DNA of 64,000 nucleotides from Pontibacter actiniarum (GTDB taxonomy: Bacteria > Bacteroidota > Bacteroidia > Cytophagales > Hymenobacteraceae): NCBI RefSeq assembly GCF_003585765.1, contig NZ_CP021235.1, positions 682,001 through 746,000 on the forward strand, in the 5' to 3' direction. This document shows, piece by piece, positions 1-64,000 of this stretch. The notes under the pieces are model-generated. The model searched no databases. It was not told where the DNA came from and was given only the letters and a program-made list of their open reading frames with translations. Position numbers and translations under genes: made by a program. Within the stretch, counting starts at the first letter, position 1. The number at the start of each line of letters is the position of its first letter.

Positions 1-665
1 ACGACTTTGTGATTTGCTGCGGCTACAAGGGCCACATCATCAAAGAATATTTTGCCAACTATTGCCTGTACAATTCTGATGTGACCTTCGATATGCGCAA
101 AAACAGCATGGAGGTTCACAAAAACCACACAGAATCATGGAAAGTGACGCTGGTGGACACGGGCGAGGGCACCATGACTGGCGGCCGCCTGAAGCGCGTG
201 CAGGACTATGTGGGCGATGATACCTTCTGCCTGACCTACGGCGACGGCGTAAGCGACGTGAACATAGCCGAGGCCATTGCCTACCACAAGGCACAGGGCA
301 CGAAAGCCACCTTGACAGCGGTGCAGCAGCCGGGCCGTTTCGGTGCGTTTACCCTGTCTTCGGAGGCAACCAAGGTGCCGCAGTTCAAGGAAAAGCCGAC
401 GGGCGGCGACATGCCCTGGATTAACGGCGGCTTCTTTGTGCTGGAGCCAAGCGTGTTCGACTACATCGAGGATGACAGCACGATCTGGGAGCGCGGCCCG
501 CTGGAGTCGCTGGCCGAGGAAGGTGAGCTCTCTGCCTACCGCCACCGCGGATTCTGGCAGCCAATGGATACCCTGCGCGATAAGCATGTGCTGGAGGACC
601 TGTGGCAGAGCGGCAAGGCGCCCTGGAACGTGTGGCACAAGATGCTGTCAGGCGCGGTGAACTAG
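1..665 (+). CDS. rfbF: Glucose-1-phosphate cytidylyltransferase, 5'-truncated
   Basis: This gene is cut by the left edge; the reading frame is open from base 3 and ends at 665, leaving about 220 C-terminal residues of a family usually near 257. The enzyme makes CDP-glucose from CTP and glucose-1-phosphate, the entry step for CDP-3,6-dideoxyhexoses and related sugars. Seen in the sequence: family landmarks [14 protein letters not shown] near the cut, [18 protein letters not shown], the metal/nucleotide segment [11 protein letters not shown], and the C-terminal [18 protein letters not shown]. The next gene starts 57 bp downstream on the same strand, so it probably heads a sugar-nucleotide operon. 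A CDP-glucose 4,6-dehydratase would be expected to the left, outside the window. Confidence 0.93.
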
Positions 666-722
666 CCTGTGCTTCCTGCAAACTGAACCCAAACCCTTTT
701 CTTACTATATACACAACATCAA

Positions 723-1808
723 ATGAAAATACTGATAACCGGAAATATGGGGTATGTTGGCCCGGGCGTGGTTGAGCGCCTGCGCGCTGCCTACCCCGAA
801 GCCACCCTTGTAGGCTACGACATGGCCTATTTTGCCTCTTGCCTGACCAACGCTCCCGTGCTGCCTGAGAGCCAGCTGGATGTGCAGCTGTACGGTGATG
901 TGCGCACCATGCCAGCCGAGGTGCTGGAGGGCGTGGATGCCGTGGTGCAACTGGCTGCCATCTCCAACGACCCGATGGGCAAGAAGTTTGAGGACGTGAC
1001 CATGGAGGTAAACTATAAGTCGAGCGTGCGTATTGCCGAAATGGCTAAGGCTGCCGGTGTAAAGAACTTCGTGTTTGCCTCGAGCTGCAGCATGTATGGC
1101 GCTGCCTCCGAGCAGGCCAAAACAGAAGAGTCGGAACTGAACCCGCTCACCGCCTATGCCCGCTCCAAAGTAGCCACCGAGAAAGAGCTGCAGCCGCTGG
1201 CCGGCGACGGTTTTACGGTGACCTGCCTGCGCTTCGCCACTGCCTGCGGCATGAGCGACCGCCTGCGCCTGGACCTGGTACTCAACGACTTTGTGGCCGG
1301 AGCCGTGACGACAGGCAAGATCAGCATCCTGAGCGACGGCACCCCTTGGCGCCCGCTGATCCACGTAAAAGACATGGCGCGCGCTATTGAGTGGGCCGTT
1401 ACAAGAGAAGCCTCCAACGGCGGCGAGTATCTGGCCGTGAACACCGGGTCCAACGAGTGGAACTACCAGGTGTATGAACTGGCTAACGCCGTGGCCGAGG
1501 TAATGCCGGGCGTGGATGTGTCGGTGAACCAGGACGCAGCCCCGGACAAGCGCTCCTACAAAGTAAACTTCGACCTGTTTAAGCAGCTGGCGCCAAACCA
1601 CCAGCCGCAGTACTCGCTGATCCAGGCCATTGAGGAACTGCACGAAGGGCTGAAAGCCATGGATTTCAAAGACGGGGACTTCCGTAACTCGCAGCTGATG
1701 CGCCTGATGGTGCTCAACAGCCTGCAGGACACAGGTAAGATCAACGAGCAGCTGCAGTGGCAGCGAAACACATCCAGGGTATCCAACGCCGAACTAGAGA
1801 CTGCCTAA
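723..1808 (+). CDS. NAD(P)-dependent SDR sugar-nucleotide epimerase/dehydratase
   Basis: This 361-residue protein is an extended short-chain dehydrogenase/reductase acting on a nucleotide sugar in the cytoplasm. The Rossmann dinucleotide motif is at residues 7-13 (GNMGYVG, fitting GxxGxxG). Mid-protein there is SSCSMYG, followed by the catalytic YxxxK (YARSK). The substrate cannot be read from the sequence; position between rfbF and an RmlC-like epimerase suggests a CDP- or dTDP-4-keto-sugar. The start at 723 gives the Rossmann strand at the usual distance from the N terminus. The next gene begins 12 bp after the stop, so they are probably co-transcribed. Confidence 0.88.
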   Translation: MKILITGNMGYVGPGVVERLRAAYPEATLVGYDMAYFASCLTNAPVLPESQLDVQLYGDVRTMPAEVLEGVDAVVQLAAISNDPMGKKFEDVTMEVNYKSSVRIAEMAKAAGVKNFVFASSCSMYGAASEQAKTEESELNPLTAYARSKVATEKELQPLAGDGFTVTCLRFATACGMSDRLRLDLVLNDFVAGAVTTGKISILSDGTPWRPLIHVKDMARAIEWAVTREASNGGEYLAVNTGSNEWNYQVYELANAVAEVMPGVDVSVNQDAAPDKRSYKVNFDLFKQLAPNHQPQYSLIQAIEELHEGLKAMDFKDGDFRNSQLMRLMVLNSLQDTGKINEQLQWQRNTSRVSNAELETA

Positions 1809-1820
1809 GTATAACACAAC

Positions 1821-2384
1821 ATGATTTTTACAGAAACAAAGTTAAAAGGGGCCTTTATCATTGATGTAAAGCGCCTGGAGGACGAGCGCGGCTTCTTTGG
1901 CCGTTCCTTCTGCCAAAAGGAGTTTGAGGAGCATGGTTTGAGCAATGACGTAAGGCAAACCAACGTATCCTATAACAAGAAGAAAGGCACGCTGCGCGGC
2001 ATGCACATGCAGCTGGCGCCCAACGAGGAGTCGAAGCTGGTGCGTTGCACACGTGGTGCCATTTACGATGTGATCATCGATATGCGCCCGGGCTCCGAAA
2101 CTTACAAGCAGTGGATAGGGGTGGAGCTGACGGCTGATAACTACCGCATGCTGTTTGTGCCCGAGGGCTTTGCGCACGGCTTTATCACGCTGGAGGATAA
2201 CACGGATGTGACATACCAGGTGACAGAGTTCTACACCCCCGGTGCCGAGCGCGGCATCCGCTGGAATGATCCGGCCTTCAACATTGAGTGGCCGATCGAG
2301 CCAGTCGTGATATCTGAAAAAGACCAGGCCCATCCGGACTTTGTGGATGAGCAGGAAAAATCTACAGGAAAGCTGTTGGTGTAA
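1821..2384 (+). CDS. rfbC: dTDP-4-dehydrorhamnose 3,5-epimerase family protein
   Basis: This 187-residue cupin is of normal length for RmlC/RfbC, which epimerises C3 and C5 of a 4-keto-6-deoxy nucleotide sugar. Visible family landmarks are DERGFFGRSF near residue 20, the strand with the catalytic histidine (TLRGMHMQ, near residue 55), FVPEGFAHGF, and the YQVTEFYTPGAERGIRWND segment carrying the active-site tyrosine. In this cluster, beside a cytidylyltransferase, the substrate may be a CDP- rather than a dTDP-sugar; that is inference. It sits 12 bp after the SDR gene and 44 bp before the SAF-domain oxidoreductase, all on the plus strand. Confidence 0.88.
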   Translation: MIFTETKLKGAFIIDVKRLEDERGFFGRSFCQKEFEEHGLSNDVRQTNVSYNKKKGTLRGMHMQLAPNEESKLVRCTRGAIYDVIIDMRPGSETYKQWIGVELTADNYRMLFVPEGFAHGFITLEDNTDVTYQVTEFYTPGAERGIRWNDPAFNIEWPIEPVVISEKDQAHPDFVDEQEKSTGKLLV

Positions 2385-2428
2385 ACCGGCAGCTTTCGCT
2401 TCTTCAAATCTAAAACTTATACTTCAAG

Positions 2429-3790
2429 ATGATAATAGTTGATACCGCTCTGGCCAAGCGCCATGCCGAAGGTAACCCGATTCGTGTGGCCATGGTGGGA
2501 GCCGGGTTCATGGGCCGGGGCATCGCGCTGCAGATCAGTAAATATACAAAAGGGATGGAACTGGTGGCCATCTCCAACAGAACGCTCTCTAAAGCCAGGC
2601 AAGCCTACAACCAGGCCGAGATAGAGGAGGTGCAGGAGGTGAGTACGCTGGCCGAACTGGAGGAAAATATTCGCCAGGGTAAGTACAGCGTGACCGAAGA
2701 CGCCATGCTGCTGTGCGAGGCCGAGGGAATAGACGCCGTGATTGAGGTTACCGGGGCTGTGGAGTTCGGCACCAACGTAGCCATGCGCGCCATCCAAAAC
2801 GGAAAGCACATCATTATGATGAATGCCGAGGTGGACGGTACCGTGGGGCCAATGCTGAAAGTATATGCCGATAAAGCCGGTGTGGTGTTCACCAACGCCG
2901 ACGGCGACCAGCCGGGCGTAACCATGAACCTGTACCGCTTTGTGAAGGGGCTCGGCGTGAAGCCGGTGCTGTGCGGCAACATCAAAGGCCTGCACGACCC
3001 CTACCGCAACCCGACCACCCAGGAGGGTTTTGCCAAGAAGTGGGGCCAGCAGCCGTCGATGGTGACTTCGTTTGCCGACGGCAGCAAGATCTCCTTTGAG
3101 CAGGCGATTATCGCCAACGGTACCGGTATGCGTGTGGCCAAGCGCGGCATGCACGGGCCAACCGTGGCCAGTGGCACATCGCTGAAAGACTGTGTGCACA
3201 ACCTGTACCCGCTGGAAGACCTGACAGAAGGACCAGGGATAGTGGATTATGTGGTAGGGGCAGAGCCGGGACCGGGCGTGTTTGTACTGGGTACCCACGA
3301 CAACCCGATACAGCAGCACTACCTGAACCTGTACAAGCTGGGCGAAGGGCCTCTGTACCTGTTCTACACGCCGTACCACCTGTGCCACTTCGAAGTGCCG
3401 GCTACTGTGGCGCGTGCCGTGCTGTTCCACGATGCGGCCCTGACGCCGGTGGGCGCGCCGCAGGTAGCAGTGGTATCAGCCGCTAAGATAGACCTGAAGG
3501 CTGGCGAAGTGCTGGACGGCATCGGCCACTACATGACCTACGGCCTGTGCGAAAACGCCGACACGACAGCGGCCGAAAGGCTGTTGCCGATTGGCGTTGC
3601 AGAAGGCTGTGTGCTGAAGCGCGATATTCCGAAAGACCAGGTGATCACTTATGATGATGTGGTGCTGCCGGAAGGGCGACTGGTGGACAGGCTGCTGGAG
3701 CAGCAAGCCGCTTATTTCGCCGCCTCTGATGATGCTGAGAGAGAAAGAGTGCTGCAAGGCTTCTCAAACGCAACGGCATCGGTGTCCTAG
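2429..3790 (+). CDS. SAF-domain NAD(P)-dependent oxidoreductase (homoserine-dehydrogenase-like)
   Basis: The 453-residue product has an N-terminal Rossmann fold with VAMVGAGFMGRGIALQI near residue 20, a central catalytic-like region (NADGDQPGVTMNLYRFVKG; LHDPYRNPTTQEGFAKKWG) and a C-terminal SAF-like domain (PIGVAEGCVLKRDIPKDQVI near residue 385). This arrangement matches the family sometimes labelled predicted homoserine dehydrogenase (COG4091). True homoserine dehydrogenase activity is unlikely inside a sugar-nucleotide cluster; SAF domains also occur in sialic-acid-synthase-like proteins, so a role in making an unusual sugar is plausible but unproven. A strong terminator follows at 3827-3868. 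Confidence 0.82.
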   Translation: MIIVDTALAKRHAEGNPIRVAMVGAGFMGRGIALQISKYTKGMELVAISNRTLSKARQAYNQAEIEEVQEVSTLAELEENIRQGKYSVTEDAMLLCEAEGIDAVIEVTGAVEFGTNVAMRAIQNGKHIIMMNAEVDGTVGPMLKVYADKAGVVFTNADGDQPGVTMNLYRFVKGLGVKPVLCGNIKGLHDPYRNPTTQEGFAKKWGQQPSMVTSFADGSKISFEQAIIANGTGMRVAKRGMHGPTVASGTSLKDCVHNLYPLEDLTEGPGIVDYVVGAEPGPGVFVLGTHDNPIQQHYLNLYKLGEGPLYLFYTPYHLCHFEVPATVARAVLFHDAALTPVGAPQVAVVSAAKIDLKAGEVLDGIGHYMTYGLCENADTTAAERLLPIGVAEGCVLKRDIPKDQVITYDDVVLPEGRLVDRLLEQQAAYFAASDDAERERVLQGFSNATASVS

Positions 3791-3826
3791 CATTCTTCGC
3801 ATCCTTTTAAACTAAACCATTCTTAA

Positions 3827-3868
3827 CCGCGCATCGCAAGCCTTAGGTAGCGGTGCGCGGCTTTTTTT
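3827..3868 (+). terminator. Rho-independent terminator after the first sugar-nucleotide operon
   Basis: The arms at 3827-3837 and 3850-3860 pair over 11 bp with one G-T position, enclose a 12-nt loop, and are followed by a run of seven T at 3862-3868. It lies 37 bp after the oxidoreductase stop and only 8 bp before the next start, so it separates the upstream operon from the nucleotidyltransferase or acts as an attenuator. Confidence 0.8.
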
Positions 3869-3875
3869 AGAAACC

Positions 3876-4649
3876 ATGCCAGCAGACACAGTAGGATTGA
3901 TTCCGGCCGCCGGGCTGGGGTCGCGGCTTGCACCCATCCCATGCAGCAAAGAGCTTTTGCCGGTGGGGTTTGAGGCGCACCCGGAGCATGGGGAACCGCA
4001 CCCGAAGGTCGTATCGCAGTACCTCTTGGAGCACATGCAGCGCGCCGGGGCAGAGCAGGTGTACTTTATCCTGCGCAAGGGCAAGTGGGACATTCCCAAC
4101 TACTACGGCGACGGCAGCCAGTTAGGCCTGCAACTGGCTTACCTCCTCATGCAGCGCCCCTTTGGCTGCCCCTTTTCGCTGGACCAGGCGTATACTTTTG
4201 TGCGGCGGCAGCGGGTTGTGTTCGGTTTCCCGGACATTCTGATAGCACCGGAAGACGCTTTTGCCCGGCTGTTGCAGCGGCAGGAGGAAACGCAGGCCGA
4301 TGTGGTGCTGGGGTGTTTCGGGGTACGCTACCCGCACAAGTGGGACATGGTGGACCTGAAAACTGGCGGAGAAGTAAACGCCATACTTCATAAACCCGCC
4401 ACCTCTGATCTGACCTACGGCTGGGCCATCGCCTGCTGGGGGCCGCGCTTTACCGAATTTATGCACCAGTACCTGGAGCGCTGGGAGGCAGAGGTTTATA
4501 CTTCGGGCGCTGAGCTAAGCCTGGGGGAGGTGGTGCAGGCGGCCATACAGAACGGTCTTTTAGTGCAAAGCGTATGTTTTGAGAATGGCAGCTGCCTGGA
4601 TGTAGGCACGCCTGAAGACCTGCAAAAAGCAATCAAAAACTTATCCTGA
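3876..4649 (+). CDS. Sugar-phosphate nucleotidyltransferase (NDP-sugar pyrophosphorylase family)
   Basis: This 257-residue protein resembles the glucose-1-phosphate thymidylyl/uridylyltransferase fold. Its N-terminal signature VGLIPAAGLGSRLAPIPCSK matches the AAGxGTRLxPxTxxxPK nucleotide-binding loop, with Ser replacing Thr in GSR and SKELLPV after it. Downstream are FGFPDILI (metal-binding Asp), GCFGVRYPHKWDMVD, and the C-terminal NGSCLDVGTPEDLQKAI typical of the family. The activated sugar cannot be assigned. It starts 8 bp after a terminator and ends 13 bp before a GT4 gene, so the pair may form a small unit of their own. Confidence 0.85.
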   Translation: MPADTVGLIPAAGLGSRLAPIPCSKELLPVGFEAHPEHGEPHPKVVSQYLLEHMQRAGAEQVYFILRKGKWDIPNYYGDGSQLGLQLAYLLMQRPFGCPFSLDQAYTFVRRQRVVFGFPDILIAPEDAFARLLQRQEETQADVVLGCFGVRYPHKWDMVDLKTGGEVNAILHKPATSDLTYGWAIACWGPRFTEFMHQYLERWEAEVYTSGAELSLGEVVQAAIQNGLLVQSVCFENGSCLDVGTPEDLQKAIKNLS

Positions 4650-4662
4650 CACAGCCTTACAC

Positions 4663-5877
4663 ATGCGCATACTTCTCGTTCACAACCATTACAAGCAAAC
4701 TGGCGGCGAAGACACGGTTTTCTTCTCAGAGGCTGCCCTGCTGGAGGAGCACGGGCACACGGTGGAGAAGCTTACCTTTTCGAACAACAACGTAAACAGC
4801 GCCTTCGACAAGCTGCAGGCGGCTCTGGGGGTCGTGTACAACTATAAAAGCGCACAGGCTGTGGAGCAGCAACTGCTGGCTTTCAAACCGGATGTGGTGC
4901 ACGTGCACAATTTCTTTCCGCTTGTATCCCCGGCCGTTTTCTATGTTTGCCAGAAGCATAACATCCCGGTTGTGATGACACTGCACAACTACAGGCTTAT
5001 CTGCCCAAGCGCCTACCTGCACTATAACGGGAAAGTACACCTGGAGAATGCGCACAAGCTGTTCCCTTATGCCGCTATCATGGAAAAGGCCTACCGCAAC
5101 TCGCGCTTTCAAACGGCGTCGGTGGTCCTGACGACCGGCCTCCATAAATTGCTGGGCACCTGGCGCAACAAAGTGGACCTGTTTATTACCCTTACCCCCG
5201 GAGGTGCAAAGCTGTTCCAGGATTCAAGCCTTCGGCCGCACCCAGCCCAACTTGCCGTGAAGCCAAACTTTACCGAAGACCTGGGCCTAGGGGCAGAGAA
5301 GCGCAACGGCTACTTCCTGTACGTGGGCAGGCTGTCTCCGGAGAAAGGTATAGGCACTTTGCTTCAGGCACATGCACAGCATCCTTTTAAATTGAGGGTG
5401 ATAGGCGATGGCCCGCTGCGGGAAGCCGTGGAGGCACATGCCGCAACACACCCGGGCCTCGAGTACATCGGGTACCAGAAGCGGGACAGGGTGATACAGG
5501 AGCTAAAGGCTGCTGAGGGCCTGATCTTCCCGTCGGAGTGGCCGGAAATGTTCGGCATGTCCATTATAGAGGCCTTTTCGGCAGGCACGCCGGTGATTGC
5601 GGCAAAGATAGGAGGGGGAGAGTATCTGGTGGAGCATGGGCGAAACGGGCTGCACTTTGCGCCTGGCAACGCTGAAGACCTGGTGGCTAAGGTAGGGGAG
5701 CTGGAGCGAAGCAGTGCTTATGCCAGCAGCCTGGGCAAAAATGCGCGTCAGGATTACCTGGAGAACTATACTCCGGAGGTAAACTACCAGAAGCTGCTGC
5801 ACATCTACCAAAAAGCCATCGGGCTAAAAGCAAAGCCTGCCCCCACAGCCACTATTGCTGCAGAGGCAGGCCTCTAG
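4663..5877 (+). CDS. GT4-family glycosyltransferase
   Basis: This 404-residue protein is a GT-B glycosyltransferase (family 1/4). The N-terminal domain begins MRILLVHNHYKQTGGEDTVF, followed by HVHNFFPLVSPAVF and VVMTLHNYR. The C-terminal donor-binding half has YVGRLSPEKGIGTLLQAH, the family motif FPSEWPEMFGMSIIEAFSAG with the glutamate pair that holds the nucleotide, and GTPVIAAKIGGGEYLVEHG. It is probably cytoplasmic or membrane-associated and adds one sugar to a lipid-linked polysaccharide unit. It follows the nucleotidyltransferase by 13 bp and converges with the GT61 gene, the stops being 21 bp apart. Confidence 0.9.
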   Translation: MRILLVHNHYKQTGGEDTVFFSEAALLEEHGHTVEKLTFSNNNVNSAFDKLQAALGVVYNYKSAQAVEQQLLAFKPDVVHVHNFFPLVSPAVFYVCQKHNIPVVMTLHNYRLICPSAYLHYNGKVHLENAHKLFPYAAIMEKAYRNSRFQTASVVLTTGLHKLLGTWRNKVDLFITLTPGGAKLFQDSSLRPHPAQLAVKPNFTEDLGLGAEKRNGYFLYVGRLSPEKGIGTLLQAHAQHPFKLRVIGDGPLREAVEAHAATHPGLEYIGYQKRDRVIQELKAAEGLIFPSEWPEMFGMSIIEAFSAGTPVIAAKIGGGEYLVEHGRNGLHFAPGNAEDLVAKVGELERSSAYASSLGKNARQDYLENYTPEVNYQKLLHIYQKAIGLKAKPAPTATIAAEAGL

Positions 5878-5898
5878 TTAGGTCCTGAGACGGTTGTG

Positions 5899-7131
5899 CT
5901 AAGCTACTTCTGCCCGCCTTGCCGTCTTACTCTTTTTCATCTCATCCAGGATAGCCACCACCCGGTCGGTTTCTACCAGCAGGTGCTCCCGCTGCCCCTG
6001 GCCTGCGTCTCGCACGCGCTTGTTGCCTTTGCAGATGATGTATTCATAGTCCAGGTCAATTTTAGTGGCGATGTCGTAGAAGGGCTCAATCACAAAGCCT
6101 TCGTTAAAAATCTCGATCATCTTAGTGCCCGGCTTGCAGAAGAACATGCTGATGAGGCCGGCACCGGTCGCGCCAAGCACTACTTTTGCCTTGGAGAACA
6201 GCTTTATCTTCTCTTTTATACTTAGCTGGCTCGATACAACGGTTTTAAACCCATAAGGCTCCAGCGTATCGAGCAGTTCTTTCTCATTCAGTACGTTGCG
6301 TATTTTAGAGTCGGAGCGGCTAATGTACAGGTACGGGCTTTCCGGCGTAATCAGATCCGACTCTTCCTCGGCGTACGGCAGGAACGACTCCTGAATAAAG
6401 TCACAGAGCCACTTCGGCACTAGCGTGTGGTTGCCGCGCGGCGCCGTAGAGGCAATAATACAATCGGCGGCAATGTGCGACTGCTTATCACCGGAGATAA
6501 TCTTGTCCTGCGGGATACCCAGCAGCTCCAGCGTCTCTGTCTGGTAGCTGTAACGCAGGCTCGGCACATAAAACCAGTCTACTTTATCGTACAGGCCGCT
6601 CTTGCGGAGCAGGTGCAGGCGCGGGAGCACGTCTAAAAACCAGTGCCCGATGTTGTTCAGGCCCGCGCCACCTGTTAGCAGCGAGAACACCGTGCCCTTG
6701 TATATTGCCGGAGGGGTAAAGTAGCGCTGCTCAAATATGTTGTTCAGGTTTGGCTCCGATACCTTGCCGTTCGTCAGGCTCAGCGACACGTTCTCAACAA
6801 GCCGGTTGTACTGCGATACCACCGCCACGCTGCTTTCGTTATCGGTGTAGATGCGGCCGTTGGGTACCTCTACCACCGTGTAATCGGTCTGTACTTTTTT
6901 CTTTGGTTTCCAGTACTCGGAGCAAGCCTCGTACAAGTGGTCCGAAATGTTTAGTTCTGTGGTGAGGGACGGATAAATGGGATGGACCCTGACTTCGCGC
7001 GCGTTATTGGCAGTCAGCTGTTCCAGGTTAATACGGCAAACGTCGCCAGGTCTGTAGTGTGTGTTGTGAGGTACAATTCGTCCTAACAATTTCTTCAACC
7101 TTTTAGTCCCCTTGTTATAGTAAGCCTTCAT
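5899..7131 (-). CDS. GT61-family glycosyltransferase (DUF563)
   Basis: The 410-residue product carries the two landmarks of family GT61: GGAGLNNIGHWFLDVLPRLH in the middle and LGATGAGLISMFFCKPGTKM toward the C terminus, followed by IEIFNEGF. In bacteria these proteins are found in capsular and exopolysaccharide loci. No signal peptide or membrane segment is evident. It is the last gene of a three-gene minus-strand group (MBOAT, AlgX-like, GT61), 54 bp downstream of the AlgX-like stop. Donor and acceptor are unknown; the pairing with acyl-transfer genes suggests work on the same polymer. Confidence 0.85.
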   Translation of the reverse strand: MKAYYNKGTKRLKKLLGRIVPHNTHYRPGDVCRINLEQLTANNAREVRVHPIYPSLTTELNISDHLYEACSEYWKPKKKVQTDYTVVEVPNGRIYTDNESSVAVVSQYNRLVENVSLSLTNGKVSEPNLNNIFEQRYFTPPAIYKGTVFSLLTGGAGLNNIGHWFLDVLPRLHLLRKSGLYDKVDWFYVPSLRYSYQTETLELLGIPQDKIISGDKQSHIAADCIIASTAPRGNHTLVPKWLCDFIQESFLPYAEEESDLITPESPYLYISRSDSKIRNVLNEKELLDTLEPYGFKTVVSSQLSIKEKIKLFSKAKVVLGATGAGLISMFFCKPGTKMIEIFNEGFVIEPFYDIATKIDLDYEYIICKGNKRVRDAGQGQREHLLVETDRVVAILDEMKKSKTARRAEVA

Positions 7132-7185
7132 GTGTTATGGGTATATAGGTTATTGTATCTTTTAGTGCATGTGCAGCTAGGGCTG

Positions 7186-8325
7186 CTATTCTGATTCTCT
7201 GAAATTAACCAGTAGTCTGTCTTCTTTTTGCTCCGGAGTTGCCTGTAGCTGCGCCACGGTGGCGTGCTTGGCCAGTATGTTGGCGGCTACTTTTACGGCT
7301 ACTTCGTTCCAGTGGGCGTCATCAGTAGGGTAGAGCGGCACCTGCTTCTGCTGGTACAGCGTCTTGAATGTTGGCTGCAGATCCACGTAGGCGACGCCCC
7401 GCTCCTGCAGCTTGTCCATCAGGCGAGGCAGGAACGTGGCCTGCTTCTGCGATGGCAGCAGTTTATAGTAAATATTTTCCTTGTTCGGGATGGGAAGAAA
7501 CACGAACTCGATGCCCCGCTCCTGCAGCACATCCCGGTAGCCCTCCAGCACATCGGCGATGCGGTTCACTTCTTCTTCCGAGAGTTCACGGTTGGCATAG
7601 TCGCCTTCCATAAAGAACTCATTATTGTAGTTGATATACTCCCGCTTGCCCGCTACCCGCTCCATGTCCGCCAGGGTGCGGCGGTAGAGCCCCAGCTTTG
7701 AGATGCGGTCGGCCGTAACGGCCAGGTACGTCAGGGCAGGGGAGGAGCTGATGATATTTCCTGTGAAGTCGCGCAGTTCGGAGTTGATGCCGTTCTCGCC
7801 GACCGCAGGCAGCTCCGGTATGCGCCGCTCAATGCTGGATACGATCACCAGCTTGGGTGGCACCTCCTCAAAGCGGTCTGTGGCCAGGAAGCGGTTGACA
7901 GTGGCGGGGGCGAAGGAGTACACGGGGCGGTGCAGGTGCTGCTCCAGCACAGAGGCCAGCGTTTCGTCTTGAGAGAGCTTGGCGCCCGTAATGTTGGAGT
8001 CACCGATAAGCAGCACATCGTTCTTTGTATCGCGGTTGCGGTAGCCGTAGGCGTCGGTGTACCACTCCACCTCACGCTTCTGTGCGTAAGGCGTGCGCGG
8101 GGCAAGCTCTCCCTCCTCCACCATCTGCATGTGCACGTTCGGGTAAAAAGGGCCCGACATCACACGCATGGAGTTCACAGAGATGGTCTCCCAGATGCGG
8201 AAGGTAAAGAAGTTCATGGGCAGGACAAACACCTCTATGAGCGGCCAAAGTATAAACGGCAGCGCCAGGAGAGTAAGCTTCCGGAGTAGCTTTCTCACAC
8301 CTTTGTCTTGTATTGATTTTGTCAT
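7186..8325 (-). CDS. AlgX/AlgJ-like SGNH-fold protein, membrane-anchored
   Basis: This 379-residue protein has one N-terminal hydrophobic segment (about residues 16-40), then an SGNH-like domain. The nucleophile block is LLIGDSNITGA near residue 107 and the catalytic Asp/His block is TDDAHWNEVAV near residue 337, so the Ser-Asp-His set looks intact. Proteins of this type (AlgJ, AlgX, DltD-like) move acyl groups onto exported polysaccharides together with an MBOAT protein. The MBOAT gene lies immediately upstream with a 6-bp gap, which strongly supports that role. The domain should face the periplasm. The acyl group is not known. Confidence 0.82.
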   Translation of the reverse strand: MTKSIQDKGVRKLLRKLTLLALPFILWPLIEVFVLPMNFFTFRIWETISVNSMRVMSGPFYPNVHMQMVEEGELAPRTPYAQKREVEWYTDAYGYRNRDTKNDVLLIGDSNITGAKLSQDETLASVLEQHLHRPVYSFAPATVNRFLATDRFEEVPPKLVIVSSIERRIPELPAVGENGINSELRDFTGNIISSSPALTYLAVTADRISKLGLYRRTLADMERVAGKREYINYNNEFFMEGDYANRELSEEEVNRIADVLEGYRDVLQERGIEFVFLPIPNKENIYYKLLPSQKQATFLPRLMDKLQERGVAYVDLQPTFKTLYQQKQVPLYPTDDAHWNEVAVKVAANILAKHATVAQLQATPEQKEDRLLVNFRESE

Positions 8326-8331
8326 AATTTC

Positions 8332-9807
8332 TTAAAACTGAAAATAGATAAACTCCTGGTGCCCAAACTGCCCAAACAGCAGCACCGCAATAATAGCCAT
8401 GTAGTACACACTCCAGCGCACCCACGCCGGGCGCTGCATGATAAGCTGTGACACGCTACCGTTGCGCTGTATAAGATGTACGGTTTCCATTAACAAAATG
8501 GCTAAAATAGAAACGGCAAATATTTTAAAACCTTGATCCATGAATACAGCGTGGCTCCAGTCGAGGGCCAGCAACTGGCTTGGGTTGGTTAGCACGGAGG
8601 CACTCTGGCCGATAATATAGAACGCATCCGCAATGTTGTTGGCTCTAAAGAATATCCAAGAAAAGCACACCAGGAAAAAAACCGTCAGCACCTGTACCCA
8701 CTTGTAAAGTTGTGGGCGCTGGGTTAAGCCGACCTTGCTTGCCAGCGCGTTGCGCTGCTTGGCCGTGACGATGGCAAACACGAGGTAAAACCCGTGCAGG
8801 GCACCCCAAACCATAAAGGTCCAGTTGGCGCCGTGCCAGAGCCCGCTTACCAGGAACGTGATAAACAGGTTATAGTACCAGCGCCACTTCACTACCCGGT
8901 TGCCGCCCAGCGGAATGTACAGGTAGTCGCGGAACCAGGTGGAGAGGGAGATGTGCCAGCGGTTCCAGAACTCCGAGATGCTCTTGGAAAAGTATGGGCT
9001 GCGGAAGTTTTCCATCAGGTTAAAGCCCATGACCTGCGCCGCGCCGATGGCAATGTCGGAGTAGCCCGAGAAGTCGCAGTAGATCTGGAAGGCGAAAAAC
9101 ACCGTGGCGATGATGTGCGAGATGCCGTCATACTCCGTTGGGTTGTTGTAAACGGCGTTCACCATCATGGCCAGGTTGTCGGCAATCACTATTTTCTTGA
9201 AAAAGCCCCAGCCCATGCGCCGCAGGCCGGCCACCACCCGCTCATACTTAAACTCGTGCCCCTGGTGCAGCTGGCCCAGCAGGTTGCCGGCCCGCTCGAT
9301 GGGGCCCGCTACCAACTGCGGGAAGAAGGACACGAACAGCGCGAAGACCCCCAGGTGCCGCTCTGGCCTGATGCGGCCGTGGTACACATCTATACTATAG
9401 CTCATCGTCTGGAACGTGTAGAAGGAGATACCCATCGGCAGCAGCAGCTCAAAGGCAGGCATGGCGTAGGGCACATCCAGGGCAAGGGCCAGGTCGCGGG
9501 CACTGTCGTTAAAGAAGTTGTAGTATTTGAACAGCAGCAGCACGCCCAGGTTCGCAAAGAGGCTCAGGTAGAGCCAGGGGCGCCGCTTGGGCTTTTCTTC
9601 GTCCGGGTAACGGCCCATCATGCGGCCGCAGGTGTAGTCAATTAACGTGGAAACGACCAGAATAATGGTGTAGGCCGGCTTCCAGGACATGTAAAAGTAG
9701 TAGCTGGCCAGCAGCAGGATAATCCAGCGGCGGTTAAAGGGCGTCAGGAAGTACAGGGTAACTACTACCGGGAAGAATATGAAAAATTCAGTAGAGTTGA
9801 AAAGCAT
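8332..9807 (-). CDS. MBOAT-family O-acyltransferase (AlgI/DltB-like)
   Basis: This 491-residue polytopic membrane protein has about ten or more hydrophobic segments and the MBOAT hallmarks: SEFWNRWHISLSTWFRDYLY near residue 280 and the invariant histidine in LVSGLWHGANWTF at about residue 325. The family passes acyl groups across the inner membrane for O-acetylation of polysaccharide (alginate, cellulose) or D-alanylation. The next gene (AlgX-like) starts 6 bp after its stop, matching the AlgI-AlgJ/X arrangement. Its start faces the large T9SS cargo gene across a 360-bp divergent gap. Confidence 0.92.
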   Translation of the reverse strand: MLFNSTEFFIFFPVVVTLYFLTPFNRRWIILLLASYYFYMSWKPAYTIILVVSTLIDYTCGRMMGRYPDEEKPKRRPWLYLSLFANLGVLLLFKYYNFFNDSARDLALALDVPYAMPAFELLLPMGISFYTFQTMSYSIDVYHGRIRPERHLGVFALFVSFFPQLVAGPIERAGNLLGQLHQGHEFKYERVVAGLRRMGWGFFKKIVIADNLAMMVNAVYNNPTEYDGISHIIATVFFAFQIYCDFSGYSDIAIGAAQVMGFNLMENFRSPYFSKSISEFWNRWHISLSTWFRDYLYIPLGGNRVVKWRWYYNLFITFLVSGLWHGANWTFMVWGALHGFYLVFAIVTAKQRNALASKVGLTQRPQLYKWVQVLTVFFLVCFSWIFFRANNIADAFYIIGQSASVLTNPSQLLALDWSHAVFMDQGFKIFAVSILAILLMETVHLIQRNGSVSQLIMQRPAWVRWSVYYMAIIAVLLFGQFGHQEFIYFQF

Positions 9808-10167
9808 GGGTTAATCGGTTTAAGGGTGTACTAAGGTCCAGTCAGCAGCAGGCATTGTCTTGCTTCTCATGTACGTAGAGGAGGCGGTGGCTCATTAAGG
9901 TTATGTCGGTTTTATATTATATAGAAGTTGCACTAAAAGGTTGTGGCCGCCGGCATATATTTTTTCTTATAGATATGAATTTTAAAGTATAGGGGTCGAA
10001 TGGAGGCAGCATAGCAGCTTTTTACGGTGTTTTAACATTGGTGTTGGGGCGCGGCGGTATTTTAAAATGTATTTTTTGTAGCTGCCGTGCCTCGGCTGCG
10101 GCAACCAAGGTATAGGAATGTCGTTATATAGGGAGCTACATCATCCGCAACAACATTTGATCATCCT
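9808..10167. promoter_or_regulatory. Divergent intergenic region between MBOAT and SGNH/CHU_C genes
   Basis: This 360-bp gap has no gene. It is AT-rich from about 9900 to 10080 and must hold promoters for both directions. I could not find an exact TAnnTTTG -7 element for either gene; the nearest on the plus strand is TATTTTTTG at about 10069, one base too long. A copy of the iterated heptamer (AAGTATA) is at 9985-9991. Confidence 0.4.
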
Positions 10168-13100
10168 ATGCCCTTATACGTTTACCTACGCCAGGTACTT
10201 TTTGTCGTGCTGTTTGGCTTATGTTTACAAGCTGTGTCTGCACCACTTCCTTTGCACGGGGGTGCCACTGCGCCATATGCGCTGGCGGCACCTCAACTGC
10301 AGGCAAAGCCTTCTTTGGTAGGCGCCATTACCCTAAGCTGGGCCGCAGTGCCGGGCGCCACAGGCTACGAGCTGGAAAAGTCAAACACAGGAGCGGCCGG
10401 CTCCTTCACCGCCTTACAGACCCTTGGCGCCACTGCCCGCAGCTTCCGCCACACAGGCCTTTATTACAAGCAGAAAGTCTATTACCGCCTAAAGGCAACC
10501 AGCAGCAGCGGCCAGTCAGCCTACAGCAGTACCGTGAGTGCCACCACCCATGAGCAGGGCCACAGCTTTAACATCATGCCCCTGGGCGACTCCAACACCG
10601 AGGGCGGGAGCAGCAGCGTCCCAACGGAGCAAAAGGCCGCCTACCGGGCCAAGCTGGAGCAGCTGCTCAACGGTTCTGTTTCCAAAGGGCGCTACGACTA
10701 CGTTGGCAGCGAAAAATCAGGCAGTGCGTACGTAACCGACACGGATCACGCCGGGTTTGGCGGTGCCCGCAACAAAGACCTGATCACGCTGCTGCAGCAC
10801 GGTTCCTATAAACGCTGGTACGATAACCAGCACATGGGCCTGAACTATGAGGCCCGGTACCTGGAGGTTTACCACCCTGATATCATTCTGCTGCACGTGG
10901 GCACCAATGAGCTAAGCAACGATGGCGTCGATAACTCCCAAACCACCCTGGAGGAGCTGGAGGGCGTTTTAAATGAGATAGATACCTATGAGAAGAGCTC
11001 GGGGAAAGAGGTAACGGTGATCCTGGCGAAGATCATTAAAAGCGTCTGCACCGAACAGTTCTGCTACCGCGGCGACACCTACAGCAAAAACGACATCATC
11101 GACTTTTACAACGCCAAGCTGGAGACACTTGCCCGGGAGCGCATGCGTAACGGCGACAGACTTATTCTGGTGGACATGGCCGATGCCGGCATTGTTTACA
11201 ACTTCCGGGATAAAGGCGGGGATATGGCAGACCCACTGCACCCGGCCCAGGTAGGCTACGACAAAATGGCTCCCGTGTGGTTTAAAGAGCTGGATAAGCT
11301 GCTGAACGTAGTGCCGCAGACACCACCTGACACACAGGCGCCGGAAACCTCCATTGCCTCCAAGCCGGCAGCGGTGAGCAACCGTAGCTCAGCCGCCTTT
11401 AGCTTTACCAGCAACGAAGAAGGCGTTACCTACCAGGTAAGTATGGACGGCGGCCCGTTTGTGAACGCTGCAACCCCTTTTACTGCGAATAACCTGCCGG
11501 ACGGGGAGCACACACTACAGGTGCGTGCCAGAGACGAAGCCGGCAACGTGGATGCCTCACCGGCCTCCTATACTTGGGTGATCGATTCGAAAGCGCCTGC
11601 CGCACCTGTTATTGCCGCGCCTGCTGAGGGCGCTGTGCTACGAACAAACAAGCCAACCATAGCTGGTACAGCGGAAGCAGGCAGTAAAGTGCAGGTGTAT
11701 GCCGGGGCTACGCAGCTGGGAACCGTAACAGCAGGGGCAGACGGTAAATGGAACTTTGTGCCCGCCACAGGGCTTGCCGAGGGGCAGCAACAGCTTACGG
11801 CCAAGGCCACCGATGCCGCCGGAAACAGCAGCCCAGCAAGCACCACCAGAAGCTTTACCGTCGATTCCAGAGCACCTGAAACCACAATTGCCACTGGCCC
11901 GGATGCCGTTACACAGAGTAACAAAGCCGTGTTTAGCTTCTCCAGCAATGAAACAGCCGTTACCTATGAGGTAAGCCTCGACGGTGCTTCCTTTGCACAG
12001 GTGCAGAACCCATACACGGCCTCCAACCTTTCTGAGGGGGCGCACACCTTAGCCGTGCGTGCCGTTGATGCCGCCGGCAACAAAGATGCATCTCCAGCCA
12101 CACATGCCTGGCAGATAGACACGAAAGCGCCTTCGGCTCCGGCTTTTACAGGCGTTTCCGAAGACAGAGGCCCTGAAAAAGAGGACCGTATCACATCCGA
12201 TAACACACTCAAGCTGCTTGGCAGGGCAGAGGCCGGGGCGGTAGTAGCCGTGCAGAAAGACGGGAAGGCGATCGGCCAAACAAAAGCCAACGCTGCCGGA
12301 GACTGGGAGTTAAGCCACGAAAGCACCGCCCTGACCGACGGCAGCTATACATTTACTGCCACTGCCACCGATGCGGCCGGTAACGTTAGTGACGCCAGCG
12401 CCGAATTTACGGTGCAAATCGAGCGCACGGCACCGCAGGTGCGCGTGACAACAGACGCTACTTCTCCCGTAAAAGGCGCCTTTGAGGTACGTATCACATT
12501 CACAGAGGAAGTGTACGGTTTGGCTGCGGCAGATTTCACCGTGTCAAACGGGGGGCTGGAGAACTTTGCTTCGTCCGGTAAGGATGCCTACACGGCTACC
12601 GTCACACCTGCTGCGGATGGAGAGGTGCGCATCGTGCTGCCCTCTGGGAAAGCTACGGACCTGGCCGGTAACCCGAACGAGGCCTCTAACACCCTGGAAC
12701 TACAGTATGATGCCACACGGCCAAAAGTGACCTTGCAGTCAGGTGCGCCTGCCGTGGTAAACGGGCCTTTTGAGCTCGAGATCACGTTTGATGAGCCTGT
12801 CTCCGGGTTTGACCTCTCCGACCTAGCCGTCGCAAACGGTACCGCAAGTGATTTTGTGAAGCGCAGCCCGTCTAGCTATTCTGCACAGGTAAACCCATCC
12901 AAAGACGGGGAGGTGCGGGTAAGCATGGCTGCCAACAATGCCTTTGATGCGGCTGGTAACGGGAACCAAGCCTCCGCCAGCCTGCAGCGCGTGTATGATG
13001 TGCAGCCGCCAGCAGTGGTGCTTCGCACAGCTGCCGCAGCGCCGGTAAATGCTCCTTTCAGGGTGACGGTTCAGTTTAGCGAGGCCGTCACGGGCTTTGA

Positions 13101-14712
13101 GGCGGGGGATGTGGCTGTTACCAACGGTGCTGCCTCAGCTTTGCAGAAGGAGAGCAACGATACCTACTCCGTTCTTATCAGCCCCAGAGCTGGCGGCGAG
13201 GTAAAAGTGGCGGTGGCCGAAAACGTGGCAAAAGATTTAGCGCTGAACGGCAACCTGGCATCAAACACGCTCAGCCTTGTCTATGATGCCGATCAGCCTG
13301 CCGTTGCCATCAGTACCGATGCCCCCGCGCTCACAAATGCTGCTTTCCCTGTCACAGTTCGTATCAGCGAGGCCGTTAGCGACTTTGAGTTAGCAGACCT
13401 TGTGCTGTCCAATGCCTCCGCAGAGGAACTGAAGAAATTGAACGACAGAGAGTACACTTTTACTGTTAAGCCGCAGGCGGATGGTCTTGTGCGGGTACAA
13501 ATACCTGCGGACAAGATGCAGGATGCCGCATCCAACGGCAATACAGCCTCAAACAGGATTGAAATAACCTACGATGGCACGGCCCCACAGGGCTATGCTG
13601 CGGTATTCGGAACAGAAAAGATCGATTTCACCAACCAGGAGCAGGTGCCGGTGCACGTATCCGGGGCTGAGCAGGGTACGACCTACTTTTATAGTATAGG
13701 CAGCAGTAACGGTGGCAAAGCGGTTACTGGTACGGCAGTTGTCTCAGCATCAGACTTCAGGATCAATAACCTTAACCTGTCCGGCCTGCAGGATGGCCTG
13801 TTAACGCTTCGGTTCTACCTGGTGGATGAGGCCGGCAACCAAGGGCGCGAGGTAACGGCCCAGGTAGAAAAGCTAACGCGAAACGTGGCCGCGGTTCAGG
13901 AGCTGGCAACCATCCGGGTGCCGTTCAAAACCGAGTTATCCGAAATATCCCTGCCAGAACAGGTAGAAGTGACTTACACAACCGGAGAGAAGGAAGACTT
14001 ACGGGTGCAGTGGGGTCAAGGCGACTACAACGGTAGCATTCCGGGTAGTTACGTGCTTATAGGTCAGTTAGAGCTGAAAGAGAACACCAGCAACACAGAG
14101 CGTAGAACAGCCAGGGTAACGGTAGAGGTGGCACCGAACCAGCCACCTAGCGCCCTGGCGCTCAGCACCGATGTGTTTAAGCCCGATGTCGAGCCTGAAG
14201 AGGTAATCGGAACTTTCACGACGACGGATATCGACGACACCGACTTTACCTATGCGCTGGTGCCCGGGGAGGGAAGCGATGACAACAGCCTGTTTGGAAT
14301 AAGAAACAACAACGAGCTGTACCTGAAGTCAAACCAGGGTTTGTCTGGCAAGGCCCGTTTCACCATCCGCGTGCGCAGCACCGACCCGTATGATAACGCC
14401 ATTGAGCGGGCTTTCTCCCTGACCAAGTCGCTCTACAATCCGCAGCATGAGATAAAGCTGGTCAATGCTTTCTCGCCGGACGGCGACGGCATTAACGATA
14501 CCTGGAAGGTGCCCGAGCTGCGCTACTACAACGAGGTGGAAGTGGATGTTTACGACAGGGCCGGTACCCGTGTGTTCCACACAAGCGATCCGGAGGAGGG
14601 TTGGGACGGCAAAGGGGCCAACGGCCGGGTGTCGGAGGGCTCCTACTTTTATGTCATCCAGGTAAAAGACATCGACCTGGTTCAAAAAGGAGTAGTAACA
14701 GTTCTTAAATAG
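10168..14712 (+). CDS. Secreted SGNH hydrolase with FN3, Ig-like repeats and CHU_C (T9SS type B) sorting domain
   Basis: This 1514-residue multidomain protein starts with a signal peptide (about 1-25). An FN3-like domain covers about 35-130. An SGNH/GDSL hydrolase follows at about 133-375, with IMPLGDSNTEG (nucleophile Ser), LHVGTNELSND (block III) and DPLHPAQVGYDK (Asp/His). Two kinds of Ig-like modules alternate at about 390-750; four tandem repeats of about 97 residues run from 752 to 1137; a Big_4-like domain is near 1235-1300 and a cadherin-like segment near 1330-1420. The C terminus, NAFSPDGDGINDTWKV onward, is the gliding-motility CHU_C domain that directs export by T9SS. The PorP/SprF gene begins 6 bp later, the usual partner arrangement. 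Substrate unknown; an esterase on acylated polysaccharide fits the context (inference). Confidence 0.9.
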   Translation: MPLYVYLRQVLFVVLFGLCLQAVSAPLPLHGGATAPYALAAPQLQAKPSLVGAITLSWAAVPGATGYELEKSNTGAAGSFTALQTLGATARSFRHTGLYYKQKVYYRLKATSSSGQSAYSSTVSATTHEQGHSFNIMPLGDSNTEGGSSSVPTEQKAAYRAKLEQLLNGSVSKGRYDYVGSEKSGSAYVTDTDHAGFGGARNKDLITLLQHGSYKRWYDNQHMGLNYEARYLEVYHPDIILLHVGTNELSNDGVDNSQTTLEELEGVLNEIDTYEKSSGKEVTVILAKIIKSVCTEQFCYRGDTYSKNDIIDFYNAKLETLARERMRNGDRLILVDMADAGIVYNFRDKGGDMADPLHPAQVGYDKMAPVWFKELDKLLNVVPQTPPDTQAPETSIASKPAAVSNRSSAAFSFTSNEEGVTYQVSMDGGPFVNAATPFTANNLPDGEHTLQVRARDEAGNVDASPASYTWVIDSKAPAAPVIAAPAEGAVLRTNKPTIAGTAEAGSKVQVYAGATQLGTVTAGADGKWNFVPATGLAEGQQQLTAKATDAAGNSSPASTTRSFTVDSRAPETTIATGPDAVTQSNKAVFSFSSNETAVTYEVSLDGASFAQVQNPYTASNLSEGAHTLAVRAVDAAGNKDASPATHAWQIDTKAPSAPAFTGVSEDRGPEKEDRITSDNTLKLLGRAEAGAVVAVQKDGKAIGQTKANAAGDWELSHESTALTDGSYTFTATATDAAGNVSDASAEFTVQIERTAPQVRVTTDATSPVKGAFEVRITFTEEVYGLAAADFTVSNGGLENFASSGKDAYTATVTPAADGEVRIVLPSGKATDLAGNPNEASNTLELQYDATRPKVTLQSGAPAVVNGPFELEITFDEPVSGFDLSDLAVANGTASDFVKRSPSSYSAQVNPSKDGEVRVSMAANNAFDAAGNGNQASASLQRVYDVQPPAVVLRTAAAAPVNAPFRVTVQFSEAVTGFEAGDVAVTNGAASALQKESNDTYSVLISPRAGGEVKVAVAENVAKDLALNGNLASNTLSLVYDADQPAVAISTDAPALTNAAFPVTVRISEAVSDFELADLVLSNASAEELKKLNDREYTFTVKPQADGLVRVQIPADKMQDAASNGNTASNRIEITYDGTAPQGYAAVFGTEKIDFTNQEQVPVHVSGAEQGTTYFYSIGSSNGGKAVTGTAVVSASDFRINNLNLSGLQDGLLTLRFYLVDEAGNQGREVTAQVEKLTRNVAAVQELATIRVPFKTELSEISLPEQVEVTYTTGEKEDLRVQWGQGDYNGSIPGSYVLIGQLELKENTSNTERRTARVTVEVAPNQPPSALALSTDVFKPDVEPEEVIGTFTTTDIDDTDFTYALVPGEGSDDNSLFGIRNNNELYLKSNQGLSGKARFTIRVRSTDPYDNAIERAFSLTKSLYNPQHEIKLVNAFSPDGDGINDTWKVPELRYYNEVEVDVYDRAGTRVFHTSDPEEGWDGKGANGRVSEGSYFYVIQVKDIDLVQKGVVTVLK

Positions 14713-14718
14713 TACAGA

Positions 14719-15711
14719 ATGAAAAGGCTTATACTAGTAGTTTGCAGTGTGTTTGTTTTTTTGCAGGCGCATGCCCAGGGCAGAAAGCAGCTGGCGAATT
14801 TCTCTCACTACAAGCAGTTTTTTAACCCATCGCTGACAGGCTATGAAGGGTCTGTACTGAAGAGCCTCTACCGCAACCAGTGGACGGGCTTTGAAGATGC
14901 TCCGAAAACGATACTGGCCTCAGCAGAGCTGGATATGGCCATGCTTTCGCAAAAGAAAGGCCGCTATTTTAGCGGCCGCAGCCGCCGGGAGGCAGTGTCG
15001 GATCAAAGTGCCAAACACGCGCTGGGCCTCACGCTGCTGCACGACCAGTTCGGGCCGGCAAAAGAAATGCAGGTAAACCTGAGCTACGGGGCCGCTATCA
15101 GGCTGTCTGAGGACTTTAGCCTGCGCTGGGGAACGGCCCTGACTTACACGGCGCAGCACCTCGACGGCAACAGCCTGACCCTGGACCAGGAAAACGACCC
15201 GCGGTTTAGCAAGATTATCGGGCAGGAAAACCGCAGCGGCAGGGGCGATATAAACCTGGGCCTGTCCCTTACCTCGGCCCGCTTTTACCTCGGCTATGCC
15301 CTGCAGAATGTAACGGACGGTAAACTGCTCTCCACGGGTAGTGACTACCTGAGTGATTTCAGCAGGCGCAAGCACGTGGCCTCTGCTGGCTACAGAATGG
15401 GAGTAACGGATGACATAGGTTTTACCGTCAACGGCCTCTATCAGTACGACCAGGAGTTCAAGTCTACTGTGGAGGGGCAGGTGAAGGCTGTTTACAATAA
15501 CCTGTTTTGGGTTAGCGGCGGCTACAGGAACGATTTAGCCTATACCCTGGGGGCAGGTCTGCACCTGGACCAGCTGTCGGTGGGCTACTCCTACGAAACT
15601 CCGACACAGAGCGCTAAAGCGATCGATAAAGCCACTAACGAGCTGACCTTGAGCTATTCGCTTTTCAACAGCGGAAAGCAACAGCACAGTAAGCAGCTAA
15701 CTGTCTGGTAA
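14719..15711 (+). CDS. PorP/SprF-family type IX secretion outer-membrane protein
   Basis: This 330-residue protein has a signal peptide (about 1-19, ending near QAHAQ) and the family start NFSHYKQFFNPSLTGYEG with YRNQWTGFEDAPKT, followed by amphipathic strands expected of an outer-membrane beta-barrel. PorP/SprF proteins work with T9SS to export or anchor CHU_C (type B) proteins and are commonly encoded right after the cargo gene. Here it begins 6 bp after the stop of the CHU_C protein, so the two almost certainly form a cargo/partner pair. The repeated SGRSRRE-like basic stretch near residue 90 lies in a probable loop. Confidence 0.92.
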   Translation: MKRLILVVCSVFVFLQAHAQGRKQLANFSHYKQFFNPSLTGYEGSVLKSLYRNQWTGFEDAPKTILASAELDMAMLSQKKGRYFSGRSRREAVSDQSAKHALGLTLLHDQFGPAKEMQVNLSYGAAIRLSEDFSLRWGTALTYTAQHLDGNSLTLDQENDPRFSKIIGQENRSGRGDINLGLSLTSARFYLGYALQNVTDGKLLSTGSDYLSDFSRRKHVASAGYRMGVTDDIGFTVNGLYQYDQEFKSTVEGQVKAVYNNLFWVSGGYRNDLAYTLGAGLHLDQLSVGYSYETPTQSAKAIDKATNELTLSYSLFNSGKQQHSKQLTVW

Positions 15712-15920
15712 TGTATCCTCTATGTGCTGTTACGGCCATTGTGGGGGATGTTGTTGAATAGGAATATAGCAGTGGGATAACCTGCTCAAGTATAAACCGG
15801 CTGTGTAGCAGTAGGATATAAGTGATATGGTACTTGTTTTAAAGAAGGTGATGGCTGTAACCAAAGCATAGGCCCTTCGTTAGCAAGGCCTGCAACAGTA
15901 ACCCCAATCCCAGTAGCCTT

Positions 15921-17651
15921 ATGTTCTTTCACATCCCTCTACGGCACCGTGCTGTTTTAACGTTGTTTCTTGTCTGCTGTGCGGCGGGCGCCTCCGCTGC
16001 GGCAGCTTTAGCTCCTCCAACAGGAATTACGGCCCGGGCCTCTCTTGTGCAGGCAATTATGGTGCGTTGGCAACCCGTTGCCGGAGCCGATAGCTATGTC
16101 ATCGAGAAGTCCGGTACTGGCCCAAACGGAGCCTCCTATACTTTGTTGGCGTCCGTTCCGGGCAACGTGCTTTCGTACAGGGATGAAGGACTGGTAGTAG
16201 GGCAGGAGGTTTCTTACAGGATAAAAGCCACTGCCGCAGACGGGACTGCGTCAGCCTACAGTGCCCCCGTTACTGGCAAGGCAAACACCTATAGGACGGT
16301 GCGCATCATGCCGCTAGGCGACTCCAACACGTTTGGAGGGGGAGGGGTAGAGGACCCGGAAACAAAGGTGTCTTACCGTAGGAACTTGGGTGCAGCCATC
16401 CAAGAAGCAGGCTTTAGTTTTGATTTTGTCGGCACCCTTAACTCAGGCTCTTCCCTGATGGTGGATGTTGATCACGCCGGGTTTCCTGGTGCGCGGGTCG
16501 GAGACATTGCCAGTCTGCTGCAAACAGGAGGCTACGATGACACCAACAGCTACACGAAACCGGTGAATGAAGCCGGTTTTACAGCAGGGCCCTACTTGAG
16601 TGATGCGCGAAACAACCCGGACATTATTCTGCTACACATTGGTACCAACGACGCCAGCGACGCCGAGAACGTGATGCAAAACCTGAACACCCTTTTGGAT
16701 GAAGTGGATGAGTATGAACGGGCAAACAATAAAGAAGTGACCGTTGTGGTGGCAAAGATTATTCAGATGGTTTGCTTTGAGGATGGAGACCCGGATACCA
16801 ACGATACCTGGAACTGCCTCAAGCCTAACGATGCACAAGGTGTGCTAAACTACAATGTTAAGCTGGAAAGCCTGGTGAACAACAGAATTGCCGAAGGGGA
16901 TAACCTGGAGTTAGTTGATATGCAGGACGGGGCAGGAATAGCCTACTGGTGGTCTAACGTACGGTACGACGGTATACTTGGTGAAATGGACGACTATCGC
17001 CATGCCGCCCAGACGGGTTACGATAAGATGGCGACTGTGTGGTACAACGCCCTCGCCCCTATGCTGGCGTCTGCCGTCGTTCCTCTTCCGGTCGAGCTGG
17101 TGCAGTTTCGTGCCGCCGCCGCAGGTCAGGGAGTACGCCTGGACTGGCGTACGGCGTCAGAAGATGAGAACGACCGCTTTGAGGTGGAGCGGATGCAGGA
17201 GGGGCAGTCGTATACCAGGGTTGGCACTGTGGCAGGGGCCGGGAACAGCAACCGCCGCCTCGACTACACTTTCCTGGATGGCGGTGCCCCGGCTGGGCTT
17301 CTCTACTACCGCCTGAAGCAGCTGGATCACGACGGCTCCTACACCTACTCCAAAGTGGTAGCCGTGCGCAAAGCCGGTGCCATGGAGCCTACCGCCATGC
17401 TGTACCCGAGCCTTACGGACGGGCGGGAGAACATCCGCTTGTCTGCCAATGGGTTTGCCCAGGCTACCCCGCTGGCGATTACACTCCTGGATGCATTTGG
17501 CAAACAAGTACACCAGCAACGTGTAAATGCGGGGGCACAGGGCGAAATAAACGCCATAGTGCAATTTCCGGAGCCGCTCCCGGAAGGGCTGTACATCGTA
17601 AAACTTACTTCCCCTGCCAGAACGCAAACATTCCGGTTACTGGTCCGGTAA
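15921..17651 (+). CDS. Secreted SGNH/GDSL hydrolase with FN3 and T9SS type A sorting domain
   Basis: This 576-residue protein is a paralogue of the N-terminal half of the 1514-residue protein upstream. It has a signal peptide (about 1-30), an FN3-like domain (about 33-125) and an SGNH hydrolase with MPLGDSNTFGG near 130, LHIGTNDAS near 238 and the Asp/His region DDYRHAAQTGYDK near 355. After a linker, an Ig-like segment (VELVQFRAAAAGQGVRLDW) and a C-terminal type A sorting domain ending KLTSPARTQTFRLLVR replace the CHU_C tail. Thus the paralogues use different T9SS sorting classes. A gap of 209 bp precedes it, so it may have its own promoter. Confidence 0.88.
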   Translation: MFFHIPLRHRAVLTLFLVCCAAGASAAAALAPPTGITARASLVQAIMVRWQPVAGADSYVIEKSGTGPNGASYTLLASVPGNVLSYRDEGLVVGQEVSYRIKATAADGTASAYSAPVTGKANTYRTVRIMPLGDSNTFGGGGVEDPETKVSYRRNLGAAIQEAGFSFDFVGTLNSGSSLMVDVDHAGFPGARVGDIASLLQTGGYDDTNSYTKPVNEAGFTAGPYLSDARNNPDIILLHIGTNDASDAENVMQNLNTLLDEVDEYERANNKEVTVVVAKIIQMVCFEDGDPDTNDTWNCLKPNDAQGVLNYNVKLESLVNNRIAEGDNLELVDMQDGAGIAYWWSNVRYDGILGEMDDYRHAAQTGYDKMATVWYNALAPMLASAVVPLPVELVQFRAAAAGQGVRLDWRTASEDENDRFEVERMQEGQSYTRVGTVAGAGNSNRRLDYTFLDGGAPAGLLYYRLKQLDHDGSYTYSKVVAVRKAGAMEPTAMLYPSLTDGRENIRLSANGFAQATPLAITLLDAFGKQVHQQRVNAGAQGEINAIVQFPEPLPEGLYIVKLTSPARTQTFRLLVR

Positions 17652-17847
17652 ATTCTGAAAAGTATAGCTGTATTTATTTAAACTCATATATACAATTGGC
17701 GTACTATACCCTAGTAGATGCTGGGTATGCGCCCACCCCTGTAAGCCAGTTACTTAGCCCTTAACGGCTTGCTTCTCCAGCGTGTGCCAGTGGTTGCTCC
17801 CGCAGGGGAGCCTGCTTTTGGGCGTGTTTCTCAACAGAACAGAATCC

Positions 17848-20130
17848 ATGACATATTCCTACCCTTTACATACTTCGCTGACAGGCAAGAGCTCATGGCG
17901 CGCTTTCCTTTGGCCGCTGCTGCTGGTGCTTTTCTGTTGCATGGCAGCCCCTGCGGCAGTGGCGCAGGCCTCCTGCCCCGATGGTTTGGTGCACTATTTC
18001 GGACTGGACGAAAATGCCTCCGGCACCTATACCGACTACGCCTCTTCTGCCACGGCCTCCTGTACCAGCTGCCCTTCGCCAGCTGCCGGCCTTTTCTCCG
18101 GCGCCCAGGCGTTTGCCGGCGGCCGGGGAGGGCTGTCGGTTGCTGAGGTGCAGCATTTTGAGTGGGGCCCGAACAGTAGCTTCACCATGGAGCTATGGAT
18201 GAAAGCCAGCGGCTCCTCCTCCGAAAACCAGGTATTCATCGGCCGAGATGCAAAGGATTCCGATATGCTGTGGTGGGTGGGCATGAGCACAAACGGGCAT
18301 CCGCAGTTCGAGCTTTATGACCGGGGCCACGGTGGCTTCAGTATCGTGGGGGAAGATACACAGATCAATGACGGGGAGTGGCACCACATCGCTGTCGTGC
18401 GCGACGGCCGCCTGCGCCTGAACAAGCTGTACGTGGATGGCTACACCGTCGGCACCTTTCAATACGACTATACCGACAACTTCGAAAGCAGTTCTCCGGT
18501 TAACATCGGTTTTCTGGACCTGAACAACGGGTTTGGGTACAAAGGGCTACTGGATGAGGTAATGGTGTACAACAGGGCGCTCTCCGAAGCCGAGATGCGC
18601 CAGCGCTACAGCAACGGGGCCGGCAGCTACTGCGGGCCGCAGCAGGTAAAGCCGGTAATTATGTCGGAGGCGGTAACGCACGGCGTGGTGGGGCAGGAGT
18701 ATCAGTATGATGTAAAGGCGGTGGGCAACCCGCGCCCTGCCTTTGCGCTGGCAGAGGCACCGGCTGGGATGCGCATCAACAGTACAACCGGGGAGATCCG
18801 CTGGGTGCCAGACACAGAAGGCAAGTATAAGGTAAGCGTAACGGCCACCAACAGCGCCGGATCCGACAGGCAGGACCTCACGGTGGAGGTCAAAAAAAGC
18901 CTTGGGGAGAAGGTGGGGCTGCTGCACCACTGGATGCTGCACGAAATCAGCGGCACCCGCTACCAGGACTTCTATACCCCATACTTTGCGGCCAGCAGCG
19001 ATGCCTCACGGCCGAAGCCCGTGAACGGCGTGGTGTCTGGCGGGCAGCAGTTCGACGGGCAGGACGACGGCCTGAACGTGGACGAGAGCTACAACTTCGA
19101 CTGGGAATCCGATGAGAACTTTAGTATCGAGCTGTGGCTGCGCAGCAACGGCAGCACCTCCGGCAACCGCGTGCTGATCGGCCGCGACGCCAAGGACTCC
19201 GAGGCACACTGGTGGATAGGCTTGGATGGGGAAGGGCGCGCCGGCTTTCAGCTCCTGGACCTGGAGTGGCAAGGCATCTTTGTAGGCGGCAGCGGCCCGA
19301 AGCTAAACGACGACAAGTGGCACCAGATCGTGGCCGTCCGGAACGGTGGCTCCGGCCTCACAGAGCTGTACGTGGATGGCGCGAAGGTCACAAGCGGTAC
19401 CCATAGCTACAGCAGTGGCTTTGCCAGCAGGTCGCCGGTGAACATCGGCTACCTCAACGACGGTGGCGGCTATCATTACGAAGGCATACTGGACGAGGTA
19501 AAGCTGTTTGGGAGGGTGCTTTCGGCCGCAGAAATAGCAGACCGCTTCAACAGTGTGTACGATGCCATTACGGAGCTGGTACGGTTTGAGGGCGAGTACA
19601 ACGGCGGCTCCACGTTTCTGACCTGGGAAACGGTTGCAGAGGCCAACCTGTCGCACTTCGAGGTGGAGCGCGCGCCGGACATGGAGACATTCGAAAAGCT
19701 GGGTGAGGTGGAGGCCGCAGGCAACAGTAACAACCCCCTTGCCTATAAATTTACAGATATAGCCCCGCTGCCGGAGAGGAGCTACTACAGGCTTAAAATC
19801 GTGAAGGAGGATGGCAAGTACACCTACTCCAACATCATTATGGTCGAGAACAGGGGGCCGTCGGCTACCTTCTTTAAGGTTTACCCAAACCCCGTGATAG
19901 AAGGAGAGGTAACGGCTGAGCTTTCAAACCTGCCGGCGGGCGAGGAGGTGATGTTCTTTGTATCGGATCTGCGTGGGCGCAGGCTCCTGCAGAAGCAGGT
20001 GCAGGTGGATGACTATGGGCAACTGGTTGTGCTCGTGCCGATTACGGACGAGTACAGGCAGGGGATTTATACTTTAACCGTTGTGTCGAGCAAGCGTGTG
20101 ATTAGCCGCAAGTTAATGGTGCGCCGGTAA
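17848..20130 (+). CDS. Secreted two-LamG protein with T9SS type A sorting domain
   Basis: I place the start at 17848 because it gives a proper signal peptide (basic N terminus, then a hydrophobic stretch to about residue 37); an open frame extends 22 codons further upstream. The 760-residue protein has a LamG/concanavalin-like domain (about 40-270, WWVGMSTNGHPQF, LYVDG), an Ig-like putative domain (about 275-360, VVGQEYQYDVKAVGNPRP), a second LamG domain (about 365-580) and a C-terminal sorting domain ending SRKLMVRR. No catalytic site was recognised, so it probably binds glycans at the surface. Its LamG domain is closely related to that of the next gene. Confidence 0.86.
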   Translation: MTYSYPLHTSLTGKSSWRAFLWPLLLVLFCCMAAPAAVAQASCPDGLVHYFGLDENASGTYTDYASSATASCTSCPSPAAGLFSGAQAFAGGRGGLSVAEVQHFEWGPNSSFTMELWMKASGSSSENQVFIGRDAKDSDMLWWVGMSTNGHPQFELYDRGHGGFSIVGEDTQINDGEWHHIAVVRDGRLRLNKLYVDGYTVGTFQYDYTDNFESSSPVNIGFLDLNNGFGYKGLLDEVMVYNRALSEAEMRQRYSNGAGSYCGPQQVKPVIMSEAVTHGVVGQEYQYDVKAVGNPRPAFALAEAPAGMRINSTTGEIRWVPDTEGKYKVSVTATNSAGSDRQDLTVEVKKSLGEKVGLLHHWMLHEISGTRYQDFYTPYFAASSDASRPKPVNGVVSGGQQFDGQDDGLNVDESYNFDWESDENFSIELWLRSNGSTSGNRVLIGRDAKDSEAHWWIGLDGEGRAGFQLLDLEWQGIFVGGSGPKLNDDKWHQIVAVRNGGSGLTELYVDGAKVTSGTHSYSSGFASRSPVNIGYLNDGGGYHYEGILDEVKLFGRVLSAAEIADRFNSVYDAITELVRFEGEYNGGSTFLTWETVAEANLSHFEVERAPDMETFEKLGEVEAAGNSNNPLAYKFTDIAPLPERSYYRLKIVKEDGKYTYSNIIMVENRGPSATFFKVYPNPVIEGEVTAELSNLPAGEEVMFFVSDLRGRRLLQKQVQVDDYGQLVVLVPITDEYRQGIYTLTVVSSKRVISRKLMVRR

Positions 20131-20339
20131 GCGCTGCGTTCCCTTGGAGGAGAGCTGGTGTTTAAACTTGAAAATCAATCTTTATAGATAGAACTATAGC
20201 ACTATTTGCTCGTATCTAAATCAACTGCAGCTTCTTCTCTAACCTTGGCTGTGCAAATGCAATTGATGCTGAAGAGGCCTTCCCCCCCCAAAGGCAGCCT
20301 CTTTCACGACCCTAACATGTTTAACAATTTTGATCTCTT

Positions 20340-23300
20340 ATGAAAAAGCTTTACAAAGCGCGGGGAACTAATCCTCTGCTCTTGAAGTACAGGCATGCTT
20401 ATCCCAACTCATGCAATCTCATTTTTACGATACTCCTTACCTGTGTACTTAGCCTTGGCTTTAGCACGCCGCGCGCCCTGGCACAACCTACGGGCTTTGT
20501 GGAAGAGCAGGTGGGCGAAGATTGGGATGCCGCCGTGGGCATGGCCTTCTCCGACGACGGCGACCGCATGTATGTGTGGGAAAAGGCCGGAAAAGTATGG
20601 ATCGTGGAGGACGGCGAAAAGCTGGAGGAGCCGCTACTCGATATTTCCGAGGAAGTAGGCAACTGGGGCGATCACGGCCTGCTTGGCTTTGCCCTTGACC
20701 CGAACTTCAAAAGCAACCGCTACATTTACCTGCTGTACGTAGTGGACCGCCACCACCTGCTGCACTACGGCACGGGTAGCTATAACCCGAACAGCAATGA
20801 GTACAACAACGCCACCATAGGCCGTGTAACCCGTTATCAGGTTCGTGAGGATGGCCTGACCACCGACATGGGAAGCCGTAAGGTGCTGCTCGGCGAGAGC
20901 GTTTCGACGGGTATTCCAATTATGTACGTGTCGCATGGCGTTGGCTCCCTGGTGTTTGGGGAGGATGGCTCACTGCTGGTTTCTGCCGGAGACGGCGCAA
21001 CGGCCAATGGCCAGGACACCGGCTGGAAAGAAGGCGTGCCGACCGATAACTTTGTAGAGCAGGCCCTGCAGGACGGAATTCTGACACAGGTAAACAACGT
21101 GGGCGCTTTCCGGGCGCAGCAGGTAAATTCCCTGAACGGTAAAATCATGCGCATTGACCCTGCCACAGGAAACGGCCTGCCCTCCAACCCCTTTTACAAC
21201 AGCGCCAACCCGCGTGCCGCTGAGTCGCGGGTGTGGGAACTTGGCCTGCGCAACCCGTTCCGCTTCACGATACGCCCGGGCACAGGCGGGGGCGACAACC
21301 CCGGAGATCTCTACATTGGCGATGTGGGCTGGCAAAACTGGGAGGAAATCAATGTAGCCACGGAAGGAGGGCTTAACTTTGGCTGGCCGCTCTACGAAGG
21401 GCTTGAGAAGCAGACAAACTACTATGACGGCACTCCTCTGCTTACGCCGAATATCGCAAACCCGCTGTATGGGCAGGCTAATTGCGAAAAAGAAACCTAC
21501 ATGTTCCTAGAGCTCATTGCCCAGCCTAAAGCCTCGGGGAGGCCGTACTTTGGCCACTACTGCGACTGGAACACGCCTATCCCTGACAACGTGCATACTT
21601 TTGTGCATGCCAGGCCAGCCATCGACTGGGCCAACGCCGCTATCACAGACAAAGAAACGCCGGTGGCTGTCACCAGAACAGGCACTTTCAATGGCGAAGA
21701 TGCCGCAGTGGTGAACGTAGGAGAGCCTGGGTCTCCGGTAACAGGGGAGCCATTCTACGGTAGTTCTTCCACAGGAGGTATCTGGTACACAGGCAGCAAC
21801 ATGCCGGCAGAATACCAGAACTCATACTTCTTCGGCGACTACGGTGCCGGTTGGATCAAGGTGCTCAAGTTCGACGAGAACAACAAGCCCACGGCCATTC
21901 AGAACTTTATTGATGAAGGGGCCACGGTAACGGCTTTCTCCATGAACCCGGCCACAGAAGAGCTGTACTACATCAACTACGGCTCACAGATCATGAAAGT
22001 GTCTTATTACGACGGCAATACCCCTCCAAAAGCTGTTGCCGAGGCAGACAAACTCTATGGAGCAAGCCCGCTTACGGTAAACTTCACCGGTAGCAACTCA
22101 ACCGATCCGGAAGGCCAGAACCTGACCTACTCCTGGAACTTCGGCGATGGCTCTGCTGCGGTAACCGAGGCAAATCCCAGCCACACCTTTACAGCTGAGG
22201 AGGCCAAAACATTTACTGTTACCCTCACTGTGACAGATTCCGAAGGCCTGTCCTCCAGAAACAAACTTGAAATTACCGTTAACAACACACCGCCGGTTGT
22301 AAACATTGTAAGCCCTGCGGAAAATGTGCAGTACCCAATGAACCAGCTCAGCACCTATGACCTGCGTGCCGAGGTAACCGATGAGGAGGATGCCGATGAG
22401 GCCCTGGCGTATGAGTGGCAGGTGGCGCTACACCACAACACGCACTCTCACCCTGAGCCGGTTGATACGAAGCACGAGACCTCTGCCACTGTAGCTGCAG
22501 TAGGCTGCGACGGAGATACTTACTTTTACCGCTTCAGCTTGAAGGTAACAGATACGGGAGGGCTTTCTTCCTCGGATTATGTGGACGTTTACCCGGACTG
22601 CAGCGGCGGCATTGTGTCAGCCATTTCCCTGGCGTCTCCGGCAGACGGCGAATCGTTTGGGGTAGGGGACCCGATAGAGCTTTCGTCCGACTTTGCGGAT
22701 GCCTCGCGCGATTGGCAAATGGTAGAGTACTTTGAGGGCTCTAACCTAATCGCCACCGTCGATGCCAGTCCGTTTAGCTACACCTGGACCAATGCGACGG
22801 AAGGCACCTACACCATCACGGCGAAGGCAACGGATACGGACGGGCACAGTGTGACCTCTGAGGCGATCATGGTGAAAGTCGGAGACGGTGGCGTTGCCAA
22901 CCTGTCGGACTGCTTGCCTGGCCTGATACATTACTTCGAGATGGATGAGACGGAAGAAGGTGCCTATACAGACATTGCTACCTCGGCCAAAGCTGTATGC
23001 CAGACCTGCCCTGAGCCGGTAAGCGACGGCTTCTTTGAAGGGGCCCAGCGTTTTAACGGAACTGATTCAGGCATCGACTATAACCAGGTTTCTACCTTTA
23101 ACTGGCCTGCAAACGGAAGCTTCAGCATTGGCTTCTGGATGAGAAGCAGCGCAACTGACTTGGGTAACATGGTGATTGTAGGCCGTGACGCCACTGACAC
23201 CGATTCGGGAGTGCACTGGTGGATTGGGGTGGATAAGAGTGGCCATGCCGCTTTCGCGCTCAAGGATGCTGCGCATGCCGGTGTTGAGTTCGGAGGCACC

Positions 23301-23885
23301 GGCCCTCAGATAAACGACGGTAACTGGCACTACATTATGGCCATGCGCGATGGCGAGAGCAACATGAACAGGCTCTACGTGGACGGCGAGATGTTGCATG
23401 AGCAGCAGGTGCAGTACGCCAACGACTTTGTGGATGACGCAGCCGTGAACATTGGTTACCTGGACCGTTCCCCGTACTTCCACTATGCCGGCGACGTGGA
23501 TGAGGTTAAAGTATACAGCAGAGCCATTACAGCCGAAGAGGTAGCAACTAACTTTAACGGCGGCAGCGGTACGTACTGCGGTCAGGCCCCGCTTGGCATC
23601 ACCGATAACGAAACCTTTACAGGCACATTCGAAGTGTTCCCGAACCCAACGCCTGGGCAGCAGCTCAACATCTTTGCATCCGAGCTATTGCCTGGTGAGG
23701 AAGCAGACATCACCTTGATAGACATTACAGGTAAAACTGTGCTGAAACAAAAGGTGACTGCAAGTCCGGAGGGGGTTATTCGGGTTACGGTAACGCCTAA
23801 CAGCGAGCTAAGTACCGGGTTATACAACCTCCTGCTGTTCTCAAAAGAAAGAAAACTGAGCCGCAAGGTGATGGTAGCCAGGTAA
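20340..23885 (+). CDS. Secreted PQQ-type sugar dehydrogenase with PKD, Ig-like, LamG and T9SS sorting domains
   Basis: This 1181-residue protein has a long signal peptide (about 1-49) and a glucose/sorbosone-dehydrogenase-like beta-propeller at about 50-555 (GLLGFALDPNFKSNRYIYLL; LNGKIMRIDPATGNG; WELGLRNPFRF; GDVGWQNWEEI). A PKD domain follows at 560-640 (YSWNFGDGSA), then Ig-like regions to about 850, a LamG domain at about 855-1085 beginning CLPGLIHYFEMDE, and a type A sorting domain ending LSRKVMVAR. Family members oxidise sugars with PQQ, but activity here is not shown. The LamG region matches the neighbour at 17.8 kb, a sign of domain shuffling within the locus. A terminator follows. Confidence 0.88.
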   Translation: MKKLYKARGTNPLLLKYRHAYPNSCNLIFTILLTCVLSLGFSTPRALAQPTGFVEEQVGEDWDAAVGMAFSDDGDRMYVWEKAGKVWIVEDGEKLEEPLLDISEEVGNWGDHGLLGFALDPNFKSNRYIYLLYVVDRHHLLHYGTGSYNPNSNEYNNATIGRVTRYQVREDGLTTDMGSRKVLLGESVSTGIPIMYVSHGVGSLVFGEDGSLLVSAGDGATANGQDTGWKEGVPTDNFVEQALQDGILTQVNNVGAFRAQQVNSLNGKIMRIDPATGNGLPSNPFYNSANPRAAESRVWELGLRNPFRFTIRPGTGGGDNPGDLYIGDVGWQNWEEINVATEGGLNFGWPLYEGLEKQTNYYDGTPLLTPNIANPLYGQANCEKETYMFLELIAQPKASGRPYFGHYCDWNTPIPDNVHTFVHARPAIDWANAAITDKETPVAVTRTGTFNGEDAAVVNVGEPGSPVTGEPFYGSSSTGGIWYTGSNMPAEYQNSYFFGDYGAGWIKVLKFDENNKPTAIQNFIDEGATVTAFSMNPATEELYYINYGSQIMKVSYYDGNTPPKAVAEADKLYGASPLTVNFTGSNSTDPEGQNLTYSWNFGDGSAAVTEANPSHTFTAEEAKTFTVTLTVTDSEGLSSRNKLEITVNNTPPVVNIVSPAENVQYPMNQLSTYDLRAEVTDEEDADEALAYEWQVALHHNTHSHPEPVDTKHETSATVAAVGCDGDTYFYRFSLKVTDTGGLSSSDYVDVYPDCSGGIVSAISLASPADGESFGVGDPIELSSDFADASRDWQMVEYFEGSNLIATVDASPFSYTWTNATEGTYTITAKATDTDGHSVTSEAIMVKVGDGGVANLSDCLPGLIHYFEMDETEEGAYTDIATSAKAVCQTCPEPVSDGFFEGAQRFNGTDSGIDYNQVSTFNWPANGSFSIGFWMRSSATDLGNMVIVGRDATDTDSGVHWWIGVDKSGHAAFALKDAAHAGVEFGGTGPQINDGNWHYIMAMRDGESNMNRLYVDGEMLHEQQVQYANDFVDDAAVNIGYLDRSPYFHYAGDVDEVKVYSRAITAEEVATNFNGGSGTYCGQAPLGITDNETFTGTFEVFPNPTPGQQLNIFASELLPGEEADITLIDITGKTVLKQKVTASPEGVIRVTVTPNSELSTGLYNLLLFSKERKLSRKVMVAR

Positions 23886-23908
23886 CTGAGCTGCAGCTAG
23901 AAAATAAA

Positions 23909-23936
23909 AAGGCCCTGCAAATATTTGCAGGGCCTT
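23909..23936. terminator. Bidirectional terminator between convergent genes
   Basis: A perfect 28-bp inverted repeat (14-bp arms, 23909-23922 and 23923-23936) with a G/C core is flanked by A on the left and T on the right. It lies 24 bp after the plus-strand stop at 23885 and 32 bp beyond the minus-strand stop at 23968, so it can serve both. Confidence 0.88.
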
Positions 23937-23967
23937 TTCTTTGGCTATAAAGTTGAATGTTGCTCTT

Positions 23968-26811
23968 TTACTCTTTGATGATCTTAATGCTGTCTGTGTT
24001 ACCAGCCTTGTCTGTATACTTCAGGATGTACATGCCTGATTTCAGGTTGGCAAGGTCGATAGACAGTTTGTTGTTTACCAGTGTCAGCTTTGTCTCTTCG
24101 TACACTACGCTGCCTGTCTGGCTAAGCACCACTACTTCCTGCAGCTCTACCTTCTTGTCGGCAAAGTCCAGCGTTACCACATCACGGAATGGGTTAGGGT
24201 AAGCTGAGGTCTGTGTGAAGAACGGAGTAGAGTCTGTTATTTCAGAAGTCTGCATGGCAGAGATGCTCTGGAAAGACTCTCCGAACGGAGACAGTCTGTT
24301 GCCAGCGATCGGAGCCTCTTTGGCGCCGCTAGGCAGCTGCCATGCCACGGCCATGTTGTCTCCGCCTGCTCCCTCTACGTGCAGTGCCTCGATGTAGTAG
24401 CGCTTTCCTGCCTCCAGTGTCACCTTCACCGACTGCTGCGTCGGGTACTTTGTCCACTCGCGCGGGTTTGTCCAGCCGTTCACGTGGGCCAGCTGCTTTT
24501 TGGCGGCAGGGTCCTCGGAGGTGCTCAGGTAAAGGGCGGCGTGGTTGTCGCCTGCGATCCAGAAAGTGTACTGGCCGCTCTCCGGTGCCGTTACGTAGCC
24601 GCGGATGCGCTGGCCGTAGTTGTCGCCCACGTTAGAAGGGGCCTCGAACAGGGTCAGCTCCTTGGTGCTGCTCGGGGTGGTGTTCACCGGCACGTCGTTC
24701 AGGCTTTCGCTCTGCACACCTTTCCAGTGCTCCAGCACAATCTTGCCTGCAGGAACTAAAGGTGCTACCGTTTCAGGGGCTTTGCTTCCAAAAACAGACA
24801 GTCTGTTGCCGGCGATCGGAGCCTCTTTGGCGCCGCTAGGCAGCTGCCATGCCACGGCTATGTTGTCGCCGCCTGCTCCCTCTACGTGCAGTGCCTCGAT
24901 GTAGTAGCGCTTTCCTGCCTCCAGTGTCACCTTCACCGACTGCTGCGTCGGGTACTTTGTCCACTCGCGCGGGTTTGTCCAGCCGTTCACGTGGGCCAGC
25001 TGCTTTTTGGCGGCAGGGTCCTCGGAGGTGCTCAGGTAAAGGGCGGCGTGGTTGTCGCCTGCGATCCAGAAAGTGTACTGGCCGCTCTCCGGCGCCGTTA
25101 CGTAGCCGCGGATGCGCTGGCCGTAGTTGTCGCCCACGTTAGAAGGGGCCTCGAACAGGGTCAGCTCCTTGGTGCTGCTCGGGGTGGCGTTCACCGGCAC
25201 GTCGTTCAGGCTTTCGCTCTGCACACCTTTCCAGTGCTCCAGCACAATCTTGCCTGAGCCAGTTGATGAAGTGCTTTCTGTCGGTGGTGTCTGGGAAACC
25301 GGGGCTTCCACTGGCTCCGTAACAGCTGCTTTTGTCACTGCTATACCTACTGGTGAAGACGTTTTTGAAGCGCCTTTGCTGTCGTAAGCTTTTGCTGTCA
25401 GGGAGTAAGTTCCTGCTGCTGCGTTGTTCCAAGTGTAGCTGAAAGGTGCGCTGGTGTCTTCGCCCAGCTTAACAGTGCCTTGGTAGAACTCCACTTTCGT
25501 TACAGAGCCGTCCGCGTCGGTTGCGTTGGCCTGAATCACGATAGAAGCACCTTGTGTAACTGAAGCGTTGTTTGTAGGAGTCGTGATGGCTACAGAAGGA
25601 GCCTGGTTAGCTGGGGCAGGGGTGGCAGAGCCATTAGGGCCAAGCACGATCCCGTTCTTGCTCAGCTTAGACTGCCATGCAGCAAACTCATCTTTCTCCA
25701 TCTGCTTCGATATGCTGCCTGGCAGAAAGTTGTTGCTCTTAAAGTCAGCGTCTTCAGCTACCGAAACGTCGTTACGGTTGTTGGTATAGCCCCAGGCCAT
25801 AACACCTACCACGTTGTTGTCTACAGAGTTAGAGAACGTAGTGTTCTTCTTGTAGTAGTCTTTGCTCCAGAACCCGGAAGTATACATGTTGTACTTTGAG
25901 CCATTGTCGAAAGTAGCTGCGTTCAGGGCTCTGTTGTGGTGGTAGCGGATGTTGTTACCACCGGCAATACCCATAGAGTAGTTGCCAAGGCCAACCAGCT
26001 GGTTGTCGTGTGCCTCAATGTAAGCAGGGCACGAATTGATGTCTCCATCACCGTCAGTGATGATGCCGCCACCAGAGTAAGACTTGCTCTCTGCCTGTAC
26101 AGGGTAAGCGCCTTCGATGTAGTTGTTGTGGATTTTGATCGGGGAAGACTGCGTACCTCTGGAGTTGTGAATGTTGATGTTGTCTTCAACAGCAGAGTTG
26201 TTCGGAGTGTTGATCACCTGGTTCCAGGCAACCTCTGCATGGCTGATCGGCTTACGGAAGTTGAACTGCACGAACTGGGCAAAGGTTGTTCCTCCATAAA
26301 CACGGCCATCAATGTTCTTCGCTACGTTATAGCGGATTTTGATAGTTTCTGAAGAAGTACCGTTACCCTCATAGCTCTGGCCAATATAGATACCTGCTGT
26401 ATTCTCCATGTAGCAGTTCTCAACCACTACGCTTTTGAAAACGTCAATACCCAGGAAGCGACGCGCTTTCTTATAATCGGTGTAAGGTGTTGGCGCAAGA
26501 CCGTAGCCGTTTGTGTGGCGTACAATCAGGTTGATTCTGTTGCCTAAGCTTCTGATAAGTGGACCGGCTCCGCGAATGTTAGAGTATTCAATAACAACTG
26601 GCTCGCTGGTTCTAATCTCAATTGCGGCTACATCAGAGTTTCTCGACTCCCAGTTTCCCTTGTAGGTACCACCCTTGGTAATTACTAAAGGACCGCTGTA
26701 GGTTTGTGCATTTACCGTAGCAGGAAGAAGCACGAACAAAATGTAGGCGAAAAGCTGAGCGATAATAACTCGACCGGCCCTCCTGTTCAGGTTAGAGGTT
26801 AGTGAATTCAT
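23968..26811 (-). CDS. Secreted parallel beta-helix protein with Ig-like domain, two PA14 domains and T9SS sorting domain
   Basis: This 947-residue protein begins with a signal peptide (about 1-36), then a right-handed parallel beta-helix (about 38-400) rich in NNxI/HNN-type turns (IHNNYIEGAYPVQ, VVENCYMENTAGIY). An Ig-like domain is at 405-492 and two PA14-like carbohydrate-binding domains at about 519-671 and 688-840, nearly identical in sequence. The tail (about 865-947) is a type A sorting domain. The beta-helix suggests a polysaccharide lyase, epimerase or binding protein; no catalytic residues were identified. A 415-residue paralogue of the helix part is encoded upstream at 27425-28672. 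Transcription probably starts near 26970. Confidence 0.87.
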   Translation of the reverse strand: MNSLTSNLNRRAGRVIIAQLFAYILFVLLPATVNAQTYSGPLVITKGGTYKGNWESRNSDVAAIEIRTSEPVVIEYSNIRGAGPLIRSLGNRINLIVRHTNGYGLAPTPYTDYKKARRFLGIDVFKSVVVENCYMENTAGIYIGQSYEGNGTSSETIKIRYNVAKNIDGRVYGGTTFAQFVQFNFRKPISHAEVAWNQVINTPNNSAVEDNINIHNSRGTQSSPIKIHNNYIEGAYPVQAESKSYSGGGIITDGDGDINSCPAYIEAHDNQLVGLGNYSMGIAGGNNIRYHHNRALNAATFDNGSKYNMYTSGFWSKDYYKKNTTFSNSVDNNVVGVMAWGYTNNRNDVSVAEDADFKSNNFLPGSISKQMEKDEFAAWQSKLSKNGIVLGPNGSATPAPANQAPSVAITTPTNNASVTQGASIVIQANATDADGSVTKVEFYQGTVKLGEDTSAPFSYTWNNAAAGTYSLTAKAYDSKGASKTSSPVGIAVTKAAVTEPVEAPVSQTPPTESTSSTGSGKIVLEHWKGVQSESLNDVPVNATPSSTKELTLFEAPSNVGDNYGQRIRGYVTAPESGQYTFWIAGDNHAALYLSTSEDPAAKKQLAHVNGWTNPREWTKYPTQQSVKVTLEAGKRYYIEALHVEGAGGDNIAVAWQLPSGAKEAPIAGNRLSVFGSKAPETVAPLVPAGKIVLEHWKGVQSESLNDVPVNTTPSSTKELTLFEAPSNVGDNYGQRIRGYVTAPESGQYTFWIAGDNHAALYLSTSEDPAAKKQLAHVNGWTNPREWTKYPTQQSVKVTLEAGKRYYIEALHVEGAGGDNMAVAWQLPSGAKEAPIAGNRLSPFGESFQSISAMQTSEITDSTPFFTQTSAYPNPFRDVVTLDFADKKVELQEVVVLSQTGSVVYEETKLTLVNNKLSIDLANLKSGMYILKYTDKAGNTDSIKIIKE
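24290..24749. repeat. PA14-encoding direct repeat, copy 1
   Basis: This 460-bp segment recurs at 24797-25256, a period of 507 bp (169 codons, frame preserved). I count five mismatches over the 460 bp. It encodes the second PA14 domain of the minus-strand beta-helix protein. Confidence 0.93.
24797..25256. repeat. PA14-encoding direct repeat, copy 2
   Basis: This is the partner of 24290-24749, with five mismatches seen: near the left end, two in the segment around 24857-24869, one near 25091 and one near 25187. It encodes the first PA14 domain. The two copies are separated by a 47-bp linker. Confidence 0.93.
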
Positions 26812-26975
26812 TTCCTTTGGCTAAAAGTTGAGAATTTAGATTTTTTTATGTTTTGTTTTCTGGTGAAACCCCGTCGTTACCTTTGGCTTTAGCTCCGAAT
26901 TCAGGGTTTTGTCTTAATTTGTTCTCCACATCTAAGTGGCTCTGTAGAGTTAATGTGTTCATATATTGACCGTTG

Positions 26976-27002
26976 CAAATATAGATACGAAATTTTTACA
27001 AA
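26976..27002 (-). promoter_or_regulatory. Bacteroidota-type promoter for the 947-residue beta-helix gene
   Basis: On the minus strand TATATTTG (26983 to 26976) matches the -7 consensus TAnnTTTG exactly, and a TTTG at 27002-26999 could be the -33 element, though the 15-bp spacing is slightly short. Transcription would start near 26970, giving a leader of about 160 nt. Confidence 0.5.
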
Positions 27003-27322
27003 TCATAACCCGCCGTTAAAATTTCTATAAAAAATTATATGCTCCTTGAAATTATGTAATTGATATCTTATGTTAAATATGGGTTTTGAGCTTGTATGAA
27101 GGGTTTTTCGCCTGCTTCGTCCGTGAAATATAATTTGTTTTCACGTTACGTTTATATTGCACAATATGGGTAAAAGCGTGGAATTTATACACACATTTGC
27201 GGTGTAAGTGCAATGCGGTGTACAAAGTAGAGTTCTAGGTATGATTTGAAAAGTGCAGTTTTATAGCTAAAGCAAAATATAGCTATATTTTAATTAAAAA
27301 CAGACTGGTATTTGTACTTTTC

Positions 27323-27345
27323 AAGTGTGGAAACTTTCCACACTT
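27323..27345. repeat. Perfect 11-bp-arm palindrome in the AT-rich gap
   Basis: The arms at 27323-27333 and 27335-27345 are perfectly complementary around a single central base (core GTGTGGAAA). This is the shape of an operator for a dimeric regulator, or a weak hairpin downstream of the minus-strand gene ending at 27425. A related TCCACA/TGTGGA palindrome lies at 27398-27412. Confidence 0.6.
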
Positions 27346-27397
27346 TCAATATGAGGTCTAAAAGAACGCCCTGAGGGGGCAGAAGTGGGGTGAAAAT

Positions 27398-27412
27398 TCC
27401 ACAATGTGTGGA
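27398..27412. repeat. Short palindrome sharing the TGTGGA half-site
   Basis: TCCACA and TGTGGA flank a 3-base centre. The half-site is the same as that in the 27323-27345 palindrome 53 bp away. It sits 13 bp past the stop of the minus-strand beta-helix gene. Confidence 0.45.
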
Positions 27413-27424
27413 TGTTGTCCTGTG

Positions 27425-28672
27425 TTATGGGTGCTGCTGTGGGCCAATTGTAAGGGCCTGGCTTCGGAGTTTCTCCTGCCATAGCTTGTACTCCTGCTGC
27501 TCCAGGCTTTTAGTGACGCTGTCGGGCAGCACATCGTTGGCATATTCAGCCGCAGCGGCAAAGGTGCTGTCGAAAATCTCGTTGCGCCAGGTGCGGTCTT
27601 TGCCCAGCACGGCCAGTGTGTTATGGTGCATGCTGTTGGCGAAGGTGTTCTGCATCTTATAGTAGTCCTTTGCCCATATACCGCCAGTCCAGAAGTGGTA
27701 AGGCTTACCGTCGTTGAACACGGCGGCCACGACAGCCCGGTTGTGGTGCATTTCGATATGGTTGCCCCCGGCTATACCCAGGCAGTAGTTGCCAAGGCCC
27801 ACCAACTGGTTGTCGTACACCTGCACGTAAGCGGTTGACGTCAGGGAGTCAGTGCCCGGAGAGTCGGTGAGGATGCCACCACCGGAGTACTGCTCTAAGT
27901 GCAGCGGGTAGGGGAAAGCGCCTTCGATGTAATTGTTGTGGATGCGGATGGGGGCGTGTGGCGCTCCGCGGGAGTTGTAGATGTTGATGTTGTCCTCCAC
28001 GGCAGAGGCCCCGGGGGTATTGATTACCTCATTCCAGGCGATTTCGGCGTAAGGAACCTCGCCACGGTAGTTAAACTGCACAAACTGCGCGATGGCTTTG
28101 CCCTGGTACACCTGCCCGTTAATATCGCGCACCTTGTTATACCTGATCTTTATACTTTGACCCGGGGAGCCGTTTCCGGTATACTCCACACCGAGGTAGA
28201 TGCCGGCCGTTTTCTCCATATAGCAATGCTCCACCACGACATTCGAAAAAACATCTACCGCCAGAAAGCGGCGCGGCTTTTTATAGCTGCTGTACGGGGT
28301 GGGCGGGAGCCCGAAGCCTTTGGTGTGGCGCACGGTGACGTTGGCGCCGTAGCCCTGGCTAAGAATCAGGAAGCCGGCCCCGCGTATGTTGGCATGCTCA
28401 ATAACCACGGGCTCCTTCGTCCGGATTTCCACGGCGGCCACGTCCGAGTCTTTAGACTCCCAGTTGCCGCTGTAGGTTCCTCCCTTGGTGATGATAAGAG
28501 GGCCTTCGTAGTTGGCAGAGGCTGCCTTGGGAGAGAAGGGAAGGGCTCTTAGGAGGGCAAACAGCGCTAAAGAAAACAGAAGGGCAGGTATAAAGTACAA
28601 CCAGCCCTTGCCGGTTCTCAGCAGGAGGCTGTGGTGGCGAGGGCTGGTCGGTATACTTGTGCCTAGTTGCAT
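27425..28672 (-). CDS. Parallel beta-helix protein, paralogue of the N-terminal part of the 947-residue protein
   Basis: This 415-residue protein has a hydrophobic segment at about 27-45 (signal anchor or signal peptide) and a right-handed beta-helix over about 55-400. Long stretches align with the 947-residue neighbour (GPLIITKGGTYSGNWESKDS; VVEHCYMEKTAGIYLG; IRIHNNYIEGAFPYPL). It lacks the Ig, PA14 and T9SS sorting domains, so it probably stays in the periplasm or is anchored by its N terminus. Its start codon directly abuts the stop of the GT2 gene upstream, so it belongs to the exopolysaccharide operon; a role such as lyase, epimerase or export-associated trimming is inference. Confidence 0.84.
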   Translation of the reverse strand: MQLGTSIPTSPRHHSLLLRTGKGWLYFIPALLFSLALFALLRALPFSPKAASANYEGPLIITKGGTYSGNWESKDSDVAAVEIRTKEPVVIEHANIRGAGFLILSQGYGANVTVRHTKGFGLPPTPYSSYKKPRRFLAVDVFSNVVVEHCYMEKTAGIYLGVEYTGNGSPGQSIKIRYNKVRDINGQVYQGKAIAQFVQFNYRGEVPYAEIAWNEVINTPGASAVEDNINIYNSRGAPHAPIRIHNNYIEGAFPYPLHLEQYSGGGILTDSPGTDSLTSTAYVQVYDNQLVGLGNYCLGIAGGNHIEMHHNRAVVAAVFNDGKPYHFWTGGIWAKDYYKMQNTFANSMHHNTLAVLGKDRTWRNEIFDSTFAAAAEYANDVLPDSVTKSLEQQEYKLWQEKLRSQALTIGPQQHP

Positions 28673-29518
28673 TTATTTTAGCATATAGCCAAAAATCCTG
28701 CGGGCATAGCCGTTTGCCAGGTAGTACGGTATATAGGGAGGAGGGCAGTTTTTGAGCGTGAAGCGGGTGAAGTCGCGCAGGTTGCCGCCGCCCTTGATGT
28801 CGAACAGGTGCTTGTAGAAGTTGTTAAACGACTTGCTCTGCCGGTTCTTACGCTCACCGCTTTCCTCCGGGTAAGTATAAAGCTTGGCATCGTAGTTTAC
28901 GTACAGCTCAAAGCCGTTGCGCAGGGCGGTGTGTGTAAAGTCGTAGTCGGCCACATAGTGCGGGAACTGGTCCTGGTCTAGCAGGCCGATCTTCTCAAAC
29001 ACCGCGCGTGGGATCAGCAGGCCGCGACCCGGCAGCTGCGACACGGCGTGCAGCCCTACCTGCTGCTCCTTTGGCAGCTCCTGCAGCAGGTGGCGTACTT
29101 TGTTCAGCTTAAAGTCCACGATTTCACCGCCAAAGGCAGGTTCGCGGGTGCCGGCGTCCATCTCGAGTGCTCCGATAACGGCCTGCGGCTTCTGCGCTAT
29201 CCATTTATAGGTGTTCTCGATGTAGTCTTCGGCTACTTCCAGGTCGTTGTTCAGCGTCATGACGTAGTCGGCGCCTAGCTGCAGGGCGTGTTTAATGCCC
29301 ATGTTTACGCTGGCGGTCCAGAACAGGCTGCCGTCGCCGAAGAGAATCTCCACCTCCGGGAACTCCTCGCGCAGCATATCGGCGGTGCCGTCGGTGGAGC
29401 CGTCGTCCACCACAATCACTTTATAGTTTTGGTTGGTGCCGCGCTGCAGGGAGAGCAGGCACTCTTTGGTAAAGTTCTTTCTGTTGAAAACAGGTATAAC
29501 AATGTATAGCATATGCAA
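28673..29518 (-). CDS. GT2-family glycosyltransferase
   Basis: This 281-residue GT-A enzyme begins MLYIVIPVFNRKNFTKECLL and has the nucleotide-binding VVDDGSTDGTADML, then the metal-binding region TLNNDLEVAEDYIENT (DxD-like NND), GRGLLIPRAVFEKIG and DYDFTHTALRNGFE. It most resembles rhamnosyltransferase-like GT2 proteins, but the sugar is not certain. An alternative start two codons in (29512) is equally good. The upstream GT4 stop is 6 bp away, within one operon. Confidence 0.9.
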   Translation of the reverse strand: MHMLYIVIPVFNRKNFTKECLLSLQRGTNQNYKVIVVDDGSTDGTADMLREEFPEVEILFGDGSLFWTASVNMGIKHALQLGADYVMTLNNDLEVAEDYIENTYKWIAQKPQAVIGALEMDAGTREPAFGGEIVDFKLNKVRHLLQELPKEQQVGLHAVSQLPGRGLLIPRAVFEKIGLLDQDQFPHYVADYDFTHTALRNGFELYVNYDAKLYTYPEESGERKNRQSKSFNNFYKHLFDIKGGGNLRDFTRFTLKNCPPPYIPYYLANGYARRIFGYMLK

Positions 29519-29524
29519 TAAGGG

Positions 29525-30772
29525 CTAATGTTCAATGGTAAGCTCGGCAGGCTGAGCCTGGGTATACTTACTGTAAAACTCGTTGATGTGTTGTGTTTTC
29601 ACCGTCCAGGTCTGGGACTTGGAAAACTGGTAGCCTGCCATGCCCATCTGGCGGCGCAGCAGCGGCTGGTCGTGCAGTTTTTCCACGGCGGCTGCTACGT
29701 CTTTCACGGTTTGGGCTGCAGTGGTGACAGGCACTTTTATACCCGCATCGTCCGGCACGAGGTTCTTGCCCCCGTGCAGGTCAAGGGTAACGATGGGCAG
29801 GCCGTAAGCCATAGCCTCCAGGAACTGCGCGGCGCTGGAGTCGCGCAGGCTGCAGAACAGGAAGAGGTCGCTCTGGGTGTAGGCGCGCTTCACCTCATCC
29901 CAGGGTACCTGGCCTTTCCACTTCACCTTGTCGTGCAGGTTGTATTCTTTTATCCAGCGGGGGACGTAATCGCGCATCTGGCCGTCACCAAGTATGGTTA
30001 GCTCAAACTTTACATCGGGCCGCACTTTGCTGAGCGCCTCCAGCACCAGCGGCAGGCCTTTGCGGGCAAACAGGCGGCCCACCCACAGGATCTTCAGCGG
30101 CTCGTCGGGGATGCGCTCCGGGTACGCCTCCGGGTAAAAGTCCTCCGGCAGGCTTGTGTCCAAGAACATCTTCGGGTTGAGGGCGCCGATGCGCTGGGCC
30201 ATGTCATAGGTGTCCTGGTTGGTGGTGAGCACGAGCGAGGCGTGGCGCATGGCCTTGCGGGCGTTCGGGTTCAGGGCCAGCAGCAGCTCGCTGATCACCT
30301 TACGCATGACCTCCGTTCTCCATCCGCTGTAGAAGTACTTTTTAAGTGCTTTTGGGGCCTCCTGGCCGCCTCCGGTTGGCCCGAAGATGAGCGGTTTGTT
30401 CAGGCGCCACAGTGCCGTGCCCATTTGCAGGCTGCCTATGGTTACGTGGTGCACCAGGTCGAAGTCCACTGTTCTGTCCAGCTCCTTTGCCACCTGGTAC
30501 GCCCGGTGCTGCCAGTACATGTAGTGCGGGTAAAAGCCCAGGTGGTACTCAAAGGCTTTATCAATCCAGGCGGGCAGCTCCACAAACACCATGTGCAGGT
30601 TGGGCAGCGCAAGCCTCTCCACTTCCTTCTCAATGCTCTCCCTGCCTTCTACGGTGGTGAGGCACCACACTTCGTGGCCGAGCTTGGCTGTGTTCAGCGC
30701 CCAGTTCCAGCCGTTGCCCAGCTCCGTGCCGCGGTGCGGCTCACAAGCATATGCTGATAGAAGAAGTTTCAT
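29525..30772 (-). CDS. GT4-family glycosyltransferase
   Basis: This 415-residue GT-B enzyme begins MKLLLSAYACEPHRGTELGN, a start seen in many Bacteroidota exopolysaccharide GT4 proteins. It has FGPTGGGQEAPKAL, ILWVGRLFARKGLPLVLEAL for the donor domain, and LFLFCSLRDSSAAQFLEAMA followed by YGLPIVTLDLHGG. The Glu at the end of FLEAMA is the conserved nucleotide-sugar ligand. The start codon overlaps the upstream stop by 4 bp (30769-30772), indicating translational coupling within the Wzx/Wzy operon. Confidence 0.9.
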   Translation of the reverse strand: MKLLLSAYACEPHRGTELGNGWNWALNTAKLGHEVWCLTTVEGRESIEKEVERLALPNLHMVFVELPAWIDKAFEYHLGFYPHYMYWQHRAYQVAKELDRTVDFDLVHHVTIGSLQMGTALWRLNKPLIFGPTGGGQEAPKALKKYFYSGWRTEVMRKVISELLLALNPNARKAMRHASLVLTTNQDTYDMAQRIGALNPKMFLDTSLPEDFYPEAYPERIPDEPLKILWVGRLFARKGLPLVLEALSKVRPDVKFELTILGDGQMRDYVPRWIKEYNLHDKVKWKGQVPWDEVKRAYTQSDLFLFCSLRDSSAAQFLEAMAYGLPIVTLDLHGGKNLVPDDAGIKVPVTTAAQTVKDVAAAVEKLHDQPLLRRQMGMAGYQFSKSQTWTVKTQHINEFYSKYTQAQPAELTIEH

Positions 30773-31704
30773 AGGCTAAAGCTGAATAGGGCTTTTAACT
30801 TGGCGCTCGCTTTGTCGCGCATCATTTTGTTAAAGTTGCGGCGGTCCGACTCCACATCCCGGATCACGAACTTCGGGTGGCGCAGCGGGAAGTCTATCTC
30901 CTGCTCGTGCACCTGCGCTTTTTTGTCGTGCAGGTTAAAGGTGTGGGTGGCATCCTCGCCAAACCCGATGTTGCGCACCAGGTTTACCTCCGGCACAATG
31001 CAGAGGCCGGAGTTACTGTATACGGTAAATTCCCACTGATAATCCCACACATCCCCTTTCTGGATGTTGGTGAAGGTTTCCTCCAGCTTGCTTAGCCTGT
31101 ACTGCTCCTCCAGCTTGTTCAGGAAGATGCCGTTAAGGTAGCCCTTCTGCTTCAGCTCCGGGTAGCTGCCCAGGTGAAAGTCGTAGAGTTGCCAGGCGCG
31201 GCGCCAGGTAGCCCAGCCCCAGCTGTTCACCTTGTCGGAAAAGTAGTAGGAGTAGTCGGAGTCGCGGCGCCAGCCGTCCAGGTAGTTGTTGCCGCTGATG
31301 TGCATCACGCGGGTGTCGTATTTATACTTCTCCAGCAGCTCCTGGCAGAACCAGAAGAAGCTCCGGGACGGGATGCAGTCGTCTTCGAGTATAATGCCGT
31401 ACTCCTCGTGCTCAAAAAGCCAGGAGATGGAGCGGGAGGGAGCCACGCCGCAGCCCAGGTTCTGCTCCTGGAACAGCGTCTTCACCTCGCAGTCCCAGTC
31501 CACCTGCTCTACGATCCTGCGGGTCTCGGCGCAGCGCTCGGCATCGGTGCCCACGTGCGGGCGCGGGCCGTCGGCGGCCACGTAGAGCTTCTTGGGCTTT
31601 ACCTGCCGGATGCGGTCGAATACTTGCTGTGTGGTATGGGCGCGGTTAAATATAATTAGCAACACCGGGGTGTGCAGTGGTTCTTGCGGTATAGAGGTAC
31701 TCAT
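30769..31704 (-). CDS. GT2-like (GT-A) glycosyltransferase
   Basis: This 311-residue protein has a nucleotide-diphospho-sugar transferase fold: PVLLIIFNRAHTTQQVFDRI at the N terminus, LYVAADGPRPH, and the metal-binding IILEDDCIPSRSFFWFCQEL with an EDD triad in place of the usual DxD. NSWGWATWRRAW is a family-specific motif. Related proteins are often labelled hemolytic-protein-like (HlpA) in databases, but the fold and context argue for a sugar transferase. It overlaps the next GT4 gene by 4 bp and lies 40 bp after the Wzy-like gene. Confidence 0.82.
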   Translation of the reverse strand: MSTSIPQEPLHTPVLLIIFNRAHTTQQVFDRIRQVKPKKLYVAADGPRPHVGTDAERCAETRRIVEQVDWDCEVKTLFQEQNLGCGVAPSRSISWLFEHEEYGIILEDDCIPSRSFFWFCQELLEKYKYDTRVMHISGNNYLDGWRRDSDYSYYFSDKVNSWGWATWRRAWQLYDFHLGSYPELKQKGYLNGIFLNKLEEQYRLSKLEETFTNIQKGDVWDYQWEFTVYSNSGLCIVPEVNLVRNIGFGEDATHTFNLHDKKAQVHEQEIDFPLRHPKFVIRDVESDRRNFNKMMRDKASAKLKALFSFSL

Positions 31705-31744
31705 ACAAGTGTAAGGGTTAAGATATATACTTGTACTGCTATTC

Positions 31745-33061
31745 TTAGTAGGAAGTTACCGTGTGATTTGAACTAGTTTTTGTACTTCGAAGGGACTGCA
31801 GCTTTTTCTTCCGGCGCCGTGCCGATTCCAGTATAAACGAGTGGGTCTCCGGCTGTTGCTCCATGTAGGCCAAGGCCAGGCCCAGGAAGGCGTAGAAGAA
31901 AAAAGGCAGGATGTAGGAGATGCCGTATACAAAGCCGCTGGTTATAAAAGCAAGTATAACGATCTGCTTCTCATCAAGCGATTTGCGCGTAAAGCCCTTT
32001 TTTACAGCGTATATCTGCATCATCATAAACATCGCCATGCCTACAAAGCCAATGTAAAACAGGACGTCTACATAAAAGCTGTGGAAGTGGTGGCCGTTGC
32101 CGTCCTCAAAGACAGGTGCGTCAATATCATCGCGGTAAAACTGGATGGGCAGCTCAAATCCTTCGAAGCGCATGCCCATCAGGAAGTTGTCCTGGATAAA
32201 GGGCAGGTACGACAAGAACTGGTTGTACCTCCACCCGCCGGTGCCCTGCTCACTGGCGTTCTCAATATCAGAAAAGTTCTCCTGTATTTTTGTGATGATT
32301 TCGGGATGGGTGGAGAACAGGAAGGCGCTGCTCACAATGCCGAGCACAACCATAACGAACGCAATAGGAATGAGCTTGCCGAAGTTTACCGGCTTGGAGG
32401 CCTTGAACTTCACCAGGTACACATACACTGCCATGATACCCGTCATACAAACCCATATGGTCCTGTGTTGAAAGAATATGATGGCAAAGACCACTAAAAA
32501 GCTCATCATCAGGTTATAGGCGCCGCCCTCGAACAGGTATTTGCTGGCAAAGTACAGGAACGGTATCACGATCATGTACATGGTACTGGCATTTACGCCC
32601 CTTTCATGGTTTGTGAAAGAGGCTATGCTAAGGGCTTCGGGGTGGATGAGGACAATATTTAGTACAAAGCCGATCAGTATGATGTTGATAATATGCCGGA
32701 GCTGCAGGTAATCGTTGTTTTTGTAAAATGTGTAAATGAAAAACACAAAGTAGAACAGCAGGAGCCGCTGAAACACGTGAGGATAAATTAAGAAGCTGCT
32801 GTACTTGTAGTACGACTCCAAAATCATCCCGAACAGGTAAATCGTGACCAGCACGAACACAAACCGCATGAAAGGAGACATGGTCTTAAAGCGGTAGACG
32901 CTGTAGAGGAAAGCCACACCTGTGTTCAGCTTCACCAAAACGTTAAGTATGGCGCCCAGCGTGTTTTCATTATCTCCGGAAATCAACTCCAGGTACATCG
33001 GGTCAAGGAACATGACCATGAGTAGCGGAATTGTGAATATGACACTGTAGTTTATCTTCAT
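31745..33061 (-). CDS. O-antigen polymerase/ligase-like membrane protein (Wzy-type)
   Basis: This 438-residue protein has roughly ten to twelve hydrophobic segments and a long periplasmic loop between about residues 255 and 330. The loop ends in NGHHFHSFYVDVLFYIGFVG, resembling the HNxxL...G pattern of the Wzy_C/O-antigen-ligase family. It would polymerise lipid-linked repeat units on the periplasmic face. Its place between Wzx and glycosyltransferase genes supports polymerase rather than ligase. The C terminus is basic (SARRRKKKLQSL) and probably cytoplasmic. Confidence 0.82.
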   Translation of the reverse strand: MKINYSVIFTIPLLMVMFLDPMYLELISGDNENTLGAILNVLVKLNTGVAFLYSVYRFKTMSPFMRFVFVLVTIYLFGMILESYYKYSSFLIYPHVFQRLLLFYFVFFIYTFYKNNDYLQLRHIINIILIGFVLNIVLIHPEALSIASFTNHERGVNASTMYMIVIPFLYFASKYLFEGGAYNLMMSFLVVFAIIFFQHRTIWVCMTGIMAVYVYLVKFKASKPVNFGKLIPIAFVMVVLGIVSSAFLFSTHPEIITKIQENFSDIENASEQGTGGWRYNQFLSYLPFIQDNFLMGMRFEGFELPIQFYRDDIDAPVFEDGNGHHFHSFYVDVLFYIGFVGMAMFMMMQIYAVKKGFTRKSLDEKQIVILAFITSGFVYGISYILPFFFYAFLGLALAYMEQQPETHSFILESARRRKKKLQSLRSTKTSSNHTVTSY

Positions 33062-33081
33062 GTTATCGGATGCGATCTTGT

Positions 33082-34287
33082 TCAGGTGTTAAACAGATAA
33101 CCCTCAGCTTTCTCTTTGGCTAACATAGGAGGATACGTATTCCCTATGTTAAGGATCGACTTGAATATGTCCAGGTGCTTGTTGATCACGACTTCCTCAG
33201 AGAAGTTTGCTTTGGCAAAAGCGTTTGCCTTTTTAGCAACCTGCCCGGATAGCTCCCGGTCAAGCAAGAGCTTCTCCACTGCAGTAGCCATAGCTGCTGC
33301 CGATGTCACATCGCACAGTACGCCTGCATCGCCGTGGTTTAGCAGGTACGGCACAAAACCGCTGCGTTTGCCCCCAACCACCGGGGTGTGCGCCAGCATA
33401 GACTCCAGCACGGCCATCCCGAACGACTCCTCGACCGATGGGTGCAAAAGCACCTTTGCCTTAGCCATGTGCTGCATAAGCTCTGCCTGCGAAGCCGGCC
33501 CCAGGAACCGCACACCCTCCTGGAGGTTATGCTGTTGGGCGTATTGCTGCGCCGCCCCCCCCGGTTCCATGTCTACACCCAGTAAATGGTACTCCAGCTC
33601 CGGGAACTTCTCTCTTAGCCTGGCGAAGGCATGAAGCGCTTTCGGAATGCCCTTCCGCTTGGTGAACCCGTTTACAACTGATGTTATATAGTTTTCCTTG
33701 GGTGTGCCTTCCGGTATCAGCTGGCCTAGGTGCGGCGAGAAAAAGTTATTGATCACAACCGCCTTCTTTTTGCTGCTGGCAGAAAGGTTGCGGAAGGTAT
33801 AGGCCGAGTTGGCCACAAGCCACTGCGCCTTGTGCAACACGACGACATTCATGAGGTAGCGCACCAACCTGAACATGTCTGGCTGGTTCAGCAGAATCTT
33901 AAAGGCGTTGTCGTGTACGCTCACAACCGTAGGGATGCCGCTCTCGATGGCGGCCCAGGCGTACTCATAGGTCCAGTAGGCATAGATGACGTCAGACGGG
34001 TTTTGGCGTATGATAGCCTCAAGCTGCTCCCGCTCAAACTTGAAGAATCTTCTGCCGGGCTGCGGCTTGGTTGGGCAGATGCACAGTGTTACCTGTTTGC
34101 TGCGTATTACTGTTGGCTCGGTTAGCTCACCGGAGTTTGTGTACACAACTACATGGTGCCCCCTCTTTATAAGTCCGTTTATAAAGTGGGATACCAATGG
34201 GAAAGCGTTAGTGGAGGGGATAGGCGCATTTCCAAAGTCACACTCCAACAAATCAATATCTACCGGTCCTGAAACTCCAATAACCAT
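33082..34287 (-). CDS. GT4-family glycosyltransferase
   Basis: This 401-residue GT-B protein begins MVIGVSGPVDIDLLECDF and carries HVVVYTNSGEL, then VVNGFTKRKGIPKALHAFAR at the start of the donor domain and VLLHPSVEESFGMAVLESML with the ExxxxxxxE-type motif, followed by PVVGGKRSGFVPYLLNHGDA. The acceptor and sugar are unknown. Gaps of 10 bp to the flippase and 20 bp to the Wzy-like gene place it firmly in the operon. Confidence 0.88.
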   Translation of the reverse strand: MVIGVSGPVDIDLLECDFGNAPIPSTNAFPLVSHFINGLIKRGHHVVVYTNSGELTEPTVIRSKQVTLCICPTKPQPGRRFFKFEREQLEAIIRQNPSDVIYAYWTYEYAWAAIESGIPTVVSVHDNAFKILLNQPDMFRLVRYLMNVVVLHKAQWLVANSAYTFRNLSASSKKKAVVINNFFSPHLGQLIPEGTPKENYITSVVNGFTKRKGIPKALHAFARLREKFPELEYHLLGVDMEPGGAAQQYAQQHNLQEGVRFLGPASQAELMQHMAKAKVLLHPSVEESFGMAVLESMLAHTPVVGGKRSGFVPYLLNHGDAGVLCDVTSAAAMATAVEKLLLDRELSGQVAKKANAFAKANFSEEVVINKHLDIFKSILNIGNTYPPMLAKEKAEGYLFNT

Positions 34288-34297
34288 AAGCTAAATT

Positions 34298-35845
34298 TTA
34301 TCCTTCTGTACTGTTGATGACAGTTTTCCTGTATTTTGAAATAAGCCTGCCGTAATAACTGGTCGGGTTTTCGTCTATCCCAAGCTTAGACAGAAGCGTG
34401 TTGATCTGACTCTTGAGCGTCTTGTGCGGGAAGAACAGTGTCAGGGCTATAAAGAGAACAGCCCCCGTGGCGATTTGGGCCCCCAGGACAAGCACATGCG
34501 AGAGGCCCGCCCCCCTAAGCACTGTACTAAGCGCATAAATTGCAGCCGCTATTATCAGGCCGTTTACTAGCCCCGGTATGTATACCTGCAGCTGCCTTGT
34601 GTAGCTGAGCTTTAAGATGCGGTTAAGCACCGTTTGGTAAAAGAGGATACGGACCAGCTCCCCGGCAAGTATGGCAAAGGCAAAGCCTACCAGGCCGTAC
34701 TGCCTGAGAAGAAAGAAGAAGCCTGTGATCACACCTATAAACACCAGGGTGAGCACGATTTTTAGGTTGAGGACGGCCTTGGCGTCACACACAATGCCGG
34801 CAAACATGGTGATAAAGCTTAGCGGTATAGCCAGGCAAAGCACCTGGAGCACAGGAATTGAGTCGCCCCACTGGTCGCCTAAAAGGATGTACACCACTTC
34901 GGGCGCCGCCACCAGCAAACCCAGGCAGGTGGGTATGATAATGGTCGCCAGCAGAGTGGTGCTGGAAATATAGGCGTTTGCCAGCTTTGAAGTTTCTGCC
35001 TGCAACTTGCTGAACGACGGAAAGATGACGCGACTGATGGTGCGGGTAAGCATGTACATCGGCAGGTTCACCAGCCGGTGCGCTCTGTCGTAGATACCAA
35101 GTTTGTACGGCCCCAGTGTTTTACCGATCAGGATGGTTGCCATGTCCTGGCTAAGGAACTCCAGGAAACTGATGACGGACATCTTGCTGCCATAGTTAAA
35201 CAGCGGCTTGTAAGACTCCCACTTGAAAAGGGGCAGGATGCTGTGCCTTGCTATAAAGTAAGCCCCCAGGGCCACCAGTGCCGCCTGGGTAAGTGTGGCG
35301 ATCACAAGGCTCCAGACACCGTAATCCAGGTACGCCAGTATGATCCCGACCCCCAGGTAAGAGATAACATACGAAAGCGTCTCCACAATGCTCAGCTCCT
35401 TAAAGCGCATGTTGCGCTCACACAAACTAGAGGCTGTTGAAGACAAGCCGCCTATGAGCAGCGCCAGGGACATGAGGCGTACTATAGGGGTCACTTGCTC
35501 GCTGGCATACACTTCGTTTTCGAAAAACAGCGTGGCAAAGGGAGCCAGCACCCATATTAAGACCGTGAAGGCGAGCCCAAGAAGCGCTGATGAGGTAAAG
35601 GCTGCCCGGATGTTTTCCTCCGTCAGCTCATCTTTCTGAATAATGGCCTGCGACAGGCCCAGGTGGGCAAAGTAGCTTCCGAACCGCAGGATAACCCCGG
35701 CAATGGCCACCAGACCGAAAGCCTCCGGGGCCAGCAGGCGCGCCATAGCCGACGTGTAGCCGATCTGCATGACTGCGTTGGCTATGGTAGAGACCGATCC
35801 CCACTTCAGGCCGCTGACAGCTTTGGAGGCTAAATTTTTACTCAT
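34298..35845 (-). CDS. Polysaccharide flippase (Wzx-like, MOP superfamily)
   Basis: The protein has 515 residues from the start I chose at 35845 (MSKNLASKAVSGLKWGS), the usual N terminus of this family; the open frame continues 17 codons upstream, but those would read through a hairpin at 35874-35898. It has about 12-14 hydrophobic segments and the RfbX/Wzx-type opening with GLKWGSVSTIANAVMQIGYT. It should flip undecaprenyl-linked repeat units to the periplasm for the Wzy-like polymerase encoded two genes downstream. The Wzc gene ends 66 bp before it. Confidence 0.88.
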   Translation of the reverse strand: MSKNLASKAVSGLKWGSVSTIANAVMQIGYTSAMARLLAPEAFGLVAIAGVILRFGSYFAHLGLSQAIIQKDELTEENIRAAFTSSALLGLAFTVLIWVLAPFATLFFENEVYASEQVTPIVRLMSLALLIGGLSSTASSLCERNMRFKELSIVETLSYVISYLGVGIILAYLDYGVWSLVIATLTQAALVALGAYFIARHSILPLFKWESYKPLFNYGSKMSVISFLEFLSQDMATILIGKTLGPYKLGIYDRAHRLVNLPMYMLTRTISRVIFPSFSKLQAETSKLANAYISSTTLLATIIIPTCLGLLVAAPEVVYILLGDQWGDSIPVLQVLCLAIPLSFITMFAGIVCDAKAVLNLKIVLTLVFIGVITGFFFLLRQYGLVGFAFAILAGELVRILFYQTVLNRILKLSYTRQLQVYIPGLVNGLIIAAAIYALSTVLRGAGLSHVLVLGAQIATGAVLFIALTLFFPHKTLKSQINTLLSKLGIDENPTSYYGRLISKYRKTVINSTEG

Positions 35846-35873
35846 CTGTGATACGGTAAGATAGTAGCAGACA

Positions 35874-35898
35874 AGGTGCAGCCGCTGTGGCTGCACCT
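35874..35898 (-). repeat. Perfect hairpin between the wzc-like and wzx-like genes
   Basis: Ten-bp arms (35874-35883 and 35889-35898) surround a 5-nt loop within the only gap over 50 bp in the core operon. There is no T-run after it, so it is more likely an mRNA-stability or attenuation element than a full terminator. Confidence 0.5.
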
Positions 35899-35911
35899 GC
35901 TGTGTAATGGC

Positions 35912-38284
35912 TTAGGCGTAATAGTACTTGGCGTTCTTCTTATAGCCGTACTCGTACGTTTTGTTATAGTTCAGGTCATTCATAACCATGTAGATATTCT
36001 TGATCCGCTTGGAGTTGTAGAGCTCGTTTATCTCGGTCAGCATATCCTTGTTGGTATACTTGTGCTTCACCACGTAGAGGTTCACGTCCAGGTGGCGCAT
36101 CAGCACAAAGTACTCTGACACAAACCCGATCGGGGGCGTGTCGATAACCACATAGTCGTACTGTGTTTTGAGCAGCTCCAGCAGCTCCTGCATTTTCGGA
36201 AGCTCCAGCAAATGGGAGGCGTTGCTCGGGATAGGGCCGCACGGGATAATATCCAGGTTTTCGACGGCTGTTTTCTGCACCACTTCCTCCAGGGGCTGCC
36301 CCTGCGTCAGGAAGGAGGAGAGCCCGTACGACTCGGCTACCGGGAAATACTTGCCGAACGTCGGCTTGCGCATATCCGCCTCGATCAGCACCACGCGCTT
36401 ACCCGACATGGCCATCTCTGAGCTGAGGTTCACGGAGCAGAAGGTTTTGCCCTCCCCGGATACAGACGATGTCAGGCCAATTACCCGGAAGTCTTTTTCG
36501 GCCATCAGGTATTGCAGGTTAATGCGTATGGAGCGGAACGACTCGGCGATGGCTGAGCGCTGGTTGTTCAGCACGGCCAGTTTATCCGACTTGGAGCCAT
36601 GCGCCACAACCCCCAGGAACGGGATGTTGGTGATGTTCGCCAGGTCGTTTTTGCCTTGAATGGTGTTGTCCACGTTATCCATCAGCACGATGAAACCGGC
36701 AGGGATGGCCAAACCAATCAGCAGGGCCAGCAGGTAGATCATCTTCGGCTTTACGTTTACCGGAGCGTTGCCTACCATAGAGGCGTGGTCCACGATCTTC
36801 TTGTCTGTGGCGTTAGTCGCCAGGGCAATAGCCGCGTCGGCGCGCTTCTCCATCAGGAAGTCATACTTCTTGTCAATAAACTCCGACTGGCTTTGCAGGT
36901 CCATGAGCTTGCGCTCGTTCTCGGGCAGCGAGGCCAGGTTCGACTCTATTTTACCAATGCGGCCGTTCACATCGTTAATGGATATCTCGGCCGACTCCAC
37001 CAGGTTCTGCAGGTTGGCGATAATAGCGCCGCGGGTGCTGGCAATCTCTCCCTCTATTTTGCGCAGCATCGGGTTGTCTTCGGTCGCATTCACCCTGTAG
37101 CCCGCCTTTTTCTGGTTCAGCTCCGCCAGCTGCAGGAACAGGTTGTTCAGAATAGGGCTTTGTATGCCGGCTACCGTAGGCGATACCGATTGGGCGATGC
37201 CGTTGCCGTTCTTTATCTGGTCGAGGATGTTCTCATAATACGTTTTGTCGGTGTTCAGGCGCGCCCGCTCCGCTTCCAGCTGCGACAGCTTCTCGTAGTT
37301 GATGTTGGACTGAACGTTGATGTTGGCGATGCGGTTGTTGGAGCGGAAAGACGACAGGGCCTGCTTGCTCTGGCGCAGTGAGTCCGAAAGGCCCGCCAGC
37401 TGGCTGTCTATGAACTCCAGTGTCTTCAGGCCGTTGTGGTTCTTCTCCTTCAGGTCGTTGGCCACGTACTCCGACATCAGCGTGTTCAGAAAGGCGATCT
37501 GCTTGTCCGGAATAGGGCCTTTGCTCTTAAGCACCAGCACGCGGGCCTCGCGGTCTATAGGAGCCACGCTCAGGGCTGCCTGCTGTTGCTTTACCTGGCT
37601 TTCCAGGCTGTTGATCACAAAGAAGTACTCCTTGCCCGGCTTCGGGTCCTCCACATCGCTGCGGTTCAGCGTCAGGCTCAGGTTCTTGTCCTGGTAAGGC
37701 TCCCCGAACTTCAGCGTCTTTTTAAAGCTCACCAGCGGGATAGACTCCACGGTGGAGTGCGTCTTGAAGTCGTAACGGGGCACGTTCTCGCGCTCTATCA
37801 GCAGCTGGTAAGTGTTCTCGTCCAGCAGGCGCACCTTAATCGGAATGTCCACCAGCTGATAGGTGCTCGTGTCCAGGTCCACCACATAGGGGGCGGTTTC
37901 GTACTGCTCCTCCACAATCAGGTCTGAGAAGCTGTTAAGCCAGTGGTCCTGTACTTTATAGTAGGCCACGGTAAAATCAAGCTTCTGCAGGGCCTGCTTC
38001 ACCATCTCTGCCGACTGCAACAGGCCGACCTCGTCTTCTACTTTAATGCCTTTGCTCTGCACCTGCAGCACCTCCAGCAGCTCCTGTGCCTTTTTGGAGC
38101 CTGTCTGCTGGTCGCCCAGCAGCAGGGTAGACTTGTACTCAAATACGGGAGACGAGCTCTTTACATACACATAACCGGCTGCCAGAGCTACCACAGCAAA
38201 AACCGCAAACAAATACCATTTAGACTTAAATTTAAAGAACCAGCTTTTTAAGTCTATTTCGTGCTCTTGTTTATTCTTCTTCAT
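35912..38284 (-). CDS. wzc: Polysaccharide co-polymerase/BY-kinase (Wzc/ExoP-like tyrosine autokinase)
   Basis: This 790-residue inner-membrane protein has an N-terminal membrane segment (about 22-42), a long periplasmic region with coiled coil (about 270-470), a second membrane segment near 510-530, and a cytoplasmic kinase domain. Kinase landmarks are Walker A TSSVSGEGKTF (about 601-608), Walker A' VVLIEADMRKP and Walker B VVIDTPPIG near 711. The C terminus carries the tyrosine cluster (TYEYGYKKNAKYYYA) that is autophosphorylated in this family. It controls chain length and export together with the Wza-like lipoprotein encoded 4 bp upstream. Confidence 0.94.
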   Translation of the reverse strand: MKKNKQEHEIDLKSWFFKFKSKWYLFAVFAVVALAAGYVYVKSSSPVFEYKSTLLLGDQQTGSKKAQELLEVLQVQSKGIKVEDEVGLLQSAEMVKQALQKLDFTVAYYKVQDHWLNSFSDLIVEEQYETAPYVVDLDTSTYQLVDIPIKVRLLDENTYQLLIERENVPRYDFKTHSTVESIPLVSFKKTLKFGEPYQDKNLSLTLNRSDVEDPKPGKEYFFVINSLESQVKQQQAALSVAPIDREARVLVLKSKGPIPDKQIAFLNTLMSEYVANDLKEKNHNGLKTLEFIDSQLAGLSDSLRQSKQALSSFRSNNRIANINVQSNINYEKLSQLEAERARLNTDKTYYENILDQIKNGNGIAQSVSPTVAGIQSPILNNLFLQLAELNQKKAGYRVNATEDNPMLRKIEGEIASTRGAIIANLQNLVESAEISINDVNGRIGKIESNLASLPENERKLMDLQSQSEFIDKKYDFLMEKRADAAIALATNATDKKIVDHASMVGNAPVNVKPKMIYLLALLIGLAIPAGFIVLMDNVDNTIQGKNDLANITNIPFLGVVAHGSKSDKLAVLNNQRSAIAESFRSIRINLQYLMAEKDFRVIGLTSSVSGEGKTFCSVNLSSEMAMSGKRVVLIEADMRKPTFGKYFPVAESYGLSSFLTQGQPLEEVVQKTAVENLDIIPCGPIPSNASHLLELPKMQELLELLKTQYDYVVIDTPPIGFVSEYFVLMRHLDVNLYVVKHKYTNKDMLTEINELYNSKRIKNIYMVMNDLNYNKTYEYGYKKNAKYYYA

Positions 38285-38288
38285 TCGT

Positions 38289-39053
38289 CTACTTAAACAA
38301 ATTGTATAATAGCGCCCCGGTAGAGATTACCCCCAGCACGGCATTTACTACGACCAGGTTGCTTCGTTTCAGCTCCGTTTCCAGGGGCTCGACGTAAATC
38401 ACGTCGTTGGGCATCAGGTAATAGTACTGAGATTGTACGAGGTTGGGGTCTTTGAGGTCTAGCAAGACCACCTCAGACTTACCCTCTTTCTGGCGTATTA
38501 GTTTTATACTGCCCCGGTTGGCTCCCTGCGTCAGGTCGCCGGCCAGGCTAAGGCCCTCGAGCAGGTTGGCTTTCTCGTTGTAGATATAGAAGTAGCCCGG
38601 GTTGCGTACTTCACCTAAAACGCTGATCTTGAAGCTAAGCAGCTTCACCACAACGGTGGCGTCCATGATGTAGCGGTTCAGGTTGGTCTGAATCAGCTCC
38701 TGGGTCTGTGAGGTGGTGAGCCCCTCTACCTTCAGCTTGCCTACCGTGGGCAGGTTTATAAAGCCCTCGTTGTCGATCGTGTACCCGCTCAGGTACATGC
38801 TGCCGGGCTCCGATACGCCAAAAGCGTTGTTAGGGTTCACGATGTTGAAGATATTGGACATATCCGGGTCCACGCTCAGCACCTTGATGGACAGTACATC
38901 GTTGGACTGCAGCTGGTAGGCAGAGAACCTTGTTTGGATTTCAGTGGGGACGTATGGCTTGAAGTTTGGATTTTGCAGGTATACGAGTTCTTTTTTCGAT
39001 ACACAAGAAGAAGCCAATAAGATGAGCAAGAGAAAGCAAGTGATATTTCTCAT
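38289..39053 (-). CDS. wza: Polysaccharide export outer-membrane lipoprotein (Wza-like)
   Basis: This 254-residue lipoprotein has a lipobox LLASSC with Cys at residue 17. The poly-export domain follows (YQLQSNDVLSIKVLSVDPDM), then an SLBB-like segment (ISVLGEVRNPGYFYIYNEKA) and a C-terminal stretch that may be membrane-spanning (NLVVVNAVLGVISTGALLYN). It is shorter than enterobacterial Wza, as is usual in Bacteroidota. It is the first gene of the minus-strand exopolysaccharide operon that runs to 27425 and is separated from wzc by 4 bp. Confidence 0.92.
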   Translation of the reverse strand: MRNITCFLLLILLASSCVSKKELVYLQNPNFKPYVPTEIQTRFSAYQLQSNDVLSIKVLSVDPDMSNIFNIVNPNNAFGVSEPGSMYLSGYTIDNEGFINLPTVGKLKVEGLTTSQTQELIQTNLNRYIMDATVVVKLLSFKISVLGEVRNPGYFYIYNEKANLLEGLSLAGDLTQGANRGSIKLIRQKEGKSEVVLLDLKDPNLVQSQYYYLMPNDVIYVEPLETELKRSNLVVVNAVLGVISTGALLYNLFK

Positions 39054-39401
39054 GATTTGGGGTTAAGGGTGAACACACAGACACGCGTGTGGTGTATGTG
39101 TAATTCGCTTTCATTTAAGATTTTAGATTAATTACTTAGAACGGCCGGAAAAATCGGCTTAGGCTTATATACTTTTACGCGCCTAAAAAGATGCTATTTG
39201 AGGGTAATATTTCGAATATTTAATGAAGAAGGGCCCTGTGGCGGCAGCTGGGGGAGGAAGTGGGGTGCCGGAGCGGCGGGAGAGTAGGACAGAAATAGCG
39301 GCGGCAAGCCGGTGAAAGTAAAAAACCATTTCCGGCGCTGCCCTGGGGCTGGCTGGAAATGGTTTTTCCCTGGCTAAAGGTTGCGGTGTATCTACAGGCG
39401 G
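39054..39401. promoter_or_regulatory. Intergenic region upstream of the exopolysaccharide operon
   Basis: This 348-bp gap contains the leader and promoter of the wza-led operon in its left part and the terminator of the small DUF1737-like gene in its right part (39321-39367). I found no exact TAnnTTTG element on the minus strand. A 10-bp palindrome ACACGCGTGT is at 39081-39090, and one iterated heptamer is at 39168-39174. Confidence 0.45.
39321..39367 (-). terminator. Rho-independent terminator of the DUF1737-like gene
   Basis: Thirteen-bp perfect arms (39321-39333 and 39355-39367) enclose a GC-rich interior; read on the minus strand the hairpin ends in a run of T. It begins 35 bp after the stop at 39402. 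Confidence 0.8.
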
Positions 39402-39617
39402 TTATTCAATCCACCTGGTGCGTCTTTGCTTGGCTGCTGGCTGCTTACGCTGCTGCTGAGCCCTTATAGAGTCCTTTGGGTGGCGTATGAGCTGTTGAGC
39501 ATAGCTATTACCCTGCTCTACAATACCACCTTTTAATCTCCAACCCTGTGGCAGGAAGCCTGCCACCTCTAATGCCAACCCCTCGAGGTCTGGTGCGATA
39601 ACAATATTGTACTCCAT
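39402..39617 (-). CDS. Small DUF1737-like protein
   Basis: This 71-residue protein opens MEYNIVIAPDLEGLALEVAG, then FLPQGWRLKGGIVEQGNSYA and QQLIRHP. That pattern (short strand, helix with LxxxV, then GWxxxGG and YxQxL) fits the small DUF1737 domain, whose function is unknown. The C-terminal 20 residues are basic and glutamine-rich and look disordered. It stands alone, with a clear terminator 35 bp downstream, which supports it being a real gene despite its size. Confidence 0.68.
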   Translation of the reverse strand: MEYNIVIAPDLEGLALEVAGFLPQGWRLKGGIVEQGNSYAQQLIRHPKDSIRAQQQRKQPAAKQRRTRWIE

Positions 39618-40261
39618 GTTTCCTTTGACTAACTATAGGTACAATGTATAAAAAAGAAACATAGGTTGTATGGCCGCGCTACGGAAATATTTACAAAGAG
39701 GTTACATTCTTTTTAAAATAAATTAACGCATCGGTATAGTTTTATTTTATCCTGACAATAAGGCTTGTTTCACCTGAATAGTGCTATTTGTTAATTATAA
39801 TTACAGGTAGCTGGCGTAGCATATTAGAGGTACGGCAGCAGGAGGGGAGGCTATCAGCCGTAGGGGCAACAGCCAGGCCAGTTGCTGCAGTGCAAGGCAG
39901 GCCAGCCACTGCGAGTTCTTCTACCAGCCGGTGTGCCAGCTGCAGTTGAATTCGTATGGGTGTAAGTGGTTTGTTTATAGGTGATTGTGTTTAACCGTTA
40001 GCCGCAGCTTTTAAGAGGCCCTTGCAAAAGCTGGAAATATACCATACTTGCGGTAGCACAACCGTACAGCGCCTGTTGCTGCCAACTGAGGACGCAGCTC
40101 TTGGAAGCCTGAGGGTATAAAGACAGGTACTGTTAGCCCTGTAACCGGTGCGGGAAAGGCAGTTGCAAGGGTGCCCTTCTGTTAGGGCAAACCTGGCTTT
40201 TGCTAATATTTATGAGCTGCGCGTTACAAACCGGCCGCTTTTCCGTAATGACTTTTTATCC
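39618..40261. other. 644-bp intergenic region, no gene recognised
   Basis: The region lies between a minus-strand and a plus-strand gene, so it should carry two promoters. The open frame of the DoxX gene extends back to 40148, but that part has no protein-like character. No tRNA fold, long repeat or exact -7 element was found. It is AT-rich near 39640-39800 and GC-rich after 39830. Confidence 0.5.
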
Positions 40262-40699
40262 ATGAAAAACGCAGCCTTCAGTTATCTCCTTGCCCGCCTG
40301 CCCCTCGGGATGAGCATGTTTGGCCACGGCCTGCTGCGCCTGCCCAAGCTAACCCAGTTCAGCGAGGGCATGGCGGAGAGTTTTAAAGCCACCTGGCTGC
40401 CGCAGGCGCTTGTGCAGCAGTTTGCCTACTTTTTGCCGTACCTGGAGCTCAATATCGGAGCCTTGCTGTTGATCGGGCTCTTTACCAGGGCTGTGTCTAC
40501 GGTGGGCGTACTGCTGATGGTGGCGCTGATCTTCGGCTCCAGCCTGCAGGAAAACTGGAACGCCGTGGCAACCCAGATGTTCTACGGCGTGTACTTTGCA
40601 TTACTGTACGCCTTTGAGCACAAGTATAACCGCTACTCCATAGACAGCGGCATCAGGGGGCACAGAAGCAAAAAGAAGAAGGCACCAGCCGTGCAGTAA
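40262..40699 (+). CDS. DoxX-family membrane protein
   Basis: This 145-residue protein is read from 40262 (MKNAAFSYLLARLPLGMSMF), which is the typical DoxX opening; an in-frame ATG-less extension reaches back to 40148 but is not convincing. It has four hydrophobic segments and the family pattern GHGLLRLPKLTQFSEGM, PYLELNIGALLLIGLFTR. DoxX proteins are small quinone- or redox-associated membrane proteins of mostly unknown role. The C terminus is strongly basic (RGHRSKKKKAP). The aminopeptidase gene starts 76 bp downstream. Confidence 0.85.
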   Translation: MKNAAFSYLLARLPLGMSMFGHGLLRLPKLTQFSEGMAESFKATWLPQALVQQFAYFLPYLELNIGALLLIGLFTRAVSTVGVLLMVALIFGSSLQENWNAVATQMFYGVYFALLYAFEHKYNRYSIDSGIRGHRSKKKKAPAVQ

Positions 40700-40775
40700 G
40701 CGCGGTTTACTGCCATCTCCCAAGCATTTCTCGTCTGCTTTCCTTAATTTGCCTCAAACCGAAAAAGAAACATAC

Positions 40776-42551
40776 ATGACCTACAAAGAAAGATTAGCAG
40801 CCATCCGAAGCCAGATGAAGGGTGAGGGCGTGAGCGCCTACATCATTCCGTCGGCAGACCCCCATATAAGTGAATATGTGCCAGACAGGTACAAGTGCAT
40901 TGAGTTCGCCTCCGGCTTCACCGGCTCGGCAGGTACGCTGGTGATCACCGAAGATGCAGCCCACCTATGGACGGATGCCCGCTATTTTGTGCAGGGAAAT
41001 GAGCAGTTGCAGGGGACGGGGTTTGAGCTGGCAAAGCTGCGCGTGCAGAACGCACCGGAGTATATCGACTGGCTGGCAGAGCGCCTGCCGGAAGGAGCCA
41101 CCGTGGCCTTTGACGCGAAGCTTATCTCGGTGAGCCTGGCGCAGCTGCTGGAGACGCAGTTAACCCCGATCGGCCTGAAGATCAACAGCGACCGCGACTA
41201 CCTGGAGCCGATTTGGCAGGACAGGCCGGAGCTGCCTGCGGCGCCGGCATACCTTCTGGGAGAAGATGTAGTGGGGGAAACGCTGGAAAGCAAGCTGGAG
41301 CGCCTGCGCAAGGCGCTGAAAAAGCACCGTGCCGATTACCACCTGATCTCTTCGCTCGACGACTTGGCCTGGCTCTTTAACATGCGGGGTTCCGATGTGA
41401 AGTGCAACCCGGTGGTACTGGGCTTTGCGCTCATCAGCCAGGACAAGGCCATGCTGTTTGTTGATACCACCAAGCTCTCCGAAGAGGACCAGGAGAAACT
41501 GAGAAAGGCCGGCGTAGAGCTGGAAACCTATGATATGATCGAGCGGGCAATTGCCGCCATTCCGGCCGACAGCATCCTGATTGACCCGCGCCGCAATTGC
41601 TACGCCCTGTACAAGCAGCTACCGAAGGAGGTGCGCGTGGTGCAGGACACAAACCCGACCACGTTCTTCAAAGCGGTTAAAAACGAGGTAGAGGTGGAGC
41701 ATACCCGCAAAACCATGGTGAAGGACGGCGTGGCCCTAACGCGCTTCTTTAAGTGGCTGGAAGAGAACATCGGCAAGACAAAGATCACAGAGCTTTCCGT
41801 TGCAGACAAGGTGCGGGAGTTTCGTGCGGAGCAGGAGGGGTTTGTGGGCGAAAGCTTCGATACCATAGCCGGTTACAAGGCCCACGGGGCGCTGCCGCAC
41901 TACAAAGCCACTCCTGAGAGCGATGTAGAGCTGCAGCCGGACGGCCTGTTCCTGCTGGACTCAGGCGGGCAGTACACCTCGGGCACGACCGACATTACCC
42001 GGGTGGTATCGCTGGGCAACCTTACCGAGGAGGAAAGCATAGACTATACGCTGGTGCTGAAAGGCATGATCGACGGTGCCACGGCGCGCTATCCGAAGGG
42101 CTCCAAGGGCTACCAGATCGATGCCATTTCCCGCAAGCCGCTCTGGGACTACGCCCGCAACTATGGCCACGGCACAGGCCACGGCGTCGGCTTCTTCCTG
42201 AACGTGCACGAGGGGCCGCATGTACTTAACCCCACCCCAACGGCCGTTGACCTGGAGCTGGGCATGATCTCCTCCGTAGAGCCGGGGCTTTACCGCAACG
42301 GCAAGCATGGCATCCGAATCGAAAACCTGGTCCTCACCGTGCAGGACGAGCAAAATGAGTTCGGGGAGTTCTATACTTTTGAGCACCTGACCATGGCGCT
42401 GATAGACACTGCGCCTGTTAAGAAAGAGCTGCTGGAGGCACACCAGATTAAGTGGCTGAACGAATACCACCAGCAGGTGGTAGAAAACCTCGGCCCGCAC
42501 CTGCAGGAGGATGAACTGGCATGGCTAAAAGAAAAGGCCAAGGCCATTTAA
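40776..42551 (+). CDS. pepP: M24-family Xaa-Pro aminopeptidase
   Basis: The 591-residue product (ATG at 40776; a TTG nine codons upstream is possible but less likely) has two creatinase-like N-terminal domains (YIIPSADPHISEYVPDR; GFTGSAGTLVIT) and a C-terminal pita-bread catalytic domain. The five metal ligands are visible: Asp in LLDSGGQY, Asp in GTTDITRV, His in GHGTGHGVGF, Glu in SSVEPGLY and Glu in GIRIENLV. It removes N-terminal residues before proline. No signal peptide is seen, so it is cytoplasmic. A terminator follows at 42575. This is the long, three-domain form of the family. Confidence 0.93.
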   Translation: MTYKERLAAIRSQMKGEGVSAYIIPSADPHISEYVPDRYKCIEFASGFTGSAGTLVITEDAAHLWTDARYFVQGNEQLQGTGFELAKLRVQNAPEYIDWLAERLPEGATVAFDAKLISVSLAQLLETQLTPIGLKINSDRDYLEPIWQDRPELPAAPAYLLGEDVVGETLESKLERLRKALKKHRADYHLISSLDDLAWLFNMRGSDVKCNPVVLGFALISQDKAMLFVDTTKLSEEDQEKLRKAGVELETYDMIERAIAAIPADSILIDPRRNCYALYKQLPKEVRVVQDTNPTTFFKAVKNEVEVEHTRKTMVKDGVALTRFFKWLEENIGKTKITELSVADKVREFRAEQEGFVGESFDTIAGYKAHGALPHYKATPESDVELQPDGLFLLDSGGQYTSGTTDITRVVSLGNLTEEESIDYTLVLKGMIDGATARYPKGSKGYQIDAISRKPLWDYARNYGHGTGHGVGFFLNVHEGPHVLNPTPTAVDLELGMISSVEPGLYRNGKHGIRIENLVLTVQDEQNEFGEFYTFEHLTMALIDTAPVKKELLEAHQIKWLNEYHQQVVENLGPHLQEDELAWLKEKAKAI

Positions 42552-42574
42552 CCCGTACCGGAAGTGTTCTTTAG

Positions 42575-42616
42575 AGCGGCTGTACCTGGCAAACATGTAC
42601 AGCCGCTTTTGCTTTT
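42575..42616 (+). terminator. Rho-independent terminator of the aminopeptidase gene
   Basis: Eleven-bp perfect arms (42575-42585 and 42597-42607) are followed by TTTGCTTTT. It begins 24 bp after the stop codon. Confidence 0.82.
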
Positions 42617-42724
42617 GGGAGCCGCAAGGGCCCGCTTCCCTGCCCCAAATCAAAAACACGGCCCCGCCCGAAACCTTTCCCGGAAAAAGCAATACAAGTA
42701 GAGGATTACTTAACGCTACAGCCT

Positions 42725-44305
42725 ATGTTTGTGAAACAACTACTGAATGCTTTTCTTACTGCCGCGGCGCTTGCCACACCGGCCGCTACCTTTGCCCAGG
42801 CTGTGCCGCCAGCCGCTACCGAAACCGTAAAGGTGGAGGTGCCGGAGGCCCTGCGGCAGGAGCCTTTTGACGTGGACCGCTTTGCCACCATCCCCAAAAA
42901 TTTTAAGCTGGAGCTGTACGCCCGCGTAAGCGGTGCCCGTTTCATGGCCGTGGCCCCCAACGGAGACTTGTTTGTGTCGATGCCCTGGGACGGCGTGGTG
43001 CGGATTGTGCGGGAGCGGGAGAACGACGTGCCCCAGCAAATTAACTACGCCTCCGGTCTGGAGCGCCCCCACGACATCGTGTTCCACAAGATCGGGGACC
43101 AGCAATACGTGTACATCGCGGAGAAGAATAAGATCATCCGCTACAAGTACAGCAACGGCGATGAACAGGGGCAGAACAAGGAAGTGCTGATCGATAACCT
43201 CCCCGATGAGAGCCTGCCGGAGCTGAAGGGTAACTACGGCCACGTGCTCAAAAACATCGCGCTCGACTCCAACCACAACCTCTATGTTTCTATTGCCTCT
43301 ACCTGCAACGCCTGTGTGGAAGACACGCAGAGCAACCCGAAGCGTGGTGCCATCTACATTTACAACGCCGACGGCACGAACGGGCGCCTGTTTGCCGAGG
43401 GGCTTCGGAACGCCGAGGGGCTGGACTTTGTGCCGGGTACGAACGATTTGTGGGTTACCGTTAACAACCGCGACCAAATAGCCTACCCTTTCAACGACGG
43501 CTCCGGCAACTATGGGAAAGTCGTGCAGAGCTACGTGGACAACAACCCGCCGGAGGAGTTTACACTGGTGCACGACGGGGGCAACTACGGGTGGCCCTTC
43601 TGTAACCCCGACCAGCGGGAGGGGATGGAGAACATGCCGTTCATCAACGATGTGCAGCTAAACCCAAACGGCAGCGTAGACTGCAGCGGCATGGACCGCA
43701 TCAGCCGGGGGATACAGGCGCATACCGCCCCATTGGGCTTGCTGTTTACGCAGGGCACTCCAATGCCGGAGCCTTACCGCAACGGCGCCCTGGTTGCACT
43801 GCACGGCTCCTGGAACCGCTCCAAAGCAACCGGGTATAAGATTATCTATTTCCCGTGGCAAAACGGTAAGCCGGGAGACTACATAGACCTGGTGGGCGGC
43901 TTTCTCAACAGCGACTCCACCCAGTCCTATGCCCGCCCCGTGGATATCGCCATCGGCCAGGAGGGCAGCTTATATATCTCTGATGATGCCAAGGGCGCCA
44001 TTTACAGGCTAACCTACACCGGGCCACTGGCTTCTGCGGAGCAGGAACAGCTGCAACGGGCCGTGCAGGTATACCCGGTGCCGGCGCGCGGAAACCTAAA
44101 GCTCCGGATAAACGGGCTCAAAAACCCGGAGGTACGGTTTATACTTACAAACGCGCAGTCAGCAAACGTGCTGGACGTGACACACCGGGTCCAAGGCACG
44201 CAAAAAGATACGGAGCTGGAGACAGAGGGGCTAGCAGCCGGTGTGTACTTCCTGAGCATTGTGTCCGGCGATACACGCGTGGTGCGGCGGGTCGTGCTGC
44301 AGTAG
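42725..44305 (+). CDS. Secreted PQQ-type sugar dehydrogenase with T9SS type A sorting domain
   Basis: This 526-residue protein has a signal peptide (about 1-25), an NHL/glucose-sorbosone-dehydrogenase beta-propeller (about 45-440; MAVAPNGDLFVSMPWDGVV, GLERPHDIVFHKIG, GLRNAEGLDFVPGTNDLWVT, HGSWNRSKATGYK) and a C-terminal sorting domain (about 448-526, VYPVPARGNLKL to VVRRVVLQ). A CNAC motif near residue 197 could form a disulfide or bind a cofactor. It is a second sugar dehydrogenase in the window, but it is only distantly like that at 20.3 kb and has no PKD or LamG parts. A terminator follows at 44327. Confidence 0.88.
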   Translation: MFVKQLLNAFLTAAALATPAATFAQAVPPAATETVKVEVPEALRQEPFDVDRFATIPKNFKLELYARVSGARFMAVAPNGDLFVSMPWDGVVRIVRERENDVPQQINYASGLERPHDIVFHKIGDQQYVYIAEKNKIIRYKYSNGDEQGQNKEVLIDNLPDESLPELKGNYGHVLKNIALDSNHNLYVSIASTCNACVEDTQSNPKRGAIYIYNADGTNGRLFAEGLRNAEGLDFVPGTNDLWVTVNNRDQIAYPFNDGSGNYGKVVQSYVDNNPPEEFTLVHDGGNYGWPFCNPDQREGMENMPFINDVQLNPNGSVDCSGMDRISRGIQAHTAPLGLLFTQGTPMPEPYRNGALVALHGSWNRSKATGYKIIYFPWQNGKPGDYIDLVGGFLNSDSTQSYARPVDIAIGQEGSLYISDDAKGAIYRLTYTGPLASAEQEQLQRAVQVYPVPARGNLKLRINGLKNPEVRFILTNAQSANVLDVTHRVQGTQKDTELETEGLAAGVYFLSIVSGDTRVVRRVVLQ

Positions 44306-44326
44306 CACAGCGGAAAAACAGGGCAG

Positions 44327-44359
44327 GCAGAGGCGCAGGGGCAGCGCCTCTGCTTTTTT
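44327..44359 (+). terminator. Rho-independent terminator of the sugar dehydrogenase gene
   Basis: Ten-bp perfect arms (44327-44336 and 44344-44353) with a 7-nt loop are followed directly by six T (44354-44359). It starts 21 bp after the stop. Confidence 0.87.
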
Positions 44360-44403
44360 GTTGGAAACCAGGCGAGCCGTTCTGTTTTCTGGCGTGGCAG
44401 GTT

Positions 44404-44411
44404 TACCTTTG
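44404..44411 (+). promoter_or_regulatory. -7 element TACCTTTG for the AEC transporter gene
   Basis: The sequence matches TAnnTTTG exactly and lies 43 bp before the start codon. No clear -33 TTG was seen. The same TACCTTTGC form occurs before three other genes in the window. Confidence 0.5.
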
Positions 44412-44454
44412 CCCTTTAGGCGTTTAACGCGTCATCACTCCTGAAAAAACAACG

Positions 44455-45366
44455 ATGAGCAGCTTTATACTTTTATTCGGGTGCCTGGGGCTTGGCGTGC
44501 TGCTACAGCGCGTAAAGGATTTCCCGATGAATGCTCCGCTGGTGCTCAACCAGTTTATTATCTACATCTCGCTGCCGGCCCTGGCCTTGTACTTTATTCC
44601 GGAAGTGGTGCTGAGCCCTGCGGTGCTGCTGCCGGTGGGGGTGGCCTGGATCTGCTTTGCGGCGGCGGCTTTGTTTTTCTGGGGCCTGGGCAGGATGTTC
44701 GGGTGGTCGCGTAAACTTATCGGCTGCCTTATACTTACCGCCGGGCTCGGCAACACCTCCTTTATCGGTTTTCCGGTGGTGGAGGCGCTGTATGGCAAAG
44801 AAGGGCTGAAAACCGCCATTCTCATAGACCAGCCGGGCTCGTTTATGGTGCTCTCTACGCTGGGCATCGCGCTGGCGGCGGTGTTCTCCAAGGGCCAGGC
44901 AAGCGCCCAGGCCATCGCCCGCAAGATATTCTTTTTCCCGCCCTTCCTCACTTTTATGCTGGCCCTGCTGCTCAACGTGCTTAACCTGCACTTCTCAGAG
45001 GATATGAAAGATGTGTTTCAGCGGCTGGGGAGCACGGTGTCGCCGCTGGCACTGGTTTCGGTGGGGCTGCAGTTGCGGCTGGAGCGGCGAAGCAGGCACT
45101 GGGGCTTTCTGGCACTCGGGCTGGCTTTTCAGCTCCTGCTGGCGCCGCTCCTGATCCTGGCCCTCTACCACTGGGGGCTTGGGGTGAGCGGCGAAATGGT
45201 GCAGGTGTGCGTAATAGAGGCAGCCATGGCGCCTATGATCACGGCTAGCATAGTGGCCGCCTCCTATGGCCTAAAACCGCGGCTGGCAAACATGATGATC
45301 GGGTTCGGTATTCCCATTTCCTTCATCACGCTCGCGTTCTGGTATTGGCTGGTGCAGGGGATTTAG
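44455..45366 (+). CDS. AEC-family (auxin efflux carrier-like) transporter
   Basis: This 303-residue integral membrane protein has about ten hydrophobic segments in two halves. The first starts FILLFGCLGLGVLLQRVKDF; the characteristic LGNTSFIGFPVVEALYG occurs near residue 100 and VIEAAMAPMITASIVAASYG near residue 257. AEC proteins export or import small organic acids; the substrate cannot be predicted. It stands alone with its own promoter element at 44404. Confidence 0.88.
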   Translation: MSSFILLFGCLGLGVLLQRVKDFPMNAPLVLNQFIIYISLPALALYFIPEVVLSPAVLLPVGVAWICFAAAALFFWGLGRMFGWSRKLIGCLILTAGLGNTSFIGFPVVEALYGKEGLKTAILIDQPGSFMVLSTLGIALAAVFSKGQASAQAIARKIFFFPPFLTFMLALLLNVLNLHFSEDMKDVFQRLGSTVSPLALVSVGLQLRLERRSRHWGFLALGLAFQLLLAPLLILALYHWGLGVSGEMVQVCVIEAAMAPMITASIVAASYGLKPRLANMMIGFGIPISFITLAFWYWLVQGI

Positions 45367-45434
45367 CGCCGCGCTGTATTTGAAGGGCGTATAGGCACCC
45401 TGCCAGCGGCTACGGAACGGGGAAATTCCCGACG

Positions 45435-46061
45435 CTACTCCTGGTAGGTGTCGAGTTTTATTTTCTCGATGAGCAGGTAGTTCTTAAACTGGTGGATAAG
45501 CTTGTCCATCTCCCGCTCTTTCTCCTCCAGCGCCTGCACCTCCTCATCCGAGTCCTGAAGCACGGGCTGCAGGCGGAAAAGGCTGTCCTGGAGCTGTGGA
45601 ATGGCGGCCTCGGTGTGCTGGCGGAGCGAAGGCTCCATATCAGCGGTAAGGGTGCCCTCAAGTTCCTTTATGTACAGCTCCAGAAACGCCACCATGTGCC
45701 AGGGGTTGTTGGGGCGGTTCCAGGTAAAGCTCGTGTTGCAGCGGCGGCAGCGGTAGGTGTTGCACTTCCAGCCGTGCTCGTTGGTGGTAACACCCTGCTT
45801 TTTCAGCATGTCGGCCTTGTGGCACTTAGGGCACTGGGCATTGTCCTCGATTAGTTTCTCCAGGCGCTCACGTTTCGTGAGGATGGCCGTGCGGTTGCTG
45901 GCATGCGTTAGCAACTGCGTCTCCAGGTTCTGGCACGCCTGCGTCAGCTGCTCGTGCGCTGCCGTCAGTTCTCCTGTCTCCATCAACTGGGTGGCGCGCT
46001 TGCTAAAGAAGCGAATCAGTTTGATGAGTTCTCTCTCGTTTGCCTTCAGTGCGTTATTCAT
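45435..46061 (-). CDS. Zinc-ribbon protein of unknown function
   Basis: I do not recognise the family. The 208-residue protein has a helical, partly coiled-coil N-terminal half (about 1-75), a zinc-ribbon-like centre with CPKCHKADML and CNTYRCRRCNTSFTW (cysteines at about 78, 81, 99, 104 and 107), and a helical C-terminal part rich in Leu, Gln and Glu (about 130-205). No signal peptide or membrane segment is present, so it is cytoplasmic. A -7 element lies only 6 bp before the start codon, so the transcript would be essentially leaderless. The ribbon flanked by coils could serve nucleic-acid or protein binding. Confidence 0.72.
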   Translation of the reverse strand: MNNALKANERELIKLIRFFSKRATQLMETGELTAAHEQLTQACQNLETQLLTHASNRTAILTKRERLEKLIEDNAQCPKCHKADMLKKQGVTTNEHGWKCNTYRCRRCNTSFTWNRPNNPWHMVAFLELYIKELEGTLTADMEPSLRQHTEAAIPQLQDSLFRLQPVLQDSDEEVQALEEKEREMDKLIHQFKNYLLIEKIKLDTYQE

Positions 46062-46066
46062 ACATG

Positions 46067-46074
46067 CAAAGGTA
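46067..46074 (-). promoter_or_regulatory. -7 element TACCTTTG for the zinc-ribbon gene
   Basis: On the minus strand TACCTTTG runs from 46074 to 46067, followed by CATGT and then the ATG at 46061. A start site 5-7 nt downstream of the element would put the first transcribed base at or next to the start codon. Confidence 0.55.
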
Positions 46075-46156
46075 AGGCTTTAAGTTAAAAAGTTAAACCG
46101 TTAGGGGCAGAGAGGCACAAGGCGGTTCCGAAGAAGCGCCAAACGCCGGGAGCGTA

Positions 46157-46199
46157 CCGCTGTGGCAGTCTCTGCAGCCAGCACACACTGCCACAGCGG
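46157..46199. repeat. Hairpin downstream of hemJ
   Basis: Thirteen-bp perfect arms (46157-46169 and 46187-46199) start 15 bp beyond the hemJ stop. The T-rich tail is on the plus-strand side, so it is an imperfect terminator for the minus-strand gene but could still end or protect the transcript. Confidence 0.5.
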
Positions 46200-46213
46200 C
46201 ATCTTTCTTATTT

Positions 46214-46750
46214 TTACTGATTCTTTGCCTCCCGCGTTCTTTTGTAGATGCGGATGGCCAGCATAAGTATGGCTGAGAAGAGAATAAGCCCTAAAATGCC
46301 CCACAGCATGCTAAGCGAGCTCTTGAGCACCACCAGAAAGACAATGCTGATGAGGAAGAGCGTGGCCACCTCGTTCCAGATGCGGAGCTGCGTGGAGCTA
46401 TACTTCAGGAGGCCCTGCTGCTGCTGTTTAAAAATGCGGTGGCAGAGAAAGTGGTACACATACAGCCCGACCACAAAGCTGAGCTTCCAGACCAGCCAGC
46501 CGGGTACGGAGCCGTAGAGGTACAGCATGGAGAGCCCGAAAATAAGGGTAAGCACAGCCGAGGGCCAGGTAATGCCGTACCAGAGGCGCTTTTGCATCAG
46601 GGCTAACTGCCGCTGAAGTATGGTTTTCTCCGGCTCCGGTTTTTCAGCGGCCTCGGCAAAGTATATAAACAGGCGCACAATGTAGAACAGCCCGGCAAAC
46701 CAGGTAACCACAAAGATGATATGCAGCGCCTTTACGTAGAAGTAACTCAT
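46214..46750 (-). CDS. hemJ: HemJ-like protoporphyrinogen IX oxidase (CopD/UPF0093 family)
   Basis: This 178-residue membrane protein has four or five hydrophobic helices. It begins MSYFYVKALHIIFVVTWFAG with the conserved histidine at residue 10, and has GLYVYHFLCHRIFKQQ with further histidines, as in HemJ. HemJ oxidises protoporphyrinogen IX to protoporphyrin IX in bacteria lacking HemG and HemY. Its neighbour at 47000-48376 is hemN, which makes protoporphyrinogen IX, so two consecutive steps of haem synthesis lie together. It is preceded by a TACCTTTG -7 element and so has its own promoter. Confidence 0.86.
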   Translation of the reverse strand: MSYFYVKALHIIFVVTWFAGLFYIVRLFIYFAEAAEKPEPEKTILQRQLALMQKRLWYGITWPSAVLTLIFGLSMLYLYGSVPGWLVWKLSFVVGLYVYHFLCHRIFKQQQQGLLKYSSTQLRIWNEVATLFLISIVFLVVLKSSLSMLWGILGLILFSAILMLAIRIYKRTREAKNQ

Positions 46751-46767
46751 AGCAACGTTTCTTTCCG

Positions 46768-46775
46768 CAAAGGTA
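46768..46775 (-). promoter_or_regulatory. -7 element TACCTTTG for hemJ
   Basis: The minus strand reads TACCTTTG from 46775 to 46768, 17 bp before the hemJ start. No good -33 TTG was found. Confidence 0.5.
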
Positions 46776-46952
46776 CGGCGAAATGTTTAATTGCTGCGTG
46801 TTCTCCCGGCGCAAGGGGCAAATCTGTGTTTGTGCTAGCTCCGGTTCTGGCAGCTGCTGTAGTGGCTTTTTGTGCTTGGGTAATTATTACACCTTTGTTC
46901 CGCCGGCGTGGCTATGCGCTGAAAAGCGCAGCCTTTGGCGGGCGTAAAAGCA

Positions 46953-46979
46953 AAAGAGACGCTACTTCGGCGTCTCTTT
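46953..46979 (-). terminator. Rho-independent terminator of hemN
   Basis: Ten-bp perfect arms (46953-46962 and 46970-46979) with a 7-nt loop begin 20 bp after the hemN stop; on the minus strand they are followed by TTTTGCTTTT. Confidence 0.82.
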
Positions 46980-46999
46980 CACAATATTTCAGTTCAAGC

Positions 47000-48376
47000 T
47001 TAAACAGATCTGCTAAAAACGGGTGTGGTAGGTTTATCTGCCCACAGCCTGAGGTCGAGGCACATGGCGACGTTGCGCAGGAACGGGCGACCTTCCTCCA
47101 GCACCTGGATGTGGTTGCTGTCGTAGGTCACCAGGCCATCGGCGGCAAGCGGCTGCAGGCGTACCAGCGCCTGGTTCAGGTACTCCTGTTCCTCGCCCGG
47201 CCAGCTGGTGGCAAGGCGGCACATCAGGTTTAGAATGTGGCGGCGGATGCGTAAATCCTCCCCGGTCAGCTCATGGCCTTTCAGCAGCGGAAGTATGCCG
47301 GTAAAGACGACTTCTTCGTAGGCCTCCACCTCTTTTATGTTCTGCATAAACGCGGTGCCGGTGTCTGAGATGCTGGAGGCACCCAAGCCGATCAACAGCT
47401 CGGTGTGGCGTGGGGTGTAGCCCATAAAGTTGCGGTGCAGGTTGCCTTGCACAGAGGCAACGTACAGTTCATCTTCCGGCAAGGCAAAGTGGTCCAGCCC
47501 GATTTCCACGTAGCCTGCCTCCTGCAGGAGGGTGCGGCCGAGTTCGTAGAGGCCGCGCTTCTCTGCCGGTGCAGGCAGGTCTGCCTCGGAGTAGCGGCGC
47601 TGGGCCTTGCTTTTCCAGGGCACATGGGCGTAGCTGTAGAAGGCGATTCGCTCCGGGTGCAGCTCTTTTACCCGCTCAATCGTGTGGCGCACGCAATCGG
47701 CGCTCTGGTGAGGCAGGCCATAGATAATATCGGCGTTGATGGAAGTATAGCCCATGGCACGGGCCGCATCAAAGATCTCCTTGGTTTGCTCAAACGTCTG
47801 GATTCTGTTAATCACAAACTGCACACGCGGGTCGAAGTCCTGAATGCCCACGCTAAGCCTTCTGAACCCCAGGTCATACAGGACCTGCAGCTGCTCTGCG
47901 TTGGTGGCGTTGGGGTGCACCTCCACGCTAAATTCCGCCTCAGGGGTTACCTCAGCCTTTTCCAGCAGCCCTTCCAGCAACTTTTTCAGATTTTGGGCAC
48001 TGAAGAAAGTGGGGGTGCCGCCGCCCAGGTGCAGCTCCGTGATCCGCGGCTTTTCGTCGAAAACAGCCAGGTACTGCTCCCACTCCTGCAGCAGCGCCTG
48101 CAGGTAGGGCTCCTCTACTGCGTGGTTTTTGGTAATGCGCTTGTTGCAGCCGCAGTAGGTGCAAAGCTGCTCGCAGAAAGGCAGGTGCAGGTACAGGCTG
48201 ATGCCTTCCGTGCTGTTGGTTTTCCGGAACGCCTGCTGTACGTGCTGTAGCCACTGTGTCTGTAGCAGGGGTTTCTCGTCCCAGTAAGGCACGGTGGGGT
48301 AGCTGGTGTAGCGTGGCGACGGTACGTCATACTTAGCCAGCAGCTCGGCAGGGGTGGTGTTCAGCGTAACTTGCAT
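47000..48376 (-). CDS. hemN: Oxygen-independent coproporphyrinogen III oxidase
   Basis: This 458-residue radical-SAM enzyme matches HemN in length. The [4Fe-4S]-binding motif is LHLPFCEQLCTYCGCNKR at about residues 63-80, in the HemN form CxxxCxxCxC. Other landmarks are ELHLGGGTPTFFSAQNLKKL, RLSVGIQDFDPRVQ, NADIIYGLPHQSADCV, and the C-terminal HemN domain. It converts coproporphyrinogen III to protoporphyrinogen IX without oxygen, in the cytoplasm. A near-match to the -7 element (GACCTTTG, 48418-48411) precedes the gene. It faces the D-threonine-aldolase-like gene divergently. Confidence 0.95.
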   Translation of the reverse strand: MQVTLNTTPAELLAKYDVPSPRYTSYPTVPYWDEKPLLQTQWLQHVQQAFRKTNSTEGISLYLHLPFCEQLCTYCGCNKRITKNHAVEEPYLQALLQEWEQYLAVFDEKPRITELHLGGGTPTFFSAQNLKKLLEGLLEKAEVTPEAEFSVEVHPNATNAEQLQVLYDLGFRRLSVGIQDFDPRVQFVINRIQTFEQTKEIFDAARAMGYTSINADIIYGLPHQSADCVRHTIERVKELHPERIAFYSYAHVPWKSKAQRRYSEADLPAPAEKRGLYELGRTLLQEAGYVEIGLDHFALPEDELYVASVQGNLHRNFMGYTPRHTELLIGLGASSISDTGTAFMQNIKEVEAYEEVVFTGILPLLKGHELTGEDLRIRRHILNLMCRLATSWPGEEQEYLNQALVRLQPLAADGLVTYDSNHIQVLEEGRPFLRNVAMCLDLRLWADKPTTPVFSRSV

Positions 48377-48536
48377 CTTGGGGTCTCCTCTCTTTATACT
48401 TTAACTGCGGCAAAGGTCAGGAGTATCAGCGGCTTAGGAAATGACATTTGTCACCATAAAGCGGCTGTGGGTGTGTTTCTTTGCCCAAATCTGTGTAACT
48501 TCACAGGATTTGCCACCTAGTTGCATCGATTATACT

Positions 48537-49655
48537 ATGAGAATTACAACACCTACACTACTACTGGATAAACAGAAAACGATCAGAAACATCCGTCGCA
48601 TGGCTGACAAAGCGAAGCAAAACGGGGTAAGGCTCCGGCCGCACTTTAAAACGCATCAGTCGGCGCAGGTGGGGGAGTGGTTCCGCGAGTTTGGTGTGCA
48701 GGCGATCACGGTATCGTCGGTGCGGATGGCCCGCTACTTTGCCAACCACGGCTGGAAGGATATCATGGTGGCCTTCCCGGTGAACGTGCTGGAGATGGAC
48801 GCGATAAACGAACTGGCCGCCCGGGTAAACCTGCACCTCGTGGCCGTAAACCTCGACACGGTCACAGCTCTCGCACAGCAACTGCGCCACCCGGTGCAGC
48901 TGTCGCTCAAGATCGATACGGGCTACCGCCGCACGGGTATTCTGGCTACCAACTACGCCGAGCTCGACAGCGTGGTGCAGAAGATACGGGAGCAGGACAA
49001 ACTGCAGTTTACCGGCTTTGTGGTGCACGACGGCCATACCTACAAGCAAAACGACGTCTACGCCATCCAAACCATCTACAACACCTCTGTTTACCAGCTG
49101 CACCTGCTGCGCGAGCGCTATAAGTCCAAATTCCCGAACCTGCAGCTGTCCATCGGCGACACGCCTTCCTGCAGCATTATCGACTCGCTGCGCGGGGTGG
49201 ATGAGATACGCCCGGGCAACTTCGTGTTTTACGACCTGACGCAGCAGCGCATCGGCTCCTGCTCCTTCGACGATATCGCAGTGTGTATGGCCTGCCCGGT
49301 GGTGGCTAAGCATCCGGAGCGTGGCGAAATCATACTTTACGGCGGCAGTGTGCACTTCTCCAAGGATGTTATCCTGCAGGAGGATGCCTCGTCTATCTAC
49401 GGCCGCATTGTGGAGCTCACGCCTCAGGGGTGGTCAGGGCCGGTGGAGGGCATCGAGGTGGTGTCGCTTTCGCAGGAGCACGGGGTGGTGAAGGCCTCGC
49501 CGGAGCAGTTTAAGAAGTACAGCGTCGGAGACCTGATGGGGGTGCTGCCGGTGCACTCCTGCCTCACGGCGAACCTGATGCAGGGCTACCTGACAACGGA
49601 GGGCGAGCAGCTGGAGCACCTAACGGGCCTGCCGTACCGCGAACTGGTTTCTTAG
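48537..49655 (+). CDS. D-threonine aldolase-like PLP enzyme (alanine racemase N-terminal fold)
   Basis: I choose the start at 48537 (MRITTPTLLLDKQKTIRNIR), the standard opening of this family; the frame is open back to 48441. The 372-residue protein has the PLP-lysine motif RLRPHFKTHQSAQ, VNLHLVAVNLDTV, LKIDTGYRRTG and FVVHDGHTY; the C-terminal metal-binding region has VLPVHSCLTANLM, with the His and Cys that hold the divalent metal in D-threonine aldolases. It probably cleaves D-3-hydroxy-amino acids to glycine and an aldehyde, or acts on D-serine; the substrate is uncertain. Ends 54 bp before the GH25 gene. Confidence 0.87.
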   Translation: MRITTPTLLLDKQKTIRNIRRMADKAKQNGVRLRPHFKTHQSAQVGEWFREFGVQAITVSSVRMARYFANHGWKDIMVAFPVNVLEMDAINELAARVNLHLVAVNLDTVTALAQQLRHPVQLSLKIDTGYRRTGILATNYAELDSVVQKIREQDKLQFTGFVVHDGHTYKQNDVYAIQTIYNTSVYQLHLLRERYKSKFPNLQLSIGDTPSCSIIDSLRGVDEIRPGNFVFYDLTQQRIGSCSFDDIAVCMACPVVAKHPERGEIILYGGSVHFSKDVILQEDASSIYGRIVELTPQGWSGPVEGIEVVSLSQEHGVVKASPEQFKKYSVGDLMGVLPVHSCLTANLMQGYLTTEGEQLEHLTGLPYRELVS

Positions 49656-49687
49656 CGGAAGGTGTAGCAAATTGTTGTCCGGAAATA

Positions 49688-49695
49688 TACCTTTG
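49688..49695 (+). promoter_or_regulatory. -7 element TACCTTTG for the GH25 gene
   Basis: An exact TAnnTTTG match lies 14 bp before the start at 49710. TTG triplets at 49672 and 49675 are possible -33 elements but the spacing (10-13 bp) is short. Confidence 0.48.
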
Positions 49696-49709
49696 CAACA
49701 GAGGGAGAT

Positions 49710-50537
49710 ATGGCAGCAAACACGAAACCACCGTTAAAGAAAGCACCTGCAGAGAAACCTTTTAAGGTGCCTGCCAAGCGCGCGGTTCGTACCGCGAAGC
49801 CGCGCAAGAAGCAGCAGCAACAGCCGCCAAGGCGCTTCTGGGCTGGCCTGGCTATTCTGCTGGGCATTATCCTGCTGGTGCTCTACGTGGAGTACTTCGT
49901 TGACAAGCCTGAGCCGGTCTGGCCGGAGGGGCATACCGTGTACGGCGTGGACGTGAGCCACTACCAGAAAGAGGTAGACTGGCAGAAAGTGCGCGAAAAT
50001 GAGGTTGTCTTCGCCTTTGTGAAGGCCACGGAGGGCGTTTCGCTCAAGGACAGGAAGTATGAGGAGAACTGGGCCGGTGCCGGAGCTGCCGGCATTATCC
50101 GGGGGGCCTATCACTTTTACCTCCCGTACCTGAACCCGGAAGAGCAGGCCCAGCATTTTGTTTCCAGCGTGCAGCTGCAAAGCGGCGATCTGCCGCCGGT
50201 GCTGGATGTGGAGGTGCGCGGGCGCAAGCCGGTGGCACAGCTGCGCCAGGACCTGAAGGTGTGGCTGGAGAAGGTGGAGAACGCGTACGGCATAAAGCCC
50301 ATCATCTATACCAACTTCAAGTTTTACGAGGATTATCTGGCCGGGCATTTCGACAGCTATCCGCTCTGGATTGCCCATTACCGTGTGCCAAGGCTCCAGA
50401 TAGAGAAAAGCAACACCCGTAAACTGGCCTTCTGGCAGCATACCGATGGCGGCTCCATAGAGGGCATTACCGGTTCTGTGGACTGCAACGTGTTTTACGG
50501 TAGCATGCGGGATTTACGCGGTGTCTGTATAAAATAG
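49710..50537 (+). CDS. GH25-family lysozyme-like muramidase, membrane-anchored
   Basis: This 275-residue protein has a basic N-terminal tail (about 1-46), one membrane segment (about 48-66, LAILLGIILLVLYVEYF) and a GH25 domain (about 80-270). Catalytic-site landmarks are YGVDVSHYQKEVDW (Asp), FAFVKATEGVS, and PVLDVEVRG (the Asp and Glu pair), then IIYTNFKFYEDY and LAFWQHTDGG. GH25 enzymes cleave the glycan strand of peptidoglycan. The anchor places the domain in the periplasm, which suggests wall remodelling rather than attack on other cells. The tail of Lys, Pro and Ala is unusually long. Confidence 0.9.
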   Translation: MAANTKPPLKKAPAEKPFKVPAKRAVRTAKPRKKQQQQPPRRFWAGLAILLGIILLVLYVEYFVDKPEPVWPEGHTVYGVDVSHYQKEVDWQKVRENEVVFAFVKATEGVSLKDRKYEENWAGAGAAGIIRGAYHFYLPYLNPEEQAQHFVSSVQLQSGDLPPVLDVEVRGRKPVAQLRQDLKVWLEKVENAYGIKPIIYTNFKFYEDYLAGHFDSYPLWIAHYRVPRLQIEKSNTRKLAFWQHTDGGSIEGITGSVDCNVFYGSMRDLRGVCIK

Positions 50538-50771
50538 GCGCTGTGCCTGCCGCTTGTAAGGGGGCTACTCGAATAGCCGGGAGGTGCTATCATATAGCTT
50601 CTGTTGTCGCGTTTATACTTTGTCTGCCGGAACCATTGCTTTAGAGGGGGCACAAGTTGCACATGCCTGGATCGGGGTGGCTGGTGCCGCCAGGTATGTA
50701 ATAGAGCGGTTGTCGGAACGGTGTGATTTTTCAACCAGGGCTTCCCAAATGCACAGACACAGACGGTACGT

Positions 50772-50818
50772 ATACATAAAAAAGGCGCAGCCAAAGCGGC
50801 TGCGCCTTTTTTATGTAT
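50772..50818. terminator. Strong bidirectional terminator
   Basis: Two perfect 21-bp arms (50772-50792 and 50798-50818) surround a 5-nt loop, with A-rich and T-rich flanks inside the stem. It lies 12 bp past the stop of the minus-strand low-complexity gene and 234 bp past the GH25 stop. The rest of the 293-bp gap (50538-50830) shows no gene. Confidence 0.88.
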
Positions 50819-50830
50819 GATTCAGGCAGG

Positions 50831-51844
50831 CTAGAACCTGTCCGAGTTGCGGTTGTGGTCGCGGTCCCATGTGCGGGTGCGGTTTTGGCTGCCCATGTAG
50901 CCGCGGTCCCTGTTAGAGGGGTTAAAGCTGCGGTTCCGGTTGTAGTCGTAGTCGCTGTCCCGGTGCTGAATGCTGGTGTTGTCCCTGTCGCGGGCGTATG
51001 TATCGTTCGGGTAGTCTGTGCCACGGCTGCCGCTGAAGCCACTCATGCCGTAAGGCTCTCCGTAGTTCATGTCGGTATTGCCACGGTCGTAGCTGCCCTG
51101 CGAGCCATAGTTGCCGGTGTTATAGTCGCGGTTTGAGCTGCGGCTGTAGCCACTGCCCATGTAGTTGCCCTCGGAGCCACCGTAGTTCTGCGTGCCGTAG
51201 CCCATGCGCTGGTTGTCGCGGCCCTGGTCTCCGCTGCGGTAGCTGCCGCTGCCCTGGTTGTAGTTGTCGCTGTCGAAGCTGTAGCGGCCTTGGTCTCTGC
51301 CCTGGAATCTTCTGGAGACGTCTGAGCCGTAGAGGCCACTGTCTCTCTCGTTGCGGAAGGACGAGCCATGGCTGTCATAGTCGCTCTCGTAGCCGTGGCT
51401 GCGCTGGCGGCTTTGCCCGGATGGGTTATAGTTCATGCTGTTGCCCGGGCTGCTCAGGTTGCTCTGTCTTGCCTGGTCTGCAGATCCTCTGCCGCTGTAA
51501 AAGTTGTAGTCGCTGCCCTGGCTGTGCTGGCCGCCTCTGGACGACCCGAAGCCCTGTGCGCCGCCGTAGCTGCCCATGTTGCCGTAGTTGCGCGATGAGC
51601 TGTAGGTGCCGTATATATCCTGATTGCTGGTGTTACGCGAGCCGCCCATCTCGTTGCCCTGGTTGCCCCAGGTGCCGGTGTTGCCCTCGTTGCCGTAGCC
51701 GCCGCGGGCAGAGGAACCGTAGTTGTCAAAGCGGTAGTTGCTGTCCTGCTCCGGGTGCCTGTAGCGCTCTGAGCGGTGTGTCTGGTAACCGCGGTTTTCG
51801 TCTCTGTTGCTGCGGTTCGAATAGTCTCTGTTCATAGCTTTCAT
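50831..51844 (-). CDS. Low-complexity Gly/Ser/Asn/Arg/Tyr-rich protein of unknown function
   Basis: This 337-residue protein is not recognised. It consists almost entirely of G, S, N, R, D, Y and Q, with short motifs such as NRDYS, GSYGG, SRGG, NYGSQG and DRDNTS. Over the whole length I count one Lys (residue 2), no Cys, one Val, two Ile, two Leu and two Trp. No signal peptide, membrane segment or folded core is visible, so it is probably disordered and cytoplasmic, with the feel of RGG/SYG-type phase-separating or nucleic-acid-binding proteins (inference). A start three codons inside is possible. It ends in a strong terminator, which supports expression as a single-gene unit. Confidence 0.72.
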   Translation of the reverse strand: MKAMNRDYSNRSNRDENRGYQTHRSERYRHPEQDSNYRFDNYGSSARGGYGNEGNTGTWGNQGNEMGGSRNTSNQDIYGTYSSSRNYGNMGSYGGAQGFGSSRGGQHSQGSDYNFYSGRGSADQARQSNLSSPGNSMNYNPSGQSRQRSHGYESDYDSHGSSFRNERDSGLYGSDVSRRFQGRDQGRYSFDSDNYNQGSGSYRSGDQGRDNQRMGYGTQNYGGSEGNYMGSGYSRSSNRDYNTGNYGSQGSYDRGNTDMNYGEPYGMSGFSGSRGTDYPNDTYARDRDNTSIQHRDSDYDYNRNRSFNPSNRDRGYMGSQNRTRTWDRDHNRNSDRF

Positions 51845-51924
51845 GTTTTGGGTTAAAAAAGCGATTTATTCTATCATCTTAACGGATAGGGGCGGCGGGG
51901 GTTGAGGCAAATTCCTTTCGGCGG

Positions 51925-53706
51925 TTAGCGGTGCCAGTGCGTGGCGGAGGCGGCAGTGGCGTCAGGCGCAAGGCTGGTGCCCGGTGCTTTTGCAGACCAG
52001 TAGCGTATGACCTCTTCCCTGCCGAAGATGAACGTGAGCGAGACAACGGTGGCGATTAAAACGACAGCAACCGCCACGTACCGGATGCTGTCGTAGAAGC
52101 CGTGCCGCGTACGCCATACGGCGTAACGCAGCGGCATCAGCAGGGGCTGCAGCATTGCAGCGTGCAGGAAGCGGCGGCGCACCCATTCCATAAACTGCTC
52201 CTGCCCAATCACCACGATACTGCCTACTATGGCCACGTTGGTGAGCGCGAACAGGGCCATCATCTGCACATAGGGGTTGTTGTAAAGGTGCCCGTACTCT
52301 ACCTGGCTAAAGGCTATGGCGCCGATGCTGAGCAGGCATATCAGTATGTTGGGCAGGCTCAGCAGCAGGTTGTTCTTCGGCTTGTCGTCTTTTGGCGTGG
52401 GGATGTACGGCACCCGGATGCGGAGGATAGAGTAGACCAGCCCCAGCAGGAACACCCACCAGGTGCCTGTGCGCAAAATGCCCCCGAACAGGTGGAAGCC
52501 CTTCTCGTTCTTCTCATGGTACCAGCGCTGCGCAAAATGGCGGATGCAGATGGAGATACAGAAGAAGGGCGTGAACATCACCAGAAACTCACCAAGCGAC
52601 ACGTACCACGGAAACTCCGCCAGCACCAGCGCCATGGCCGGAATCAGGAAGTCGATCAGGTTGAAGAGGCCGAAGAGGTAGTACAGCGGCAGCGTGAAGT
52701 AGTGTATCTTTTGGCGGGTTGTAAAGTGGCGGAACAGCTTCGGGTACACCGTGAACAGCAACTCGAAGGTGCCGCGCGCCCATTTGATCTGCTGCTTGTA
52801 GTAAGCCGCCAGCGTTGCCGGAACCAGCCCCCGCGTCAGCATCTTCGGCACGTACGTCGATTTCCAGCCTTTGGCGTGCAGCTGCATGGCCGTGTGCATG
52901 TCCTCTGACAGGCCCGCTGCGTGCCCGCCAATGCTGTCCAGCGCTTTGCGGCGGAAGGTGCAGTTGGCCCCGATGGCCTGCACCGTGCCGTAGCTGTTCA
53001 TGCCCATCATCATGGGGCCGTAAAAGCTGTAGGTTTGCTCTGCCGCACCGTAGGCCACCAGGCTTTCTTTTTGGTTACTGTAGCCCTGCACCACCTGCAC
53101 AAAGCCCACCTCCGGGTCTTCGAAGTATGGCAGCACCTCGTCCAGGAACTCCGGCTGCGGCACATGGTCAGGGTCGAGGATCAGGCAGATGTCCCCGCTG
53201 GCCTGCTTCAGCGCGTTGTTTATGTTGCCGGCCTTGGCGTCCACTTTTTCGGTGCGCGTAACGTGCACCACCCCCAGCCGCTCGCAGGCGGCCTTTAGCA
53301 TGGGGTCGTCGCCTTCGTCGCAGAGGTAGGCGGTGTGGGGGTACCGGATGTTCTGTATGGCCTCCAGCGTGTTGATGATCATACTGCGGGGCTCTCCCGG
53401 GCAGTACGTGGTCAGGATGTCTACTGTGAAGTTGGTGCGCAGCGCCGGCCGCTCGGGTATGCTGACGGTGTAGTAGTGGTACCACTCGTGGAGGGTGCGC
53501 AGTAGCTTGAACAGGAGCGCCGTCGTCAGGAGCCAGTACAAAGGGGCATAGCCTATGTGGTCCCCGTCGATGAACCAGTACAGGAAGAGCCCCATCGTAA
53601 CCAGGCCCATCCAGATCATAAAGCGTATGGTGCGCACATCCCGGCGCAGGAGAGGCGGTGCTGACACTTGTTCAGTAGCGGGTGACTTAAAGAAAGGGAG
53701 TTGCAT
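51925..53706 (-). CDS. Cellulose-synthase-like GT2 membrane glycosyltransferase
   Basis: This 593-residue processive GT2 has two N-terminal membrane segments (about 28-75), a cytoplasmic catalytic domain (about 85-360) and about six C-terminal membrane segments. The D,D,D,QxxRW pattern reads CDEGDDP near 130, LDPDHVPQPEF near 177, GLSEDMHTA near 267 (SED in place of the usual TED) and QQIKWARG near 304 (KW in place of RW). No PilZ domain follows, so direct c-di-GMP control of the BcsA type is not expected. It may make a beta-glucan or a related polymer. It faces the GH2-like lipoprotein gene divergently across 193 bp. Confidence 0.9.
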   Translation of the reverse strand: MQLPFFKSPATEQVSAPPLLRRDVRTIRFMIWMGLVTMGLFLYWFIDGDHIGYAPLYWLLTTALLFKLLRTLHEWYHYYTVSIPERPALRTNFTVDILTTYCPGEPRSMIINTLEAIQNIRYPHTAYLCDEGDDPMLKAACERLGVVHVTRTEKVDAKAGNINNALKQASGDICLILDPDHVPQPEFLDEVLPYFEDPEVGFVQVVQGYSNQKESLVAYGAAEQTYSFYGPMMMGMNSYGTVQAIGANCTFRRKALDSIGGHAAGLSEDMHTAMQLHAKGWKSTYVPKMLTRGLVPATLAAYYKQQIKWARGTFELLFTVYPKLFRHFTTRQKIHYFTLPLYYLFGLFNLIDFLIPAMALVLAEFPWYVSLGEFLVMFTPFFCISICIRHFAQRWYHEKNEKGFHLFGGILRTGTWWVFLLGLVYSILRIRVPYIPTPKDDKPKNNLLLSLPNILICLLSIGAIAFSQVEYGHLYNNPYVQMMALFALTNVAIVGSIVVIGQEQFMEWVRRRFLHAAMLQPLLMPLRYAVWRTRHGFYDSIRYVAVAVVLIATVVSLTFIFGREEVIRYWSAKAPGTSLAPDATAASATHWHR

Positions 53707-53899
53707 GTAAAACCTTTGCTTTAGAATATGTTAAGAGTACAAAAGTGGTGAGGGCAAGTTCTCCTGCGGGAGCCATCCCTATGGTTAGGGCAGCATAAAG
53801 AGCATTGGTAATCTGCCCTGTATACTTGAAACAAGCAGAAATGTTATGCGTAAACCCCCTGACTCCACTAATAAATCTGTCTAATTCCTTCCCATACAT

Positions 53900-55237
53900 A
53901 TGCGCCTCCCTTTGCCACAGAAGCTTCTGCTTTCAACGCTGCTTTATAGCCTGTTATGCCTGCTGCTGCCTGGCTGTAGCGGGAAGCCTGACTTTGCGGA
54001 CAAGTATGAGCCGAGGGGCAGGAAAGTGGAGGTCGTGAAGCAGGGCGAGCAGTTTGTGCTCCTGCGCAACGGCCAGCCGTACTTTATTAAAGGAGCGGCC
54101 GGTTACAGGTATTATGACCGCTTAAGCAAGTACGGAGGCAACTCGGTGCGGGTGTGGCACACCGATAACGCCCGGCAGGTGCTGGACTCGGCGCAAAAGC
54201 ACGGCCTTAGCGTTACGCTCGGGCTTTGGATGGCGCGGGAGCGGGAGGGCTTTAACTACTACGACAAAGAACTGGTGGCCCGGCAGCGGGAGGAGCTGAA
54301 AAAGATTGTGCTCCAGTACAAAGACCACCCGGCGCTGCTGATGTGGGGCGTGGGCAACGAACTGTATGCCGAAGGCTCCAACGTGAAAGTGTGGGATGCC
54401 GTGAACGGTATCGCCGAGATGATCCACGAAGTGGACCCGTACCACCCCACCACCACCACCGTGATGAACGTGCCGCACAAGGTGGTAAACCTAATCGCGG
54501 AGCGCTGCCCGGCCCTCGATATTCTCTCTATCAACTCTTTCGGGGCGATGCACAATTTGCCTAAAGAGCTGGCTGCCACCGACTGGAAGGGCCCCTACGT
54601 TATTTCCGAGTTTGGGGCCAGGGGCTACTGGGAAGCGTACTATACCTGGTGGATGGCACCCATAGAGCAGACGAGCTCGGAGAAGGCCACCTTTGCCCGG
54701 CAGCGCTACGAGCAGTCGGTGCTGGCGGATACCAGCCACTGCCTCGGCTCCTATGTGTTTATGTGGGGAAATAAGCAGGAGACAACGCCCACCTGGTTCA
54801 GCATGATAAACGAACAGGGCGAGGAGACCGCTATGGTGCAGGAAATGCGCCGGCTCTGGGGCGATACCACCACGCTGAACGAGTCTCCCTACATCGCCTA
54901 CCTGAAACTGGATGACAAGTTCGCCTTCGACCAGGTGTACCTGCGCCCGGAGCAGACCTTTGAAGGGGCAGCCTTTGCCTTTGACCCCGAGGGCGAACCG
55001 CTGCGGCTGCAGTGGGAGGTGCTGCCAGAGTCTGCCCGGAAAGACGGAAACGCTGATAAGGAGCAGAAGCCAGCCGCTGTGCCCCACGTGCTGCAAAAGC
55101 AGGAGGGCAGCAAAGTGTGGCTGCGAACCCCAAAGCAGGAAGGCGCCTACCGCCTGTACGTATACATCCGCGACGGGAAAAATAACCTGGCCACGGCTAA
55201 CCTCCCTTTCTTCGTGACAAATAAGCCGCTTAAATAA
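53900..55237 (+). CDS. Lipoprotein glycoside hydrolase with GH2-like TIM barrel
   Basis: This 445-residue protein has a lipoprotein signal (LLPGC, Cys at about residue 27). The TIM barrel follows (about 45-330): FIKGAAGYRYYDRLSKYGGN, VRVWHTDNARQVLDSAQKHG, acid/base glutamate in MWGVGNELYAEG near residue 153 and nucleophile glutamate in YVISEFGARGYW near residue 237. The C-terminal domain (about 340-445) is beta-rich and ends in the FVT...PLK strand. The combination resembles family GH2 or GH5-type beta-glycosidases. Divergent placement against a cellulose-synthase-like gene suggests it trims or degrades the same polymer at the membrane; the substrate is not shown. Confidence 0.84.
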   Translation: MRLPLPQKLLLSTLLYSLLCLLLPGCSGKPDFADKYEPRGRKVEVVKQGEQFVLLRNGQPYFIKGAAGYRYYDRLSKYGGNSVRVWHTDNARQVLDSAQKHGLSVTLGLWMAREREGFNYYDKELVARQREELKKIVLQYKDHPALLMWGVGNELYAEGSNVKVWDAVNGIAEMIHEVDPYHPTTTTVMNVPHKVVNLIAERCPALDILSINSFGAMHNLPKELAATDWKGPYVISEFGARGYWEAYYTWWMAPIEQTSSEKATFARQRYEQSVLADTSHCLGSYVFMWGNKQETTPTWFSMINEQGEETAMVQEMRRLWGDTTTLNESPYIAYLKLDDKFAFDQVYLRPEQTFEGAAFAFDPEGEPLRLQWEVLPESARKDGNADKEQKPAAVPHVLQKQEGSKVWLRTPKQEGAYRLYVYIRDGKNNLATANLPFFVTNKPLK

Positions 55238-55481
55238 TATTGTTAGAAAAGTTCAATTGTGTAAGCTCCTGCAATGGCTGTTTGAGCACCAGGCAGGAAG
55301 GAATGGCGCCTTTTAGAGTTGTGCAGGCAACAAAGGGGGCAATAATTTAGTACAACAGTCTTACGCTGCTGTGGTTAGCGAAGTGCAAAATTGAGCTGTT
55401 TCTTCAGCCTGTGTTTAGCGCCGGCGGCCGGCTGCCTGTTACAATCGGGTGGCTTTGTTTTAACCTTATGCAGAAATCAGA

Positions 55482-56237
55482 ATGGCTAAAGTAATAGAAC
55501 TACAAGATGGGATACACCGCCAGGCGGCCCATGATTTTTACCGTGAAGCCCTCGGCATATTGGCGGGCAGCAACGCCGACTTTATGGTGGGCGGTGGCTT
55601 TGCCCTGCGCCTGTACACCGATATCATGCGCGACACCAAGGACCTGGACGTGTTTTGCAAAAACAGCGACACCCCGCGCATACTCAAGGCTTTCAAAGAG
55701 CAGGACTACGAAACAGAGCTCACCGACGCGCGCTGGCTTGCCAAGGCCTTCAGCGGGGAGCACTTCATGGATATCATCTTTAACAACCCCGGCAACCACT
55801 GCGCCGTGGACGACAGCTGGCTGGAGCGCTCTACCTCAAGCGAGCTGTTGGGGATAAAGGTAAAAGTGATTCCTGCGGAGGCGCTGATCTGGTCGAAGCT
55901 GTATGTGCAGAACCGCGAGCGCTACGACGGCGCCGACATCAACCACATCATACTTCGCTACGGCGATAAGCTCGACTGGAAGTGGCTTTGGCAGCACATG
56001 GACGTGCACTGGCAACTGCTGCTGGCACAGCTGCTATCGTTTCAGTTTGTGTACCCGTCGGAGCGCGATATCATACCGAAGTGGCTGTTCGATGAGCTGC
56101 TGAGCAGGGCGCAGGAGCAGTTTGACATGCCTCCGCCCAAAGAGAAGATCTGCCGGGGCCCGCTCATCGACCAAACCCAATATGCAACCGACATTACCGA
56201 ATGGGACTATAAGGTAGTGACGATAAGATCTGTATAA
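55482..56237 (+). CDS. Nucleotidyltransferase-fold protein (MNT/DUF6036-like)
   Basis: This 251-residue protein shows an NTase core: MVGGGFALRLYTDIMRDTKD followed by LDVFC, i.e. GG...R.TxDxD with the two metal-binding Asp residues (near residues 53-55). The rest is helical, with IPAEALIWSKLYVQNRERYD in the middle, and the fit with AbiEii-like or DUF6036 MNT proteins is reasonable. What it modifies is unknown. The metallophosphoesterase gene starts three bases after its stop, so the two are translated as a pair. The gap to the upstream GH2-like gene is 244 bp. Confidence 0.75.
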   Translation: MAKVIELQDGIHRQAAHDFYREALGILAGSNADFMVGGGFALRLYTDIMRDTKDLDVFCKNSDTPRILKAFKEQDYETELTDARWLAKAFSGEHFMDIIFNNPGNHCAVDDSWLERSTSSELLGIKVKVIPAEALIWSKLYVQNRERYDGADINHIILRYGDKLDWKWLWQHMDVHWQLLLAQLLSFQFVYPSERDIIPKWLFDELLSRAQEQFDMPPPKEKICRGPLIDQTQYATDITEWDYKVVTIRSV

Positions 56238-56240
56238 TCT

Positions 56241-56984
56241 ATGGCTAACACAAAAAAGACAAAAACAAGAATTGCGGCAGTAGGAGATATACATGTGCGG
56301 GAGACGGACCGCGGGAAATGGGAGGAATACTTTGCGCAGGTGTCGCAGGTGGCGGATGTGCTGCTGCTTTGCGGCGACCTGACGGACACCGGGCGTACTT
56401 CGGAGGCTGAAGTGCTGGCGCACGAGCTGAAGTCATGCTCCATTCCGGTAGTGGCGGTGCTGGGAAACCACGATTATGAGCGCGACCACCACAAGGGGAT
56501 TCGGAAGACGCTGGTAAAGGAGAACGTGCACCTGCTGGACGGCGACTGCATTGTGATAGGCGATGTGGGCTTTGCCGGTGTCAAGGGCTTTGGCGGCGGC
56601 TTCGACAAGGGCATGCTGGGCATGTTCGGCGAGACGATGATCAAAAGCTTTGTGCAGGAAGCTGTAGACGAGGCCCTGAAACTGGATGGTGCCCTGTCAC
56701 GGCTGGAGAGCGAGCACACGGACCTGAAGAAGATCGCCGTGCTGCACTACGCCCCCATCAGGGCCACAGTGGAGGGCGAGCCGGAGCAGATTTTTCCGTT
56801 CCTGGGCTCCTCCCGGCTGGCAGAGCCGATAAACCGACGCGGCGTGGTGGCCGCTTTTCACGGGCACGCGCACATTGGCACGCTGGAGGGCGAGACGTCC
56901 AAAGGGGTGAAGGTGTTTAACGTGTCGAAGCCCATCCTGATGAAGGAGGGGTTTGACCCAGCGGTGTATATTCTGGAAGTTTAG
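56241..56984 (+). CDS. Calcineurin-like metallophosphoesterase
   Basis: This 247-residue protein has the metal-binding blocks of the family: IAAVGDIHVRE (D-x-H), LLLCGDLTDTG (GDxxDxG), VAVLGNHDYERD (GNHD/E) and AAFHGHAHIGTLEG (GHxH). It should be cytoplasmic, acting on phosphodiesters or phosphomonoesters, but the substrate is unknown. The gene lies three bases after the nucleotidyltransferase, pointing to a shared function. A decayed copy of part of it is present at 58369-58446. No transmembrane or signal sequence is visible. Confidence 0.86.
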   Translation: MANTKKTKTRIAAVGDIHVRETDRGKWEEYFAQVSQVADVLLLCGDLTDTGRTSEAEVLAHELKSCSIPVVAVLGNHDYERDHHKGIRKTLVKENVHLLDGDCIVIGDVGFAGVKGFGGGFDKGMLGMFGETMIKSFVQEAVDEALKLDGALSRLESEHTDLKKIAVLHYAPIRATVEGEPEQIFPFLGSSRLAEPINRRGVVAAFHGHAHIGTLEGETSKGVKVFNVSKPILMKEGFDPAVYILEV

Positions 56985-57212
56985 AGGGAAACACACCAGT
57001 AAAGGGGGCGGCTGCGTTTATTTACATGCGCCGCCTGTGCTTTAGGCGTACAGGAAACCGGGTGTGATAATTAGCGCTTGGCGGTAAAGTGGTTACGCGC
57101 CGGCCCGGGGAGGCCAAACTATAGTTAGAAAATATGTGTTACCTTTATATCCAGTTGTGACGCGGTCTTATTCCATCGCTTTCTACACTTTATTCCAACT
57201 CAAATAATCTTT

Positions 57213-58283
57213 ATGGCTGCGCCCAAATTTCAGACACAAAAACAATCCTTTCATGCGGAGTTAAAACGCAGGACACAGGAATACTTCCAAACAACAGGTA
57301 TTTCCACTACCGGTAACTATAAGCTCTACACCAAAGCCATTATACTTACCCTGGGCCTGCTTCTGCTATACGTACACCTTGTGTTTTTTACGCCTGAAAG
57401 TGCTTTGCTTGCGCTGCTGGAGTGTGCTGTGCTGGGGATTATCACGGCGGGCATCGGCTTTAACATCTCCCATGACGGCTCCCATGGCAGCTTCAGCAAA
57501 ATAAAGAAGCTGAACGAAATGGCGGGCATGTTTCTGAATGTGCTGGGGGCTAACGAATTTATGTGGAATACCAAGCACAATGTAATTCACCATGCCTACA
57601 CCAACGTAGATGGCGTAGACGATGACCTGGATGCCGGTCCGTTTTTAAGGCTTTGCGAAACGCAGAAGTTTCGGAAGATACACCGGTTCCAGCATTTCTA
57701 TTTCTGGGCCGCCTATTCACTGCTTTTCTTCTTTTGGGTGTTTTTCTCTGATTACCAGAAGTATTTCACCAAAAAGGTGGGTACGATGCCGCTAAAGAAA
57801 ATGAAGGCCTCGGATCACATTATTTTCTGGACCTTTAAGGTTTTCCACCTGGCGTTTTTTGTGGCGCTGCCGATTTATACAGTTGGGCTGCTGCCTTGGG
57901 CGCTTGGGTTCCTGGTTTACGGCCTTGTAGCTGGTTTTGTGATGAGTATCGTGTTTCAGCTGGCGCACACCGTGCGTGAAACCCACTTCCCGGTTGTTTC
58001 TCCGGTTACAAACAAGCTGGAAGACGAATGGGCGGTGCACCAGCTTAAAACCACTGCTAACTTTGCCACCAACAACAAGCTGGTTACCTGGTTTTCGGGC
58101 GGGCTCAACTTCCAGGTGGAGCACCACCTTTTCCCGAAGGTGTCGCATGTGCACTACCCGGCCCTGAGCGTGATCGTAGCCCAGGCCTGCGCCGAATTCG
58201 GCATTCCGTACCATAACATACCCGGCATGCGCATGGCTGTTGTATCCCATGTGTCGTACCTGAAGCAACTGTCCAGAGGTTAA
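57213..58283 (+). CDS. Membrane fatty acid desaturase (acyl-CoA/acyl-lipid type)
   Basis: This 356-residue integral membrane protein has the three histidine boxes of di-iron desaturases: SHDGSHGS near residue 86, KHNVIHHAYTN near residue 120 and QVEHHLFPKVSH near residue 300. Four or so hydrophobic stretches flank them. It resembles the Delta-5/6 acyl-lipid desaturases in the VEHHLFP box and would introduce a double bond into membrane fatty acids, useful for adaptation to cold. A weak promoter-like TACCTTTA lies at 57140. It converges with the acyl-carrier-like gene at 58880-59140. A terminator follows at 58292. Confidence 0.93.
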   Translation: MAAPKFQTQKQSFHAELKRRTQEYFQTTGISTTGNYKLYTKAIILTLGLLLLYVHLVFFTPESALLALLECAVLGIITAGIGFNISHDGSHGSFSKIKKLNEMAGMFLNVLGANEFMWNTKHNVIHHAYTNVDGVDDDLDAGPFLRLCETQKFRKIHRFQHFYFWAAYSLLFFFWVFFSDYQKYFTKKVGTMPLKKMKASDHIIFWTFKVFHLAFFVALPIYTVGLLPWALGFLVYGLVAGFVMSIVFQLAHTVRETHFPVVSPVTNKLEDEWAVHQLKTTANFATNNKLVTWFSGGLNFQVEHHLFPKVSHVHYPALSVIVAQACAEFGIPYHNIPGMRMAVVSHVSYLKQLSRG

Positions 58284-58291
58284 TCCGGAGC

Positions 58292-58347
58292 AAAGTATAA
58301 AACACAAAAGCCACCCAGAAACGGGTGGCTTTTGTATTTTATACTTT
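58292..58347 (+). terminator. Rho-independent terminator of the desaturase gene
   Basis: The 25-bp arms (58292-58316 and 58323-58347) pair with one mismatch around a 6-nt loop. The outer part of each arm carries the heptamer AAGTATA/TATACTT. It begins 8 bp after the stop. Confidence 0.85.
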
Positions 58348-58368
58348 GTCGTTAACTCCGCCTGCGTT

Positions 58369-58446
58369 CTGCCCCGGCTGGAGAGCGAGCTCAAGCACCT
58401 GAAGAAGATCGCCGTGCTGCACTATGCAAGAGTAAGGCCACGGTAA
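58369..58446 (+). pseudogene. Relic of a metallophosphoesterase gene fragment
   Basis: An in-frame stretch of 25 codons ending in TAA translates to LPRLESELKHLKKIAVLHYA and beyond, nearly the same as residues of the intact metallophosphoesterase (LSRLESEHTDLKKIAVLHYA) at 56696-56755. Nucleotide similarity continues weakly past the stop to about 58475. No start or remaining domain is present, so it cannot be functional. Confidence 0.75.
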
Positions 58447-58653
58447 AGAGGCAGTAGGGGAGCCGTAGAGCAACTCCGTTAGCCGGGAAAAGGAATGGCA
58501 GGCAGGCCTTTGGCTTTTATACTACACGGGAAGTACGTGTTAAACCTGCACTTCTTTAGCGTCCAAGGTTAGCCTGAAGCAGGTTACTCTTTTCCTGTAC
58601 GGCTCAGCGGCCTGTCGGGCCAAAGTTCACCGCCAGTTCCGACGAAGGCATTA

Positions 58654-58697
58654 AACCGGCACAGGTGGGGCTATTGGAGGCTCAACCTGTGCCGGTT
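58654..58697. repeat. Perfect inverted repeat of unknown role
   Basis: Thirteen-bp perfect arms (58654-58666 and 58685-58697) enclose an 18-nt loop. There is no T-run, so it is not a standard terminator; it could be a REP-like or RNA-structure element. Confidence 0.55.
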
Positions 58698-58823
58698 ACT
58701 CTTGCTCTTATCTTCCCCGCTAGATTTTCTGCTGCAGCCCTTGAGGTGGCGGTGTAGCGGGAGGCCTTGCCTGGGCAAAGGCAAGTGGGCCGCGTGCACA
58801 TCAGGCTTTTCGGTAATTCCTGA

Positions 58824-58865
58824 CCACGCAAAAAGCCGCAGTGTTGGCTGCGGCTTTTTGCGTGG
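58824..58865 (-). terminator. Rho-independent terminator of the acyl-carrier-like gene
   Basis: Eighteen-bp perfect arms (58824-58841 and 58848-58865) with a 6-nt loop begin 15 bp after the stop at 58880. The stem contains AAAAA and TTTTT tracts, so it could act on both strands. Confidence 0.85.
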
Positions 58866-58879
58866 TGTAGGTTCGCGGC

Positions 58880-59140
58880 CTAGCTGGCCTGCTTTATACT
58901 TTGGTTGTAAACAAAGCTTACAAAATCATCGACAGAGTAAACCGGCACCTCGTCCGGAATGGTGAGGCCGTATGCCTTTTCCACCTCCAGGATAATGTCT
59001 ACCACATCGATGATATCAAGCCCGAGCTGTGTCAGGTCGCGGACCTGTGACAGCCTGTTCGGGTGTACCCTGGTGAGGGTGCTGATGATCTGAATCACTT
59101 CATTCTCAATTGCCTGAGTAGTATGCTGTATAGTAATCAT
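58880..59140 (-). CDS. Acyl-carrier-protein-like protein lacking the phosphopantetheine serine
   Basis: This 86-residue protein (start at 59140; the frame opens 10 codons earlier at 59170) has the four-helix ACP pattern: VIQIISTLTRVHP, then LTQLGLDIIDVVDIILEVEK and YGLTIPDEVPVYSVDDFVSF. In carrier proteins the motif reads GxDSL, with the Ser carrying phosphopantetheine; here it reads GLDIID, and codon 43 is ATC (plus strand GAT, 59012-59014). No other Ser stands in that position, so it should not carry an acyl chain. It may be a structural or regulatory partner, or a degenerate paralogue. It lies beside a desaturase and a terminator follows. Confidence 0.8.
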   Translation of the reverse strand: MITIQHTTQAIENEVIQIISTLTRVHPNRLSQVRDLTQLGLDIIDVVDIILEVEKAYGLTIPDEVPVYSVDDFVSFVYNQSIKQAS

Positions 59141-59229
59141 GGCGTGTAAGGGTAAATGGTTAAGATGCATTTACAGCGGCTGCTTTGCATAGAGCTGCTG
59201 TTTAAAAGCTGCTTGGGCTGGTGTAATAA

Positions 59230-59260
59230 AGATTGCGAAGGCCAAAAGCCTCCGCAATCT
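59230..59260 (-). terminator. Terminator of the RND efflux operon
   Basis: Arms of 13 bp with one G-T pair surround a short A-rich loop, 40 bp past the RND stop at 59300; the minus strand continues into TTTATT. Confidence 0.7.
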
Positions 59261-59299
59261 CAAACCAACTAAATAAGTATGAAGAACAGGTATTCTTTA

Positions 59300-62200
59300 T
59301 TAATAAGCATGAGAGTGGCTCATTTTGTTGTTTTCCAACTCAGCTGTTTCACGCTCTAGCTCTTCCATAGACTTGTCTTCCAGTTCTATCACTGTTTTCT
59401 TGTCCATACCAAGCTTGGCCATAATGCGGTCGAACAGGTAGTAGATAACCGGAACCACAATCAGGGTCAGGAACATGGAGGAGCTCAGACCACCGATCAG
59501 CGCCCAGGCCAGACCGTTCTTCCACTCAGCACCTGGTCCGCTTGCCAGGGCAATCGGCAACATACCAATCACCATCGCCAAGGTTGTCATCAGGATCGGG
59601 CGGAAACGTATTCTTACCGCTTCAATCAGGGCTTCTTTCACTTCCACACCCTCAGACTTCAGGTTGTTGGTAAAGTCTACCACCATAATGGCGTTCTTGG
59701 CAACCAGACCGATCAGCATGATGATACCAAGTATAGAGAAGATACTCAGTGTTGATGCTGACAGCGCCAGGGCAAGCAAGGCACCAATAATCGCAAGCGG
59801 AATAGAGAACAGTACCACCAGCGGATACACATAGCTATCATACAGGGCCACCATGATCAGGTACACGAAGACGATCGAAGCCATCAGGGCAAGACCCAGT
59901 GTACCGAAACCTTCGCTCTGGTTCTTCAGGTCGCCACCGTAGGCAATAGAAACTCCGTTTGGTGTATCCATGTTAGCAAGGCGCTCCTGAATTTCAGTAC
60001 CTACCGAACCTGTTGGCCTACCGATAACTTGTGAGTTAACAGACACTGAACTTACACGGTCTTTACGCTCCAGCTTAGATGGGCCGGAAGACTGCTCAAT
60101 GTTTGCAAACTGGCTCAGGCGTATCTGCTCGCCTTTGTTATTTGTAAAGGCAAGGTTACCAATGTCAGCTGTGTTTCTGCGGTCGAAGTCATCCAGACGG
60201 ATGTTGATGTCGTAGTCTCTTTCTGAGCCGCGGAACTGGGCGTTGGTGTTACCGCTAAATGCAGTCTGCATACCAGCACCTACCTGCTCCAGCGACAGTC
60301 CAAGGCTTGCCATCTTATCACGGTCCACCGACACGGCAATCTCCGGGTTACCATCTTCCACTGATTTTTTCACCTCGGCAGTACCCTGTACCTGCTCCAC
60401 TTCGGCCATTACTCTGTCTGAGAAAGCCATCAGCGTGTCCAGGTTAGAGCCTGTCATGATCACCTGGATAGGAGACTGGTTACCACCGCCTACCATACTT
60501 ACAGGCACCATCGTGATTTTAACACCAGGTATGGTTTCTTCCAAGCCAACTTTCATCTCACGAGAGAAGGCGTTAGTAGATAGCACACGCTCAGTGGCAT
60601 CTACCAGCTGCACGTTCACCTCGGCCATGTAAGCTGTGTTTTGGCCAGCCTGTGCTGAAGAAGTGGTACCTACTGTCGTGAACAGGTTCGTTACTTCCGG
60701 ATACTGCTCCAGGTAACCTTCTACCTGGCGGGCAGCAAAGTTTGTTTGCTCTACTGTCGCGTTTTTAGGTAGCTCCAACTGTACGATAAATTCACCACGG
60801 TCACCGGCACTCACGAACTCACTACCGATAAAACCAGCAGGAACAAGTGCTATGGAAGCCACCAGTAACACGACTGTTGCCGCCATTGTGATGAACTTGT
60901 GGTTAAAGGCCCACTTCAAGGCAGCTGTGAAACCGTCAATCACGCGGTCCAGGAAGCGCTCGAAGCTAAGTATAAACCTTCCGAAGAAGTTCTTGTCTGA
61001 CAGGTGCTCCAGTCTGGAGAAGCGGCTTGCCAGCAACGGAATCAACGTAAAGGCTACGAATAAGCTCAGCATTGTAGAGATAGCTACTACCACGGAGAAC
61101 TGACGCAGGATATCTGATACCAGACCTGTAGACAAGGCAATCGGTACGAACACAACCACGATTACAAGTGTGATGGAAGTTACCGTAGCCATAATCTCGC
61201 GGATACCGTCATAAGCGGCCTGCGCTGGCTTTTTGCCCATTTCCATGTGTCGGTAGATGTTCTCGATTACCACAATGGCATCATCCACCAGAATACCTAC
61301 CACGAGTGAAAGGCCCAGCAGCGTCATTAGGTTAAGAGAGTAACCCAGCAGGTTCATCGCGATAAACGTAGCGATCAGGGAAGCCGGGATAGAGATCATA
61401 ACGATCACCGCGTTGCGCAGCGAGTGCAGGAACAGCAGCATCACTACGGCCACCAGTACAATCGCCAGGAACAAGTCATGGATTACGGCATCAGCAGCCT
61501 CTAGTGTAAACTCAGAGCTGTCTTTGGCAACTGTAAAGCTGAGTCCTTCAGCTGCATAGGTTTCCTCCAGTTGGTCCAGTGCCTTGCGTGTCAGTTCACT
61601 TACTTCCACGGCGTTGGCATCTGATTGCTTCTGGATAGAAAGACCGATAGAGGAAAGCGAGTTAACGCGTGTCAGTACCTCTACGTCTTTCTGTGCATCC
61701 TGTACTTCAGCCACATCGCTCAGGCGTACAGAAGCACCAGTGGCGTCTTCTTTCAGCACCAGATTGCGTAGTTGGTCTACTGTTTCATACTTACCAGCTA
61801 AGCGGATCAGTGTCTGGCCCTCTTCGTTCTTTACTTTACCAGTAGGGAAGTCAAGGTTAGAGTACTGTATTTTCTGCTGTACCTGCGAGATGGAGAGGCC
61901 GTATGCCTGCAGTCTATCCGCATCCAGGTTTACTTTAATCTCACGCTCCTGGCCACCCAGCACTTTGATCTGCGCCATACCTGGCACACGAGAAAGCTCT
62001 GGTTTTACTTTGTTCTCGATCAGGTCATAGAACGCAGTAGGAGACATTTTAGCGGTAGCACCAACCTGCATGATCGGCATATCGCTAAAGTCGAACTTAC
62101 CGAGTGACGGCGGATCTGCATCTTCAGGGAGTTCACCAAGTATGGCGTTGATTTTACGTTGTGCGTCCTGCAAGCTTTGGTCAACGTCAGTACCCTGCTT

Positions 62201-62485
62201 TAGCTGGATAACGATCACCGAGAAGCTTTCCTGTGAAGTACTTTTTACCTCATCCACGTTCTCCAGCGAGGAGAGAGCGTCCTCAATCTCCTTGGTCACC
62301 GAGTTCTCCACTTCTGATGGCGAAGCGCCAGGGTAGAAGGTAGACACGGTTAATACCGGCGGAGAGAACTTCGGAAGAAGCTCGTAGTTCAACGAGAAGT
62401 AGCTTGCCAGACCCAATAAGGTAAGTATGGCGAAGATCACTACTACAATCGTTGAGCGTTGTATGGATATTTTCGTGATATTCAT
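59300..62485 (-). CDS. RND-family efflux permease (HAE1/AcrB-like)
   Basis: This 1061-residue inner-membrane pump has the normal RND length and layout: first membrane helix at about 12-30, large periplasmic loops (about 35-335 and 560-870) and about twelve membrane helices. GLSLVVGILVDDAIVVIENI carries the paired aspartates of the proton relay in helix 4, and MLIGLVAKNAIMVVDFTNNL is the matching helix 10 motif. The C-terminal tail is acidic with a final histidine-containing stretch. It should work with the MFP and TolC proteins encoded upstream. Substrates (drugs, lipids, solvents) are unknown. A terminator lies 40 bp downstream. Confidence 0.95.
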   Translation of the reverse strand: MNITKISIQRSTIVVVIFAILTLLGLASYFSLNYELLPKFSPPVLTVSTFYPGASPSEVENSVTKEIEDALSSLENVDEVKSTSQESFSVIVIQLKQGTDVDQSLQDAQRKINAILGELPEDADPPSLGKFDFSDMPIMQVGATAKMSPTAFYDLIENKVKPELSRVPGMAQIKVLGGQEREIKVNLDADRLQAYGLSISQVQQKIQYSNLDFPTGKVKNEEGQTLIRLAGKYETVDQLRNLVLKEDATGASVRLSDVAEVQDAQKDVEVLTRVNSLSSIGLSIQKQSDANAVEVSELTRKALDQLEETYAAEGLSFTVAKDSSEFTLEAADAVIHDLFLAIVLVAVVMLLFLHSLRNAVIVMISIPASLIATFIAMNLLGYSLNLMTLLGLSLVVGILVDDAIVVIENIYRHMEMGKKPAQAAYDGIREIMATVTSITLVIVVVFVPIALSTGLVSDILRQFSVVVAISTMLSLFVAFTLIPLLASRFSRLEHLSDKNFFGRFILSFERFLDRVIDGFTAALKWAFNHKFITMAATVVLLVASIALVPAGFIGSEFVSAGDRGEFIVQLELPKNATVEQTNFAARQVEGYLEQYPEVTNLFTTVGTTSSAQAGQNTAYMAEVNVQLVDATERVLSTNAFSREMKVGLEETIPGVKITMVPVSMVGGGNQSPIQVIMTGSNLDTLMAFSDRVMAEVEQVQGTAEVKKSVEDGNPEIAVSVDRDKMASLGLSLEQVGAGMQTAFSGNTNAQFRGSERDYDINIRLDDFDRRNTADIGNLAFTNNKGEQIRLSQFANIEQSSGPSKLERKDRVSSVSVNSQVIGRPTGSVGTEIQERLANMDTPNGVSIAYGGDLKNQSEGFGTLGLALMASIVFVYLIMVALYDSYVYPLVVLFSIPLAIIGALLALALSASTLSIFSILGIIMLIGLVAKNAIMVVDFTNNLKSEGVEVKEALIEAVRIRFRPILMTTLAMVIGMLPIALASGPGAEWKNGLAWALIGGLSSSMFLTLIVVPVIYYLFDRIMAKLGMDKKTVIELEDKSMEELERETAELENNKMSHSHAY

Positions 62486-62522
62486 CTAATCTGTTTTCTT
62501 ATAGTTTAAAAGAAGTATGCCC

Positions 62523-63575
62523 TTAAAGCACAGTCACTTTTGTGCCATTCTTCAGGTTGATCTGGCCAGACTGCACCACTTTATCGCCAGCTTCCAGACC
62601 GCCTGTCACTTCTACTTTATTGCCTTGCGTGCCACCAACTTTGATGTCTTTCAGGAAGGCGCTGCCATTGTTCACCACAAATACCTGTGGGTTTTGTAAG
62701 CTACCGACGATTGCCTCCCGCTCGATCAGCAGGGCCTTACGCTGGTCTGCAACTTCAAAGTAAGCTGTGCCATACATACCGGCTTTCAGCGGGTTATCAG
62801 AAGGGTTGCTCACTTGCAGCTCCACGTTGTAGTTAAGCGAGTTATCGCCTTTGGCGGCAATGGCCTTCACGGTGCCTTCAAATGTTTCGCCACCAACGGC
62901 ATCTGCTTTAATCTGCACTTTCTGTCCGTCGCGTATCAGGCCAACCTGGCTTTCAGGCACCTTCACGTTCATCTTCAGGTTATCCACGTTCACGATGTTG
63001 AACAGTTTTGTACCCGGGCTCAGGTAAGAGCCGACTTCAATGAACTTCTCGTTGATGCGGCCCGAGATTGGCGCTTTGATGCTGGCGTCAGCCAGTCTTT
63101 TCTTAGCCGTGATCAGGGCAGCCTCTGCATTGCTGAAGCCTAGTCTGGCATCTTCCAGCTGGCGTTTCGTGATGGCATCACCCTCGGCCAGGTTCTCGAA
63201 ACGCTCCAGGTCACGCTTGCTCTTGGTGTAGTTTGCCTGTGCACGCACCAGTTCGGCACGCAGTAATTGAGCATCCACCTGCGCCAGCATTTCACCTGCT
63301 TTTACACGGTCACCGTTCTGCTTGTAGATCTTCAGCACCTGGCCCTGCGTTTCAGAGAGAAGCGTCAGGTCCTGCTCTGGTATAAAGTTACCTTGTGCTG
63401 TAAAAGACTTGTCTACTGCGCCAACCTTAGGTGTGGTCAGGGCAACGGGGATGCTTTCGCTCTTGCGCTCGGCAATGGCAGCGGTGGCGGCCATTTCCTT
63501 CTTGTTGTTCATTAATGTATAGCCAATAGCCCCTAATGCAACCAGTACAGCGACGATATAGATTATCTTCTTCAT
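62523..63575 (-). CDS. RND efflux periplasmic adaptor subunit (MFP)
   Basis: This 350-residue membrane-fusion protein begins with a membrane anchor (about 3-20, IIYIVAVLVALGAIGYTLM) and no lipobox. The lipoyl halves are present (VLKIYKQNGDRVKAGEMLAQ with the biotinyl-lipoyl pattern, and ASIKAPISGRINEKFIEVGS), separated by an alpha-hairpin (about 105-160), followed by the beta-barrel and membrane-proximal domains. It links the RND pump to TolC. Gaps of 37 bp to the pump and 18 bp to the TolC-type gene indicate an operon. Confidence 0.94.
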   Translation of the reverse strand: MKKIIYIVAVLVALGAIGYTLMNNKKEMAATAAIAERKSESIPVALTTPKVGAVDKSFTAQGNFIPEQDLTLLSETQGQVLKIYKQNGDRVKAGEMLAQVDAQLLRAELVRAQANYTKSKRDLERFENLAEGDAITKRQLEDARLGFSNAEAALITAKKRLADASIKAPISGRINEKFIEVGSYLSPGTKLFNIVNVDNLKMNVKVPESQVGLIRDGQKVQIKADAVGGETFEGTVKAIAAKGDNSLNYNVELQVSNPSDNPLKAGMYGTAYFEVADQRKALLIEREAIVGSLQNPQVFVVNNGSAFLKDIKVGGTQGNKVEVTGGLEAGDKVVQSGQINLKNGTKVTVL

Positions 63576-63593
63576 GTTTCTTTTGATGTTGTC

Positions 63594-64000
63594 TTATTTA
63601 GTTAGTGTTTCTAGTTCGCCTCTTGCTTTCAGGTAGTTCAGCTGAGCGACTTTATACTTTAATTTCTCGTTATTCAGGTTTGTTTTGGCCTCTCTCAGGC
63701 TTACCTCTGCGTCCAGCAGGTCCGTGAGTGGGGAGATGCCCTCTTTGTACAGGTTGTTGGTGGTTTCATACACCTCCTGGGCCAACTCCACGTTTTTTTC
63801 CTGCACTGCTATTGAATTTTGGCTGTTCCTCAACTGGGCCAGTGCGTTGGTCAGTTCCACGGCGGTGTTCGTTTCCAGCTTGGAGATGTCCTCGTTGATC
63901 TTTTTCATTTCCAGCTGTCCCTGTTTGATCTGGGCGTCTTTTTTGAAGCCGTCGAAGATCGGGATGTTAAGCTGCAGACCTACCACTGATGTTTTGAACC
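63594..64000 (-). CDS. TolC-family outer-membrane efflux protein, 5'-truncated by the window
   Basis: Only the last roughly 135 residues are in the window; the frame stays open to base 64000. They contain GLQLNIPIFDGFKKDAQIKQ, the usual start of the second OEP repeat, a long coiled region (LAQLRNSQNSIAVQEKNVEL), and YKEGISPLTDLLDAEVSLRE, the conserved end of the family. As first gene of the TolC-MFP-RND operon it provides the outer-membrane channel. Confidence 0.92.
   Translation of the reverse strand, partial: FKTSVVGLQLNIPIFDGFKKDAQIKQGQLEMKKINEDISKLETNTAVELTNALAQLRNSQNSIAVQEKNVELAQEVYETTNNLYKEGISPLTDLLDAEVSLREAKTNLNNEKLKYKVAQLNYLKARGELETLTK

Follow-up and report, generated by a model that had tools for sequence, protein, structure and literature searches.

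Pontibacter carries a seven-base word thousands of times per genome, and a single letter of this word differs from one group of species to another. In P. actiniarum the word is TATACTT (AAGTATA on the opposite strand). Its behavior resembles that of the "self" tags by which some bacteria restrict uptake to DNA of their own kind, and we place a probability of about 0.5 on the word being a DNA uptake sequence that is kept by biased, pilus-independent DNA uptake. As far as the literature searched goes, such an uptake word would be the first in Bacteroidota.

Results

A heptamer in large excess in P. actiniarum

The window, by which we mean the whole 64-kb stretch of P. actiniarum DNA analyzed here, contains 45 exact copies of TATACTT, 28 on the plus strand and 17 on the minus strand (Table 1), where base composition predicts 4.7. 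An earlier note on this DNA had counted 44 copies (27 plus, 17 minus) against a chance expectation of roughly five. The expectation and the minus-strand count agree with ours and every coordinate that it listed is an exact match, but its total and plus-strand count were too low, and its plus-strand examples lacked seven copies (2418, 16973, 24015, 28652, 29563, 31726, and 39168). The variant CATACTT is common as well, as had been claimed (30 in the window, a 5.2x enrichment). The observation is thus confirmed, and it is stronger than first noted.

Across the 4.97-Mb genome we counted 4,114 copies (2,052 + 2,062), or 1 per 1.2 kb, versus 352 of the reversed word (175 + 177). In a 644-kb sample, AAGTATA ranked first among all heptamers under Markov models of orders 1, 2, 3, and 4 (476 observed; 53, 81, 112, and 203 expected, respectively), and it also led under the maximal-order model (371 expected, z = 10.7). 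When that model was applied to the window alone, which at 64 kb is short for such a test, the heptamer fell outside the ten best and only the hexamer AAGTAT led. In the 644-kb sample, TTTATACTT reached 34.7x its composition expectation. None of 442 sampled genomes from other genera had TATACTT in comparable excess.

Codon usage was ruled out as the cause by shuffling synonymous codons within 371 coding sequences (381,684 bp): 100 shuffles gave 53.8 +/- 6.6 copies (maximum, 70) versus 274 observed, and the reversed word occurred 19 times with 30.4 expected. The earlier note had named two outcomes that would tell against its idea, a genome-wide count equal to that of shuffled heptamers and an enrichment wholly explained by codon usage, and neither occurred. 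It had also held that the word often forces the rare Ile codon ATA; 110 of 1,674 ATA codons in the sample do fall within the word, but ATA is not very rare, since it makes up 22.9% of Ile codons. The word can be accommodated by frequent dipeptides, Ile-Leu and Tyr-Thr among them. The flanks carry at most 0.46 bit of information, with T weakly favored at two bases ahead of the word and at one behind it, and a larger conserved unit around the core (dispersed repeat, REP, or MITE) is therefore ruled out.

Table 1. Exact matches to TATACTT in the window, with strand of the word and location; where given, (-) after a coding sequence (CDS) marks the minus strand
Position	Strand	Location	Further evidence
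1807..1813	-	edge of CDS 723-1808	
2418..2424	+	intergenic	
2859..2865	-	CDS 2429-3790	
4191..4197	+	CDS 3876-4649	
4497..4503	+	CDS 3876-4649	
6217..6223	+	CDS 5899-7131 (-)	
8248..8254	-	CDS 7186-8325	
9985..9991	-	intergenic	
11569..11575	+	CDS 10168-14712	
15788..15794	-	intergenic	
16137..16143	+	CDS 15921-17651	
16973..16979	+	CDS 15921-17651	
17660..17666	-	intergenic	
18823..18829	-	CDS 17782-20130	
20068..20074	+	CDS 17782-20130	
23509..23515	-	CDS 20340-23885	
24015..24021	+	CDS 23968-26811 (-)	
25878..25884	-	CDS 23968-26811 (-)	
28151..28157	+	CDS 27425-28672 (-)	
28652..28658	+	CDS 27425-28672 (-)	
28873..28879	-	CDS 28673-29518	
29563..29569	+	CDS 29525-30772 (-)	
31323..31329	+	CDS 30769-31704 (-)	
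31726..31732	+	intergenic	
31952..31958	-	CDS 31745-33061	
36055..36061	+	CDS 35912-38284 (-)	
39168..39174	+	intergenic	
40622..40628	-	CDS 40148-40699	
42372..42378	+	CDS 40749-42551	
44140..44146	+	CDS 42725-44305	
44466..44472	+	CDS 44455-45366	
44730..44736	+	CDS 44455-45366	
46399..46405	+	CDS 46214-46750 (-)	
46659..46665	-	CDS 46214-46750 (-)	
47743..47749	-	CDS 47000-48376	
48395..48401	+	intergenic	
50614..50620	+	intergenic	
53821..53827	+	intergenic	
57341..57347	+	CDS 57213-58283	
58293..58299	-	left foot of terminator-like hairpin just past stop of CDS 57213-58283	fold
58340..58346	+	right foot of terminator-like hairpin after CDS 57213-58283	fold
58895..58901	+	intergenic	
59729..59735	-	CDS 59300-62485	
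60968..60974	-	CDS 59300-62485	
63653..63659	+	CDS 63594-63986 (-)	

Distribution over genes, strands, and contigs

Copies of the word lie in coding and noncoding DNA, on both strands and in no fixed orientation, just as the earlier note had described: 1,545 of 2,482 copies were in called coding sequence, where they occupied all six registers. Density was highest in the gaps between convergent genes (9.09/kb) and lowest in coding sequence (1.61/kb). Across 29 ortholog groups taken from two regions, it dropped as protein conservation rose (rho = -0.41, p = 0.027). Among these ortholog groups comEC had the top word density (4.72/kb). We dropped the idea that comEC is a hot spot because its amino-acid make-up predicts its word density; by observed/expected ratio (10.4) it was only 8th of 22 groups. 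One terminator-like hairpin in the window has the word at both feet (58271-58365, folding to -42.8 kcal/mol).

We used GC skew, stretch by stretch, to tell leading from lagging strand, excluded one skewless stretch, and found no bias between the two in the sample (174 leading versus 202 lagging, p = 0.16), which leaves a strand-polar, Chi-type signal unsupported. Forward and reverse totals were within about 11% of each other in all 50 Pontibacter genomes. Contig C2, which is plasmid-like and carries conjugation genes, had 80 words in 200 kb (0.40/kb; reversed control, 27), and the chromosome sample had 396 in 444 kb (0.89/kb; reversed control, 33). One of ten C2 stretches matched the chromosome in word richness.

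Dialects and conservation across the genus

Among 50 Pontibacter species, the word was TATACTT in 20, TATACCT in 12, and TATAGTT in 4, while 3 species carried both TATACTT and TATAGTT; two more had provisional other dialects, and nine had no strong word. The three main dialects share TATA and are single-base variants, and none equals its own reverse complement. In all 39 word-bearing species a dialect word ranked first or second among heptamers, and the dialects followed the species tree, which needs 9 changes, a number that never fell below 22 when labels were shuffled 1,000 times. Density reached up to 1 per 330 bp in the genus, with species G028 carrying 13,168 copies over roughly 4.3 Mb and G010 carrying 11,627.

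The earlier note had proposed a check on the conservation of copies in relatives. In 8 of 10 comparisons between sister species, own-dialect words were identical in both at a higher rate than control heptamers (p < 0.01), but not in the window's own species, which we compared with G026 (8/32 versus 118/406, p = 0.75). TATAGTT was not clearly conserved between G012 and G014 (26/68 versus 216/746, p = 0.07), and TATACTT within a TATAGTT species pair showed no conservation beyond controls. The few TATACTT sites of the wordless pair G013 and G027 also appeared somewhat conserved (15 sites, 0.80 versus 0.60). Differences in the word between sister species fell at all seven positions and included transitions, transversions, and indels, with no single mutation type. 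The ratio of near-miss to exact words was uninformative as a decay clock.

Uptake genes and candidate readers

Our search for the type IV pilus/secretion ATPase PF00437 (cutoff, 24.9 bits), which covered the ATPase family alone, found no such protein in the 50 species; three species scored above the cutoff, by short stretches of about 40 to 65 residues reaching at most 25.9 bits. ComEC was present in all 50, which is compatible with natural competence but not proof of it. Since the nine species without a strong word all have ComEC, its loss does not account for the wordless state, and that explanation is unsupported. At matched species distance, ComEC was slightly more diverged in cross-dialect than in same-dialect pairs in 5 of 5 bins, and four other proteins showed no consistent excess. 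ComEC as the reader of the word is a lead only, because the pairs are not independent.

No receptor for the word was found in Pontibacter. The candidate that we considered from work on Riemerella, the surface-protein domain DUF5689, was present in 22 of 50 species independently of word status. Judged by eye, its short form sits in apparent carbohydrate-uptake (SusCD-type) loci and its long form resembles a secreted protein. Within the text of the literature available to our search, Pontibacter combined with natural transformation matched on LexA only, and the open-licence sources searched (including PMC4460873), as far as their accessible text goes, yielded no word of this kind in Bacteroidota.

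Discussion

DNA uptake in Neisseriaceae and Pasteurellaceae uses pili, and the uptake signal sequences (USS) of Pasteurellaceae have flanking T-tracts. By its properties, the Pontibacter word resembles the uptake sequences of these two families, from which uptake words have been described (PMC7811141, in part), more closely than it resembles HIP1 or Chi, and its density is within the range of known uptake words. According to the accessible portion of PMC3630211, the DNA uptake sequences (DUS) of Neisseriaceae likewise occur as thousands of short nonpalindromic copies, genic and intergenic (kingDUS, for example, in 5,918 copies in 2.4 Mb), in dialects that follow the tree. The same source describes a genome with two dialects, that of Simonsiella muelleri, a state shared by three Pontibacter species, and terminator pairs of DUS, which the hairpin in our window resembles. 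DUS are 10 to 12 bp long with an invariant CTG, whereas the Pontibacter word is 7 bp with TATA; they are bound by the pilin ComP, whereas Pontibacter, a member of another phylum, has no detected type IV pilus ATPase. The USS, as the excerpted PMC7811141 reports, also evolve by point mutation and are scarce in newly acquired DNA and constrained coding sequence, and uptake-sequence density is reported there to fall with protein conservation. Their core is 9 bp, unlike the 7-bp Pontibacter word with its weak flanking T and no pilus ATPase found. Both the DUS receptor and the predicted USS receptor are, in the sources as available, pilins.

Features of uptake sequences that we found in Pontibacter are genome-wide excess, strand equality, intergenic enrichment, clade dialects, origin by point mutation, sparsity on a plasmid-like contig, and conservation in 8 of 10 comparisons. 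Known uptake sequences also go with a type IV pilus machine whose minor pilin binds the word, and the PF00437 search of 50 species did not find such a machine. We therefore do not place the word in the pilus-based uptake class. A precedent for entry by other means is Riemerella anatipestifer, of the same phylum, whose natural transformation requires ComEC, DprA, ComF, RecA, and surface proteins, with no known pilus-type part among the essential genes in the text available (PMC8459023). That text describes no uptake word for Riemerella, and its surface-protein domain, DUF5689, is independent of the word in Pontibacter.

The main rival, which we judge unlikely, is that the word is made or kept as HIP1 might be, by a DNA methyltransferase together with methylation-dependent repair, with dialects as changes of target. 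HIP1 is similar in density and spread, some cyanobacteria have swapped it for alternate words with matching methyltransferases (PMC4390886, in part), and the Pontibacter word is likewise enriched in coding and noncoding DNA on both strands. However, HIPs are GC-rich palindromes tied to methyltransferases in the same partial source, whereas the Pontibacter word is AT-rich, nonpalindromic, and tracks neither of the two methyltransferase families that we surveyed. Of the 39 word-bearing species, 13 lack PF01555, the copy-rich G010 and G028 among them. PF07669 matches 47 of 50 species, with no match in word-bearing G020, and at 97 bits or more it marks only 24 species, of which four are wordless (G007, G016, G029, and G047) and 20 belong to the 39 with a word. 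The absence of a single mutation type among sister differences also argues against such an origin. Several results support the earlier note's interpretation of a highly iterated motif: the counts over the whole genome, the shuffling of synonymous codons, the occurrence of copies in every frame and on either strand, the conservation between sisters, and the clade-wise change of word. Between the two comparisons that it offered, HIP1 and uptake words, the evidence leans to uptake words because the word is not palindromic, one-base changes set its three main dialects apart, and PF01555 is absent from 13 word-bearing species.

We consider it improbable, more so than the methylation-based origin, that the word marks self DNA inside the cell, whether as a Chi-like stop read by a recombination nuclease or by sparing self DNA from a defense nuclease. 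The scarcity of the word on C2 would fit, and dialects could track nuclease changes, but Chi and similar words are polar relative to replication, which neither our leading and lagging counts nor the strand totals of the 50 genomes reflect, and the usual Chi spacing is wider than the 1 per 330 bp reached here. A shade less probable again is a chromosome-wide selected binding site for a nucleoid, segregation, or transcription protein; the density peak between genes, convergent gaps above all, and the capacity of the word to form terminator feet would suit such a site, but most copies lie in coding sequence in six registers, and the reading would be odd for chromosome organization because nine relatives manage without a strong word. 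That the word is common through codon usage, biased dipeptides, or dispersed repeats, for which the fit to Ile-Leu and Tyr-Thr might speak, is already refuted by the codon shuffle, the intergenic density peak, and the information-poor flanks, and we give it practically no weight.

Under the uptake-sequence reading, a putative DNA receptor of Pontibacter, located at the surface or in the periplasm, would favor word-bearing DNA (TATACTT in P. actiniarum). Type IV pili would play no part in entry, for which DNA would use a putative outer-membrane component and, at the inner membrane, ComEC. Word-bearing alleles would slowly displace wordless ones because word-bearing fragments from related cells would be imported and recombined more often, and point mutations would let the word accumulate at any site where a gene can bear it. 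A one-base shift in receptor preference would shift the dialect, and loss of the uptake machine would leave copies to decay. Here we infer the receptor, the uptake preference, the competence of the species, and the direction of dialect changes. The fuller scenario, to which we give slightly less than even odds, is a self-specific, pilus-free uptake in which an envelope receptor reads the 7-bp word and shifts often, yielding three, perhaps five, dialects and wordless lineages, and making this the first uptake-sequence system in Bacteroidota.

Even if the reader of the word were something other than an uptake receptor, a word at such density with one-letter changes between clades of one genus calls for a sequence-specific protein. 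If the uptake reading is true, Pontibacter would provide an independent, pilus-free case in Bacteroidota, and self-marking of DNA would have arisen more than once. A gene that follows the dialects would then be a direct handle on the outer-membrane DNA gate of Bacteroidota, and the genus would offer a natural experiment on the joint change of a recognition word and its reader.

Abundance and placement of the word in P. actiniarum

Exact matching found 45 copies of TATACTT/AAGTATA in the window (28 on the plus strand and 17 on the minus strand), one more than the 44 tallied in an earlier note, although every coordinate given there was correct. That note's chance expectation of roughly five agrees with the 4.7 we obtained from base composition, and the same word read backwards (the reversed word) occurs 4 times. 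The genome (4,974,797 bases) consists of contigs C1 (4.77 Mb), on which the window occupies positions 682,001-746,000, and C2 (204 kb), and as a whole it holds 2,052 + 2,062 copies of the word versus 175 + 177 of the reversed word. We ranked heptamers in a 644-kb sample made up of the window, 19 evenly spaced chromosomal stretches and 200 kb of C2, stretch L004 being excluded for its overlap with the window. The word ranked first under Markov models of orders 1 to 4, and it also led under the maximal-order model (476 seen versus 371 expected, z 10.7). In the window alone, the maximal-order model placed the word outside the top ten heptamers, and the hexamer AAGTAT was the sole leader.

In 444 kb of chromosome, 274 copies fall in coding sequences (139 sense and 135 antisense, occupying all six registers) and 122 elsewhere, which bears out the earlier description of a spread through coding and noncoding DNA in no fixed orientation. 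Density outside coding sequences was 2.7 times that inside; gene calling followed a simple longest-open-frame rule and may have missed small genes. The earlier note had also named codon usage as a possible full explanation of the enrichment. When synonymous codons were shuffled gene by gene across 371 genes (100 shuffles, keeping protein and codon usage), 53.8 ± 6.6 copies were obtained, with a maximum of 70, versus the 274 seen, and codon usage was rejected as the cause of the word. The variant CATACTT is common, as had been noted, at 3.2 times expectation in the 644-kb sample and 139 copies versus 43.3 under the codon control. A larger repeat element was likewise rejected, as flanking positions carry at most 0.46 bit in 556 copies from six species. 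Since this weak signal comes from T two bases before and one base after the word, we take the unit to be 7 bp with T-rich shoulders.

Across 1.10 Mb from the 39 word-bearing species of Pontibacter, density per kb was lowest in coding sequences (1.61) and higher in the gaps of divergent (4.01), tandem (6.01) and convergent (9.09) gene pairs; the reversed word stood at 0.12, 0.33, 0.21 and 0.06, respectively. Word density was lower where proteins were more conserved (rho -0.41, p 0.027; 29 ortholog groups in two regions). One hairpin in the window (-42.8 kcal/mol) lies directly 3' of a stop codon, its feet being the copies at 58293 (minus) and 58340 (plus). Copies showed no bias in replication strand (174 versus 202), which was assigned by GC skew per stretch with the skewless stretch L007 excluded. 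Some 20-kb stretches of C1 (L007, L003, L001 and L002) carry the word mainly on one strand (18 copies versus 2 in L007, 14 versus 3 in L003), in contrast to the strand balance of the whole genome. Copies in the RecJ regions across the genus show excess co-orientation chiefly below 200-400 bp.

Given that matches to 19 proteins searched on C2 include a relaxase, a coupling protein and TraG/TraJ/TraM relatives, along with metal transporters, C2 is probably a conjugative plasmid. In 200 kb of C2 there are 80 copies (control 27), whereas 444 kb of chromosome hold 396 (control 33); of the ten C2 stretches one, L022, reaches chromosome-level density. At 35912-38284 the window encodes a polysaccharide chain-length protein whose ATPase domain is tyrosine-kinase-like (Wzz, GNVR, AAA_31). 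Large proteins encoded at 10168-14712, 20340-23885, 23968-26811 and 42725-44305 bear tails for type IX secretion (CHU_C or Por_Secre_tail), and their other domains are of the Ig-like, PKD, PA14, lectin or sugar-dehydrogenase kind.

Dialects within Pontibacter

Among 80 named loci listed, the best matches to the RecJ protein of P. actiniarum came from P. mucosus (91%) and P. aydingkolensis (90%). Across 50 Pontibacter species, TATACTT counts ran from 770 (control 982; genome G035) to 11,818 (control 333; G025). We scored 23 species as TATACTT carriers, with counts 8.8-38.5 times control, versus 0.8-4.5 times among the 27 others. Many TATACTT-poor species abound in a related word, a one-base variant that we call a dialect. 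TATACCT reaches 5,748-9,303 copies (18-38 times the reversed control) in twelve species, all of one clade, and 1.3-6.7 times control in the remaining 38. TATAGTT reaches 12,524-13,168 copies (15-21 times control) in G008, G038, G017 and G028, and three further genomes carry two dialects, TATAGTT and TATACTT numbering 11,674 and 5,110 in G014, 6,094 and 9,116 in G012, and 8,118 and 7,552 in G045. In G049 TATACTT dominates (10,614) and TATAGTT is weaker (3,531, 4.2 times control); the other 42 species have TATAGTT at 0.7-2.2 times control. Under an order-3 model (11-40 kb each), a dialect word ranked first or second among heptamers in 39 of 39 word-bearing species, and the second word of the three two-word species ranked 2 to 4.

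Two further dialects are possible, and we hold both provisionally. In G035, TATATA occurs 244 times versus 57 expected in 120 kb (loci L126, L196-L199 and L235), and CATATA is enriched less; as TATATA is of low complexity, caution is due, and this could be either a dialect or a low-complexity bias. In G041, TATACC (75 versus 23 expected) and CATACC (70 versus 25) in 40 kb (L125 and L234) may represent a dialect whose first position can be either pyrimidine; across the whole G041 genome, the TATACCT excess (5.7 times) is inside the range of other species and alone lends this no support. No strong word was found in nine species (G047, G027, G013, G033, G029, G007, G036, G037 and G016), the search for alternatives covering 20 kb in the first two and in G033 and G029; G016 is borderline, with TATACTT at rank 1 (64 seen versus 21.5 expected, 4.0 times control).

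We built a tree from a syntenic 20-kb region (11 proteins, concatenated), on which the seven labels of word status required 9 changes versus at least 22 in 1,000 label shuffles. Because support at some deep nodes is low (minimum 0.26) and the tree was rooted at its midpoint, presence of the word in the ancestor would be an inference. In 442 distinct genomes outside the genus, TATACTT stayed at or below 2.5 times control in 150 of the family (five genera) and 2.7 times in 294 of the class (two in both samples); it alone was counted there, so that any different word would escape notice.

Conservation between sister species

We compared conservation of copies with that of 90 control heptamers (the letters of TATACTT rearranged, at least 3 mismatches from it) in pairwise alignments of the syntenic 20-kb region, excluding sites with gaps or badly aligned flanks. 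Copies of a pair's own dialect were conserved above controls in eight comparisons and not in two, one of which involves P. actiniarum itself.

Identical sites between sister genomes. Counts were rebuilt from rounded fractions and sites were counted in both directions, so they are not independent; one control set served all three words and is matched in composition to TATACTT only.
Pair	Word	Word identical	Controls identical	p	Remark
G025/G010	TATACTT	62/67	312/439	4e-5	
G015/G019	TATACTT	46/58	229/388	0.002	
G022/G019	TATACTT	34/52	163/362	0.005	
G003/G044	TATACTT	36/54	155/456	4e-6	
G017/G028	TATAGTT	92/109	383/684	3e-9	
G039/G023	TATACCT	60/72	227/385	4e-5	
G042/G002	TATACCT	60/76	173/361	4e-7	
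G012/G014	TATACTT	32/64	216/746	6e-4	
G012/G014	TATAGTT	26/68	216/746	0.07	exception
G000/G026	TATACTT	8/32	118/406	0.75	exception; G000 is the window's species

In the TATAGTT pair G017/G028, TATACTT was not conserved above control (14/26, p 0.66). The absence of such conservation in P. actiniarum may reflect relaxed upkeep of the word, whose excess there (11.7 times) is the second lowest among 20 TATACTT species. Of 551 TATACTT sites compared between sisters, 348 were the same, 95 had single changes, 94 multiple changes and 14 indels. Single changes hit all seven positions and included transitions and transversions, and this mixture, together with the indels, argues against one biased mutation.

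Candidate readings: uptake word or methyltransferase-linked word

The dialects, two-dialect genomes, change by point mutation and scarcity in new or constrained DNA resemble DNA uptake sequences, for which dialects and a genome with two of them are described (PMC3630211), as are an origin by point mutation, rarity both in constrained genes and in DNA newly acquired, and biased uptake acting as a molecular drive that requires no other benefit (PMC7811141). The main rival is a word linked to a methyltransferase, like HIP1 of cyanobacteria, because HIPs likewise have replacement words (PMC4390886). The Pontibacter word, however, is not palindromic, and in a survey of two methyltransferase families PF01555 was missing from 13 of the 39 word-bearing species; PF07669 had matches in 47 of 50 species (24 at 97 bits or more) and was absent from word-bearing G020.

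Unlike in known uptake-sequence systems, pilus ATPases were not found in Pontibacter, where the family gave short, weak matches only (14 of 14 control genomes were positive), so the machine differs. ComEC is present in all 50 species, and Riemerella, of the same phylum, is described as transforming via ComEC and as yet unknown surface proteins (PMC8459023). The comEC frame is broken by one stop in G020 (C1:2771217-2771876) and G040 (C76:160505-161305), which could be competence loss or sequencing error; G020 has the lowest excess among TATACTT species (8.8 times). Given the uptake-like features, ComEC and the Riemerella precedent, we favor an uptake word over a methyltransferase-linked one. 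The statistical and evolutionary data suggest, with a probability we put at about one-half, that TATACTT and its dialects would serve in Pontibacter as a DNA uptake word read by a putative envelope receptor.
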